Assembly (NCBI GenBank): GCA_902780235.1
Contig: CACZEL010000021.1
Location: 1 to 44,156 of the forward strand
DNA from: an uncultured Bacteroidales bacterium
Lineage (GTDB): Bacteria > Bacteroidota > Bacteroidia > Bacteroidales > Paludibacteraceae
Direction: 5' to 3'
Length of the DNA stretch: 44,156 nt
In this document: one piece after another, positions 1 to 44,156 of the stretch
Layout of the letters: the number at the start of each line of letters is the position of its first letter
How positions within the stretch are numbered: the first letter of the stretch is position 1
The notes under the pieces: model-generated
The model's input: only the letters and a program-made list of their open reading frames with translations
What the model was told of the DNA's origin: nothing
Database searches by the model: none
Made by a program: the position numbers and the translations under genes

Positions 1-191
1 TTAGATCGAATTTTACAGTTCTCGCATGTGGTGGGAATGGCATTCTGCAGGGTCTCTATGCCATTGGGTGCTATACGTAAACCGATAGCGCCATCAAAAG
101 AGACGAAGAGCCGATAGCCGTTGTCGGGCTCGTGGGGCACAAGGCGCAGGGTGACGCCGTTAAAAACATACGTTTTAAATGTGTAAGCCAT
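1..191 (-). CDS. Hypothetical protein, 3' end outside window
   Basis: An open frame starts at an ATG (189-191 on the complement) and runs through the left edge without a stop, giving at least 63 residues beginning MAYTFKTYVFNG. The TAA-like triplet at bases 1-3 is out of frame, so the gene continues beyond the window. There is no signal peptide or membrane segment in the visible part. A Cys pair (CENC) near the cut end could be a metal or redox site, but that is a guess. A TACTTTTG promoter element lies about 70 bases upstream. I do not recognise the family. Confidence 0.45.
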   Translation of the reverse strand, partial: MAYTFKTYVFNGVTLRLVPHEPDNGYRLFVSFDGAIGLRIAPNGIETLQNAIPTTCENCKIRS

Positions 192-221
192 TTTAATATT
201 GTTTTTAATTGTTACTAAAAT

Positions 222-268
222 GGCTGGGCCCAGCCGTTAGCTGTATTTCGAAATCGGCGGCAAAAGTA
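222..268 (-). promoter_or_regulatory. Promoter -7 element plus palindromic leader
   Basis: Read on the minus strand, TACTTTTG (261-268) matches the Bacteroidota -7 consensus TAnnTTTG. About 30 bases around it are nearly identical to the metK promoter region (41590-41620), so both may descend from one promoter cassette. No TTG lies 20 bases upstream. The leader contains the perfect palindrome GGCTGGGCCCAGCC (222-235), able to fold as a GGCTG stem. Whether that is regulatory is unknown. Confidence 0.45.
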
Positions 269-310
269 CTGCTTTTTTAATGAAATGGTGTTCGAAATCC
301 GAACAAACGC

Positions 311-589
311 TCATAGACCCTTATTTTTTTGCAAATCATAGACTGTTGTCCTACCGATACAGTGAATATCAGCGTTTGTTTGAAGTCTTGATGGACAGTT
401 ACAGGTCGCTAAGATGTCATCTGTGATACAGACAGCATCGACCTTAACTTGGTTGAGGTCAAATTTGAAATTTTCCCATTTTTCAGGGTGCTCCTTGATG
501 TCTGGATTCAGTGCAATAAACGCGTCGTACTGTGCTTTGTACCAAGCATTAAATTTGTCATTCAGACAGAAATCATTATGTTCCTTCAT
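311..589 (-). CDS. Small hypothetical protein, 92 aa
   Basis: The chosen start is the ATG at 587-589 (MKEHNDFC...). A longer frame from a TTG at 616 would overlap the -7 promoter element at 614-621, so it is rejected. The protein is soluble and rich in Asn, Asp and Lys. It has four Cys (in DFCLND, DAVCITDD, CNCPS and HCIG) and no signal peptide. It is monocistronic: its own promoter lies upstream and the hxs terminator separates it from hxsC. I do not recognise the family and assign no function. Confidence 0.5.
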   Translation of the reverse strand: MKEHNDFCLNDKFNAWYKAQYDAFIALNPDIKEHPEKWENFKFDLNQVKVDAVCITDDILATCNCPSRLQTNADIHCIGRTTVYDLQKNKGL

Positions 590-613
590 AACTTTTAAAA
601 TTGAAAAATGTTG

Positions 614-662
614 CAAAGTTACAAAGAAAGTTTTACATGAGAAAAGACCGGTTTCAACCGGT
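614..662 (-). promoter_or_regulatory. Promoter with upstream dyad
   Basis: Minus-strand TAACTTTG (614-621) is a perfect -7 element for the 92-residue gene. At the -33 position (642-644) there is TTT rather than TTG. Immediately upstream is a perfect dyad, ACCGGTT-TC-AACCGGT (647-662), placed like an operator or activator site abutting -33. The dyad's function is inferred from position only. Confidence 0.5.
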
Positions 663-757
663 TAAAACGTGATTTTTTGCATTTCTTCAATTAAAATTCC
701 GATATGTGAAAAATGCTTTCCGAAAACGGAAAAAATAAGTAAGATAAGAGAAAAAAT

Positions 758-788
758 AAAAAAAATGCAGGTTAGTGCATTTTTTTAT
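758..788 (-). terminator. Intrinsic terminator of the hxs operon
   Basis: A hairpin with stem AAAATGCA/TGCATTTT and loop GGTTAG lies about 40 bases beyond the hxsC stop and is flanked by A- and T-runs on both sides. It could terminate in either direction. The only nearby gene ending here is hxsC on the minus strand. Confidence 0.7.
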
Positions 789-823
789 TTTTTTCATGGT
801 TGTGAGTATGAAAATGTACTAAA

Positions 824-1693
824 TCAATACGGTTTGATGCCGGTGTATAATTGAGTTGAGGTTGCAAAGAACCCGCAACATTGTTCTTTGAGTCGGCACT
901 GCTCACAGCAGTCGGTATATTTGTTTTTCCAATCGGAAATACTTTTCTCTGCGAAAGGATGATATTGTTCCGGTAGTAAGCAAAGCGGAATATTGAAGAT
1001 GACCACTTCATGTCGGAAGTCATCGAGCAGTTGCACCGCTTGGCATAGTTGTGGGATATACTCAATTGGTTCAATCCAAATGTGGGTGCTCTTGGTATCC
1101 GCAAACCCGACACGCTCCATGCCCATAAAAGCAGTCCATGTGACAAAGGAGAGGTTCTTATGGATGAACGTTGCCATTTGAGGCAGGCGCATGTAGTTGA
1201 GTTTATTCATGACAATGCGCAGTTCAATGGCGATACCCTGCATGGCGAGGTTATAGAGACCTAAGATCGTTTCGTTGTAGGCTCCTTTGCTTCCGGCGAT
1301 GATGTCATGGTCTTTTTCATAGTCGGAATGGAGCGGCACTCCCACCATCACTTTGTTGTCACCCGCTAATTTTAAGGCTTTGGCATATTCCGGATCGGCG
1401 AACTTACGACCATTGCTGAGAATGTGAATCTCAGTGTTCGGCAGTTGTTCGCGGATGAGCCGAATGAGCGAAAAGAGTTTGTCGCCCATGAGTGTCGGTT
1501 CTCCACCGGTGAGTGCAATGAGCGGCAAATCTTTCGGAGCAGACAGGACGCGCTTGATGTTCTGTTGATAATAATGATCGATGTCATCTATCTTGCGCGG
1601 CGGCTGACAACACATGATGCAATGGTTGTTGCATTGTTCGGTTGTGAACAATGTGTTGTCGTTGGAATGTATGTCAAGCGGTCGTTGTTTCAT
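824..1693 (-). CDS. hxsC: His-Xaa-Ser system radical SAM maturase HxsC
   Basis: A 289-residue radical SAM enzyme. The CxxxCxxC motif that binds the [4Fe-4S] cluster is at Cys21, Cys25 and Cys28 (CNNHCIMC), and a GGEP motif follows near residue 64 (LTGGEPTL). The C-terminus carries a further Cys cluster (CCEQCRLKEQCC) of the kind that binds auxiliary clusters. Its start overlaps the hxsB stop by ATGA, so the two maturases are translationally coupled. In the bioinformatically defined Hxs system, HxsB and HxsC are paired maturases thought to modify the His-Xaa-Ser repeat protein HxsA. The exact chemistry is not something the sequence shows. Identification rests on the motif, the order hxsA-D-B-C and the sequence of the neighbours. 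Confidence 0.88.
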   Translation of the reverse strand: MKQRPLDIHSNDNTLFTTEQCNNHCIMCCQPPRKIDDIDHYYQQNIKRVLSAPKDLPLIALTGGEPTLMGDKLFSLIRLIREQLPNTEIHILSNGRKFADPEYAKALKLAGDNKVMVGVPLHSDYEKDHDIIAGSKGAYNETILGLYNLAMQGIAIELRIVMNKLNYMRLPQMATFIHKNLSFVTWTAFMGMERVGFADTKSTHIWIEPIEYIPQLCQAVQLLDDFRHEVVIFNIPLCLLPEQYHPFAEKSISDWKNKYTDCCEQCRLKEQCCGFFATSTQLYTGIKPY

Positions 1694-3087
1694 CGTATCC
1701 AGTTCCTAAAGATCGGCATTAGTTCATCATAGCGGTCGATGACGCATGAGATGATATACTCAATGATTGCTTTGTTCTTCTTGCAGAAGAGCGATGTTGG
1801 CCGGAATCCGTACAAGTCTCCTTGCGTGGAGTGGTTTCGGACTGGGTCTGCTCCGCAGTAGGCTTGCAGTGCACAATCGGAGCAACCGGCAATGGCTTCA
1901 TTATTCCATACTTTGGACCACTCTTTCACTTTGGGACTATAGACGAGGTTCTCGTAGGATTCCGAGAGTTTACCTATTTGGAAGGTGAAGTCGTTTTCTT
2001 CTGCAAGCATTCGAGACTCGTCGGATGCGTACATGTAGCCGTCGTAGTTATAGATGAGCACGGAGTTGACGATTCCTGCTGGTGATTGGAGATCGACAAA
2101 TCCGGTGCACCAAGGCGTGAGGAGTTTGCGCAAGATGATTGCGGCATACTCTTCAATCATGACGTGCCCTTGCTTATTGAGTTCGATGATATGTTCAAAG
2201 GCTTGTTTGTAGAACTCAATGAAGCGGTTGGTATATGCTTCCCAATCGGCATTGTCTGTGGCTTTCCCGTAGGGGTTGAGGGCACGTAAGAAGATGCTGG
2301 TGAAACCCAGTTTGTGATATTCATCGACTATCTCGATGGGATAGTTGAGAGATAGTTCGGATGCCGTCATGAGTGCAGATACACGGTCTGCGCCAAGTAT
2401 CTCACGAGCTTTGGTGATTCCTTTTACCACTTTCTCATAACTGTCTTGTTTGCCACGGTTTTGGTTGTGCAACCAAGACGGACCATCGAGAGAGGTGGAG
2501 ATGAGCACGTTGTATTGCTTGCACGTTGCCATGACTTCGTCCGTCAGGTTGATGCTGTTGGTACAAAGGACGTAGGTGAGATGACGGTGCTCCGTTTGAT
2601 TGATCTCTTCTGCCAGTTCGATGCCATAAAGGAAAAGGTCATGTTCAAGTGATGGTTCGCCACCTTGGAACTCCATGGTGAGATACTGGCTTCGGGACTT
2701 GAACATGTGTTGCACGGCGAGACGCATATTCTCGCGAGACATGGAAGAAGCGGCACAATGCTCGTCTCGGCTGGAAGCTTGACAATAGATGCAGTTCTGG
2801 TTGCATCGAAGCGTGAGCACAAAGATATGCAAAGCAGTGTAGTCATCCAAAAATCGCTTCTTCTCTGCCAAACGCTCCGCATAGACATCGAGTAAAGCGG
2901 GAATGCGGATTTCGGAAATGAAGAAGTTGGCGACAAGCGACTTGTATAGTTCCGGGTCTTCGATGGTGCGGTTTACAATCTGCTCTGCGGTTCCGATAGG
3001 AGCATGGAGCATGTCGCCAACTTCGTTGACGAATACTTCGTGGTCGCCTATGCGCGTGAACTTGAATGGGAGCAGATAGTATTTCAT
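1690..3087 (-). CDS. hxsB: His-Xaa-Ser system radical SAM maturase HxsB
   Basis: A 465-residue radical SAM protein. An N-terminal region of about 85 residues precedes the cluster motif CxxxCxxC at Cys95, Cys99 and Cys102 (CNQNCIYC), with a QGGEP motif near residue 141. The C-terminal Cys-rich segment (CSDCALQAYCGADP ... LFCKK) is a SPASM-like auxiliary cluster domain, typical of peptide maturases. It overlaps hxsD and hxsC by ATGA on either side. The N-terminal extension may act as a peptide-recognition domain, as in other RiPP maturases, but that is inferred. Length and architecture fit HxsB, the larger of the two maturases. Confidence 0.9.
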   Translation of the reverse strand: MKYYLLPFKFTRIGDHEVFVNEVGDMLHAPIGTAEQIVNRTIEDPELYKSLVANFFISEIRIPALLDVYAERLAEKKRFLDDYTALHIFVLTLRCNQNCIYCQASSRDEHCAASSMSRENMRLAVQHMFKSRSQYLTMEFQGGEPSLEHDLFLYGIELAEEINQTEHRHLTYVLCTNSINLTDEVMATCKQYNVLISTSLDGPSWLHNQNRGKQDSYEKVVKGITKAREILGADRVSALMTASELSLNYPIEIVDEYHKLGFTSIFLRALNPYGKATDNADWEAYTNRFIEFYKQAFEHIIELNKQGHVMIEEYAAIILRKLLTPWCTGFVDLQSPAGIVNSVLIYNYDGYMYASDESRMLAEENDFTFQIGKLSESYENLVYSPKVKEWSKVWNNEAIAGCSDCALQAYCGADPVRNHSTQGDLYGFRPTSLFCKKNKAIIEYIISCVIDRYDELMPIFRNWIR

Positions 3088-3374
3088 TCGACTGTCAGAT
3101 TTTCGTCATCAGCAAACGCCTTGGCGTAGAGGATAGTGCGGATGTCGCGTGTCTCATCGTCAATCGTTTGCCGGAGTTTATAGTCATTAAGTAACCGGAG
3201 ACACTGGCTGCGCAGTTCTGTCTCGTCGAATGGATGTCCATCGTTACGCGAGATGGAGAGCGTTTCTATTGTGCCATCCAAGGTGCGTTCGATGGCATAT
3301 TGTGCGGAAAGCCAATATACCACTTTCGAGATGCACGCATCGGAATATATCTGTCGGTCAATGGAGAGTTTCAT
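3084..3374 (-). CDS. hxsD: His-Xaa-Ser system protein HxsD
   Basis: A 96-residue protein with the family signature LLNDYKLR at residues 61-68, which defines HxsD. It has no signal peptide or membrane span. It starts nine bases after the hxsA stop, and its stop overlaps the hxsB start by ATGA, so all four genes form one operon. HxsD has no established activity. A size of about 95 residues and invariant linkage to the maturases make a recognition or scaffold role plausible (inference). Confidence 0.88.
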   Translation of the reverse strand: MKLSIDRQIYSDACISKVVYWLSAQYAIERTLDGTIETLSISRNDGHPFDETELRSQCLRLLNDYKLRQTIDDETRDIRTILYAKAFADDENLTVE

Positions 3375-3383
3375 TCTGATACT

Positions 3384-4301
3384 TTACTTTTTTAGTAACT
3401 CGATAGTCTTTTCGTTGGCAATTCCTGTGGCGACTAAAGAATTTGCTTCTTGAAAACGTTTAATTGCTTTGGAAATATCCTCAGTCATAACATAATGCTC
3501 GTCCTTCTTGACCAATTTTGTTCTATCCGGACCATATCCTGCTCTAAACAACAGCAATATCAACTCATCTACGTCGGCACCGCAAGTTTCATTGTTTGGC
3601 GAATACCGAAGATCTCTCACCCCTAATTTAATTGTAGTCTTTTTGGTGTCCCATAATCTTAGCGCTTGTATGGTCTCTTCATTGGCTCCATTGTGAGGCA
3701 AATTTGCATCATCTTGGAAACGTTGAACAGCATCAATTAGCGCATCATCGTATATAGCATATCCGTCTTGACGATTAACCCACGATTGGTTGATGTAAAG
3801 ATTTGCTGCAAGTAATCTGGCTAACTCGTTAATATCACTCCCATACATCCCTTTAGTAATAACTCGATCTCCTAATAAATAGGAGTTTTGAGTGGGTGTG
3901 GACGTAGTGGTTGTTGTAGTTGTCTTTGTCGAACTGGATGATGAACTGCTCGATGTAGAACTGCCACCATAAGATCCAGACCCCGTACTACTAGAAACAT
4001 GACTTCTATGTGAATAGTGACTTCCGCTTGTGCCGGAAGAATGCGATCTATGAGAAGAGTGTGAACGATGCGATGAGTGTCCGGCGATTAATTTAATTTC
4101 GCCATTTGCTGCAACGCGAAGAACATTCTTAATGACTTTGGGTTTAGACAATTTAGCTATCTCAGTATCGTTGTCCGAATTGGTTAATAATAGATTGTTT
4201 TGAGCATCCATAGTGTTTGCGGTAGCATTTGTAGGATGCATGAACGCAGCAATAGCCCCAAGAAGCGTTCTTTGAATTAAATTTCGTGCAGCTTTTTTCA
4301 T
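3384..4301 (-). CDS. hxsA: His-Xaa-Ser repeat protein HxsA, exported
   Basis: A 305-residue protein and the likely substrate of HxsB/HxsC. Residues 1-29 look like an export signal (KKAARNLIQRTLLGAIAAF, then ATA). Residues 75-103 hold eight His-Xaa-Ser triplets: five in a row (HSS, HRS, HSS, HRS, HSS), a short Gly/Ser gap, then HYS, HRS and HVS. A Ser/Thr-rich linker (about 104-139) follows. Two regions that resemble peptidoglycan-binding type-1 domains (about 144-217 and 225-304) complete the protein, each ending in a helix of the DAVQRFQ or KAIKRFQ type. It is the first gene of the operon, under its own promoter. The layout suggests a modified segment displayed near the cell wall. The modification site is inferred from the family name and repeat pattern. 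Confidence 0.87.
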   Translation of the reverse strand: MKKAARNLIQRTLLGAIAAFMHPTNATANTMDAQNNLLLTNSDNDTEIAKLSKPKVIKNVLRVAANGEIKLIAGHSSHRSHSSHRSHSSGTSGSHYSHRSHVSSSTGSGSYGGSSTSSSSSSSSTKTTTTTTTSTPTQNSYLLGDRVITKGMYGSDINELARLLAANLYINQSWVNRQDGYAIYDDALIDAVQRFQDDANLPHNGANEETIQALRLWDTKKTTIKLGVRDLRYSPNNETCGADVDELILLLFRAGYGPDRTKLVKKDEHYVMTEDISKAIKRFQEANSLVATGIANEKTIELLKK

Positions 4302-4334
4302 TGTATTATTTATTTAGTTTTTCGATTAATAAAA

Positions 4335-4377
4335 CCTTTGCGGCTGCAAAGGTACTAAAAATTTTTCATATATGCAA
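4335..4377 (-). promoter_or_regulatory. hxs operon promoter with overlapping dyad
   Basis: On the minus strand, TTG (4375-4377) is followed after exactly 20 bases by TACCTTTG (4347-4354), a perfect Bacteroidota promoter with the TTGCATAT extension. A perfect inverted repeat, CCTTTGC-GGCT-GCAAAGG (4335-4352), overlaps the -7 element and the expected start site. It is a possible operator or 5'-end hairpin. Confidence 0.75.
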
Positions 4378-4446
4378 GTGATACGGCAAAAAAAGCGCGC
4401 GGCCGGATATTATCCAGCAAAATGAACGAAGCAGCGGGGGAGTAGC

Positions 4447-4646
4447 TATCGCGGGTCTGACGCCCCGCGCACATAACAAAGAAGGGAGAAAACCGGCATA
4501 AAATGCCGAACTAATAAACGAAGAGTAATATCCCCTAAAAGACAAAAGACAGTTTCTTCACGTCATCGAAGATGATGTACTTGACAAAAAAAACTAAGGA
4601 AAAAAACGTGCGCGCTTGCATATATCGTGAAAAAGTAGTAACTTTG
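4447..4646 (+). repeat. REP-type dispersed repeat, copy A
   Basis: This fills most of the 368-base gap between hxsA and the RAYT gene. It contains three hairpins: CGCGGG/CCCGCG (4450-4469), CGGCAT-AAA-ATGCCG (4494-4508) and the REP hairpin CGTCATCGAAGATGATG (4561-4577). It then runs into the RAYT promoter. A diverged copy of the whole series lies inverted at 41603-41806, and the REP hairpin alone recurs at 5549-5565. Stem-preserving differences between copies suggest the folded form matters. Confidence 0.75.
4616..4646 (+). promoter_or_regulatory. RAYT gene promoter
   Basis: TTG (4616-4618), a 20-base spacer and TAACTTTG (4639-4646) form a perfect promoter. It includes the local TTGCATATATC extension. 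The start codon is 23 bases downstream. Confidence 0.75.
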
Positions 4647-4669
4647 CAGGCGCAAATCGGTGAAGAGCT

Positions 4670-5533
4670 ATGAGCGAAGATAAGTGGCATTGGCAAACAG
4701 GGCGTATATGGCGTGGGGTAGGTATATACCATGTGACGATGGTTGTACCAAGTCGGATGCCGTTATTGGGCGATTTGATTATTCCGAATGAAGATCCCGA
4801 GCAGGCCTACGTAGCCCGCAAAGAGTTGGGTGACCGGCTTGTTGACGAGTTGGTACATATTCATGAATATTTTCCAGAGATTCTGATTTTGCAGTATTGC
4901 CTGATGCCCGACCATCTGCATGCGATTATCCATGTACGGCACACGATGGAAAAGAGCATCAACGAGGTGATACGCGGTTTTTGGCAAGGTGCTAAGAAGA
5001 TAGGTCGCATGTCCTCTTCGTCTGTTTCGTCTGAATTCAATTCAGACCAAATTAACGAAGACTATCTCAAGGCAGATCCCATCTTTACCGAGAAACCCTT
5101 CATCCGCCCCATGTCCCGCAAAGGGCAACTGCAATCCATGATTCGCTACGTGCAGATGAATCCGCAACGCCTCGCTACCAAGCGCCTCAAACCCGGCTAT
5201 TTCTATGTGCAGGAGAATGTAGAAATAGGCGGGTGTATATATAGCGCCGTAGGTAATATCAAACTGCTGCAAGCCGAGAAGTATTCTCCTGTGCATGTGC
5301 GGAGCATGTGGGTAAAGGATGCAGAACAGAACGATAATGTTCAGCCCCTCAAAGACTACAAGAACGGCTGTGTCTTGGCCGCCAGAGATGGCACGGTTAT
5401 GGTCTCGCCGTACATCAGCGAGCATGAGAAAGCCGTGTTGGATGTTCTCTTAAAAGAGAAATGTGTAGCGATGAACGGCATGGCTGAGGAGATATGCAAT
5501 GCTCTTTCTCCGAATGCTATTCGGAAAAATTAA
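4670..5533 (+). CDS. REP-associated tyrosine transposase (RAYT, Y1 HUH family)
   Basis: A 287-residue protein of the IS200-like Y1 transposase superfamily. The metal-binding HxH motif is His82/His84 (MPDHLHAIIHV). The likely catalytic Tyr160 lies in IRYVQMNPQR, the usual RAYT spacing. RAYT enzymes nick and join single-stranded REP hairpins and are usually single-copy, non-autonomous domesticated genes rather than typical insertion sequences. That fits here: REP hairpins with the same sequence lie just upstream (4561-4577) and just downstream (5549-5565). It is longer than most RAYTs, with about 100 extra C-terminal residues of unknown role. It has its own promoter. The HUH and Tyr motifs are visible, and the REP pairing is inferred from position and sequence identity. 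Confidence 0.9.
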   Translation: MSEDKWHWQTGRIWRGVGIYHVTMVVPSRMPLLGDLIIPNEDPEQAYVARKELGDRLVDELVHIHEYFPEILILQYCLMPDHLHAIIHVRHTMEKSINEVIRGFWQGAKKIGRMSSSSVSSEFNSDQINEDYLKADPIFTEKPFIRPMSRKGQLQSMIRYVQMNPQRLATKRLKPGYFYVQENVEIGGCIYSAVGNIKLLQAEKYSPVHVRSMWVKDAEQNDNVQPLKDYKNGCVLAARDGTVMVSPYISEHEKAVLDVLLKEKCVAMNGMAEEICNALSPNAIRKN

Positions 5534-5565
5534 CGAAGCGCTTCGTCACGTCATCGAAGATGATG
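5534..5565 (+). repeat. REP hairpin downstream of the RAYT gene, copy B
   Basis: Immediately after the RAYT stop comes the 12-base palindrome CGAAGCGCTTCG (5534-5545), then CGTCATCGAAGATGATG (5549-5565). The latter is identical over 17 bases to the hairpin at 4561-4577. Its stem is CGTCATC/GATGATG with loop GAA and one G-T pair. The tail TGCTT differs by one base from the TACTT of copy A. Confidence 0.78.
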
Positions 5566-5618
5566 TGCTTACGACATCAAACAATCTCAAACGATCTCAA
5601 ACGACATCGAACAAAATC

Positions 5619-5647
5619 GAAAAATCGTCCAAATCGGGCGATTTTTC
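5619..5647 (+). terminator. Probable terminator after RAYT
   Basis: Stem GAAAAATCG/CGATTTTTC (9 bp) with an inner CC/GG pair, followed by a T-rich but interrupted tract. It separates RAYT transcription from the ffh promoter that begins ten bases later. Confidence 0.55.
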
Positions 5648-5656
5648 TGATTTTAT

Positions 5657-5687
5657 TTGCATATATGCAAAAAAAACAGTACCTTTG
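5657..5687 (+). promoter_or_regulatory. ffh promoter
   Basis: TTG (5657-5659), a 20-base spacer and TACCTTTG (5680-5687). The -33 box is part of a perfect palindrome, TTGCATATATGCAA. The sequence following the -7 box (CAGCCG) is shared with the metK promoter. Confidence 0.8.
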
Positions 5688-5733
5688 CAGCCGAAATGAA
5701 AAAATGGTAAATGATTAAATCGTAAATGATTTT

Positions 5734-7038
5734 ATGTTTGATAATTTAAGCGAACGATTAGAACGAAGTTTTAAGATTCTGAAGGGTGAGGGTCGTATCA
5801 CCGAAATCAATATTGCGGAGACCGTCAAGGACATCCGTAAAGCGCTCTTGGAGGCCGACGTCAACTACAAGACCGCCAAGCAGTTCACCGACCGCGTGAA
5901 GGAGAAAGCCTTGGGACAGAACGTGATCAATGCCGTTCGTCCGGGACAACTCTTGGTGAAGATCACCCACGATGAGTTGGCGGAACTGATGGGCGGTGAG
6001 GCGCAGGACTTGAACCTCAAGGGTTCGCCGGCGGTCATCTTGATGTCCGGTCTGCAGGGTAGCGGTAAAACCACTTTCGCTGCCAAGCTGGCTAACTATC
6101 TGCAAACGAAGAAGAACAAACGCGTGATGCTGGTAGCCTGCGACGTCTATCGTCCTGCCGCTATCGAGCAGTTGCGTGTGCTCGGTGAGCAGATCAAGGC
6201 GACTGTCTATACGGGCGAGAACGAGTCGAACCCGGTCAAGAAAGCGCAGGACGCGATCAGCGAGGCACGTCGTATGGGGTACGACGTAGTGATCGTCGAT
6301 ACTGCCGGTCGTCTGGCGGTCGATGAGCAGATGATGCAGGAGATAGCAGCGATCAAAGAGGCGATCACGCCGAGCGAGACCTTGTTCGTGGTCGATGCCA
6401 TGACCGGTCAGGACGCCGTCAACACGGCCAAGGAGTTCAATGACCGCATCGATTTTGACGGCGTGGTGCTGACCAAGCTGGATGGTGATACCCGTGGCGG
6501 TGCGGCGCTTTCGATCCGCAGCGTTGTAGATAAACCGATCAAGTTCATCGGTACGGGTGAGAAAATGGAGGCGCTGGATGTGTTCCATCCTGCCCGTATG
6601 GCCGATCGTATCTTGGGTATGGGTGACGTGGTGTCGCTCGTGGAGCGTGCGCAAGAGCAGTACGACGAAGCGGAGGCAAGACGAATCTCCAAGAAGATCG
6701 CCAAGAACCAGTTCGACTTCAACGATTTCCTCAGCCAACTGGCGCAGATCAAGAAGATGGGTTCGATGAAAGACCTGATGAGTATGATCCCGGGTATGGA
6801 CAAAGCCCTGAAGGGTGTGGAGATCAGCGACGATGCGTTCAAGCCGATCGAAGCGATGATCAACTCGATGACACCCGAAGAGCGTGCGAACCCGGCCTTG
6901 CTGAACGGTAGCCGCAAAGCCCGTATCGCCAAAGGTGCCGGCGTGGATATCGTGGCCCTCAACCGCTTCCTTAAGCAGTTTGACCAAACGGCCAAGATGA
7001 TGCGGAAGGTTCAACAGATGAGCGGTCGAAAACGTTGA
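5734..7038 (+). CDS. ffh: Signal recognition particle protein Ffh
   Basis: A 434-residue SRP GTPase that binds signal sequences of nascent membrane proteins and docks with FtsY. The order is N domain (about 1-95), then G domain with P-loop GLQGSGKTT (106-114), DTAGRL (189-194) and TKLD (247-250) followed by the DTRGGAAL segment. A Met-rich C-terminal M domain ends in MMRKVQQMSGRKR, which binds SRP RNA and signal peptides. Length is normal. The start ATG is 47 bases after the -7 element, and no upstream in-frame ATG is sensible. The spacer between promoter and start is itself made of imperfect repeats of TAAATGAT type. No SRP RNA gene was found in the window. Confidence 0.97.
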   Translation: MFDNLSERLERSFKILKGEGRITEINIAETVKDIRKALLEADVNYKTAKQFTDRVKEKALGQNVINAVRPGQLLVKITHDELAELMGGEAQDLNLKGSPAVILMSGLQGSGKTTFAAKLANYLQTKKNKRVMLVACDVYRPAAIEQLRVLGEQIKATVYTGENESNPVKKAQDAISEARRMGYDVVIVDTAGRLAVDEQMMQEIAAIKEAITPSETLFVVDAMTGQDAVNTAKEFNDRIDFDGVVLTKLDGDTRGGAALSIRSVVDKPIKFIGTGEKMEALDVFHPARMADRILGMGDVVSLVERAQEQYDEAEARRISKKIAKNQFDFNDFLSQLAQIKKMGSMKDLMSMIPGMDKALKGVEISDDAFKPIEAMINSMTPEERANPALLNGSRKARIAKGAGVDIVALNRFLKQFDQTAKMMRKVQQMSGRKR

Positions 7039-7055
7039 GGTTTTCGACGTTAAAA

Positions 7056-7080
7056 AGTTAAAATGGTGCTTCGCACGTTA
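7056..7080 (+). repeat. TTC-loop hairpin spacer, copy 1
   Basis: AGTTAAAATG, then GGTGC-TTC-GCAC, then CGTTA. It has the same flanks and loop as two copies at 10358-10418, but a different, still complementary stem. It lies in the gap between ffh and the next gene. Confidence 0.65.
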
Positions 7081-7084
7081 GTTT

Positions 7085-7618
7085 ATGGAAGATTCTCCGA
7101 AATCGTATCAACCGGGATGGGGTGAGAAGAAGAAACATCATCACCATCATCACCATACCGGACCCAACGAGAATAATCGCGGTTGGGGCGGCGCATTGCG
7201 TATGAAAGACAAACAGGCTTATTACGGTCTGATGTTCGCGATTATTGTCGCCTTGGGCTTCGGTGCGTACAAACTGATTGGTATGTTCGTCGCAGAGTTC
7301 CGCGCCATGCCGAACGATGATCCGACGACGGAGATGAATGTGGATGAGTTGGATATACGGCGGGTTGAGAAACAGGAGGCGCTGATGGTGAGCGACAGTA
7401 TCGCCAAGACTTATCAGTTTGACTCTACGACCATCAAGAAAGTGCAGACCGAATCGCACCATGTCTATCGTCCGCCGCGTAAGGAAGACAAATGGTACAT
7501 CACCCAACGCGAATGGAAGAAGATTTGGGCGGATTACAAGATAATGCGCTGGGAACGCAAGCAGAAAAAAGCAGACCAACGTAAAGCGAAAGAAGAAAGT
7601 CAATCGAAAGAAGAATGA
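7085..7618 (+). CDS. Small membrane protein with natural poly-His tract
   Basis: 177 residues. The N-terminal cytoplasmic-looking stretch contains KKK followed by seven consecutive histidines (18-24). A single membrane helix (about 46-70, GLMFAIIVALGFGAY) follows, then a charged tail with a basic C-terminus (KKADQRKAKEE). There is no signal peptide. Its stop overlaps the folD start by ATGA, so it is coupled to folD and probably transcribed from the ffh promoter. I do not recognise a named family. The His tract could bind divalent metal, but nothing else supports that. Confidence 0.8.
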   Translation: MEDSPKSYQPGWGEKKKHHHHHHHTGPNENNRGWGGALRMKDKQAYYGLMFAIIVALGFGAYKLIGMFVAEFRAMPNDDPTTEMNVDELDIRRVEKQEALMVSDSIAKTYQFDSTTIKKVQTESHHVYRPPRKEDKWYITQREWKKIWADYKIMRWERKQKKADQRKAKEESQSKEE

Positions 7619-8517
7619 TCTTAGACGGAAAGAAAATAGCGGCAGACATACGTGCCGAGATCCGCGAACAGGTAGCGGCATGGGTGCAGGAAGGCAAGCG
7701 GGTACCGAAGTTAGCCGTGGTCATCGTGGGCAATAATCCTGCCAGCGAGACCTATGTGGCGAACAAGATGAAAGCCTGCGCTGAAGTGGGCATGGAGGCG
7801 GTCAAGATAGCGTACCCGACTGAGATCTCCGAGCAGACCCTGCTCAATGAGATCTCCCGACTCAATAACGATCCCTCTATCGACGGCTTCATCGTGCAAC
7901 TGCCGCTTCCCGATCATATCAACGAATCGACGATCCTCAGTGCGATCGACTACCGCAAGGATGTGGACGGTCTGACACCCGCTAACGTAGGCCGTACCGT
8001 GCAAGGTCTGCCGTCTATCGTGAGTGCCACCCCGCGCGGCATCCGTGAGTTATTAGCGCGGTACTCCATCCCTACGGCCGGCAAACATGTGGTCGTGATC
8101 GGACGATCGAACATCGTCGGCAAACCCGTTGCGTTGTTACTGATGCAACGTCCGTATCTGAGTCTGCCCGGTATGAGTACAGCCTCGTTGGGCGATGCGA
8201 CGGTGACCGTTTGTCACAGCAAGACGCAGGACTTAGCGGCTATATGCCGCACGGCGGATATCATCATTGTGGCTGCCGGTAGTCCCAAACTGCTGACCGC
8301 CGACATGGTCAAAGAAGGAGCCACCGTCATTGATGTCGGCATCAACCGCATCGATGACCCTTCCTCTCCTCGCGGATATCGCTTGGTAGGCGATGTGGAC
8401 TTTGAGAACGTAGCCCCCAAAGCTGCTTATATCACTCCCGTTCCCGGTGGTGTAGGCCCCATGACGATTGTCAGCCTCTTGCAAAATACGCTGCAGGCGT
8501 ACAGTTTGAAAGTTTGA
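7615..8517 (+). CDS. folD: Bifunctional methylenetetrahydrofolate dehydrogenase/cyclohydrolase FolD
   Basis: 300 residues. It interconverts 5,10-methylene-THF and 10-formyl-THF in one-carbon metabolism, in the cytosol. Visible signatures are the YVANKMKAC segment with the catalytic Lys, QLPLPDH, KDVDGLTP (115-122), the NADP-binding GRSNIVGKP (163-171) and PVPGGVGPMT near the C-terminus. A loop after GKPVALLLMQ is a few residues longer than in most FolD proteins. The last residues (SLKV) and the stop codon are encoded by the first units of a GTTTGAAA tandem array, so the exact C-terminus was set by the repeat. It is coupled to the preceding membrane protein gene. Confidence 0.97.
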   Translation: MILDGKKIAADIRAEIREQVAAWVQEGKRVPKLAVVIVGNNPASETYVANKMKACAEVGMEAVKIAYPTEISEQTLLNEISRLNNDPSIDGFIVQLPLPDHINESTILSAIDYRKDVDGLTPANVGRTVQGLPSIVSATPRGIRELLARYSIPTAGKHVVVIGRSNIVGKPVALLLMQRPYLSLPGMSTASLGDATVTVCHSKTQDLAAICRTADIIIVAAGSPKLLTADMVKEGATVIDVGINRIDDPSSPRGYRLVGDVDFENVAPKAAYITPVPGGVGPMTIVSLLQNTLQAYSLKV

Positions 8518-8534
8518 AAGTTTGAAGGTTTGAA
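8504..8534 (+). repeat. 8-bp tandem array (GTTTGAAA x4)
   Basis: Four units of GTTTGAA plus one variable base. They cover the last four folD codons, its stop and the whole spacer to the prfA ATG at 8535. Confidence 0.85.
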
Positions 8535-9635
8535 ATGAACATATTGGATAAGATAGACGGATTAGAAGCGAAGTTCCATGAGGTGAGTCTGCTGATCACA
8601 GACCCTTCGGTCATTGCCGATCAGGCACGATATGTGCGACTGAATCGTGACTACCATGACTTGGAGCGCGTACTCGAATGTGCTCATCGGTACAAGAAAG
8701 CGGTCAAAGATCTGCAGGACGCCAAGGATCTCTTTTATAACGAGACCGATCCGGATCTCAAAGAGATGGCGCGTGCGGAGATCGATGAACTCGAACCGAA
8801 GATTCCTGAACTCGAAGAAGAGCTCAAACTGCAACTCTTACCTCAAGATCCCGAGGACGGCAAGAATGTCGTCATGGAGATCCGTGGCGGTACGGGCGGT
8901 GACGAAGCGGCTATCTTTGCCGGTGACCTCTTCCGCATGTACACCAAGTATTTCGAGATGAAGGGATTCAAATACTCTGTTTCTTCGTTCAGCGAAGGTG
9001 CATGTGGCGGATACAAAGAGATCATCTTCAATGTCACAGGCGAGAACGTCTATGGTACGCTCAAATACGAATCGGGTGTGCATCGCGTGCAGCGTGTGCC
9101 GGTGACCGAGACCCAAGGACGCGTACATACCTCTGCGGCTACCGTGGCAGTACTGCCTGAAGCAGATGAGTTCGAAGTGCATATCAACGAAGGCGAGATC
9201 AAATGGGAAACCTTCCGTTCAGGTGGCGCCGGTGGACAGAACGTGAACAAGGTGGAGTCGGGTGTGCGTCTGCGCTATAACTGGAAGAACCCCAATACGG
9301 GTGAGGTGCAAGAGATCCTGATTGAGTGTACCGAGACGCGTGACCAGCCAAAGAACAAAGAACGCGCGCTCTCGCGCCTGCGCACGCAGATATATGATAA
9401 GGAGCACCAGAAATATATCGACGACATCGCTGCCCGCCGTAAGACGATGGTTTCCACCGGTGACCGTAGTGCCAAGATCCGCACCTACAACTATCCGCAA
9501 GGACGTATCACCGACCACCGTATCGGGTACACGGTTTATAACCTTGCAGCCTTCATGGACGGCGATATCCAAGGCGTCATTGATGCCCTGCAAGTAGCAG
9601 AGAACGCAGAACGACTCAAGGAGTCTGAACTTTAG
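8535..9635 (+). CDS. prfA: Peptide chain release factor 1
   Basis: 366 residues. It recognises UAA/UAG stop codons and triggers peptide release. The catalytic GGQ is at residues 233-235 (SGGAGGQNVNK). The codon-recognition tripeptide is PVT in RVPVTETQGR, the PxT form that marks RF1 rather than RF2. Length and the N-terminal coiled region are normal. It follows folD with a repeat spacer only. Its stop codon lies within the TTAGCTN array that leads into rsmE. The GGQ Gln is the expected target of PrmC methylation; prmC is not in the window. Confidence 0.97.
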   Translation: MNILDKIDGLEAKFHEVSLLITDPSVIADQARYVRLNRDYHDLERVLECAHRYKKAVKDLQDAKDLFYNETDPDLKEMARAEIDELEPKIPELEEELKLQLLPQDPEDGKNVVMEIRGGTGGDEAAIFAGDLFRMYTKYFEMKGFKYSVSSFSEGACGGYKEIIFNVTGENVYGTLKYESGVHRVQRVPVTETQGRVHTSAATVAVLPEADEFEVHINEGEIKWETFRSGGAGGQNVNKVESGVRLRYNWKNPNTGEVQEILIECTETRDQPKNKERALSRLRTQIYDKEHQKYIDDIAARRKTMVSTGDRSAKIRTYNYPQGRITDHRIGYTVYNLAAFMDGDIQGVIDALQVAENAERLKESEL

Positions 9636-9659
9636 CTTTTAGCTATTAGCTGTTAGCCA
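9632..9659 (+). repeat. 7-bp tandem array (TTAGCTN x4)
   Basis: Units TTAGCTT, TTAGCTA, TTAGCTG and TTAGCCA. The prfA stop (TAG, 9633-9635) lies in the first unit and the A of the rsmE ATG ends the last. The inverted complement of this family is found inside holA (38630-38664). Confidence 0.87.
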
Positions 9660-10363
9660 TGTATTTGTTTTACGCTCCTGATATTAAAGAAACATTGACC
9701 CTGCCCGAGGAGGAGAGCGGGCATTGTGTGCAGGTCTTACGCCGAACGGTAGGCGATGAGATCCTCGTTACCGACGGGGTAGGGCAACTCTATCATTGTG
9801 TGGTCACCAACCCGCATCGTAAGCATTGTGAGGTGCGTATTGAATCCGTAGAGACACCCGAACCTTTGCACGAAGGACATATCCATATCGGTATCGCGCC
9901 AACGAAGAATATCGACCGTACCGAATGGTCCATCGAAAAATGCGTGGAGATGGGTGTGGATGAGATCACGCTCTTGCTCTGCGACCATTCGGAGCGTAAG
10001 ACGGTTAATATCGACCGCTTGCAGAAGATCCTTGTTTCGGCAGCCAAGCAGTCCCTTAAGACGCGTTTCCCGGTACTGCATCCGCTGACGAAGATGACGG
10101 ACTTGCAGAGCGAAGGCGATCGGTTCATCGCACATTGTATCGAAGGATACAAAGCCTCGGAAAACAAAGGTGCACTAAAAGACCAAATCGTTCGCGGTCA
10201 TGCCACGACGATACTCATTGGCCCCGAAGGCGATTTCTCGCCCGAAGAGGTCAATTGGGCCTTGGCAAACGGCTATCAACCCGTCAGTCTCGGTGCCGCC
10301 CGCCTGCGTACCGAAACCGCCGCTATCGTAGCCTGTCATACAGCCGTACTCATAAACAGTTAA
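9659..10363 (+). CDS. rsmE: 16S rRNA m3U1498 methyltransferase RsmE
   Basis: 234 residues. A SPOUT-class methyltransferase that methylates N3 of U1498 in 16S rRNA, using SAM. An N-terminal PUA-like segment (GHCVQVLRR ... GDEILVTDG) precedes the SPOUT domain. The knot motifs are LIGPEGDFS (186-194) and SLGAARLRTETA (about 217-228). The start ATG at 9659 is used because the next candidate would remove the conserved YLFYAPDI beginning. The stop codon is inside the first TTC-loop hairpin spacer. No specific regulation is visible; it is probably co-transcribed with prfA. Confidence 0.95.
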   Translation: MYLFYAPDIKETLTLPEEESGHCVQVLRRTVGDEILVTDGVGQLYHCVVTNPHRKHCEVRIESVETPEPLHEGHIHIGIAPTKNIDRTEWSIEKCVEMGVDEITLLLCDHSERKTVNIDRLQKILVSAAKQSLKTRFPVLHPLTKMTDLQSEGDRFIAHCIEGYKASENKGALKDQIVRGHATTILIGPEGDFSPEEVNWALANGYQPVSLGAARLRTETAAIVACHTAVLINS

Positions 10364-10418
10364 AATGGTACTTCGTACGTTAAACAGTTAAAATGGTTTT
10401 TATTTCATAAAAACGTTA
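10358..10418 (+). repeat. TTC-loop hairpin spacers, copies 2 and 3 in tandem
   Basis: Copy 2 (10358-10382) has stem GTAC/GTAC; copy 3 (10386-10418) has stem GTTTTTAT/ATAAAAAC. Both have loop TTC and flanks AGTTAAAATG and ACGTTA. They fill the rsmE to PAP2 gap and supply the rsmE stop. Confidence 0.75.
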
Positions 10419-10420
10419 AA

Positions 10421-10996
10421 TTGTTAGAACTGGACTCTGATATATTATTGTGGATCAACGGGCATTACGAAGGATGGCTCGATGAGGTGATGTGGACGGT
10501 GAGTGCCGCCAAGACTTGGGCGTGGCTCTATGTGGCGTTAGTGATTCTGTTGGTTAAGAAATTTCATAACTGGAAACTCGTACTGCTGATTTTGGTCGGC
10601 TTCGGCATCGCTGTCGGATTGAGTGACTATCTCTGCAGCGGTATCCTCAAACCCCTTGTTTGCCGTTTGCGTCCGACGCATGAACCGGCTCTTGATCCGC
10701 TGCATCTGGTGCGCGGTTACACCGGCGGTTTATATGGTTTTTGCAGCAGTCATGCCGCGAACACGATGGCGGTCGCGCTACTCTTCAGTCTGCTCTATAA
10801 AGACGCAAGAGCCACCGTCAGCCTCATGGCTTGGGTGGCACTTAACTGTTACAGCCGGATGTACCTTGGCGTACATTATCCGAGCGATATTATTGCGGGT
10901 CTGCTGATCGGTTCTCTGTGGGCGCTGCTTGTTTGGCTGGCGCTATTACATTGGCTCCCCGTGGGCGACGAGGCAACTCAGCAGGATGGTTCATGA
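10421..10996 (+). CDS. PAP2-superfamily membrane phosphatase
   Basis: 191 residues with about five membrane helices. The three PAP2 motifs are present: KPLVCRLRP (77-85), CSSHA with His111, and SRMYLGVHYPSD (145-156) with the catalytic His152. Such enzymes hydrolyse lipid phosphates, for example undecaprenyl diphosphate or phosphatidylglycerol phosphate, at the membrane; the substrate here is unknown. The only in-frame start that keeps the conserved beginning is TTG at 10421, as no ATG is available. Its 3' end overlaps the convergent gene on the other strand by 107 bases. Confidence 0.88.
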   Translation: MLELDSDILLWINGHYEGWLDEVMWTVSAAKTWAWLYVALVILLVKKFHNWKLVLLILVGFGIAVGLSDYLCSGILKPLVCRLRPTHEPALDPLHLVRGYTGGLYGFCSSHAANTMAVALLFSLLYKDARATVSLMAWVALNCYSRMYLGVHYPSDIIAGLLIGSLWALLVWLALLHWLPVGDEATQQDGS

Positions 10997-11297
10997 ACGT
11001 CTCAAACTCCTCCGGCGTGAGCAGACGCTTCAACTCCGCGTAGATAGCTTGCATTCGCTCCATGTTCTGAGCTCGCGTCAGTCCTTTCTGACGAAAAAGC
11101 GCATACTTGAGATGCATGCGATAGATGGTATCGATACGCACCGAGTCTTTGATTCCTAATTCACGCACCAGACGCGTTGTCTGCTTCAAAGCTTCCTCCT
11201 GCGGCGTACGCTGAGGACGAGGTTCGAGAACCGGCTCTTGCGCCATCATGTTGCCAGCCAAGAAGGCTATTAAGAAAAGAGAGTAGATTTTTTTCAT
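10890..11297 (-). CDS. Secreted LTxxQ/Spy-like small protein
   Basis: 135 residues. A clear signal peptide (MKKIYSLFLIAFLAGNMMA, cleavage before QEP) marks it as periplasmic. The mature part is helical and charged. The segment MQAIYAELKRLLTPEEFETFM resembles the LTxxQ-type repeats of Spy/CpxP-like proteins in Bacteroidota, but this is a weak match made by eye. The C-terminal 35 codons lie antisense to the PAP2 gene. The gene is divergent from the permease at 11320 with only 22 bases between start codons, so promoters must extend into the coding regions. Confidence 0.75.
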   Translation of the reverse strand: MKKIYSLFLIAFLAGNMMAQEPVLEPRPQRTPQEEALKQTTRLVRELGIKDSVRIDTIYRMHLKYALFRQKGLTRAQNMERMQAIYAELKRLLTPEEFETFMNHPAELPRRPRGANVIAPAKQAAPTENRSADPQ

Positions 11298-11319
11298 ATA
11301 AAAAATAACAACAAAAATT

Positions 11320-12549
11320 GTGCCAAAATCAGAGATTAAAATAGCAAATCGACTGTATTTCTCGCAAGAAGGTGCGGAACGTCATTCGCGTCCTGCGGTA
11401 CGTGTTGCCTTGGCGGGTATCATCGTCGGCGTGGTTGTGATGATATTGACGCTTTGTATCGTGGTGGGTTTTAAACAAACCATCACGCAGAAAGTAGCCG
11501 GTTTTGGAGCGCATATACAAGTTGTTTCCTTTGATAACAATAACACCTACGACCTGCAGCCTATCGAGGTCTCGGACAGTCTTCTGTTCCGGCTTGGCAG
11601 TTATGAGCACGTACGCAGAGCGGCACCCTTCATCACCAAACCCGGTATGCTCAAGACCGATTCGGCTTTTCATGGTATCGTGCTCAAGGGAACGGACTAT
11701 TGGGATTTCTTCCGACATAATATCATAGACGGCGGTCTTCCGACCCAACCCAACCGGATCGTCATCTCAAAGGCGGTTTCTACCGAACTGCATCTGCAAG
11801 TAGGAGACGGAGTATATGCCTATTTTGTGGATGATACCGATGTGCGGGCGCGACGATTCACCGTTTGCGGTATCTATGAGACGGGTTTTGGTCAGTACGA
11901 TGACCTGTTTGTCATAACTACCCTGCGTGACGCCAGAAAATTGCAAGGTTGGGAGGCGAACACCTATTCGGGTGTGGAGATACTCGTCGATGACATGCAG
12001 TACTTGAACGAGACGGCGGATCGCATTTATTTCGCGACCGTCAATCATCTGGACGAAGACGGCTATCAATGCTATTATGTGCAGACGCTCCAAGAGCAGA
12101 ATCCGGCTGTCTTTGCATGGCTCGATCTGTTGGATATGAACGTGGTCGTGATCATTATCCTGATGCTGCTCGTTGCCGGATTTAACATCGTTTCCGGACT
12201 CATCATCCTGATTCTGGACGGTGTCCAATTGATCGGAACGCTCAAAGCCTTGGGTGCGGACAACCGTTTCGTTCGGCACGTGTTCCTCTGGCAAGCGACT
12301 CTGCTGATCGGAAAAGGAGTCTTGTACGGCAACTCGATCGCTTTTATCTTGGCAAGCATTCAATACAAATACCATCTTGTGCCGCTTGAGGCAGCGACCT
12401 ATTATGTGAGTTATGTGCCTATCGCCTTCCCGTGGGGATGGATTTTGGCATTAAATTTGCTTACCATCGGTGTATCCGTATTAATCCTCTTATTGCCGTC
12501 GATGATCATCTCCAAGATCTCTCCGGCACGAGTAATGCACTTTGAGTAA
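11320..12549 (+). CDS. LolC/LolE-type ABC transporter permease (FtsX/MacB fold)
   Basis: 409 residues. The N-terminal helix (AGIIVGVVVMILTLCIVVGF) is followed by a periplasmic MacB_PCD-like domain (about 50-260), then three helices in the C-terminal FtsX domain (VVVIIILMLLVAGFNIVSGL, a middle helix, and ILALNLLTIGVSVLILLLPS), ending SKISPARVMHFE, which is typical. Members extract lipoproteins from the inner membrane together with an ATPase; no ATPase gene is adjacent. The start is GTG at 11320; no ATG fits the conserved KIANRLYFSQ beginning. It is probably the first gene of an operon with the GSCFA, kinase and AraC genes. Confidence 0.88.
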   Translation: MPKSEIKIANRLYFSQEGAERHSRPAVRVALAGIIVGVVVMILTLCIVVGFKQTITQKVAGFGAHIQVVSFDNNNTYDLQPIEVSDSLLFRLGSYEHVRRAAPFITKPGMLKTDSAFHGIVLKGTDYWDFFRHNIIDGGLPTQPNRIVISKAVSTELHLQVGDGVYAYFVDDTDVRARRFTVCGIYETGFGQYDDLFVITTLRDARKLQGWEANTYSGVEILVDDMQYLNETADRIYFATVNHLDEDGYQCYYVQTLQEQNPAVFAWLDLLDMNVVVIIILMLLVAGFNIVSGLIILILDGVQLIGTLKALGADNRFVRHVFLWQATLLIGKGVLYGNSIAFILASIQYKYHLVPLEAATYYVSYVPIAFPWGWILALNLLTIGVSVLILLLPSMIISKISPARVMHFE

Positions 12550-12550
12550 G

Positions 12551-12571
12551 GTGAAATGTGAAAGGTGAAAG
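12551..12571 (+). repeat. 7-bp tandem array (GTGAAAG x3)
   Basis: GTGAAAT, GTGAAAG and GTGAAAG lie between the permease stop and the ATG at 12573. The same unit is used at 27924-27951 and 29036-29063. Confidence 0.85.
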
Positions 12572-12572
12572 G

Positions 12573-13433
12573 ATGAAGTTACAGACGATCGTGGATATTA
12601 AGCCTTCCAAATGGAAGATAGGGTATGAGGACAAGATCCTGATGCTGGGTTCGTGTTTCTCCGACGAGATAGGCGAGCAGATGAAACAGCGCTATCTATC
12701 TGTCACCTGCAACCCCTTCGGTACGCTCTATAACCCGCTCTCTATCTCCAATGCGATAAATGCCAAAATAAGTAAATGTGAAAATGAGAAAATTCCTCTC
12801 GTGGAACACGAGGGGTTGTGGCATTCGATGTCGCACCATGGTTCGTTCTCTCGTGCCGATAGAAACGAGGCGGAGCAAGCGGTACGCGCATCAATCGATA
12901 CCATGCAACAGGCGCTCAAAGAATCGACCGTTGTCATCGTTACCTTTGGTACGGCATGGGTCTATGAGATGAACGGAGAGATCGTCGGTAACTGCCATAA
13001 ATTGCCTGCCGACCGTTTCACGCGCCGCCGGCTTTCGGTCGAAGAGATTGTTGCCGCATGGCGTCCTATCCTTGATCGCTATCCCGATAAACATTGGCTC
13101 TTCACCGTCTCGCCCATCCGGCATATCAAGGACGGTCTCCACGAGAACCAGTTAAGCAAAGCAACACTGCTGCAAGCGGTAGAACAACTCTCCTCCCTTG
13201 AGGGGAGGTCGGGTGGGGTTTTGTATTTCCCGTCCTACGAAATCATGTTAGACGAACTACGCGACTATCGTTTTTATGCCGATGATCTCGTACATCCTTC
13301 TTCGTTGGCGGTCACCTATATCTGGGAGCGGTTTGTGGATACTTTCTGTACACCCCAAACGCGCAATGAACTGATTCTGCAGCATAAACGCTGGAAACAC
13401 GAACACCATATTCCTTTGCATTCTTATGAATAA
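12573..13433 (+). CDS. GSCFA-family protein (SGNH-hydrolase-like)
   Basis: 286 residues from the ATG at 12573. A GTG 15 bases upstream is in frame but lies inside the GTGAAAG array, so it is not preferred. The family motif GSCFSDEIG begins at residue 26 and resembles the catalytic Ser block of SGNH hydrolases. FTVSPIRH and DDLVHPSS provide later conserved blocks, the last with a candidate Asp/His pair. No signal peptide is seen. The substrate is unknown. A GC-rich palindrome encoding SLEGRSGG is inserted in frame near residue 209. The 3' end overlaps the kinase gene by eight bases. Confidence 0.88.
   Translation: MKLQTIVDIKPSKWKIGYEDKILMLGSCFSDEIGEQMKQRYLSVTCNPFGTLYNPLSISNAINAKISKCENEKIPLVEHEGLWHSMSHHGSFSRADRNEAEQAVRASIDTMQQALKESTVVIVTFGTAWVYEMNGEIVGNCHKLPADRFTRRRLSVEEIVAAWRPILDRYPDKHWLFTVSPIRHIKDGLHENQLSKATLLQAVEQLSSLEGRSGGVLYFPSYEIMLDELRDYRFYADDLVHPSSLAVTYIWERFVDTFCTPQTRNELILQHKRWKHEHHIPLHSYE
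13188..13223 (+). repeat. GC-rich SLEGR palindrome, copy 1 (in CDS)
   Basis: CCTCCCTTGAGGGGAGG followed by TCGGG and a G/T-rich tail. The stem is CCTCCC/GGGAGG. It is in frame in the GSCFA gene and shares sequence, orientation and encoded SLEGR with the copy at 16552-16589. Confidence 0.8.
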
Positions 13434-15411
13434 AACCATTCGATACATAGGGCTGATCCTGCTGACCATACTGCTGGTAGCCTGTCAGGGAACGAAAGAA
13501 GAACGCGTGCTTAAGCAGCGGCAGGCTTCCGCGGAGAAGCAAACGGAAATACTTTGTGAGGCATTGCTGCACAATGCTCCGCTGGACTCTATCCGCTCGA
13601 TCGCTGAGGCTCAGAATGAACTGTTCTTCTATGTCTTTGACGCCCGTCAGATGGTTTATTGGTCATCGAATCGCTTGACTTCCGGTGCGGTCTATCTGTC
13701 TTCTTACGATACATGGCGGGAATTGGCTTTCTCCAATGCCAAGACGATGGCGCGGTGGAGTAAGGCGGGTATATACAACGTGCTGACTGTCATACCATTA
13801 CAGTATTTGGAGCCGCAGGAATATATCGACGAGAATACGCTCAGTTCGCAGACCTTCTCTTTCCGGCAACTCATCGAGTCGGATACCAAAACCTACGCCA
13901 AATCACGGCTCTATTATTACCTCTGCCATGTTCTGTTTGGTTTGGTGATACTGATCGGTATCATTGGCCTCATTGCACACAAAGGTATCCGTAACATGCG
14001 CCTCTCGACGCGGATCATGTACATCGTGATGACCCCTGTCTTGGCGGTGTTCATCTATATTTTTGTCATGTCGATCCGCTATGTGCATCGCACGAACGAG
14101 CAGCATCAGCGGCACGATCTGCAGATGCGATCGGAATATGTTCAGTCTTTTCTGCGTTCGCTCTACTACTGGGATGTAACGCTTGAAAACGATCAGGCTC
14201 AAGGTTTGGCGATCGACCTGCACGACTTGGGTTATGACATGAATCAGGATATCCATGTCTATGGGCTGAACGGTGAGTTACTCGCTTCGTCCTCACCCAT
14301 GCTCTTCAACAGCGGTGTCCTGTCCCGACGTATGGCACCCGAAGCGATCTTCAGCGAGGAACATACGGCTGTTTGTTACGAATATATCGGTTCGCACCCT
14401 TATCTGGTATCCTATGTACCTTTCCATAACGGTTCGTTCGTCACGATAGGCTATATCGCCGTACCGTATTTTATGAGTGAGCGAACGCGTAACGAGGAAG
14501 TCGATGCGTTGTTGGCACGCTTGCTCCCGCCCTATATCATCGTGCTGCTCTTAGCCCTTGTTTTCTCGTTTGCGGCTGCCAAATCGATGACTGCACCGAT
14601 CTCTATTCTGACGGATAAGATGCAGCGGTTTGAGATAGGCGGACACGACAGTCATATCAACTACCCCTATCGCGATGAGTTGGGCGCGTTGGTGGAGCGG
14701 TATAATATATTGGTGGATCAAGTGGAAGAGAGTGCTTCTCAGTTAGCCCGTGCCGAACGGGAAGGGGCATGGCGAACGATGGCGCGACAGATCGCTCATG
14801 AGATCAATAACCCCTTGACGCCTATGAAGTTATCCGTGCAAAAACTGCAACTCAAACGCGGTACGGACGGCTTTGACGAGTACTTCGACAAGACCACCAA
14901 AATGCTGATCGCAGAGATCGATAACTTAGCCCATATCGCGCAGTCTTTCTCGGCTTTAGCAAAGCAGCCCGAAGTGGTGACGACTGAAGTGGATATCGCC
15001 GAAAAACTGTCGAACGTCATTACCCTCCAACGGGAGAACGATGAGCAGATCCCGTTGCGCTATGTGGGCGCTGACTCCGGTGTAACGGTTCTGGCTGATA
15101 ATGAACAGATTAGTCAGGTGTTCGTCAATATCATCAAGAACGCCCTGCAAGCTTCGCCGACCGATATCATCGTGGTTCTCAATGCCGCTTATTCGGAACG
15201 CGAGGTGCAGATATCCATCTCGGACGACGGATGCGGTATCCCGGAAGATATCCAAGCGCGTATTTTCCAACCGAACTTCACCACCAAGTCCAACGGCAAC
15301 GGTCTCGGTTTGGCGATCTCCAAACATATCGTCGAAGGGTCGGGTGGAAGAATCGAGTTCGAGACATCGCCTAAGGGCACGACATTCTATATTTATTTGA
15401 GGAGGCAGTAA
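13426..15411 (+). CDS. Membrane sensor histidine kinase (NtrY-like)
   Basis: 661 residues. The N-terminus has a hydrophobic segment ending in a lipobox-like LVAC with Cys20, unusual for a kinase. Two sensor regions follow (about 21-160 and 219-365), separated by paired membrane helices near 165-185 and 198-218. A helix at about 367-386 leads to a HAMP domain. HisKA has the phospho-acceptor His458 in ARQIAHEINNPLTPM. The ATPase domain has NIIKNALQAS, DDGCGIP and GNGLGLAIS. No receiver-domain protein is adjacent. The downstream AraC gene overlaps by one base but has no receiver domain, so the partner is unknown. The signal sensed is unknown. Confidence 0.9.
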   Translation: MNKTIRYIGLILLTILLVACQGTKEERVLKQRQASAEKQTEILCEALLHNAPLDSIRSIAEAQNELFFYVFDARQMVYWSSNRLTSGAVYLSSYDTWRELAFSNAKTMARWSKAGIYNVLTVIPLQYLEPQEYIDENTLSSQTFSFRQLIESDTKTYAKSRLYYYLCHVLFGLVILIGIIGLIAHKGIRNMRLSTRIMYIVMTPVLAVFIYIFVMSIRYVHRTNEQHQRHDLQMRSEYVQSFLRSLYYWDVTLENDQAQGLAIDLHDLGYDMNQDIHVYGLNGELLASSSPMLFNSGVLSRRMAPEAIFSEEHTAVCYEYIGSHPYLVSYVPFHNGSFVTIGYIAVPYFMSERTRNEEVDALLARLLPPYIIVLLLALVFSFAAAKSMTAPISILTDKMQRFEIGGHDSHINYPYRDELGALVERYNILVDQVEESASQLARAEREGAWRTMARQIAHEINNPLTPMKLSVQKLQLKRGTDGFDEYFDKTTKMLIAEIDNLAHIAQSFSALAKQPEVVTTEVDIAEKLSNVITLQRENDEQIPLRYVGADSGVTVLADNEQISQVFVNIIKNALQASPTDIIVVLNAAYSEREVQISISDDGCGIPEDIQARIFQPNFTTKSNGNGLGLAISKHIVEGSGGRIEFETSPKGTTFYIYLRRQ

Positions 15412-16271
15412 TGTTTTTCCAAATTATACCACCGACACCGTCGCTGAGACCTTATATAACGCGTTACGTGTTCGTGCGCGCGGAGGGTTCGACAGACACC
15501 ATGACGCCGCCTGAAGATGACCCCCGTTTCGTGAACGGGAAACATGTGCAGACGTTTCTTCCCAATTACGGAAGTTTGATTTTTATGCGCAACACGACGG
15601 TGGATATCAACGGCGTGAAGGCAGACGGTTTGACGCTGGTAGGTGCGTATCAGCAGTCCATCTCGATGACGACCTTAAGCGGTTGGTTCGAAGGTATGTT
15701 ATTGGATTTTGAACCAGGAGGCATGCATGCCCTGTTAGGGATCGACCTTCAGCAATTATCGGGGAAAGTGTTGACGGCGGAGCAATACGGCGATGAAGGG
15801 TTGATGCAGTTAGACCGGATTTTCAAGCAATACGAAAGAGCGGAACATATCGCACTGTTGTTAGATGCGTTCTTTTTGGGGCATCTTCCGCATAAAGAGG
15901 ATGTGAATTATGCGAGAATATGCAAAGTCGTAGCGGCTTGTGATGAGGCGAAAGGCAATATCTCTGCCGCAGAAATGGCGTCTGCAGCATGTTTGGGTGA
16001 ACGGCAGTTCCTGCGCGTGTTCCGCACATATGTCGGTATTCCTCCCAAACAGTTCATTCGCTTGCGCCGTTTCCACCGTGCCCTGCAATCCATGCAACAG
16101 CAGGCTGCGAACGGCAACAATATAGACTTGATGTCCGTCGCCCTTGAACACGGTTACTACGATTTGAGCCACATGGCGTTGGAGTTTCAGCAGATGGGAT
16201 GTGTCTCGCCAAGCCATTTCCGCATATTAGGCATTCCTTTAACGGCAGATTTCTCGGTCTTTTTTGCATAA
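15411..16271 (+). CDS. AraC-family transcriptional regulator
   Basis: 286 residues. The C-terminal 110 residues carry two helix-turn-helix motifs typical of AraC/XylS (ISAAEMASAACLGERQFLRVFRTYVGIPPKQFIRLRRF, then DLMSVALEHGYYDLSHMALEFQQMGCVSPSHFR). The N-terminal part is a cupin-like or effector domain of the type seen in many Bacteroidota AraC proteins (SLRPYITRYVFV ... GMLLDFEPGGMHALLG). It starts within the kinase stop (TAATG), so it is translationally coupled. It may control the TonB-type receptor gene that begins about 90 bases downstream; that is inferred from position only. Confidence 0.9.
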   Translation: MFFQIIPPTPSLRPYITRYVFVRAEGSTDTMTPPEDDPRFVNGKHVQTFLPNYGSLIFMRNTTVDINGVKADGLTLVGAYQQSISMTTLSGWFEGMLLDFEPGGMHALLGIDLQQLSGKVLTAEQYGDEGLMQLDRIFKQYERAEHIALLLDAFFLGHLPHKEDVNYARICKVVAACDEAKGNISAAEMASAACLGERQFLRVFRTYVGIPPKQFIRLRRFHRALQSMQQQAANGNNIDLMSVALEHGYYDLSHMALEFQQMGCVSPSHFRILGIPLTADFSVFFA

Positions 16272-16329
16272 AAATGACTTTAAATAGCATAATGTCCGTT
16301 TTTTCATAGTGTATCTGCGTCAAAAGCAG

Positions 16330-16337
16330 TACCTTTG
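16330..16337 (+). promoter_or_regulatory. -7 element of the TonB-type receptor gene
   Basis: TACCTTTG, preceded by AAAAGCAG as in the metK promoter, 28 bases before the ATG. The -33 position lacks TTG, so an activator may be needed; the AraC gene just upstream is a candidate. Confidence 0.6.
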
Positions 16338-16364
16338 CACCGGATTTTAAAACAAACAAAAAAA

Positions 16365-18854
16365 ATGAGAAAGATTATTTTCGGATTGTTTTTGCTATTA
16401 ACCGTCTCGGTTTCTGCCGAAACGATTAAAGGAACCGTAACGGACACCAAAGGTGAACCCATGCCTTTCGTCACCGTTTCTGTCTTGACCCAAGACTCCG
16501 CGCTTATCACCGGAGCCATCACCGATGAACAGGGAAAATACAGCATAGAATCTCCCTCCCTTGAGGGGAGGGTCGGGGAGAGGTTTTTAATCCAGGCTTC
16601 TTATATCGGCTACCACACAGCCTTCGGCGGACCGGATTTCGTGCTGCGCGAAGAGACCGAACAACTCAAAGAGTTGGAGGTCAAAGCCAAGAAACCGCTT
16701 ATCGAGCGCCAGATGGATAAGTTGGTGGTCAACGTCAGTGCCTCACCTTTATCTGCCGGTTCGAACGGAAACGACATCCTTCGTCGTGCGCCGGGCGTGC
16801 GTATTGATAAGGATGGAAACATTACCGTGAACGGCAAATCTGTCGAAATCTACGTGGACGGTAAACCCTCTTACCTCAGCGGACAGCAACTCAAAGCGAT
16901 GCTCGACGGAACAGACGGCAACACGATCGAGAAGATCGAGATCATCTCGAACCCTTCCGCCAAATACGACGCTTCCGGTCAAGGAGGTATCATCAATATC
17001 AAGACCAAGCGCAACATGATGCGCGGTCTGAACGGAATGCTTTCTGCCGGATACGGAGGCATGTATTTCGGCGATGTCAACCGCTGGCTGAATCAGGAGA
17101 TGTTCTCGCTTATGCTCAATTATCGCGGCGAGAAGACATATACCTTTGGTCAATTGACGCAGGTTTATGCGGAGAACGATATAGATTTTGAGAGTTACCG
17201 CGAGACACCTTTGTTCAAGAACTATTCGTACTCGCACTATGACTTGAATTTTCAGTACTACATGCTCAAGGTCGGTAACGATTGGTACATCGACTCGCTC
17301 AATACTTTCGGTTTTATTCTGCAAGTGCCGTATATGCGTGTCAATCAGCGTATTATGCCCGATGGTAATGGCGCCTACATGATTGACAAAACGCTTGCCG
17401 ACACGACGAACAGTATCACCAACTCGAACAATCGAATGCAGTCTCCGCAGCACACGGCGAACCTCAACTATACCCATACTTTTAACGAGGCGCTGGAGCA
17501 GGAGTTGACGGTGAATGTGGACTATAACCGTTATAACAACACTTCGTCTAACGAGCAGGGTACGCGGTACGACAAACCCTATCTGGGCAATACGTCTCTG
17601 GGACTCGATATCCGTAGCCGTCAAGTGGTCGATATCTACAGCGCGAAGATGGATTTTCAGACTAAGTTTTGGCAAACGGGTATGATCGAGTGCGGCGTTA
17701 AGTATGGTCTGTCATCTACGAACAACTCGATGACCACCGACTCAACGATCAACGACATTCTGCAATCTCAAACGGTCTCCAACTTCATCTATGATGAACA
17801 TGTAGCAGCTGCCTATATTTCTGTAGGCAAGCAGTTTGGCGAGCATTGGTCGGTTAAGTTAGGTCTGCGCGGCGAATATACGTATAGTAAAGGTCTGTGG
17901 AAACAGGCGCAGAAAGACTCGCTGACCAGCAAATCTTATTTCGATCCGTTCCCTACAGCCTATGTGGGTTATACGAGCAAACCATTAGGTAAACTTGGTC
18001 AGCCGATCGCGGTCAGCGCCAGTTATACAAGGCGTATCAAACGACCGAACTACTGGATGCTGAACCCCTTCAAGACTTATGTCGATGCTTATAGTTATCA
18101 GGAAGGAAATACAACGCTCAAACCGGAGTTTAACAACGATGTTGAACTGCATTTCAGTTGGACGCAGTACCTGAATGTGACTTTCAATTTTGCGCACACA
18201 CAAGATATGTTCTCTGCGAAAACGACCATTATGCCGAGTGGCATCGGACGCTCACGATGGATCAATTTCGGTACCTGTACCACGCATGGCGCGAATGTCT
18301 CGTTGACCGAACTGCCGCTCGTGCCGAAATTCGACGATGAACATAAGGTGAACGGCGCATGGCTTGCCCTTACCGTCAATGCCGGCTGGTTGCATTTTAT
18401 CAATAAATCCTACGAGAAACAAGCCGACGGCAAGCCCGTCTATGAGAATCGGAATCATTATGGCTACGCCGGCGGTACGCTCTCTGCCTATCTGCCGAAA
18501 GATTGGACCATGACCTTCGATGGCAACTGGTCCTCGCCGATGTCCACCGGTTATAATAGGCAAGGCAGTACCTATTTCCTTAGTTTCGGTGTTCGAAAGA
18601 TGTATATGGCCAAGGGCTTGATCTTCAATTTGAATGTGCAGGATTTGGCGCGTTCGCTGTCCTTCCGCGAAGATGATCTGGGACAAGCTCCCGGTTATAG
18701 CAGTTGGTATAAGAACACCGTTCGCCAGCAACGTGTGATACTCTCCGTAACATGGATGTTCGGTCAGTATCAGCAGCATAAAAACCGTAAGGTAGGTGAT
18801 ATGGACGAACTCAATCGTCTTGGTGGCGGAGGTGGTGTTTCTACCGGAAATTAG
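16365..18854 (+). CDS. TonB-dependent receptor-like outer-membrane beta-barrel protein
   Basis: 829 residues from the ATG at 16365. An upstream in-frame ATG at 16335 lies inside the promoter and is rejected. Signal peptide MRKIIFGLFLLLTVSVSAE. Next come a carboxypeptidase-regulatory-like domain (TIKGTVTDTKGEPMPFVTV), a plug-like domain (NDILRRAPGVRIDKDGNITV ... IEIISNPSAKYDASGQGGIINI) and a long barrel, in the manner of the OMP_b-brl_3 group. The ligand is unknown. A GC-rich in-frame element encoding SPSLEGRVGE is inserted in the N-terminal domain between GKYSI and the conserved ASYIGY. It is transcribed alone, and a palindromic terminator follows. Confidence 0.9.
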   Translation: MRKIIFGLFLLLTVSVSAETIKGTVTDTKGEPMPFVTVSVLTQDSALITGAITDEQGKYSIESPSLEGRVGERFLIQASYIGYHTAFGGPDFVLREETEQLKELEVKAKKPLIERQMDKLVVNVSASPLSAGSNGNDILRRAPGVRIDKDGNITVNGKSVEIYVDGKPSYLSGQQLKAMLDGTDGNTIEKIEIISNPSAKYDASGQGGIINIKTKRNMMRGLNGMLSAGYGGMYFGDVNRWLNQEMFSLMLNYRGEKTYTFGQLTQVYAENDIDFESYRETPLFKNYSYSHYDLNFQYYMLKVGNDWYIDSLNTFGFILQVPYMRVNQRIMPDGNGAYMIDKTLADTTNSITNSNNRMQSPQHTANLNYTHTFNEALEQELTVNVDYNRYNNTSSNEQGTRYDKPYLGNTSLGLDIRSRQVVDIYSAKMDFQTKFWQTGMIECGVKYGLSSTNNSMTTDSTINDILQSQTVSNFIYDEHVAAAYISVGKQFGEHWSVKLGLRGEYTYSKGLWKQAQKDSLTSKSYFDPFPTAYVGYTSKPLGKLGQPIAVSASYTRRIKRPNYWMLNPFKTYVDAYSYQEGNTTLKPEFNNDVELHFSWTQYLNVTFNFAHTQDMFSAKTTIMPSGIGRSRWINFGTCTTHGANVSLTELPLVPKFDDEHKVNGAWLALTVNAGWLHFINKSYEKQADGKPVYENRNHYGYAGGTLSAYLPKDWTMTFDGNWSSPMSTGYNRQGSTYFLSFGVRKMYMAKGLIFNLNVQDLARSLSFREDDLGQAPGYSSWYKNTVRQQRVILSVTWMFGQYQQHKNRKVGDMDELNRLGGGGGVSTGN
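16552..16589 (+). repeat. GC-rich SLEGR palindrome, copy 2 (in CDS)
   Basis: CTCCCTCCCTTGAGGGGAGG followed by GTCGGGGAGAGG and a T-run. It lies in frame within the receptor's N-terminal domain and is homologous to 13188-13223. Confidence 0.8.
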
Positions 18855-18864
18855 GAAAAAACTG

Positions 18865-18882
18865 ACTTTTTTATAAAAAAGT
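18865..18882 (+). terminator. Palindromic terminator after the receptor gene
   Basis: ACTTTTTTATAAAAAAGT is a perfect 18-base palindrome ten bases after the stop. It is A/T-only apart from the ends, so it is weak as an intrinsic terminator. Confidence 0.4.
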
Positions 18883-18893
18883 GACGTGCGCGC

Positions 18894-18924
18894 TTGCGTA
18901 TGTCATTTTTTTTTTGTAATTTTG
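18894..18924 (+). promoter_or_regulatory. gdhA promoter
   Basis: TTG (18894-18896), a 20-base spacer rich in T, and TAATTTTG (18917-18924). The -33 box is followed by CGTATGTC, a variant of the CATATRTC extension seen elsewhere in the window. Confidence 0.78.
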
Positions 18925-18969
18925 CACGCAAAATTGATTTAACATACTAATTGAAAAACACAAAACATT

Positions 18970-20313
18970 ATGAAAGTACAAACTATCATGTCGCAGTTAG
19001 CTGCGAAACACCCGGGGGAAGCAGAGTACCTGCAGGCAGTTCAGGAAGTATTGGAGTCGATTGAAGAGGTGTACAATCAGCACCCCGAGTTTGAGGCGGC
19101 GAAGATCGTGGAACGCATGGTCGAGCCGGATCGTATTTTTACGTTCCGTGTGACGTGGATTGATGATCAAGGTGAGGTACAGACCAACCTCGGCTATCGT
19201 GTGCAGTTTAACTCGGCGATTGGCCCGTACAAAGGTGGTCTTCGTTTCCACCGTGCCGTTACACCGTCCATGCTCAAGTTCCTAGGCTTTGAGCAGACCT
19301 TTAAGAACGCGCTGACGACCCTGCCGATGGGTGGAGCCAAGGGAGGTTCGGACTTTGACCCGGTAGGTAAATCGGACGCAGAGATCATGCGTTTCTGCCA
19401 AGCCTTCATGCTCGAACTCTGGCGTTGCATTGGTCCGGATCAGGATATCCCTGCCGGTGACGTAGGTGTAGGCGGTCGTGAGATCGGTTTCCTCAACGGT
19501 ATGTACCAGAAGCTTGCGCGCGAGTATCATACAGGTGTTTTGACCGGAAAAGGTATGACATGGGGCGGTTCGATCCTCCGTCCGGAGGCAACAGGCTTCG
19601 GCGCGTTGTATTTCACGCAGCATCTGCTCGACAAGGCCGGTAAGGATATCAAGGGCAAGAAAGTGGCTATCTCCGGTTTCGGTAACGTGGCTTGGGGCGC
19701 AGCTACCAAGGCCGTTGAGTTGGGCGCAAAGGTTGTTGCTATCTCCGGTCCGGACGGTGTAGTTGCTATCAAAGACGGTATCACCAAGGAGATGATCGAC
19801 TATATGCTTGTTATGCGTGCGTCGAACCGCAATAAAGTACAAGACATGGCGGATAAGTTCCCGGGTCAATGCGTATTTACCGAGGGTAAGAAAGCATGGT
19901 CTATCCCGTGCGACATCGCGCTGCCGTGTGCATTCCAAAACGAGTTAAGCGAAGACGATGCAAAAGAACTAAAAGCAAACGGTTGCTGGTGTTGCTGCGA
20001 AGTAAGTAACATGGGCTGCCAGCCGGGTGCTATCCATTATTTCCAACATAACGGAGTACTGTTTGCACCGGGTAAGGCGGTTAACGCCGGTGGTGTCGCT
20101 ACGTCGGGCCTCGAGATGACGCAGAACGCAGAGCACCTCAGCTGGAAAGCCGCTGAAGTCGATGAGCGCCTCCACCATATCATGGAGTCCATCCACGAGC
20201 AGTGTGTTCGTTACGGTACACAGCCCGATGGCACGATTGACTATGTCAAGGGTGCGAACATCGCCGGATTTATGAAGGTTGCAACCGCAATGCTTGAGCA
20301 GGGAATTATCTAA
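18970..20313 (+). CDS. gdhA: NADP-type glutamate dehydrogenase
   Basis: 447 residues, the usual size for the hexameric small GDH. It interconverts 2-oxoglutarate plus ammonia and glutamate, for ammonium assimilation. Conserved blocks are YKGGLRFH, the glutamate-binding and catalytic-Lys region LPMGGAKGGSDFDP, PAGDVGVGGREIG, and the Rossmann segment KVAISGFGNVAWGAA. Cofactor preference (NADP) is by similarity to the E. coli-type enzyme and is not proven here. It has its own promoter; the ATG is 45 bases after the -7 box. An 8-bp repeat array separates it from kbl, with which it may be co-transcribed. Confidence 0.96.
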   Translation: MKVQTIMSQLAAKHPGEAEYLQAVQEVLESIEEVYNQHPEFEAAKIVERMVEPDRIFTFRVTWIDDQGEVQTNLGYRVQFNSAIGPYKGGLRFHRAVTPSMLKFLGFEQTFKNALTTLPMGGAKGGSDFDPVGKSDAEIMRFCQAFMLELWRCIGPDQDIPAGDVGVGGREIGFLNGMYQKLAREYHTGVLTGKGMTWGGSILRPEATGFGALYFTQHLLDKAGKDIKGKKVAISGFGNVAWGAATKAVELGAKVVAISGPDGVVAIKDGITKEMIDYMLVMRASNRNKVQDMADKFPGQCVFTEGKKAWSIPCDIALPCAFQNELSEDDAKELKANGCWCCCEVSNMGCQPGAIHYFQHNGVLFAPGKAVNAGGVATSGLEMTQNAEHLSWKAAEVDERLHHIMESIHEQCVRYGTQPDGTIDYVKGANIAGFMKVATAMLEQGII

Positions 20314-20323
20314 TAAACCTTCG

Positions 20324-20355
20324 TCATTACGTCATTACGTAATTACGTCATTACG
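20324..20355 (+). repeat. 8-bp tandem array (TCATTACG x4)
   Basis: Units TCATTACG, TCATTACG, TAATTACG and TCATTACG in the gdhA-kbl spacer. The unit is nearly self-complementary (CGTAATTACG), so the array can form a hairpin. Confidence 0.88.
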
Positions 20356-20363
20356 AAAAAGTT

Positions 20364-21554
20364 ATGTACACCGATTTTCAGAAACATCTGCAGAATACCT
20401 TGAACGAGATCAAGGAGGCAGGCTTATATAAGAACGAGCGCGTGATCATCACGCCGCAGAGTTCGGGCATCGCTGTCGAAGGCGGACAGGAAGTAATTAA
20501 CTTCTGTGCGAACAATTACCTTGGTTTGGCGGACAACGCCGAGCTGATTCAGGCAGCTAAAGACCGCATGGATGCGCGCGGATACGGAATGGCTTCCGTG
20601 CGTTTTATCTGCGGTACGCAAGATACGCACAAGGAGCTCGAGCGCGTGATCAGCGATTTCTTCGGCACGGAGGATACCATCCTCTATGCAGCATGCTTCG
20701 ATGCCAACGGCGGTTTGTTTGAACCGCTGTTGACCGAAGAGGATGCTATCATCTCCGATGCCCTCAATCATGCCTCGATCATCGACGGCGTACGTCTTTG
20801 TAAGGCGGTGCGTTACCGCTATGCGAACGGCGATATGGCGGATCTGGAAGAGAAACTTAAAGAAGCACAGGCGCAACGCTTCCGTATCATCGCTACCGAC
20901 GGTGTCTTCTCGATGGACGGAAACGTATGTCCGTTGGATAAGATCTACGAACTCGCGCAGAAATACAACGCACTTGTCATGGTCGATGAGAGTCACTCGG
21001 CAGGTGTCGTAGGTAAAACCGGTCACGGTGTAACTGAATTGTACAATATGCGCGGTAAGATCGAGATTATCACCGGTACGCTCGGTAAAGCGTTCGGCGG
21101 ATCGGTAGGTGGATTCACAACGGGTAAGAAAGAGATCATCGACCTGCTGCGTCAACGTAGCCGTCCGTATCTCTTCTCGAACTCGATCCCGCCGATGATC
21201 GCAGCGGCCGGTATCAAGACCTTCGAGATCTTGACCCGCTCGAATGAGTTGCAAGATCGTCTGCACGAGAACACCGCTTACTTCGTTGAGAAGATGAAAG
21301 CAGCTGGTTTCGATATCAAACCGACGCAGTCCGCGATCTGTGCGGTCATGCTGTATGATGCCAAACTGAGTCAGGTATTCGCAGCCGAATTGCAGAAGGA
21401 AGGCATCTATGTCACAGGCTTCTATTATCCGGTGGTTCCGAAAGGTCAAGCGCGTATCCGTGTGCAGGTTTCTGCCGCTCATACCCGCGAACAATTGGAT
21501 AAATGTATCGCTGCGTTTGTTAAAGTTGGCACGATTCTTGGTGTAGTAAAATAA
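20364..21554 (+). CDS. kbl: Glycine C-acetyltransferase (2-amino-3-ketobutyrate CoA ligase)
   Basis: 396 residues. A PLP enzyme that cleaves 2-amino-3-oxobutyrate with CoA to glycine and acetyl-CoA, the second step of threonine degradation. The PLP lysine is Lys242 in GTLGKAFGG, with [16 protein letters not shown] just before it. Length equals that of known Kbl proteins. The next gene, four bases downstream, is tdh, which makes its substrate, so the pair forms a pathway operon. A long open frame antisense to this gene is a codon-bias artefact. Confidence 0.96.
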
Positions 21555-21558
21555 AGTT

Positions 21559-22584
21559 ATGAAAGCGTTAGTAAAGAAATATGCTGAGCCGGGTATCTGG
21601 ATGGAAGAAGTCCCGATGCCGGAGGTGGGAGTCAACGATGTGCTCATCAAGGTCAAGAAAGCCGCTATCTGCGGTACGGACCTGCATATGTACAAATGGG
21701 ACGCATGGTCCCAGACACATTGCAAACCGCCTTATACGATGGGGCATGAGTTCGTAGGTGAAGTAGCATGGGTAGGTGTCGGCGTGCAGAATATCAAGGT
21801 TGGTGACCGTGTGACGGCCGAAGGACATATCACTTGCGGACATTGCCGTAACTGCCGTCGAGGTATGGGGCATGTTTGCGAGAACACGATCTCCGTCGGT
21901 ATCATGGGCAAGGACGGCTGTTTTGCAGAGTATGTCACCATTCCCGAATCGAACGTAGTCAAACTGCGTGACGAGATACCCGATGACTTCGCAGCCATCA
22001 TGGATCCGTTCGGAAACGCTACTCATACAGCGCTTGCTTTCCCCCTCTTGGGCGAAGATGTACTCATTACCGGCGCAGGTCTGATCGGAACGATGGCTGC
22101 CGGAATATGCCGGTACGCAGGCGCGAAGCATATTGTAGTAACGGATATCAATCCGCTTCGTCTGGAAATTGCCAAGAAGATGGGCGCAACGCTGACGGTG
22201 GATGGCTCCAAAGGCGAGACGATCCAAGATGCCATGAAGCAGTTGGGTATCAAGGGCTTCGATGTGGGACTGGAGATGTCCGGTGCACCCGCGGCCTTCA
22301 ACGATATGATCGAGCATATGTACAAAGGAGCGAACATAGCTCAACTTGGAATCCTGCCTTCGGACACGCAGGTCAACTGGTCGGATGTGATTTTCAACGC
22401 CCTGACGATCAAAGGTATCACCGGTCGCCGTATGTGGGAGACATGGTATCAGATGGAGCAGATGTTACTTGGAGGACTCGACCTCTCACCGGTGATCACC
22501 CACCGCTTTAAGTTCGATGACTTCCAGAAAGGCTTCGACGTCATGGTCAGCGGACAATGCGGAAAAGTGCTATTAGAATGGTAA
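21559..22584 (+). CDS. tdh: L-threonine 3-dehydrogenase (zinc-type)
   Basis: 341 residues, same length as E. coli Tdh. It oxidises L-threonine to 2-amino-3-oxobutyrate with NAD. The catalytic zinc ligands Cys38 (ICGTDLH), His63 and Glu64 (GHE) are in the expected places. The structural zinc Cys cluster is [15 protein letters not shown]. The Rossmann region [11 protein letters not shown] follows. It lies four bases after kbl. The zinc-dependent form is notable only because many Bacteroidota also carry SDR-type threonine dehydrogenases. Confidence 0.96.
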
Positions 22585-22603
22585 ACCAAAATATTTATTT
22601 AAG

Positions 22604-25519
22604 ATGAAAAAGATTTTACTAAGTGCGCTGCTGTTGGTTTGCAGCATCGCAATGAGTTCCGCCTTTACCCGTGAGGGACTGACGGAGTACAAGTTAGACA
22701 ACGGCCTGACGGTCATGTTGTGGGAAGACCATGACCAGCCGGATGTAACAGGCTATGTAGTAGTACGTGCAGGTGCCGTAGATGAACCTGTCGAGTACAC
22801 CGGACTTGCTCACTATTTGGAGCACATGCTCTTCAAAGGTACCCAACGTATCGGTGCCTTGGATTGGAATGCAGAAAAACCGATCTATGACTCGATCATC
22901 GCATTGTACGACCAGTACAGTGACGCTACCGATCCGAAGATCCGTGAACAATTGGCTACGCAAATCAACGAATGCTCGATGCGTGAGGCAAAGATCTCTT
23001 CGACCGAAGATTTCTTTAATATGCTCGACCTCATCGGTGCAGAGGGCGTGAACGCCTACACTTCGTATGATCTCACGGCGTACCATAACTCCTTCCCGGC
23101 AGCTGAGATGTACCGTTGGTTGACGATCTTCTCAGATCGTTTGATCAATCCTGTCTTCCGTACTTTCCAAGCTGAGTTGGAGAACGTGTTCGAGGAGTAT
23201 AATATGTATGCTAACGAACCATCGTCGCAGGTACAGAAACAGCTCTTTGAGGATATCTACAAAGGATGTCCGTACGAGCGTGACGTGATCGGTAAACCGG
23301 AACACCTCAAGAACCCGCGTCTGAGCAAACTCATCGAGTTCTACAACACATGGTATGTACCTAACAACATGGCGCTGATCATCGTCGGTGACTTCGATAC
23401 CGAGACCACCAAACCGATGATTGCAGAGACTTTCTCGCGTCTGCAACCGAAGGAGTTACCGGAACGTCCTTCTTACCCGGAGGTATCGTTTGCCGGAAAC
23501 CCGACCAAGCACTATAACCTTGGTTATAACCCGCAGGTGGCTTGGGTTTATCAGGGAGTTAAAGAAGGCGATCCGGATCAGGATGTATTGGATTTCGTTT
23601 GTGCATTGTTGTATAACGGTCAGACAGGTCTCTTGGATAAGGTGAACACCAAGGGTGACGTCCAATTTGCCGGTGTGTTCAGCGACGCACGTCGTAACAC
23701 AGGTCGTCTCATCATTGAGGCTGTACCGTACTACGATGCGAACCAGCGTATGTTCGAGTCCGACAAGGCTACGAAAGCGATCATCATGAAAGAGGTGGAT
23801 AAGATCAAATCCGGTAACATCGACGACGACTTGATTGCAAACGTAAAACGCCTCTATGCACAAGGTGAGAAGATGACCAATGAGAGTCCGTCGGCTAAGA
23901 TGCAGGCTTTGGTTCAATGCTTCACCTATGGTGTACCGACCGATGAGATCTTCACGCAGTATGCGAAGATTCAGGCGTTGACCAAGGATGAGATTGCACG
24001 TGTGGCTAAGAAATATTTCGATGCACCGTACATGACAATATCGTTCGACGAGGATACCAAGACGATGAAAGCCAAGACTTTACCGAAACCGAATATCAAA
24101 CCCTTGGATCCGGTTAAGAATGCTAAAACCGAGTACGCTGAGGCTTTCCAGAAACTGCCGAAGGGTGAACTCAAGCAGACTTTCAACGATTTCAATGACG
24201 TCACAGTCAGCACGATTGCAGAGAATGTCAAACTGCACTATACGCCGAATAACAAGAACGATATCTTCACGCTCAACCTGCGTTATGGTGTCGGTGCACA
24301 CGAGTTGCCGTTGTTGCCTTATGCTACGATCCTTATGGAGGATGCCGGTATCATGGGTAGCCCGGCTACTGAAGGTAAAGACTTCGACCAGCAGATTGCG
24401 GAACTCGGAGGATCTGTTTCGTACGGTTGCAGCGATTCGTACTTCACGGTAGCTATCTCCGGTGAGGATGAGAACTATGAGAAGATCATGAATCTCGTGA
24501 GTCGTCAGTTATTGATGCCGTACCTTGAGCAGAAACAGTTGGATGCTGTGAAGGGTAGTGAATTCTTCAGCCGTTACAGCCGTCAGAAACGTACTGCTGT
24601 TCAGAAGAGTGCATTGATGCAGTATGCGCTCTACGGCGATAAGTCCGACTATCTGGATGAAGTTCCGTTTATGGATGTATGGTTAATGGATGGCGTGAAA
24701 GTGCAGCAGTTAGTTGCTTCAGCGCGTACCTATGCGTTGGATGTCTTCTATTGCGGTACGCTGCCTCAAGAGAAGATGGTAGCTGATCTGCCTTTGACCG
24801 AAGGTATGCGTCCGTCTAACTCGCCTTTCATCAAGGAGCGTAAGACCTATACCAAGCCGACCGTGCTCTTCTTGCCGAACAGCAACGTACAGCAGGCTGA
24901 CCTCTATTTCTACATCAACGGTCGTCCGTACGACATCGCTTCGGATGTGGCTTCGGATGCATTTAACCAGTATATGTCCGGTGGTTTCACGGGTATCATC
25001 ATGAACGAGATCCGTGTGAAACGTTCGATGGCTTATACGGCATATGGTGTGGATGCTACACCGGCTCTCCCGGGTAAAGACTGCTATTTCTACGGCTATG
25101 TAGGTACCCAGAGTGACAAGGTGGTAGATGCCATCAAGGTCTATATGGACATCCTCAACGATATGCCGAAAGATTCGACCCAGTTAGTAGCACTCAAGGC
25201 TGCCCTCAAGCAGGCTTCGCAAACGGCTAAACCGTCGATGCGTGGTAAGGCTTCGACTTACGAATACTGGCAACGTCTGGGCTATAACGATGATCCGGCT
25301 AAGGTGAATGCAGCCGCTATCGATGCATTGACTTTCAACGACATCGAGAAGTTCTACGAGGATAATATCAAGGGTAAACCGGTAACGATCATCCTCATGG
25401 GTGACCCGAAGAAGATCAACCTCAAGGAGATCGAGACGAAGATGGGTTGCAAAGTTACCAAACTGTCCCCGGGTAAATTGTTTAACTCGATTCAGGAATT
25501 AGAGGATGCCGTCATGTAA
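22604..25519 (+). CDS. M16-family zinc metalloprotease, secreted
   Basis: 971 residues. Signal peptide MKKILLSALLLVCSIAMSSA, so periplasmic or outer surface. The inverted zinc motif HxxEH is at His70, Glu73 and His74 (LAHYLEHMLFKGT), with a third ligand in ENVFEEYNM. The C-terminal half is a second, inactive M16 domain, as usual in pitrilysin-like proteins. Substrates are probably peptides (family knowledge). It follows tdh by 19 bases and its end overlaps the era start by 14 bases. Confidence 0.94.
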   Translation: MKKILLSALLLVCSIAMSSAFTREGLTEYKLDNGLTVMLWEDHDQPDVTGYVVVRAGAVDEPVEYTGLAHYLEHMLFKGTQRIGALDWNAEKPIYDSIIALYDQYSDATDPKIREQLATQINECSMREAKISSTEDFFNMLDLIGAEGVNAYTSYDLTAYHNSFPAAEMYRWLTIFSDRLINPVFRTFQAELENVFEEYNMYANEPSSQVQKQLFEDIYKGCPYERDVIGKPEHLKNPRLSKLIEFYNTWYVPNNMALIIVGDFDTETTKPMIAETFSRLQPKELPERPSYPEVSFAGNPTKHYNLGYNPQVAWVYQGVKEGDPDQDVLDFVCALLYNGQTGLLDKVNTKGDVQFAGVFSDARRNTGRLIIEAVPYYDANQRMFESDKATKAIIMKEVDKIKSGNIDDDLIANVKRLYAQGEKMTNESPSAKMQALVQCFTYGVPTDEIFTQYAKIQALTKDEIARVAKKYFDAPYMTISFDEDTKTMKAKTLPKPNIKPLDPVKNAKTEYAEAFQKLPKGELKQTFNDFNDVTVSTIAENVKLHYTPNNKNDIFTLNLRYGVGAHELPLLPYATILMEDAGIMGSPATEGKDFDQQIAELGGSVSYGCSDSYFTVAISGEDENYEKIMNLVSRQLLMPYLEQKQLDAVKGSEFFSRYSRQKRTAVQKSALMQYALYGDKSDYLDEVPFMDVWLMDGVKVQQLVASARTYALDVFYCGTLPQEKMVADLPLTEGMRPSNSPFIKERKTYTKPTVLFLPNSNVQQADLYFYINGRPYDIASDVASDAFNQYMSGGFTGIIMNEIRVKRSMAYTAYGVDATPALPGKDCYFYGYVGTQSDKVVDAIKVYMDILNDMPKDSTQLVALKAALKQASQTAKPSMRGKASTYEYWQRLGYNDDPAKVNAAAIDALTFNDIEKFYEDNIKGKPVTIILMGDPKKINLKEIETKMGCKVTKLSPGKLFNSIQELEDAVM

Positions 25520-26408
25520 TCATAAAAGCGGATTTGTCAACATTGTGGGAAACCCTAATGTTGGCAAGTCCACCTTAATGAACGCCTTGGTAGGAGAACG
25601 CCTATCGATCATCACTTCCAAAGCACAGACGACACGGCACCGTATCATGGGTATCGTGAACGGCGAGGACTTCCAGATGGTCTATTCGGACACACCGGGA
25701 GTTCTCTCGCCGAATTATCGTTTGCAGGAGAAAATGCTTGAGTTCTCGCGTTCTGCACTCGTCGATGCCGACGTGCTGCTCTACGTGACCGACGTGACGG
25801 ATAGCGCTGACAGGAATGCCGATTTCCTCACGAAAGTGAAGCGCATGGCAGCCTCCGGAACGAAAGTTTTCCTTATCATCAATAAAATTGATCTGACGAC
25901 CCAAGAGACTCTTGAGTCGCTTGTTGCTTTCTGGCAGAACCAATTGCCGGAAGCGACGGTTTTCCCTATCTCGGCACAAGAGCGTTTTGGGGTGGCACAA
26001 TTGTTTGATGCCATCAAGGATGCGCTGCCCGAAGGCGAACCTTTCTTCCCAAAGGACCAATTGACGGACAAGTCTGAACGCTTCTTTGTCAATGAGATCA
26101 TTCGCGAGAAGATCCTTCTTACGTACGACAAAGAGATCCCTTACTCGGTCGAAGTGGAGGTGGAGTCGTTCCATGAAGAAGAGGATATCATCCGCATCTC
26201 CGCCGTTATCTATTGCGAGCGGGAGAGCCAGAAGGGTATCATCATCGGTAAAGCAGGCTCTGCCCTCAAAAGGGTAGGGTCGTTGGCTCGCAAGGATATC
26301 GAGGAGTTCTTCCAGAAACAGGTGTTCCTGCAGTTATTTGTGAAAGTAGATAAAGAATGGCGCTCCAACACAGGTCGTTTGCGTCATTATGGGTATGATT
26401 TGACATGA
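25506..26408 (+). CDS. era: GTPase Era
   Basis: 300 residues. It binds 16S rRNA and helps 30S assembly. G1 is GNPNVGKST (15-23), G3 DTPG (62-65) and G4 NKID (126-129). The C-terminal KH domain has IIIGKAGSALKRVGSLAR. The start ATG lies inside the M16 gene, and a later start would remove the conserved beginning. The stop overlaps the next gene by ATGA. Length is normal. The neighbour der is not present. Confidence 0.96.
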   Translation: MPSCNHKSGFVNIVGNPNVGKSTLMNALVGERLSIITSKAQTTRHRIMGIVNGEDFQMVYSDTPGVLSPNYRLQEKMLEFSRSALVDADVLLYVTDVTDSADRNADFLTKVKRMAASGTKVFLIINKIDLTTQETLESLVAFWQNQLPEATVFPISAQERFGVAQLFDAIKDALPEGEPFFPKDQLTDKSERFFVNEIIREKILLTYDKEIPYSVEVEVESFHEEEDIIRISAVIYCERESQKGIIIGKAGSALKRVGSLARKDIEEFFQKQVFLQLFVKVDKEWRSNTGRLRHYGYDLT

Positions 26409-27919
26409 TTCGTGAGGGATGGCATAAGAGAGTCACCATCGATATTTTGGTGTGGGTGATTGCAGCGCTGTTATGTATGTTATGGCGCTGGGTAGCCAAT
26501 AAGAGTGAGATGATTCATTACTGGGCGCTGTTCGGCGTGCTTGCTGCTGCGTGGATCGTGGTCGGCTTTGCGGTACAACTCTATCGATCCTATAAGGAGG
26601 CATGGTTCTGGCAATCGATGTTGTCGCTCATTGCCGATGCCGGTATCTTGATCGGCCTCTGCTATTGGGTGCTACCTATGTTGCCGTATAACCTGTCGCC
26701 GAAAGTAGCCTTATGGGCGATTCTATTAGTTGGAGCGTTGGAGACCTTCGTCACGCTCATGGAGCATTACTGGAAGTACGCGACGAACATGACTGTTCCT
26801 GTGATGCAGATCGAGCAACGCGAGAACGCAAAAGTCACTCGTCCTGATTCGCCGCGTTCAACCAATTCCATGCGTTCGATACGCCAGTCGGTCTTGTCGG
26901 TGACTACCGAAGAGGACTATCGCATGCTCTTGGAGAAAGCGCGTTTGGATAGCCGGCAGACCAAAGCCATATGCGATAGAAACCGTTTTGCATTCCTGCA
27001 GATACCTGACTATCAATATAAAACCTTGGTTGACTTGACGCTGCTCAATGATGCCAAAGGTATTAATAGACGATTCTGTATCGTCAATCAGAAACTTCCT
27101 GACGGAGGACGGTATGTATGCTGTTATCGTCCGCAGGAGTATATCAAATCGAAGATCCTTGCCAAATACCCGTGGGGTATCAATTGGATCGTTTATACTT
27201 TGTATTTCTTCCATAAGCGGGTTGTGCCGCGTCTGGCATTGACCAGCCGTCTCTATTATGATGTCACCAAAGGTCGTAAGCGTATGCTGAGTAAGACCGA
27301 GGTGCTCGGACGACTCTATTATTGCGGTTTTGAGGTGGACGAGATCGTGCCGATGGGGCACATCGAATATGTGTTTGCGCATCGTCACTCGCAGCCTTAT
27401 CCTCAAGAGCAGTTGAAGGTCTATGGACCGTTGATCAAGTTGCCGCGAGTATGCAAGAATAAAGAAATCAAGTATTTCTACAAAACCCGAACGATGCACC
27501 CTTATGCAGAGTACATCCAGAAATACGTGTTTGATTCCAGAGGGGGGATGGATATCGCCGATAAGTCGAATGACGATTGGCGTATCACGACATGGGGCAA
27601 GTTCATGCGCAAGTATTGGCTGGACGAACTCCCGATGTTGATTAACTGGTTCAAAGGCGATGTCAAACTGGTGGGTGTTCGTCCGCTCAGCCGAACGATG
27701 TTCGACACCTATCCGAAGTGGTTGCAAGACAAACGTACGTTGTGTAAACCGGGGTTGATACCGCCTTTCTATATTGATCATCCTAAGACGTTTGATGAAC
27801 TGTTTGCCAGTGAAGACAAGTATCTCACAGAGTACCTTGCGCATCCGTTCCGAACGGATTGCAAGTATTTCTTCCTGACAATGAAATCCATTCTAACCCG
27901 CAAGACCCATAGTGCGTAA
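26405..27919 (+). CDS. Bacterial sugar transferase (polyprenyl-phosphate glycosylphosphotransferase-like)
   Basis: 504 residues. Four or five N-terminal membrane helices (about 10-120), a basic middle region, and a C-terminal sugar-transferase domain with DWRITTWGKFMRKYWLDELP and GDVKLVGVRPLS, matching the conserved core of enzymes that start glycan synthesis on undecaprenyl phosphate. The middle (about 160-390), containing LSKTEVLGRLYYCGFEVDEI, looks like a remnant of a methyltransferase-like fold. The usual KRxxD segment before the catalytic core was not found. It heads the glycan operon and is coupled to era by ATGA. The exact sugar is unknown. Confidence 0.78.
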   Translation: MIREGWHKRVTIDILVWVIAALLCMLWRWVANKSEMIHYWALFGVLAAAWIVVGFAVQLYRSYKEAWFWQSMLSLIADAGILIGLCYWVLPMLPYNLSPKVALWAILLVGALETFVTLMEHYWKYATNMTVPVMQIEQRENAKVTRPDSPRSTNSMRSIRQSVLSVTTEEDYRMLLEKARLDSRQTKAICDRNRFAFLQIPDYQYKTLVDLTLLNDAKGINRRFCIVNQKLPDGGRYVCCYRPQEYIKSKILAKYPWGINWIVYTLYFFHKRVVPRLALTSRLYYDVTKGRKRMLSKTEVLGRLYYCGFEVDEIVPMGHIEYVFAHRHSQPYPQEQLKVYGPLIKLPRVCKNKEIKYFYKTRTMHPYAEYIQKYVFDSRGGMDIADKSNDDWRITTWGKFMRKYWLDELPMLINWFKGDVKLVGVRPLSRTMFDTYPKWLQDKRTLCKPGLIPPFYIDHPKTFDELFASEDKYLTEYLAHPFRTDCKYFFLTMKSILTRKTHSA

Positions 27920-27923
27920 TAAA

Positions 27924-27951
27924 AGAGAAAGTTGAAAGATGAAAAGTGAAA
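27924..27951 (+). repeat. 7-bp tandem array (NNTGAAA x4) containing a start codon
   Basis: AGAGAAA, GTTGAAA, GATGAAA and AGTGAAA. The ATG of the next gene (27939) is in the third unit, so the first five codons (MKSER) are repeat-derived. Confidence 0.85.
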
Positions 27952-29039
27952 GGATATATTTGAATCTTGTGCGAGCGGCCTTATGGGGGAAAGAACCCGT
28001 AGTGTGGCCGGAAGAGATGACGGAGGACCTGCTTCGTCTCAATGCCCACCAAGGCACAGGCGCTTTGGTGTATCCGCTTGTTTTGAACCAAGAGTCCCTT
28101 TCTTCGTACGCGCGTACGCAAATGAAAGGTGTATGCATGCGCACGATGCAGCAACATGTGCAATTACAATACACGCTGCAAACCGTTTGGCAAGCGTTAG
28201 AGAAAGCTAATATTCAGGCGGTGCTGATGAAAGGGGCAAGTCTTGCAGCTTTGTATCCCGATCCGCATCAACGTGCCTGGGGCGACATCGATTTGTTTGT
28301 CGGTAAGGACCAGTATCATCCTGCTTGCGCCGTGATGCGGGATACTTTTCCGAAGGCGCTTAAGTTTGACGAAGAGTTAGACCATTATAAGCATTATAAC
28401 ATCATCGCTGATGGGATCTCCATCGAGACCCATCGGGTTACAGTCGGTTTTCAGCATCCTGTCGATGAACGGCGGTACGCGAAGATGGAAGCGTATGGCA
28501 TGATGAATGCTGAATGGTTAATGGTGAATGGACTGAAAGTGCGGGTGTTTGAACCCACTTTCAATGCCCTCTTTGTCATGATCCATGCGTGGGAACACAT
28601 GACAACGCAGGGAGCGAATGTACGGCAGTTATGCGACTTGAGCCTCTTGCTGCATCATTATGCGGCGCAGATAGATAGAAAGCGACTCAAACGCTATCTG
28701 AAGGACTTGCATCTGACAGATGTATGGGCGCTGTTCATGACGCTATGCGTGAACGATTTAGGCTTGCCGGAGGAAGAAGCACCTCTCTATGATCCTCGTC
28801 TGAAGGAGCGTGCAGCCTTGCTGATGAACCATCTGCTGAGCGGTAAGTTAGTCGCTCCCAAACCCTCTGATAAAGCACCGGAAGGGCGTATCCTGCGTAA
28901 GATGCACACGATGACCGAACGTTTGCACAATGCCCGCCGTATCGGGCAATATAGTCCCGCTTATGGCCGTCATATGGTCGTCGAGACCCTGCTACATGGC
29001 GCGTTGCGGTTCTTTGCCAAAGACAGACATTGGGAGTGA
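27939..29039 (+). CDS. Nucleotidyltransferase-fold protein (NTP_transf_5-like)
   Basis: 366 residues. The segment LMKGASLAALYPDPHQRAWGDIDLFV matches the active-site region of the uncharacterised nucleotidyltransferase family found in polysaccharide clusters, with the metal-binding pair in DIDLF. No membrane segment. The substrate is not known. The start lies within a TGAAA-type array and the stop (TGA) within the next array. A third array (28504-28531) is inside the gene and encodes NAEWLMVNG in frame. It is the second gene of the glycan operon. Confidence 0.82.
   Translation: MKSERIYLNLVRAALWGKEPVVWPEEMTEDLLRLNAHQGTGALVYPLVLNQESLSSYARTQMKGVCMRTMQQHVQLQYTLQTVWQALEKANIQAVLMKGASLAALYPDPHQRAWGDIDLFVGKDQYHPACAVMRDTFPKALKFDEELDHYKHYNIIADGISIETHRVTVGFQHPVDERRYAKMEAYGMMNAEWLMVNGLKVRVFEPTFNALFVMIHAWEHMTTQGANVRQLCDLSLLLHHYAAQIDRKRLKRYLKDLHLTDVWALFMTLCVNDLGLPEEEAPLYDPRLKERAALLMNHLLSGKLVAPKPSDKAPEGRILRKMHTMTERLHNARRIGQYSPAYGRHMVVETLLHGALRFFAKDRHWE
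28504..28531 (+). repeat. 7-bp tandem array inside a CDS (TGAATGG x4)
   Basis: TGAATGC, TGAATGG, TTAATGG and TGAATGG encode residues 189-198 of the nucleotidyltransferase-like protein without breaking the frame. Confidence 0.8.
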
Positions 29040-29063
29040 AAGGTGAAAGGTGAAAAGTGAAAG
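29036..29063 (+). repeat. 7-bp tandem array (GTGAAAG x4) holding a stop and a start
   Basis: Units GTGAAAG, GTGAAAG, GTGAAAA and GTGAAAG. The upstream TGA stop is in unit 1. The likely GTG start of the next gene (29057) opens unit 4. Confidence 0.88.
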
Positions 29064-30628
29064 GACTTAAGTACATAGTATTGGTGGGAAACATTGTAAT
29101 TTTTGCGGTGTTGTCCTTGGTGTTACCAATCTGCTTCGAAGAGAACGATGATGCGATCATGGTCATGATCGCAAATGGAGGCTACTCCGGTACTCCGGAT
29201 GGTCATCTGGTCTTCATCAATGTGCTCTACGGAACAGTTTTGGCCGCTTTGTATAGTCTGACCAAAGCCGTCGAATGGTACACGCTTTCGTTTGCCGTAC
29301 TTCATGTGCTATCCATGTCTGTGTTGGCGTATTTCGTGCTGACGATTCCGAATCGTGCCAAATGGGAACGTATCATCTGGCTCTTGGTTTTGTATACTTT
29401 ATGGGCACGCATACTCGCAGCCTTTCAATTTACCACCACAGCCGGGCTTACTTGTCTTGCCGGCTGCGTCTTATTGCTGCGCAATAGTAATAAAGCTCGA
29501 TGGACGGGTGTATTCTTCGTACTCATTGCCTCATTAATACGTATCACCGCCGCCGGCTTAGTTGGTGTCTTGATGGCGCCTATTATCGTATATACCTACC
29601 GACTTGATTGGCGTAGATATATTCCTTTAGCGGTGATGCTGATGCTGGTAGTCGGATGTCGCATGACCCATAACTATATCTATCAGAGTGATCCGGCTTG
29701 GAATTACTATAATACTTATAATAACTTGCGTGGACAGTTGACCGATAATCCAAACGCTTATACCTTAAGTCCTTCCGATATGCCGGAGGGTGTCGATTGG
29801 ACGGATTACCAGTTATTGCTTCGTTTCATTCCCGATCCGGAGAAAATGGATCTGACTACTATTCAGTGTCTTATTGCTGTTGTAAAGCAAGTGTCGCTGA
29901 AAAACCGAATGCATAATATACATCATCTGGATCGATATGCTGTCGAGTTAGCGATCTTATTCGCTTTGTTGGTACTGATGATTTTGACCACCGGTAATAA
30001 AACGAAATATGGTTTCTTGATCCTCTATACACTTTTCATCCTTGCGTTAATGGTCTATGTGAGCATGGATGGCTTCCTTAAGAATCGTGTCTTTCTCTGC
30101 ATGTTGTTAGCCATCTTGATGACCGATTTCATGCTTTTACCTGATACTACCGGACGGAAACGCAGTTGGGGGATAGCGCTGGCTATTGTGGCTTTATGTG
30201 GATGGCTGGGCTATCAGACGAACTGCGACCAGATACGCAAACGGCATCGCCGTCATATTTGGGAAGATATGCAACGTCCGCTTTTGGCAAAGATGCCGAG
30301 CGATGCGATAGTTGTCACCATCGGAACGGGTCTATGTATGGATGCTGTGAATCCTTGGCACGTTTGGCCGTATTCGTTTACCAAATATACTTTGGGATGG
30401 CTGACGTGGTGTCCGCTGAACGAACCCGTAGGACATTCGTATCGGGTGTTCTTGCAGGACAATGTCTATCTGTTCACCAATCATGATTTTGACAATGAGG
30501 GTACTTCTCTTCAATTGGTTCGTGAACAACTGGAGAAACATTACGACGCACCTACAGAGATCGAGTGCGTTCACAAAAACGATCACTATTTGATCGTCCA
30601 ATTAAAAAAACTGAATACTGAACACTGA
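29057..30628 (+). CDS. Polytopic membrane protein, GT-C glycosyltransferase-like
   Basis: 523 residues with about ten membrane helices over residues 1-390, then a soluble C-terminal part. An acidic cluster right after the first helix (CFEENDDAIM) sits where GT-C enzymes such as ArnT keep their catalytic acidic residue in the first external loop. No other signature is visible, so a polymerase-like role is also possible. The start is GTG at 29057 within a repeat. An ATG-initiated form would lose the first helix. The last codons and stop fall in the ACTGAAN array. Its neighbours point to glycan transfer. Confidence 0.7.
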   Translation: MKGLKYIVLVGNIVIFAVLSLVLPICFEENDDAIMVMIANGGYSGTPDGHLVFINVLYGTVLAALYSLTKAVEWYTLSFAVLHVLSMSVLAYFVLTIPNRAKWERIIWLLVLYTLWARILAAFQFTTTAGLTCLAGCVLLLRNSNKARWTGVFFVLIASLIRITAAGLVGVLMAPIIVYTYRLDWRRYIPLAVMLMLVVGCRMTHNYIYQSDPAWNYYNTYNNLRGQLTDNPNAYTLSPSDMPEGVDWTDYQLLLRFIPDPEKMDLTTIQCLIAVVKQVSLKNRMHNIHHLDRYAVELAILFALLVLMILTTGNKTKYGFLILYTLFILALMVYVSMDGFLKNRVFLCMLLAILMTDFMLLPDTTGRKRSWGIALAIVALCGWLGYQTNCDQIRKRHRRHIWEDMQRPLLAKMPSDAIVVTIGTGLCMDAVNPWHVWPYSFTKYTLGWLTWCPLNEPVGHSYRVFLQDNVYLFTNHDFDNEGTSLQLVREQLEKHYDAPTEIECVHKNDHYLIVQLKKLNTEH

Positions 30629-30644
30629 AAACTGATTACTGTAC
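30610..30644 (+). repeat. 7-bp tandem array (ACTGNNN x5)
   Basis: ACTGAAT, ACTGAAC, ACTGAAA, ACTGATT and ACTGTAC. It includes the upstream stop codon (30626-30628) and fills the spacer before the ATP-grasp gene. Confidence 0.88.
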
Positions 30645-30650
30645 ACTACA

Positions 30651-31769
30651 ATGTCCAAGACATTAGCAATTATAGGAGCGAGTTATCTGCAGCGACCTTT
30701 GGTGGAGCGCGCCAAACAAATGGGCCTGCGTACGATCTGTTTCGCGTGGGCAGAGGGTGCTGTGTGTCGAGATATATGCGATGCGTTCTATCCTATATCG
30801 ATCACAGAGAAAGAGGAGATCCTGCAAGTCTGCCGTCAAGAGCATATTGACGGCGTTTGTACGATCGCAAGCGATGTGGCAGCACCTACCGTCGCCTATG
30901 TAGCAGAGCAGATGGGACTCACCGGAAACAGCTATGAAGCAGCGGTTAGAGCCAATAACAAATTCGCTATGCGCAATGCTTTCATGGCCGCCGGAGTACC
31001 ATGTCCTGCCTATCACGTATGTCAAAATGCGGATGAGATGGAGAAGGTTGACGTGCAATTCCCTGTCATCGTCAAACCCACCGACCGATCGGGTAGTTTG
31101 GGTATCACGAAAGTGTCAAACGAAGCAGATTTACGCAGGGCTATCACTATAGCTGTTGCTCACTCTTTTGAACATGAAGCCCTTGTGGAACAGTTTATAG
31201 AGGGGCGTGAGATAAGTGTGGAATTTATCTCCTATGGAGGAAAGCATTACCCGCTGCAAATAACCGATAAAGTAACAACCGAGGCGCCGCATTTTGTGGA
31301 ATTGGCACATCATCAGCCGGCTGAACTGACCGAAGAGCAATATAAAGCCATCTATGCCTTGACGCAAAAAGCCCTCAATGCCTTGGGTGTCACCAACGGA
31401 GCCAGCCACTCGGAGTATAAGATTACAGCAACGGGCGAGATATACGTTATGGAGATAGGAGCCCGTATGGGTGGTGACTTTATCGGTTCGGACCTTGTGC
31501 GTCTCAGTACCGGATACGACTTCGTGCAAGGCGTCATACAGGTGGCGTTGGGACAGTTCGAGAAACCGGTTCGAACGCTTTGCAAGTATTCCGGTGTCTA
31601 TTTCCTCTCTGCGGATACCGCTCGCGTCAAGGATTATATCGACCATAAAGATGCCTATCCCGAGATCGTCATGGCGGAACAGACTTGCGAAACCCTGCGG
31701 CATGTGAATTGTAGCAGCGAGCGAAGCGGCTACTTCATCTATCAGGCCGATCATAAATTTAAAATTTAG
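30651..31769 (+). CDS. ATP-grasp ligase, copy 1 (intact)
   Basis: 372 residues. An N-terminal Rossmann-like pre-ATP-grasp domain (LAIIGASYLQRPLVERAKQMG), then the ATP-grasp core: FPVIVKPTDRSGSLGI, the hinge ALVEQFIEGREISVEF, and the metal-binding strand EIYVMEIGARMGGDF. The C-terminal domain ends SERSGYFIYQ. Members form amide or similar bonds from a carboxylate and an amine using ATP, the carboxylate-amine ligase class. In a glycan operon this suggests attaching an amino acid or another acid to an amino sugar (inference). It is a clear paralogue of the broken gene at 33376. Confidence 0.88.
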   Translation: MSKTLAIIGASYLQRPLVERAKQMGLRTICFAWAEGAVCRDICDAFYPISITEKEEILQVCRQEHIDGVCTIASDVAAPTVAYVAEQMGLTGNSYEAAVRANNKFAMRNAFMAAGVPCPAYHVCQNADEMEKVDVQFPVIVKPTDRSGSLGITKVSNEADLRRAITIAVAHSFEHEALVEQFIEGREISVEFISYGGKHYPLQITDKVTTEAPHFVELAHHQPAELTEEQYKAIYALTQKALNALGVTNGASHSEYKITATGEIYVMEIGARMGGDFIGSDLVRLSTGYDFVQGVIQVALGQFEKPVRTLCKYSGVYFLSADTARVKDYIDHKDAYPEIVMAEQTCETLRHVNCSSERSGYFIYQADHKFKI

Positions 31770-31780
31770 TAAAACAATAT

Positions 31781-32707
31781 ATGAAACTATCCATTGTTTC
31801 GCCTATCTATAAAGGCGAGAAAATGTTACATCACCTCGTTGAACGTTGCGAAGCAGCCGTGTCCACCATCACCGATGACTACGAATTGATTCTGGTCAAC
31901 GACTGTTCGCCGGATAACTCATGGGAGGTCCTCCGTGAGATTTGTGCGAACGACAAACATGTCAAAGCGATTGATCATAGCCGTAATTTCGGACAGCATC
32001 CTGCCATCTCTACAGGACTCAAATACGTCATCGGTGATTGGGTTGTTGTCATGGATTGCGATCTTCAAGATCGCCCTGAAGATATACCGGCACTTTATGC
32101 CAAGACGCAAGAAGGGTGGGATGTCGTCTTTGCTCGCCGAGGTGAACGCCATGACGGCTTCTTCAAGCAGTTGGGCGGTAAGATCTTCCATATGTTCTTC
32201 CGCTGGCTCACCGGCATCAATACGGATAAGAATATCGGTAATTACTGTATCTTCAAACGCACTTACGCCGATGAGATAGCCCGTATCCCGGATCAGTCCC
32301 GTGCTTTCGGTACGCTGATTCGTCATGTGGGCGGTAAGGTCACCTTCATTGATGTCGATCGCCCGCAACGTGAAGAGGGTACTACCGGTTATACTTTGGG
32401 GCGCTTACTCAAATTGGCGTTCGAGAACAGTATCTCCAATAGCAATAAACCTCTGCGCATGGCGACCTATCTGGGACTCATCATGTCTATTGTGGCTGGC
32501 TTGCTGACGATCTTCCAGATCCTCGCCAAACTGGTTGGACAGAATATCCTCTTGGGTTATACGTCCACGATCGCTTCGATCTGGTTCGTGGGCGGACTCA
32601 TCCTCTTTGTGCTTGGTATGATCGGTCTCTATATCGGTAAGATCTACGACCAAGTCAAAGGACGTCCTTATTCCGTGGTACGCGAAACGCTTAATGTGGA
32701 CGAATGA
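31781..32707 (+). CDS. GT2 polyprenyl-phosphate glycosyltransferase (ArnC/GtrB-like)
   Basis: 308 residues. A GT-A fold with LSIVSPIYKGE, VNDCSPDNSW, and VVMDCDLQDRPED carrying the DxD-type metal site. Two C-terminal membrane helices (ATYLGLIMSIVAGLLTIF and ASIWFVGGLILFVLGMIGLYI) mark the dolichyl/undecaprenyl-phosphate transferase group, which loads a sugar onto undecaprenyl phosphate on the cytoplasmic face. The next two genes are ArnE/F-like, coupled by ATGA, consistent with flipping of the product. Confidence 0.92.
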   Translation: MKLSIVSPIYKGEKMLHHLVERCEAAVSTITDDYELILVNDCSPDNSWEVLREICANDKHVKAIDHSRNFGQHPAISTGLKYVIGDWVVVMDCDLQDRPEDIPALYAKTQEGWDVVFARRGERHDGFFKQLGGKIFHMFFRWLTGINTDKNIGNYCIFKRTYADEIARIPDQSRAFGTLIRHVGGKVTFIDVDRPQREEGTTGYTLGRLLKLAFENSISNSNKPLRMATYLGLIMSIVAGLLTIFQILAKLVGQNILLGYTSTIASIWFVGGLILFVLGMIGLYIGKIYDQVKGRPYSVVRETLNVDE

Positions 32708-33045
32708 AAAAATACCTTCTGCTCATCATTAGTTTCCTCATCTTGTCCTGTTCGGGGGCATGCTTGAAGATGGCCTCTATGCAAGAGTTTCTTTCTCTTG
32801 CTTATATCGCTTATTTCGGTTTGACGGTGCTGGTGATGGCGGTGTATGCCGTCTTGTGGCAAAAAGTACTGGAGGATATCCCGCTCAATATCGCTTATCT
32901 AAGCAAGAGTTCTACGGTAGGCATTAGTCTGCTGTACGCCTATCTGCTCTTTGGCGAACAGATAACGATCCGAAACATCATCGGTTGTGTCCTAATCATC
33001 GCCGGTATCATGGTGCTCTCATACAAGAAAGGACAGGAAGCATGA
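32704..33045 (+). CDS. SMR-type small membrane protein, subunit 1 (ArnE/F-like)
   Basis: 113 residues with four predicted helices (LLLIISFLILSCSGACLK, LAYIAYFGLTVLVMAVYAV, AYLSKSSTVGISLLYAYLL, IIGCVLIIAGIMVLSY). The pattern is that of the DMT/SMR superfamily. Paired short members next to an ArnC-like GT2 behave as heterodimeric flippases for undecaprenyl-phosphate sugars (family knowledge for ArnE/ArnF). Starts at the ATGA overlap with the GT2 gene and overlaps its partner the same way. Confidence 0.85.
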   Translation: MKKYLLLIISFLILSCSGACLKMASMQEFLSLAYIAYFGLTVLVMAVYAVLWQKVLEDIPLNIAYLSKSSTVGISLLYAYLLFGEQITIRNIIGCVLIIAGIMVLSYKKGQEA

Positions 33046-33374
33046 TGTACTTTTTAGTCATATTCGGTATCTTCGCTTGTTCCTGCTCGCAGATCCTGCT
33101 CAAGAACAGCGCCAAGATGGAGCATAAGAACTGGCTGGCCTCGATGCTAAACTGGCGGGTGATACTGGCATACACCATCTTCTTCGGCTCTATGCTCATC
33201 AATGTGGCAGCCATGCGTAAGGGATTGAACTTGAAAGAGTTACCGGCTTTGGAGGCCTCCGGATACATCTTTGTGCCTATCCTGTCTTTCTTCTTCTTGC
33301 AGGAGAAAATCGGCTGGAGGGAAATATTTGCCATGTTGCTGATCGTGGGCGGAATAATTGTTTTTTATAGTTGA
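33042..33374 (+). CDS. SMR-type small membrane protein, subunit 2 (ArnE/F-like)
   Basis: 110 residues beginning MMYFLVIFG; either of two adjacent ATG codons may start it. Four predicted helices, with a motif LPALEASGYIFVPILSFFFLQEKI typical of EmrE/ArnF C-terminal halves. It overlaps the previous gene by ATGA. It differs clearly from subunit 1, as expected for a heterodimer in which the two copies take opposite topologies. Confidence 0.85.
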   Translation: MMYFLVIFGIFACSCSQILLKNSAKMEHKNWLASMLNWRVILAYTIFFGSMLINVAAMRKGLNLKELPALEASGYIFVPILSFFFLQEKIGWREIFAMLLIVGGIIVFYS

Positions 33375-33375
33375 G

Positions 33376-34477
33376 ATGAATACGAAAAAGAAAATAGCTA
33401 TCATGGGTGCCGGTAAATGGCAATTGCCTTTGTATCTCAAAGCCCGAGAGATGGGAATAGAGACCCATGGTTTTGCCTATGAAGACGGCAATGAGGTAGC
33501 GCGCGATGTGGCGGATCATTTCTATCCTATTTCCTTGGCCGACAAAGAGGCGGTGCTGGCGCAATGCCGTGAGATTGGTGTGGATGGAGTCGTCACCTGT
33601 GCCTCGGATTTTGCTACCGAGATAGCCTGTTGGGTGGCCGAGCAATTGGGCTTGAATACGAATGCCTACGATACCGTGCGTCATATCCATGACAAAGCAT
33701 GGGTGCGTGAACAGACGAAAGACCTCACTTCGATCGCGCATCCCAAGACTGTTACCGGACCACTCGATACCTTGTCTCTGCCGTTTGTGCCTTGCGTCAT
33801 CAAACCGGTACATGGCTTCGGCAAGAGAGGGGTATGGTTTATCCATTCTTTCGAAGAGTTCGACGATGTCAAAAACCATGCGGATTTTCAAGTTAATGAG
33901 AATGCACTCGTGGAGCAGTTCATCGTGGGCAAAGAGTACTCCGTTGAGTCACTCTCTTTCCATGGTAAACATTATGTCGTGCAGATCACGGAGAAGATGT
34001 CAGACGGGGCACCGCACTTTGTGGAATTAGGTCATCATCAGCCGGCAGAACTCACCGAGACATGCCGAACGAAGATCATTAAGACCATACAGGATATCCT
34101 CACAGCCGTCGGTTATACCAACGGCGCTTCGCATATCGAAATCAAGGTCACAGACGATGAGGCGATCTACCTCATTGACCTCAATCCGCGAGGAGGCGGC
34201 GATTCTCGTGCCGCTTTCGACCAATTGTGACTATAGTCGTGAGATCATCAACATTGCTTTGGATCGGTTTGATGACTCCGCCTATCCTTACAAGAATATC
34301 GCCTATTCAGGCGTTTATTTCCTGACCAAACAGACAGAATACCTCTTGCCATATTTTGAGCAGGATATACCATGCGTCGTGCAAAAAGAATACAATAAAA
34401 ACATATCCGAATCGATCAGTAACAATGACCGAAGCGGGTACATGATTTATCAAGATAACAAAAAACTGGTCTTATGA
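33376..34477 (+). pseudogene. ATP-grasp ligase, copy 2, frameshifted
   Basis: A paralogue of the intact gene at 30651. The first part (33376-34230) has FVPCVIKPVHGFGKRGVWFI, ALVEQFIVGKEYSVESLS and YLIDLNPRGGGD, then shifts into RAAFDQL and stops. The second part, in the next frame, continues the family (ILVPLST ... AYSGVYFL ... DRSGYMIYQD) to a stop at 34477. Aligned to copy 1, exactly 14 bases are missing at 34203/34204, between GGD and LVPLST. The ATP-grasp metal strand is therefore followed by a wrong tail. This is either a real inactivation, a sequence or assembly error, or (less likely) a programmed shift. The downstream ATG overlap with the SDR gene is intact. Confidence 0.85.
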
Positions 34478-35472
34478 AATCCATCTTAGTACTCGGTGCA
34501 ACCGGTAATTTAGGTGCGTATATCACGCTTCATTTCCATAAATTAGGTTGGAGAGTGATCGCAGCCAGCCGTCGGAAAGATGACGGAGGTTTTTTTGCAG
34601 ACTACGGCATCCCTTATTATTCTGTTGATATAACGGACAAAGACTCTTTTGCCCAACTGCCGACCGATATTGATGTCGTTGCAGATTTTGCAGGGGATCT
34701 GCCGGCTTCTATGGAGGGATATGTAGCGGAAAGGTATATTGATTCTATTATTAAAGGTACATTTCATGTACTCGAATGGATGAGGGAAAACCATATTCCA
34801 CGAATTATCTTTCCTCAGACCCTCTTCGATATCCATTACCTTTTTGGAAGCCGTGAACCGATCTCTGCCGATGCCGAGAAACGCGTACCGCTTGTCGGGG
34901 ATCATCAGATGTACGTCATCGCAAAGATGGCAGCGGTTGAGATGATCGAGATGTATCATCGCGAGTATGGTTTGCAGCGCTTCATCGTACGCCTGTCCAA
35001 GGTCTATCAGTACCATCCGAACCATTATACCTTCACGGACGGCAAGAAGACCCTCATCAACGATTGGTTCTTTATCTCCAAGGCAGAGAAAGGAGAGCCT
35101 ATCGAGATCTGGGGCGATCCGACGCGTGTACTCGAGACATGCCATGTAGAGGATTTCCTGCAGATCATCGAAAAATGTGCAACAGTATCGCATGACGGCG
35201 GAATCTATAATATCGGTTCGGGAGGCTCTTCCCTCGAAGAGCGTATCCGTGCTATCATCGATGTGTTCGGTCCCGAGGGACATAAGTCCGAGGTCACTTA
35301 CGCACCCGAGAAACCCCTTTGCTCGCAATATGTCTTGGATATTTCCAAGACGCAAAAGGAATTAGGCTACGAACCGCGTTATAACTGGCATGACTACTGC
35401 GTATGGCTCAAAAACGAACGCGCTGCACAGCGCTTTGCCAAGATCTGGGGCACGGAAGCTGATTACGAATAA
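34474..35472 (+). CDS. NAD(P)-dependent epimerase/dehydratase (extended SDR)
   Basis: 332 residues. The dinucleotide motif GATGNLG is at residues 8-14. The catalytic YxxxK pair is Tyr147/Lys151 (YVIAK). The end of the protein carries the usual substrate-binding half (GDPTRVLETCHVEDFLQII, IYNIGSGGSSLEERI). It is likely to act on a nucleotide sugar, by epimerisation, dehydration or reduction; the sequence does not tell which. Its ATG overlaps the stop of the broken ATP-grasp gene. The next gene is a DegT-type transaminase, a common pair in amino-sugar synthesis. Confidence 0.9.
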   Translation: MKSILVLGATGNLGAYITLHFHKLGWRVIAASRRKDDGGFFADYGIPYYSVDITDKDSFAQLPTDIDVVADFAGDLPASMEGYVAERYIDSIIKGTFHVLEWMRENHIPRIIFPQTLFDIHYLFGSREPISADAEKRVPLVGDHQMYVIAKMAAVEMIEMYHREYGLQRFIVRLSKVYQYHPNHYTFTDGKKTLINDWFFISKAEKGEPIEIWGDPTRVLETCHVEDFLQIIEKCATVSHDGGIYNIGSGGSSLEERIRAIIDVFGPEGHKSEVTYAPEKPLCSQYVLDISKTQKELGYEPRYNWHDYCVWLKNERAAQRFAKIWGTEADYE

Positions 35473-35486
35473 TTATATTTTACACT

Positions 35487-36599
35487 ATGATAGATTTTAA
35501 TCGACCGACTCTTACGGGCAAGGAAGCCCATTATATGTACCAAGCGGTATATAACGGAAAGTTATCCGGAAACGGTATGTTCACCAAACGCTGTCAGGCG
35601 TGGTTCGAAGAGCACTACGGTTTTCGCAAAGCTCTTTTGACAACGTCAGGAACAGATGCACTCGAAATGTGCGCCATGCTCTGTGACCTGCAACCCGGCG
35701 ATGAGGTCATCATCCCGAGTTATACCTTTGTCAGCACGGCCTTGGCGTTTCTGCGCGAAGGAGCGAAAGTGGTGTTTGCCGATTCGATGAAGCGTAACCC
35801 GAACCTCGATGCCGAGTCGCTTGAAGCACTTATTACGCCGCGTACCAAGGTCATCGTGCCCGTTCATTATGCCGGTGTAGCATGCGACATGGACGCCATC
35901 ATGGCGGTCGCCGACAAGCATCATCTGCTCGTCGTCGAAGATGCCGCACAAGCCATCGACAGCTACTACAAATCAAACCTCAAACATCAAACATCAAACA
36001 TCCTGCCGTTAGGCAGTATCGGCCCCGGAGGTGAAGGTGGTCTGCTGGTGGTGAACGACGAGCGTTTTGTGCGTCGGGCAGAGATCATCTGGGAGAAAGG
36101 TACCAACCGTGCCGAGTTCTTCCGCGGTGAAGTGAATAAATACGGATGGGTCGATATGGGCTCTTCTTTCCTGCCCAGCGAAGTAAATGCCGCTTTCTTA
36201 TGGGCGCAACTGGAGAACTTGGATGCTATCCAGGCGAAGCGTAAGACGTTGTGGAACAGTTATTACCAGCAACTCAAACCGCTCGCGGACAAAGGATGTT
36301 TTTCCATGCCCGATATCCCGGAGTATGCGACGAACAATGCCCACATGTTCTACCTTGTGTTGCCGTCATTGGAAGCACGTACCGCTCTCATCAAATACCT
36401 CAAAGAGAACGGAGTAGGTGCGGTCTTCCATTATTTGAGCCTGCATAGCAGTGAGTTCTATAAGAACCGCCATGACGGTCGTCAACTGCCTGAATGTGAC
36501 CGCTATGCCGATTGCCTCGTGCGCCTGCCGCTCTTCTATGACTTGACGCTGGAACAAGTGAATACGATATGCGAACTGTTAAAGACATATTATCAGTAA
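35487..36599 (+). CDS. DegT/DnrJ/EryC1 aminotransferase (WecE/ArnB-like) lacking PLP-lysine segment
   Basis: 370 residues. Strong similarity to dTDP-4-amino-4,6-dideoxygalactose transaminase along its length (LLTTSGTDALEM, IPSYTFVSTALAF, VVEDAAQ with the PLP-contacting Asp152, EIIWEKGTNRAEFFRGEV, AHMFYLVLPS, AVFHYLSLHSS). However, between LGSIG (176-179) and GGEGG (181-185) the family normally has about 14 residues including FSFHETKN, which contains the lysine that holds PLP. Here only one Pro is present. Just upstream a TCAAACA array adds about ten residues. The protein as written cannot form the usual internal aldimine. Possible explanations are an inactive allele, misassembly or a new function. 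Its 3' end overlaps the next gene by 31 bases. Confidence 0.87.
   Translation: MIDFNRPTLTGKEAHYMYQAVYNGKLSGNGMFTKRCQAWFEEHYGFRKALLTTSGTDALEMCAMLCDLQPGDEVIIPSYTFVSTALAFLREGAKVVFADSMKRNPNLDAESLEALITPRTKVIVPVHYAGVACDMDAIMAVADKHHLLVVEDAAQAIDSYYKSNLKHQTSNILPLGSIGPGGEGGLLVVNDERFVRRAEIIWEKGTNRAEFFRGEVNKYGWVDMGSSFLPSEVNAAFLWAQLENLDAIQAKRKTLWNSYYQQLKPLADKGCFSMPDIPEYATNNAHMFYLVLPSLEARTALIKYLKENGVGAVFHYLSLHSSEFYKNRHDGRQLPECDRYADCLVRLPLFYDLTLEQVNTICELLKTYYQ
35973..36000 (+). repeat. 7-bp tandem array inside the aminotransferase gene (TCAAACA x4)
   Basis: TCAAACC followed by three TCAAACA units. It is in frame and encodes SNLKHQTSN-like sequence immediately before the missing PLP-lysine segment. Confidence 0.87.
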
Positions 36600-38146
36600 T
36601 TCTTCTGCTGTTCGGCATCGGCTGGTCCTTATGGTTCGTCTTTGCGGGATTCGGAAACCCGCAAGATCCGCTCTATTGGCTCTATAAGTACCAAACGCTC
36701 GAATGCGGATGGATGGCGATCGGAACGATCCTTACCGGCGGAGCCTTAGTGCGGCTCTTCGGAGCAAACCTGCTGATGCTGAGGCTCGCAGCATGGGTCA
36801 CGGTTGCATCTGCTATCGTGCTGCCGTACTGCTGTCTGCTCACCAAAGAGCAAAGACGCAACAATATTCATTGGCTGGCATTGGCTTTCGCCTTTATGAA
36901 CTACGGCGCTTTCCAGGAATTCAGTTCCGGCACCCTCACCGTCCTCCTCCTCTCCGCCATCTGGGTCTGTGCAGTCCAACGACCAACGACAAACGACAAA
37001 CGACAAATCCTGTCAGCCGTGCTGGCAGGTCTCGCCGTAACGGTCCGCTTCCCGAACATTCTTGTGCTGCTGATTCTTATCCCTTTATGGAAGAAACGCA
37101 GCCTATGGTTAGTACCTGTCGCGGTTTTATCTGCAGGGCTGATTTATCTAATCGGTTATGCCCTTATCACGCCGGTCTCGATGGATCCGGCGATGGGAAG
37201 TCATGGAGTAGGGGAGATGATCTCCGCCCTTTGGGACCGCGGCTCTGTCCTCTTGCTCTACCTTCTAATGTGGGGCGGCGTCATGGCGATAGGTCGTTTT
37301 TCCAACGACCAACGACAAATGACAAACGACCACGGCTCTGCCGATCGCCAGAAATTACCAATTGCCGCAGGCGTCATCGTCGGTGCCTTGCTCTGCTATT
37401 ACGTCTCGCGCGCCATCCCGACATGGAAATGGTATAATATGGACCTGACCTATCTCATCTCTGCAATGATTCTCGTTATAACGTTATACCGTTATACCGT
37501 TATCTCGAGAGATCGTGCGTTGTTGATAGGCGCTCTGCTCCTCATGATAGCGACCCTCGGTACCGATACGGCCTGGCTCAAACTCTTCCCTGCTGTCCTG
37601 TGTCTGCTGCCTGTGGCAGCGGTGCAGTACGAGGCTTCGATGCGGCAGTATCTCTTCCCTGTACTGCTGATCTTGGCGGTGACGGTAATGATCCGTTTCT
37701 CGATCAACAGTGTCGGCAGCAGTAACTTGCGCGTGTCGAACACCCCTTCGCAAGTAGCTCCTTATACCCATATTCGTATTACGGAGAAAGAAGAAGCATG
37801 GATGCAGCAGGTCCTTGCCGACTATTCATCGTTAAATGACCAAATGGTAAATGTTTTGGCCGTAGGACGTAACATGCATCTGATGCGTGCAATCACAGGC
37901 TGCGAGGCGGCGGTATATAATGAGTTCTGGTCGAATATTTTTGATTCCGTTTATACCACCAAATACGAACAGATCATTGAGGCACAACACCCGATCGTGT
38001 TCTGTTCTTTTGCGCCGAACTTCAAGAAAGAGACCGACCGCGATACCGAGTCATGTTTGGAGAACATGCTCCGTGCCCACGGCTACCACGAAATCGACCG
38101 CTCGGACTATAAATATATGATTTATATACCAACGACCAACGACTAA
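36569..38146 (+). CDS. Polytopic membrane protein, GT-C-like, with three internal repeat tracts
   Basis: 525 residues with about eleven helices and a C-terminal soluble part of about 130 residues. An acidic residue after the first helix (FGNPQDPLYW) is a candidate GT-C catalytic position. It is analogous in layout to the 29057 gene. Two CAACGAC arrays (encoding RPTTNDKRQ and SNDQRQMTND, in hydrophilic loops) and one GTTATACC array (encoding LVITLYRYTVIS) lie in frame. The end (TTND, stop) is also repeat-derived. The start ATG lies within the aminotransferase gene. A lipid-sugar donor GT-C role (as ArnT) is inferred from neighbours. Confidence 0.72.
   Translation: MRTVKDILSVILLLFGIGWSLWFVFAGFGNPQDPLYWLYKYQTLECGWMAIGTILTGGALVRLFGANLLMLRLAAWVTVASAIVLPYCCLLTKEQRRNNIHWLALAFAFMNYGAFQEFSSGTLTVLLLSAIWVCAVQRPTTNDKRQILSAVLAGLAVTVRFPNILVLLILIPLWKKRSLWLVPVAVLSAGLIYLIGYALITPVSMDPAMGSHGVGEMISALWDRGSVLLLYLLMWGGVMAIGRFSNDQRQMTNDHGSADRQKLPIAAGVIVGALLCYYVSRAIPTWKWYNMDLTYLISAMILVITLYRYTVISRDRALLIGALLLMIATLGTDTAWLKLFPAVLCLLPVAAVQYEASMRQYLFPVLLILAVTVMIRFSINSVGSSNLRVSNTPSQVAPYTHIRITEKEEAWMQQVLADYSSLNDQMVNVLAVGRNMHLMRAITGCEAAVYNEFWSNIFDSVYTTKYEQIIEAQHPIVFCSFAPNFKKETDRDTESCLENMLRAHGYHEIDRSDYKYMIYIPTTND
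36977..37004 (+). repeat. 7-bp tandem array in CDS (CAACGAC x4)
   Basis: CAACGAC, CAACGAC, AAACGAC and AAACGAC, in a loop of the GT-C-like protein. Confidence 0.88.
37303..37330 (+). repeat. 7-bp tandem array in CDS (CAACGAC x4), second tract
   Basis: CAACGAC, CAACGAC, AAATGAC and AAACGAC. Same unit as 36977-37004 and 38130-38157. Confidence 0.88.
37475..37506 (+). repeat. 8-bp tandem array in CDS (GTTATACC x4)
   Basis: GTTATAAC, GTTATACC, GTTATACC and GTTATCTC, encoding part of a hydrophobic helix. Confidence 0.85.
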
Positions 38147-38157
38147 CGACTAATGAC
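38130..38157 (+). repeat. 7-bp tandem array (CAACGAC x4) holding a stop and a start
   Basis: CAACGAC, CAACGAC, TAACGAC and TAATGAC. The GT-C gene stop TAA (38144-38146) and the holA ATG (38153-38155) both fall in the array. Confidence 0.9.
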
Positions 38158-39199
38158 AGCAAAATTCCCCGATATAATGGCCGCATTGAAGGCCGGAACA
38201 TACGCACCGATCTATGTGCTGTGCGGCGAAGAACCTTATTATATGGATCGCGTGTATGAGTTCATCGCGGAGAACGCTTTGGACGAGATGGCGCGTGAGT
38301 TTGACCAGCAGATCGTCTATGGACGTGACCTGCAGGGCGCTGATATAGCGCCCGTCATCAGTGCCGCTCGCGGCTATGCCATGATGGGGGGACGAAAAGT
38401 GGTCATCGTGCGCGAAGCGCAGACGATCAAAAAATGGGAAGCGCTTGAAGCCTACTTATCGGCGATCATGCCGCAGACCGTACTCGTCATCTGCTATAAT
38501 GGCAAACCCGACAAACGGCAGAATATATGGAAGAAAGTAGCGGAACATCCGCAGGTTCTTTGGATGCAGTCCGACAAACTGCGTGACTACGAGGTCGAAC
38601 GCTGGATCAATAATTATATTCAGGAATATAACAGCCAACAGCTAATAGCTAACAGCCAACAGCTGAAGATCGATCCGAAAATAGCACCGCTGTTGGCTGA
38701 TCACATCGGTACGGACCTCTCGGCTATTGTAGGAGCCTTGGATAAACTGATCGCGGGTCGTCCGGAAGGTGTCAATGTCATCGATGCCGCACTCGTCGAG
38801 CGCAATATCGGTATCTCCAAGGACTATAACATCATGGAGATGCAAGCGGCGATCATACGCGGCGATGTGGTGAAAGCCAACCGTATCGCGCAGTATTTCG
38901 CGTCAACGAAAGACCATGTGATGATTCGCGAAATAGCGCCGCTGTTCACCTTCTTCTCCAATCTGCTGATGTACCATTACATGCCGTATAAATCGCAAGC
39001 TTTTGTTGCGAAAGAGTTAGGCATCAATCCGTATTTCGTGAAGGATTACGAGATGGCGGCAAGACGTTACCCTGCCGGCAAAACCTTTCTTATTGTGGGC
39101 TATCTGCGGGAGATGGACGCGCGGCTAAAGGGAATTAACAACCCCTCAGCGAAGGACGCCGATCTGTGGAAAGAACTCATCTTCAAGATCATGCACTAA
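38153..39199 (+). CDS. holA: DNA polymerase III subunit delta
   Basis: 348 residues. The clamp-loader delta subunit, which opens the beta clamp. Recognised from APIYVLCGEEPYYMDRVYEFI at the start, GGRKVVIVREAQ, the middle ADHIGTDLSAIVGALDKL, and the C-terminal helices. Residues 160-171 (NSQQLIANSQQL) are encoded by a 7-bp array and look inserted between domains; the reading frame is kept. The stop is 54 bases inside the convergent lipoprotein gene. The ATG is in the CAACGAC array, so upstream glycan transcription probably reads into it. Confidence 0.93.
   Translation: MTAKFPDIMAALKAGTYAPIYVLCGEEPYYMDRVYEFIAENALDEMAREFDQQIVYGRDLQGADIAPVISAARGYAMMGGRKVVIVREAQTIKKWEALEAYLSAIMPQTVLVICYNGKPDKRQNIWKKVAEHPQVLWMQSDKLRDYEVERWINNYIQEYNSQQLIANSQQLKIDPKIAPLLADHIGTDLSAIVGALDKLIAGRPEGVNVIDAALVERNIGISKDYNIMEMQAAIIRGDVVKANRIAQYFASTKDHVMIREIAPLFTFFSNLLMYHYMPYKSQAFVAKELGINPYFVKDYEMAARRYPAGKTFLIVGYLREMDARLKGINNPSAKDADLWKELIFKIMH
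38630..38664 (+). repeat. 7-bp tandem array inside holA (AACAGCN x5)
   Basis: AACAGCC, AACAGCT, AATAGCT, AACAGCC and AACAGCT. The unit is the reverse complement of the TTAGCTG family at 9632-9659. Confidence 0.9.
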
Positions 39200-39667
39200 G
39201 GGATTCCAAGTGGTCGGCAGACCATGTTGCGTCACCCATAGAACACTATCCAAATCGGTACGAGTGAAGACTTTTTCTTCCTCGTCCGATTTTTTCTTGT
39301 TTTTGTTCATTGCCATATCCAGTTCGGCTTGATGGGCGGCTACGTACGCATTCTCCTCGGCTTCCAACTCGCGGAGCACTTTCGGATAGATCTTATTGAA
39401 GAACTGCGGATGGGCGGTGTACCAGACGAGCGAAGAGTCAAACTGTGCCTGCGTAATACCGTGTTTCTCTAACACTTGCGCATAGTACAGATCCCGCTCT
39501 TCGTGGGCGTCAAATCGAACACCCGACGCTTGGATCGCACCTTCCGTCTTATGCAGATCAATCAGCACGCGCCGCATCTCGCCCGAGTGCAAGATACCCT
39601 TCGGCCTGCAACCGGTCAGTACGAGCGCGCAAAGCAGAATAAACCCTATTTGTTGTAATGTCGTCAT
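39146..39667 (-). CDS. DUF4296-type lipoprotein
   Basis: 173 residues with a lipoprotein signal ([20 protein letters not shown], lipidated Cys20). The family is found next to lspA in Bacteroidota and has no known function. The mature part has MRRVLIDLHKTEGAI and KHGITQAQFDSSLVWYTAHP, matching the DUF4296 core. An Asp/Glu/Lys-rich segment follows. Its start overlaps the lspA stop by ATGA. Its last 54 bases are antisense to holA. It is the third gene of the metK operon. Confidence 0.85.
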   Translation of the reverse strand: MTTLQQIGFILLCALVLTGCRPKGILHSGEMRRVLIDLHKTEGAIQASGVRFDAHEERDLYYAQVLEKHGITQAQFDSSLVWYTAHPQFFNKIYPKVLRELEAEENAYVAAHQAELDMAMNKNKKKSDEEEKVFTRTDLDSVLWVTQHGLPTTWNPLVHDLEDEFFPQIGVLR

Positions 39668-40236
39668 GACGTTTTCTCGTCCGTATTTTTACTCACCTCT
39701 TTCATGTAAAAGAGCAGGATCACGATCACGGCACAGGTGATGCAACTGTCCGCAAAATTGAACACAGGACGGAAGAAGATCACTTCGCCCGCACTGTTGC
39801 GAATCAGCGGAAAATAGAACATATCCACCACTTTGCCGTAGAACCAATCGGCGTAGCCGAAGAGCTTGCCGTAGAACACGCAGTCGATGATGTTGCCCAA
39901 CGCGCCGGCGATGATGAATGCGATGCACGCAATATAGCCGTCCGGCGTCTCGGGCTTTTTGCTGATCACATGGATGTACCAGCCGAGCAAACCTACCGCC
40001 AAGAGACGGAAGAGCGTCAGCGCTAACTTGCTGAACCACTCGATGCCGAAGGCCATGCCGTTGTTCTCTACGAAACAAATCCAAAACCACGAGAAGACCT
40101 CATGGCTCTCGCCCAGCGCAAAATTGCGAACCACCATCAGTTTGATGATCTGATCCAGTACAACTGCACTGAACACGATACTGATTACAGCCCAAATGCG
40201 CTTTTTACTTCTGTCAATCGATTCAATTTCTCCCAT
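39664..40236 (-). CDS. lspA: Lipoprotein signal peptidase (signal peptidase II)
   Basis: 190 residues with four membrane helices. It cleaves the signal peptide of prolipoproteins after diacylglyceryl modification. The two catalytic aspartates are Asp138 (KVVDMF) and Asp163 (FNFADSC). Other conserved blocks are [16 protein letters not shown] and GNIID (the usual Arg after this Asp is Cys here). The start lies 52 bases inside metK, since no later start leaves the first helix complete. It is followed by a lipoprotein gene that is presumably its own substrate. Confidence 0.92.
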
Positions 40237-41468
40237 GTGAATAATTCTACTTCGCGGGTGAATGTATTTCCGTCCGAGTCGAAGAAAGTCTTCGTTACGA
40301 CCTCGTTCGTGCGGCCTACATGACCGTATTTGGCGGTCTCTTCGTACATCGGTTGGGTCAACTTAAGATCACGGATGATAGCGGCGGGACGAAGGTCAAA
40401 CAGCTCGTTCACCTTAGCGGCTATCTCGGCGTCGCTCATCTTCACTTGTGCCGTACCGTAGGTGTTGACATAGAGCGAGACGGGTTTGGCTACGCCGATC
40501 GCATAACTAACCTGCACCAAAGCCTCGTGCGCTACGCCGGCGGCTACCAAATGCTTCGCGATCCAACGAGCGGCGTAAGCCGCCGAACGATCCACTTTCG
40601 ATGGGTCCTTGCCGCTGAAGGCACCGCCTCCGTGCGCACCGCGACCGCCGTAGGTATCGACGATGATCTTACGTCCGGTCAGACCCGTGTCTCCGTGAGG
40701 ACCGCCGATCACGAAATTACCCGTCGGGTTAACCAACAACTTCGCGTTCTTGTCTGCCAAAAACTCATGCAGCAGATGGCTGTACCGGCTGTCACGCGTT
40801 GCTACACGAGGCAGGAGAATGTCAATCACATCTTGCTTGATTAGTTCAGGCGTTACCTTTGTACCTTGTCCTTTGTCACTTTGTACATACTCATCATGTT
40901 GCGTACTCAGCACGATCGTATCGATACGAACCGGTTGGTTCTGCTCGTCGTACTCGATCGTCACCTGACTCTTGCTGTCCGGACGCAGATAGGTCATCTG
41001 TTGTCCTTCCTTGCGGATACGCGCAAGCGTATAAACCAAGGTATGGGCGAGATCCAAGGTCAACGGCATATAGTTATCCGTCTCGTCGGTCGCATAGCCG
41101 AACATCATACCTTGGTCACCGGCGCCTTGCTCCTCTTCGGTCGCACGACTCACACCCATGTTGATATCGGCTGACTGCGCGTGCAAGGCGGTCAAGATAC
41201 CGCAACTCTCCGCTTCGAACTTATACTCCGCTTTGGTGTAACCGATATCGGCGATCGTCTTGCGGGCGATTTTCTGGATATCCACCCATCCTTTGCAACT
41301 CACCTCTCCGGCTACAACCACTTGTCCGGTCGTACACAAGGTCTCACACGCTACGTGCGCCTGCGCGTCCTGCGCTAACATATTGTCCAGTATCGCATCT
41401 GATATCTGGTCACTCACTTTGTCCGGATGTCCTTCCGACACCGATTCTGATGTAAATAAATAATGCAT
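40185..41468 (-). CDS. metK: S-adenosylmethionine synthetase
   Basis: 427 residues. It makes SAM from methionine and ATP. Signatures: [16 protein letters not shown] (13-28), [15 protein letters not shown] (115-129) and [19 protein letters not shown]. Residues 195-205 ([11 protein letters not shown]) follow the conserved VLSTQHDE and are encoded by a 7-bp array, apparently inserted in a surface loop. The ATG is 39 bases after the terminator-like hairpin, which itself follows a SAM-II aptamer, so expression should fall when SAM is abundant. metK is co-transcribed with lspA and the DUF4296 lipoprotein gene. Confidence 0.96.
40855..40886 (-). repeat. 7-bp tandem array inside metK
   Basis: On the minus strand, GTACAAA, GTGACAAA, GGACAAG and GTACAAA: three units of seven and one of eight. 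It encodes about eleven residues extra to the usual MetK loop. Confidence 0.7.
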
Positions 41469-41473
41469 TATAA

Positions 41474-41506
41474 CGTTTTAACAATTTAACAGTTTAACGG
41501 TTTAAC
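41474..41506 (-). repeat. 8-bp tandem array before metK (GTTAAANN x4)
   Basis: On the minus strand, GTTAAACC, GTTAAACT, GTTAAATT and GTTAAAAC, directly after the terminator T-run and ending six bases before the metK ATG. Confidence 0.87.
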
Positions 41507-41532
41507 AAAAAAGCAGCCACGCGGCTGCTTTT
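41507..41532 (-). terminator. Terminator hairpin in the metK leader
   Basis: Minus-strand AAAAGCAGCC-GCGT-GGCTGCTTTT with six T residues: a 10-bp stem with a U-tract, the classic intrinsic terminator form. It lies between the SAM-II aptamer and metK, so it is probably an attenuator rather than the end of a gene. Confidence 0.8.
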
Positions 41533-41540
41533 GTCTCAAT

Positions 41541-41587
41541 TTTTAGCATTTTTTTACGAGGTTGCAAGCAGTCAAATCCATCCTCGT
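41541..41587 (-). promoter_or_regulatory. SAM-II riboswitch controlling metK
   Basis: On the minus strand, stem P1 is ACGAGG/CCTCGT (41582-41587 with 41556-41561). Its loop reads GATTTGACTGCTTGCAACC and the 3' tail AAAAAAATGCTAAAA, which closely follow the SAM-II consensus (GAUUUG, UUGCAA, and GCUAAA pairing back into the loop as a pseudoknot). The element starts about ten bases after the expected transcription start and stands in front of metK, the SAM synthetase gene. SAM-II is best known from alphaproteobacteria. The identification is by consensus recall and not by a covariance search. Confidence 0.9.
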
Positions 41588-41602
41588 TATCGAAATCGGC
41601 TG

Positions 41603-41633
41603 CAAAGGTACTGCTTTTTTTTGACATATGCAA
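41603..41633 (-). promoter_or_regulatory. metK promoter
   Basis: Minus-strand TTG (41631-41633), a 20-base spacer and TACCTTTG (41603-41610), with the TTGCATATGTC extension. The transcript would start near 41596, just ahead of the riboswitch stem. Confidence 0.85.
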
Positions 41634-41806
41634 GCCTGCGTGTGATTTTTTCTTATTTTTTTTAGCAAGTACATCATCTGCGATGACGTGAGGAAACATT
41701 CTTTTGTTTTTATGTGATATATTGTTCTTCGTTTGTTAGCCCGGCATCGTATGCCGGTCATTTTTCTCTTTGTCATGTGCGCGGGGCGTCAGACCCGCGA
41801 TATATT
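41603..41806 (-). repeat. REP-type dispersed repeat, copy C
   Basis: The inverted, diverged counterpart of 4447-4646. Shared parts in order: the CGCGGG/CCCGCG hairpin (41780-41799), CCGGCAT-CGT-ATGCCGG (41741-41757), the REP hairpin (41672-41688, loop GCA instead of GAA) and the promoter at its end. Together with the metK leader and the elements below, it fills the 530-base gap between metK and the secreted-protein gene. Confidence 0.75.
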
Positions 41807-41819
41807 TCTCCCCACACTC

Positions 41820-41867
41820 GGCGTTTTTCTCTTGTATCCGTCCAATCTTGGCGGATAGAAAAACGCC
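41820..41867. other. Long hairpin, unknown role
   Basis: GGCGTTTTTCT (41820-41830) pairs with AGAAAAACGCC (41857-41867), enclosing an inner stem ATCCG/CGGAT with CCAA/TTGG and a two-base loop. No T-run follows on either strand. It may be part of the REP-type region or a structured RNA end. Confidence 0.5.
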
Positions 41868-41908
41868 GCCTTTGATTCTTCCTCTTCCGCCGACTATTAG
41901 TCCGCATC

Positions 41909-41932
41909 AAAAAAGGCAGCGACATCTCTGCC
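41909..41932 (-). terminator. Intrinsic terminator of the secreted-protein gene
   Basis: Minus-strand GGCAG-AGATGTCG-CTGCC followed by TTTTTT, about 70 bases after the stop at 41999. Confidence 0.72.
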
Positions 41933-41998
41933 GCCGCCCATTATTTCACCTTATCTCCTTGCAAGTTATTGGTCTTGTTTCTGCGGAGGAATTATATA

Positions 41999-42760
41999 TC
42001 AAAAATTAAGAGTTAAACCTAAGCCATTTTGTGTAATACCCATTTTAAGTGTTAGATCTTGACTATACGATTGATTTTGCACACATTGTTTGTTAAATAC
42101 GGTATGTGCATATGCCCATTTTTTATGTCCAACACAATATAATGTAACGCCACTAATCACTCCTGCACCTACTAACACACCTCCGGAAATTAACAATGCA
42201 TCATTTTCAGGTTGATGGGGTCGTATACTTCCGAACATGAGTCCAAATCCTACTGCGGCAAGCACACCTCCTACCGTCAAGCCGCTCACGACCATATTCA
42301 TTCCTGTTTTATATTGCTTATATGCGGCAGGGCAGTTTAGTTTCAAAAATTGTTCATACTGTCCATTCTCTATAGGTAATAATATATTACCATAGTATAG
42401 TCCTCCCTCTTTGGCTGGGATTAGTTTCTGTCCGGGAACAAAAGCGATTTCATTTACGTTTTTTACTTTTACAATTACATTATTTTTATCCGTAGATGTA
42501 GAATTATTCTGGTTCGTTTGTTGCTTAAAAGTCTGTACATCTCCGTTTTTGTACATCACAGAAGCCACCTTGGAAGTGGAAATGACAAATGTAGGACCAT
42601 TTGGATTATTTGCCCGTTTGTACTTAATCTCAGTTTCAGATACTTCTGTAATCTGAGCGTCAATACGTTCGGATTCTGTCGTAATAATAATGTCCTGCGC
42701 CATAATTGCTCCAATACTTGCTATTAAAGCAATTAAAAATACAAAAAACTTGGTTTTCAT
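41999..42760 (-). CDS. Secreted hypothetical protein of a common Bacteroidales family
   Basis: 253 residues from the ATG at 42760. A longer frame to 42850 runs through the promoter and is rejected. Signal peptide MKTKFFVFLIALIASIGAIMA. Then a beta-rich domain with IIITTESERIDAQITEVSETEIKYKRANNPNGPTFVI, recognisable from many Bacteroidales genomes but without function. A low-complexity Gln/Asn/Ser linker, two hydrophobic segments (MVVSGLTVGGVLAAVGFGLMFG and ALLISGGVLVGAGVISGVTLY) and a C-terminal tail complete it. Its base composition is more A/T-rich than the core genes. Own promoter and terminator. Confidence 0.75.
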   Translation of the reverse strand: MKTKFFVFLIALIASIGAIMAQDIIITTESERIDAQITEVSETEIKYKRANNPNGPTFVISTSKVASVMYKNGDVQTFKQQTNQNNSTSTDKNNVIVKVKNVNEIAFVPGQKLIPAKEGGLYYGNILLPIENGQYEQFLKLNCPAAYKQYKTGMNMVVSGLTVGGVLAAVGFGLMFGSIRPHQPENDALLISGGVLVGAGVISGVTLYCVGHKKWAYAHTVFNKQCVQNQSYSQDLTLKMGITQNGLGLTLNF

Positions 42761-42796
42761 GCTGTTTTCCCTAATACGTGTCGGGCGCAACTTTTT

Positions 42797-42827
42797 TAAA
42801 GTTAATATTATAGTTGTATTGCAACAA
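42797..42827 (-). promoter_or_regulatory. Promoter of the secreted-protein gene
   Basis: Minus-strand TTG (42825-42827), a 20-base spacer and TAACTTTA (42797-42804), one mismatch from the -7 consensus. The start codon is 37 bases downstream. Confidence 0.6.
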
Positions 42828-42847
42828 AAAAGCGTGTGTTTTCGCTT
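42826..42847 (-). terminator. Weak terminator left of the rod-like element
   Basis: Minus-strand AAGCG-AAAACACA-CGCTT followed by four more T. It points leftward, out of the palindromic element at 42852-42985, and abuts the next promoter. Confidence 0.45.
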
Positions 42848-42851
42848 CATC

Positions 42852-42985
42852 TGATTGTTTGAGGTACTGGACTACCCTAATGTTTCAGATTTACGCACGG
42901 AAAACTCACGCTGATACGTGAGCGTGCATAAACCGCGCTTGAAACATTAGTTAATTGTTGAAAGTGTCCAGTTTTCAAACAATCA
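42852..42985. ncRNA. Candidate rod-shaped structured RNA (orphan)
   Basis: Nested inverted repeats over 134 bases: TGATTGTTTGA with TCAAACAATCA (11 bp, outer), ACTGGAC with GTCCAGT (7 bp), CTAATGTTTCA with TGAAACATTAG (11 bp), and an apical GCACG/CGTGC plus CTCACG/CGTGAG hairpin. Between the second and third stems is an asymmetric bubble (4 versus 15 bases). No protein frame fits. Outward terminators lie on both sides (42826-42847 left, 43009-43030 right), the right one much stronger, so a plus-strand RNA is favoured. A long rod with a central bubble recalls 6S RNA, but no sequence match is claimed, and a MITE-like palindrome is an alternative. No clear promoter is seen. Confidence 0.5.
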
Positions 42986-43008
42986 AGTTTTGGTTTATTA
43001 CGCTATTT

Positions 43009-43030
43009 GGCGCACATTTGCGCCTTTTTT
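43009..43030 (+). terminator. Strong intrinsic terminator after the rod-like element
   Basis: GGCGCA-CATT-TGCGCC followed by TTTTTT on the plus strand. No plus-strand protein gene ends here, so it implies a plus-strand non-coding transcript. Confidence 0.72.
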
Positions 43031-43095
43031 ATGTCATCCCATTTAACGTCTAAGACCTGACGACCGCATTTTCAGCTCGCGGCGAAGCGAGAGAT

Positions 43096-43248
43096 TTAGA
43101 GTGCTACAGAATATGGATCTACATAAAGCACTTCACCGTTCTCACTAAAAATGAGCGGTTGGTTGTTACGACGATGTTGTTCAACAACTTTTCGGTAAGA
43201 TAATTTCAGGCCAACACTTAACATAGCCTCTAATTCACGTTCACTCAT
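43096..43248 (-). CDS. Small partner protein of the zeta-like ATPase (50 aa)
   Basis: 50 residues beginning MSERELEAML. Its ATG overlaps the ATPase stop (ATGA at 43245-43248), so translation is coupled. The C-terminal half (VVEQHRRNNQPLIFSENGEVLYVDPYSV) has the form of the small proteins that often accompany COG4185-type ATPases (a His-rich turn, then a hydrophobic strand, G-x-V, and x-V-x-P). It is a candidate antitoxin, but that role is inferred from linkage and size. Confidence 0.65.
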   Translation of the reverse strand: MSERELEAMLSVGLKLSYRKVVEQHRRNNQPLIFSENGEVLYVDPYSVAL

Positions 43249-43823
43249 ATTTTTAGTAATAATTCATTCCACATTTCTTGTTCATACACCTGTATTTCGC
43301 CAATAGACGATGCTCGTTTAGCAACGAGAATCGCCTCTCCGTGAGCATTATTATACACCAACACGCTATCACAGATAGGCATATATAAATTCATCAAATT
43401 ATATATTCCTCGTTTAAAACGGCGACGGATATCTTCTTCGGGGATATTATGGCCTCCGTTGCTGACACGTTGAGCCACGCGCAGAATCGCTTGCTCCTCA
43501 TTCTCCAAAAAGAAGAAAATCAGATGTACCTTATATCCTAAAGCCTGCGCACGACGTACCATTTGTACATAAGAGCGAGTAGCCAATGTCGTTTCTATTG
43601 CAAAATCGACCTTCTGCGGCAACAACTCATCAATGCGTTGCAGCATAATTCTCCCGGCTTGAAAAGAAACCGTTTCCGGTGCAAAAGGCGATAAACCACG
43701 AGCTATCTCATCTGCATTAACAAAGTTCGGGCAATGCAAAACATCGGGAAGCAGATTGAACGAGGCGGTTGTTTTTCCCGCGCCATTTGGACCTGCGATG
43801 ATATATAAATTAGGATTTTGCAT
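43245..43823 (-). CDS. Zeta-toxin-like P-loop ATPase/kinase
   Basis: 192 residues from the ATG at 43823. An upstream extension to 44033 crosses the promoter and is not credible. Walker A is GPNGAGKTT (11-19), then NADEIARGLSP and IETTLATR, as in zeta toxin and COG4185 ATPases, with a later R-x3-RF segment (RRRFKRGIYNL). Zeta toxins phosphorylate UDP-N-acetyl sugars. Whether this member does so is not known. The coupled 50-residue gene suggests a toxin-antitoxin pair. It has its own promoter and A/T-rich composition. Confidence 0.82.
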   Translation of the reverse strand: MQNPNLYIIAGPNGAGKTTASFNLLPDVLHCPNFVNADEIARGLSPFAPETVSFQAGRIMLQRIDELLPQKVDFAIETTLATRSYVQMVRRAQALGYKVHLIFFFLENEEQAILRVAQRVSNGGHNIPEEDIRRRFKRGIYNLMNLYMPICDSVLVYNNAHGEAILVAKRASSIGEIQVYEQEMWNELLLKI

Positions 43824-43847
43824 TTTTCTATTCCCGATTTTGCGCTG

Positions 43848-43878
43848 CAAAATTACAACTTTTTTCTGATATATGCAA
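43848..43878 (-). promoter_or_regulatory. Promoter of the zeta-like pair
   Basis: Minus-strand TTG (43876-43878), a 20-base spacer and TAATTTTG (43848-43855), with the TTGCATATATC extension. The ATG is about 25 bases downstream. Confidence 0.78.
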
Positions 43879-43927
43879 GAAAATGCACGTTTTTTATCAA
43901 AAAACTTAACTTTTCCCGTTTCAAAAT

Positions 43928-43958
43928 TTGCATATTCCAAAATATTTTTGTATCTTTG
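43928..43958 (+). promoter_or_regulatory. Rightward promoter at the window edge
   Basis: TTG (43928-43930), a 20-base spacer and TATCTTTG (43951-43958). The -33 box continues as CATATTCC. It is divergent from the zeta-like promoter and followed by GCAGCGG as in other promoters here. Confidence 0.72.
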
Positions 43959-43964
43959 CAGCGG

Positions 43965-44152
43965 ATTTAGGAAGAAACCTCTTCTTCGAATTGAGTCGGA
44001 TGTCATCCGACATCGTTCCCCCGCCTTTCTCATCTTTCCGACCTAAAACAGGGTCAAAATAGGAGGCGGAAGCAGGGTGTCTCGTATGTATCCTAGACCA
44101 TACTTATTTTTGATAGCATATAACTAACACATATACAATCACTTATCAACAC
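43965..44152 (+). promoter_or_regulatory. Long structured 5' leader at the right edge
   Basis: About 190 bases without a credible gene. It holds a perfect dyad GTCGGATG-T-CATCCGAC (43995-44011), a nested stem CCGCC/GGCGG with GACC/GGTC, and GTATG/CATAC. The first ATG that could start a gene reading right is at 44153-44155, two bases from the window end. Function unknown. Confidence 0.4.
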
Positions 44153-44156
44153 ATGG

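Follow-up and report, generated by a model that had tools for sequence, protein, structure and literature searches.

The window, the whole 44,156-nucleotide stretch that was analyzed, is a contig of a rumen Paludibacteraceae MAG (GCA_902780235.1, contig CACZEL010000021.1) whose genome measures 2.28 Mb, of which 844 kb was sampled. It carries a RAYT-like ORF and many short tandem arrays with 7- or 8-bp units, which lie both between and inside ORFs. Using Tandem Repeats Finder (TRF) at a low threshold, we found an array at each of the nine gene junctions where a preliminary description had claimed one; the position 5702 at which that description begins falls within a 15-bp (7+8) array at 5694-5731. 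The features are given here together with the state of some sites in G129, the nearest genome (78-85% at the nucleotide level; 516 kb sampled).

4670..5533, + strand: ORF resembling a RAYT (REP-associated tyrosine transposase), at most a candidate for mobilising the arrays
5694..5731, + strand: alternating 7/8-bp units AAATGATTAAATCGT, directly before the ORF at 5734; TRF period 15, 2.5 copies
8503..8535, + strand: 8-bp array of GTTTGAAA, 4.1 copies (TRF), from the 3' end of a folD-like ORF (7615-8517) to a prfA-like start (8535)
9631..9657, - strand: 7-bp TTAGCTN, a minus-strand reading of the AGCYAAN family that carries the AGT cap and separates the prfA-like ORF from the one after it; an array of 8-bp TGACGATA-type units occupies the site in G129
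12548..12577, + strand: 7-bp GTGAAAG; none in G129, where stop and start overlap
12757..12793, + strand: 8/16-bp array of AAAATGAG type, within ORF 12558-13433
20322..20355, + strand: 8-bp CGTNATNA, 34 bp, five CG at 8-bp steps; including its edges, about 44 bp missing from G129
27922..27952, + strand: 7-bp, GTGAAAG type; about 35 bp missing from G129
28500..28531, + strand: 7-bp ATGGTGA, in frame within ORF 27939-29039
29036..29064, + strand: 7-bp GTGAAAG, across a stop (29039) and the next start (29057)
30607..30647, + strand: 7-bp ACTGAAN, TRF period 7/21; 23-bp gap in the G129 alignment of the junction
35972..36002, + strand: 7-bp ATCAAAC, in frame in a DegT-like aminotransferase; sister species have other words or no array at this codon site
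36978..37007, + strand: 7-bp AACGACA, in frame in a membrane protein; G129 sequence differs
37302..37332, + strand: 7-bp CCAACGA, in frame in the same membrane protein as 36978..37007; G129 sequence differs
37474..37503, + strand: 8-bp CGTTATAC, in frame; the G129 counterpart is a 7-bp AATTACC array
38128..38157, + strand: 7-bp AACGACT, at the junction before a holA-like ORF; AATCATC units in G129
38630..38663, + strand: 7-bp AGCYAAN, inside the holA-like ORF and in frame; of 17 species rows, 4 carry an array here (score >= 11), with differing words
40854..40886, - strand: imperfect 7/8-bp TACAAAG, in frame (30 nt) in a metK-like ORF; absent in G129, while four sister species carry different words here
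41477..41508, + strand: 8-bp TTTAACAN, TRF period 8/16, upstream of the metK-like ORF

The arrays inside ORFs are those at 12757, 28500, 35972, 36978, 37302, 37474, 38630 and 40854. The units run head to tail at 7 or 8 bp without spacers, unlike the longer repeats and unique spacers of CRISPR, and eight word families were distinguished, in keeping with the earlier statement that the arrays are neither CRISPR nor one repeat family. Not every word is peculiar to its locus, however, and words recur: GTGAAAGGTGAAAG has 58 exact occurrences in the genome versus 2 for a reversed control, and AAATGGTAAATG, from the array at 5694..5731, occurs 34 times in the 844 kb sample. The RAYT-like ORF matches NCBIfam REP_Tyr_transpos with an E-value of 6e-7 and 29 bits, under the 80-bit cut-off, and has no match in Pfam at 1e-3; the commonest 12-mer at RAYT flanks is part of a promoter-like sequence and not an array word.

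Abundance, position and structure of the arrays

From 20 x 20 kb of this genome sampled blind, TRF (score >= 40, overlaps removed) kept 208 arrays, 74 of period 7, 17 of period 8, 28 of period 14, 14 of period 15, 11 of period 16, 10 of period 21 and 54 with some other period. Five replicate dinucleotide shuffles averaged 7.6 arrays each, with 0.0 at periods 7 and 8. A purpose-built detector, blind to arrays with three or fewer units, was run on 844,156 bp and found 25.6 arrays per 100 kb at period 7, 5.4 at period 8, 0.5 at period 6 and 0.0 at periods 2-5, while the first 400 kb, re-simulated with a second-order Markov model, yielded zero arrays at a slightly higher threshold. Array abundance exceeds chance, and the tandem-repeat scan called for in the preliminary description gave sharp peaks at period 7 and then 8. 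All ten sampled genus members likewise contain 7/8-bp arrays, with words that are partly species-specific.

For position relative to genes we took 299 arrays from eight word families; these families were picked after seeing the TRF result for the blind sample, so the full number of arrays is at least 299. Occurrence between genes is well above chance, as 174 of the 299 lie outside called genes, whereas only 19.3% of the sequence is intergenic (binomial p 1e-49). The view of the arrays as a junction feature therefore holds as a strong intergenic excess but not as a general rule, given that 125 lie within called genes, 99 of them in complete genes and 30 codons or more from either end. An array is present at 139 of 524 junctions, comprising 118 of 442 co-directional, 11 of 40 convergent and 10 of 42 divergent ones. 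At co-directional junctions, GTGAAAG is mostly sense to the downstream gene (30:7) and CAAAGTA is sense to it at 0:10. AGGTGA matches the anti-Shine-Dalgarno; ribosome binding was rejected as an explanation because convergent and divergent junctions have arrays about as often as co-directional ones. We also set aside all-frame stop codons. GTGAAAG could supply them, since its TGA recurs at a period that is no multiple of three, but other families, for example AGTCRAA and CAAAGTA, are free of stops, which means that stop codons are not what the arrays have in common.

Array size is narrowly distributed, with a typical length of about 30-34 bp. Among period-7 arrays of at least 26 bp, 177 of 190 have 4 or 5 units (four 93, five 84, six 8), as do 29 of 30 period-8 arrays; the corresponding counts are 51/52 (period 7) and 17/18 (period 8) in G129, and 39/43 and 11/12 in nine other genus members pooled. 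Many arrays end in a preferred phase (GTGAAAG 36/62, p 1e-14; AGTCRAA 20/25; CGTNATNA 22/26; AGCYAAN 37/83; CGAGATNT 9/13), and the register is often stronger at one array end. AATTRAA has a start phase but no preferred end phase, which counts against a discrete insertion. The AGCYAAN arrays have a cap, [AT]GT following 25 of 37 preferred-phase arrays versus 24 of 658 AGCYAA outside arrays (p 2e-23); apart from this cap and a T before and A after CGTNATNA, no strongly conserved flanks were found.

Within units, nearly invariant core positions stand beside free ones, an invariance that is partly built in since the analyst chose the consensus words; the near-symmetrical CGTNATNA is one of these words. 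Free of this choice is the unit-position pair test, in which deviating bases share a unit position in 172 pairs versus 69.9 at random (sd 7.0). Identity between neighbor units is close to that of pool-shuffled units in GTGAAAG (.277/.246), AGTCRAA (.328/.299) and AGCYAAN (.113/.102). It is higher in AATTRAA (.301/.082), CGTNATNA (.268/.050) and CAAAGTA (.474/.122), which speaks against insertion and would be expected from slippage or from mixed subfamilies. Observed versus expected counts of array pairs with four identical units in common are 6/6.0 for GTGAAAG, 4/0.4 for AGCYAAN, 3/0.8 for AGTCRAA and 4/0.1 for AATTRAA; there is some block copying in AGCYAAN and AATTRAA, but whole-array copy-paste was rejected because shared unit strings are near chance or in small excess. 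The last base of GTGAAAG is A24/G73 outside genes versus G98 inside, and the Y position of AGCYAAN is C60/T36 inside and C39/T56 outside, so part of the wobble is shaped by coding constraint.

Array sites in G129 and other genus members

Of the 299 arrays, 48 could be mapped to G129, the other 251 being without a flank pair in the G129 sample, and 34 of the 48 have no array at the G129 site. Cleanly absent in G129 and present here, with direction unpolarised, are the window arrays at 12548, 20322, 27922 and 40854 as well as L098:8945, L220:19823 and L105:18101. For all 18 coding arrays whose two flanks were mapped, this genome and G129 differ in length by a multiple of three, versus 11 of 30 outside genes. 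Coding sites recur: G129 has an array (period score >= 12) at 5 of 18 coding array sites versus 5 of 329 random coding positions (p 4.5e-5), whereas the recurrence at intergenic sites (9/30 versus 6/47, p 0.06) is not significant alone.

The word at a shared site is often another one and is in frame even in MetK, HolA and the DegT-like enzyme. For the MetK loop, 30 species rows (31 before L277, the window's own copy, was dropped) comprise 8 with arrays, 8 with other inserts and 14 with none, and these states are interleaved on the tree; four of the arrays are strong, each with another word, and four are of the imperfect TACAAAG type. Because words differ between species at the same spot, a process that keeps writing and replacing arrays is suggested. 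Runs of AGCYAAN x3 number 63 in 844 kb here versus 0 in 516 kb of G129. The array at L098:4940 is identical in G129 (34/34) while its flanks have diverged, which suggests constraint there, and at L102:7048 nearly all units differ from G129 by the same base. The lineage-wide mechanism proposed earlier is thus borne out as a lineage-wide process, with arrays in ten genus members and different words at the same permissive sites in different species, while the mechanism itself is inferred.

Resemblance to known repeats

The likeness to cyanobacterial heptanucleotides drawn in the preliminary description is apt as a resemblance. The STRR (short tandemly repeated repetitive) heptanucleotides of heterocystous cyanobacteria have 7-bp units in few copies and are often intergenic, and Vioque is said to have described one inside an RNase P RNA gene in 1997; PMC2670836 places them in a hoxW promoter. 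The arrays here share the tandem units of about 7 bp, the several copies and the dispersal in the genome. They differ in belonging to another phylum, in having many words per genome, 8-bp families and mostly 4-5 units, and in lying in frame within protein genes at recurrent sites; heptanucleotide repeats are mainly noncoding, and here 174 of 299 arrays are outside called genes and 125 inside.

TAACTGA direct repeats are described by MacGregor 2015 (PMC4679880) from Beggiatoaceae, cyanobacteria and some Bacteroidetes, including two sets in Paludibacter propionicigenes, which is by name of the same family as the window organism. The same paper gives 2-6 copies for the Guaymas genome, mostly intergenic with some in ORFs, and mentions other heptamers mixed in for Microcystis, Gramella and Elizabethkingia, with a suggested role in rearrangement. 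The Guaymas repeats are of one word and mostly lie immediately before starts, and related heptamers there seldom or never form repeats (PMC4679880), whereas here at least eight word families occur at every junction type and inside genes; TAACTGATAACTGA has 0 occurrences on both strands of the 844 kb sample. GGGAATC-type heptamers of Xanthomonas and Nostoc (Rehm 2015, PMC4692102) are genome-wide, with an intergenic bias and a four-unit preference linked to G-quadruplexes. The four-unit preference is matched here (four 93 and five 84 of 190, with three or fewer undetectable), but our eight word families have no G tract of three, and 83% of GGGAATC repeats are position-shared between two species (PMC4692102) while 34 of 48 here are not shared. 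Borg element repeats (PMC9879509) are likewise recent, fast-evolving, A-rich and found in both intergenic DNA and ORFs; there, however, they are described as perfect, with those in ORFs divisible by three and unit lengths such as 18-21 nt, and here they are imperfect at 7/8 bp. REP/REPIN sequences with RAYT are similarly short, numerous and dispersed, and the window has a RAYT-like gene, but most words here are not palindromic and there is no single palindromic consensus. Phase-variable microsatellites have units of 1-5 nt, unlike our arrays, for which periods 2-5 stood at 0.0 per 100 kb.

Possible origins of the arrays

We tentatively favor small discrete insertions that are repeatedly gained genome-wide and rapidly lost or overwritten, with selection tolerating them chiefly at sites where they cause little damage. 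Recurrent insertion with fast turnover fits better than slippage at the locus, and the data argue against plain slippage for the main families. Slippage, by which a chance near-repeat would expand by the 7-8 bp that suits the polymerase while point mutation blurs the copies, seems unlikely. Heptanucleotides were the commonest class of long simple repeats in most of the genomes surveyed earlier and slippage has been proposed for them (Mrazek, as cited in PMC4679880), neighbor units are alike in AATTRAA, CGTNATNA and CAAAGTA, and one base change against G129 is shared by nearly all units of L102:7048. This reading is nevertheless at odds with the sharp drop above 5 units, the preferred ends, the cap beyond the repeat, the position-specific variation, the little neighbor resemblance in GTGAAAG, AGTCRAA and AGCYAAN, and the same word standing at many unrelated loci; read by eye, the empty G129 sites at MetK, HolA and 20322 have no unit to expand. 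Miniature elements moved by a transposase, for example a RAYT-like one, with precise excision and re-insertion accounting for word switching, are distinctly unlikely. Clean presence or absence, defined ends, bursts of words and the RAYT-like matches, seen in all 11 genus members examined, would suit them, but whole-array copies are rare (four-unit sharing is near chance in GTGAAAG, with a small excess otherwise), no strongly conserved flank extends beyond the CGTNATNA T/A and the AGCYAAN cap, and no target-site duplication was seen at sites read by eye. Nor is array density related to Y1 transposase counts; G009 has a RAYT-like family yet few arrays in 62 kb, and G031 lacks one yet has 9.0 arrays per 100 kb (22 kb). 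The RAYT in the window has its own small hairpin-like sequence, two copies of which flank it and only three core copies of which occur in 844 kb.

It is improbable that the arrays are selected binding sites, with 4-5 cores at 7-8-bp steps for a DNA- or RNA-binding protein, one binder per word, acting in translation, mRNA stability or chromosome structure. The near-invariant cores beside free positions, the narrow core number, the near-symmetry of CGTNATNA, the orientation bias of GTGAAAG and CAAAGTA and the full conservation of L098:4940 in G129 are in its favor, and translational control was proposed for TAACTGA (MacGregor, PMC4679880), but 34 of 48 mapped arrays have no counterpart at the G129 site, all three junction orientations carry arrays at similar rates, and the same words sit inside unrelated proteins. 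Quite improbable is a telomerase-like activity of an enzyme without recognisable reverse-transcriptase domain, in which a short template would be copied over and over to put four to five 7/8-nt units into breaks or gaps, some template positions would be free, and a template set changing between species would rewrite sites. Writing from an RNA template by a reverse transcriptase or telomerase-like enzyme, or filler DNA of Ku-dependent end joining, is very improbable. A fixed period, and an end register that is frequently stronger on one side of the array than on the other, recall reiterative template copying, but RVT_1 was detected in 6 of 16 genomes and not in G021, which has arrays and is listed as 100% complete, and Ku was detected in 0 of 16. 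A template copier other than RVT_1 is compatible with the RVT_1 result.

Under recurrent insertion, an array would be written as it is inserted, by short-reach copying from the species' existing array pool or, alternatively, from a short template, while the strand being extended would realign after each 7-8 nt. Successive units would therefore be independent draws from a degenerate word, and a word could be replaced at an occupied site. Short-patch illegitimate recombination is a candidate copying route; the analysis turned up no enzyme or intermediate behind the writing. Selection would leave the arrays in permissive places, between genes or in frame in protein loops, where most would have no dedicated function and a few may serve as leaders or as start contexts.

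Related heptamer repeats are already known from cyanobacteria, Beggiatoaceae, Xanthomonas and some Bacteroidetes, and the literature that has repeatedly noted them in bacteria leaves their role open. This genus offers numerous species, each genome with many arrays, and one site can be found empty, filled or filled with a different word, so slippage, mobile element and binding site become testable by comparison, including at sites inside well-aligned enzymes such as MetK. Since 74 of the 565 called genes carry an array well inside, the arrays may be a notable source of protein loop evolution.

Abundance and anatomy of the arrays

The preliminary description had named nine gene-junction arrays of 7- or 8-bp units, and all nine are present in the window. 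In a blind sample of the source genome (a 2.28-Mb metagenome-assembled genome, or MAG, of 58 contigs, 78.6% complete, whose entire contig C21 is the window), array periods peak at 7 and 8 bp and at the sums 14, 15, 16, 21 and 22; periods 2-6 are almost empty, and shuffled sequence gave zero arrays at periods 7 or 8. An 11-bp class also exceeds shuffles (12 of 208 TRF arrays in the own-genome sample, vs 0.4 per shuffle). A scan for eight word families, picked after viewing a first scan, covered 844,156 bp in 41 loci (contigs C1-C20 plus C21) and retained 299 non-overlapping arrays.

Arrays per word family in the own-genome sample
AGCYAAN: 83 arrays
GTGAAAG: 62 arrays
AATTRAA: 59 arrays
CGTNATNA: 26 arrays
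AGTCRAA: 25 arrays
CAAAGTA: 18 arrays
CGAGATNT: 13 arrays
AAATCAT: 13 arrays

Array size is narrow: 177 of 190 period-7 and 29 of 30 period-8 arrays consist of four or five units, as counted by a detector to which arrays of three or fewer units are invisible. Half of the CGTNATNA arrays (13/26) are exactly 34 bp long, with five CG spaced 8 bp apart, and the family is preceded by T in 96% and followed by A in 81%. Most families prefer a single register at their ends, and this preference is often stronger at one end than at the other. AGCYAAN arrays ending in the common register are followed by AGT or TGT in 25 of 37 cases (25/83 of all arrays of this family), vs only 24 of 658 for AGCYAA outside arrays. 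Deviating bases cluster at certain unit positions, giving 172 same-position pairs vs 69.9 (sd 7.0) at random in a test run without any consensus, and the variable positions are partly different inside and outside genes.

Period-7 density tends to drop with growing distance from the source genome. It is 21.8 per 100 kb there, 9.5 across 59 loci from relatives whose prfA is 80-99% identical (609,729 bp) and 3.0 across 21 loci from more remote Bacteroidales. Ten sampled genus members carry 1.2-15.0 arrays per 100 kb, in small samples (24 kb for G227, 38 kb for G219). Among five samples from other genera, four (G001, G003, G009 and G027) have 0.0-3.8 per 100 kb, and G031 has 9.0 in only 22 kb.

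Placement relative to genes

Genes were called with our own simple ORF scoring (565 genes), and the names folD, prfA, holA, metK and DegT are provisional ones given to the translated ORFs. Of the 299 arrays, 145 are at co-directional, 13 at convergent and 12 at divergent junctions, 4 are at locus edges and 125 are intragenic; an array is present at 139 of 524 junctions. Nearly four-fifths of the intragenic arrays (99/125, in 74 genes) are 30 codons or more away from either end of a complete gene. Peptides encoded by intragenic arrays of the window and the initial 400 kb include VESQKSKVES, ANSQQPIA and KGERLKVKGER. At the sites comparable with G129, the nearest genome found (78-85% nucleotide identity to the window across long aligned blocks), the length difference is divisible by three in 18 of 18 coding arrays vs 11 of 30 others.

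Several other features were recorded alongside the arrays. A promoter-like sequence recurring in the own-genome sample, at window ~5655-5695 and elsewhere, consists of the palindrome TTTGCATATATGCAAA adjoining TACCTTTGCA, which we take to be a Bacteroidetes-type -7 element, and the 844 kb contain 40 copies of GCATATATGCAA. Near the contig end lies a zeta-toxin-like kinase (43245-44033, minus strand; Pfam PF06414, 50.6 bits). The release-factor protein of the window is 99% identical to its counterpart in rumen MAG RUG14487, and neighbouring matches carry the names Paludibacteraceae or Bacteroidales. In a search covering 178 genomes of the genus, most of the gene block at window 20364-27919 proved to have a second copy, 76% identical, on contig C26 of the same MAG, outside our samples (G000:C26:17393-23500, query 13-6043). 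This copy scores the same as G245:C25:17357-23464: C26 probably contaminates the MAG and stems from a different member of the genus, so that at least one contig of this MAG is likely to be foreign.

Different words at the same sites

With both flanks required within the G129 sample, 48 of the 299 array sites were comparable, and G129 holds an array at 14 of them. Coding sites account for 5 of 18, vs 5 among 329 coding positions picked at random (p 4.5e-5), and intergenic sites for 9 of 30, vs 6 among 47 junctions that lack an array in the source genome (p 0.06). By eye, nine of the 14 shared sites have a clearly different word in G129; at L105:18674, for example, the source genome has GTGAAAG and G129 has AGTCGAA, in frame. 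At three the two genomes share the word family (L098:4940, with no difference; L220:19012, differing by one base; and L105:10706), the words are one base apart at L102:7048, and the relation at L102:13811 is ambiguous. Several other arrays are cleanly present in the source genome and absent in G129, such as 30 nt in metK, through either a gain in the one or a loss in the other.

Wider comparisons used one MAG per species. For MetK, 30 loci were retained from 58 genomes with a match. Four of these rows have strong arrays in one loop, each with a different word (GAATTGA, GGTGAAT, AGTCAAA and GGTGAAC), four including the window have imperfect TACAAAG-type inserts, eight have other inserts and 14 have none. 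These states interleave on a metK tree built without the loop, in which several nodes are weakly supported. Arrays scoring at least 11 occupy one shared codon site in 7 of 19 rows of the DegT-like enzyme and one in 4 of 17 rows of the HolA-like protein, mostly with different words. At the MetK and HolA loops some sister species (L289, L122 and L133) have G/C-rich or palindrome-like inserts where others have 7/8-bp arrays, so these loops admit several kinds of small insert.

The window's DegT-like ORF (35487-36599) lacks, at 36003-36030 directly after its array, 14 residues (HLAAFSFHETKNIT or similar) that are present in all 18 relatives' rows covering that stretch and presumably include the cofactor lysine of such aminotransferases. 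The gap keeps the reading frame, so the window's enzyme may be inactive or have taken on another role.

Each species has a word set that is in part its own. When two mismatches are allowed, a 21-bp GTGAAAG pattern matches 169 times in the source genome (12 for a reversed control), 7 times in one and never in three of the four other genus members searched, and at all in 10 of 101 family genomes. Three-unit AGCYAAN runs number 63 in the own-genome sample, 2 in 80 kb of G246 and 0 in G129 (516,116 bp examined), although G129 has GTGAAAR (13) and CGTNATNA (7) in common with the source genome.

Possible origins and relation to known repeats

Slippage at an array would leave similar neighbouring units and open-ended lengths, and transposition would leave copies of whole arrays. 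In GTGAAAG, AGTCRAA and AGCYAAN, neighbour likeness and whole-array copies reach no more than small excesses, and units look like independent draws. Neighbouring units are alike in AATTRAA, CGTNATNA and CAAAGTA, so slippage or subfamily structure contributes in those families. We therefore tentatively favour, at somewhat less than even probability, repeated short-reach copying from a pool of existing arrays, which would realign every 7-8 nt and whose products selection would then filter.

In the genomes searched, several of which are incomplete, neither Ku-dependent joining nor an identifiable reverse transcriptase qualifies as a general candidate. Matches to the RAYT-like family (REP-associated tyrosine transposase-like) occur in 11 of 11 genus members examined, with 2-6 each, and 9 in G009, counted as pieces rather than genes; no tie to the arrays was found. 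The window's RAYT-like HUH transposase ORF (4670-5533, plus strand) has no Pfam match at 1e-3. It is bracketed by its own small hairpin-like repeat, ACGTCATCGAAGATGATGT, at 4564 and 5552, the core of which has three copies in the 844-kb sample, two of them beside this ORF, and was not seen in the 11 RAYT loci of other genomes.

TAACTGA repeats, some with other heptamers mixed in, are described in passages of PMC4679880 for Beggiatoaceae, cyanobacteria and five Bacteroidetes, with two places in Paludibacter, and G-rich heptamers favouring four units in Xanthomonas and Nostoc in passages of PMC4692102; excerpts of PMC9879509, PMC2858038 and PMC2670836 provide further repeat-related literature. 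Heptamer arrays having already been described in other bacteria, the kind of repeat is known. Among the matches listed in the open-licence literature, no paper described, for Bacteroidales, arrays of many words or the replacement of one word by another at the same site. As far as we have seen, three features are new: how many different words occur, the tight size range combined with variation at particular unit positions, and the repeated in-frame use of the same sites.
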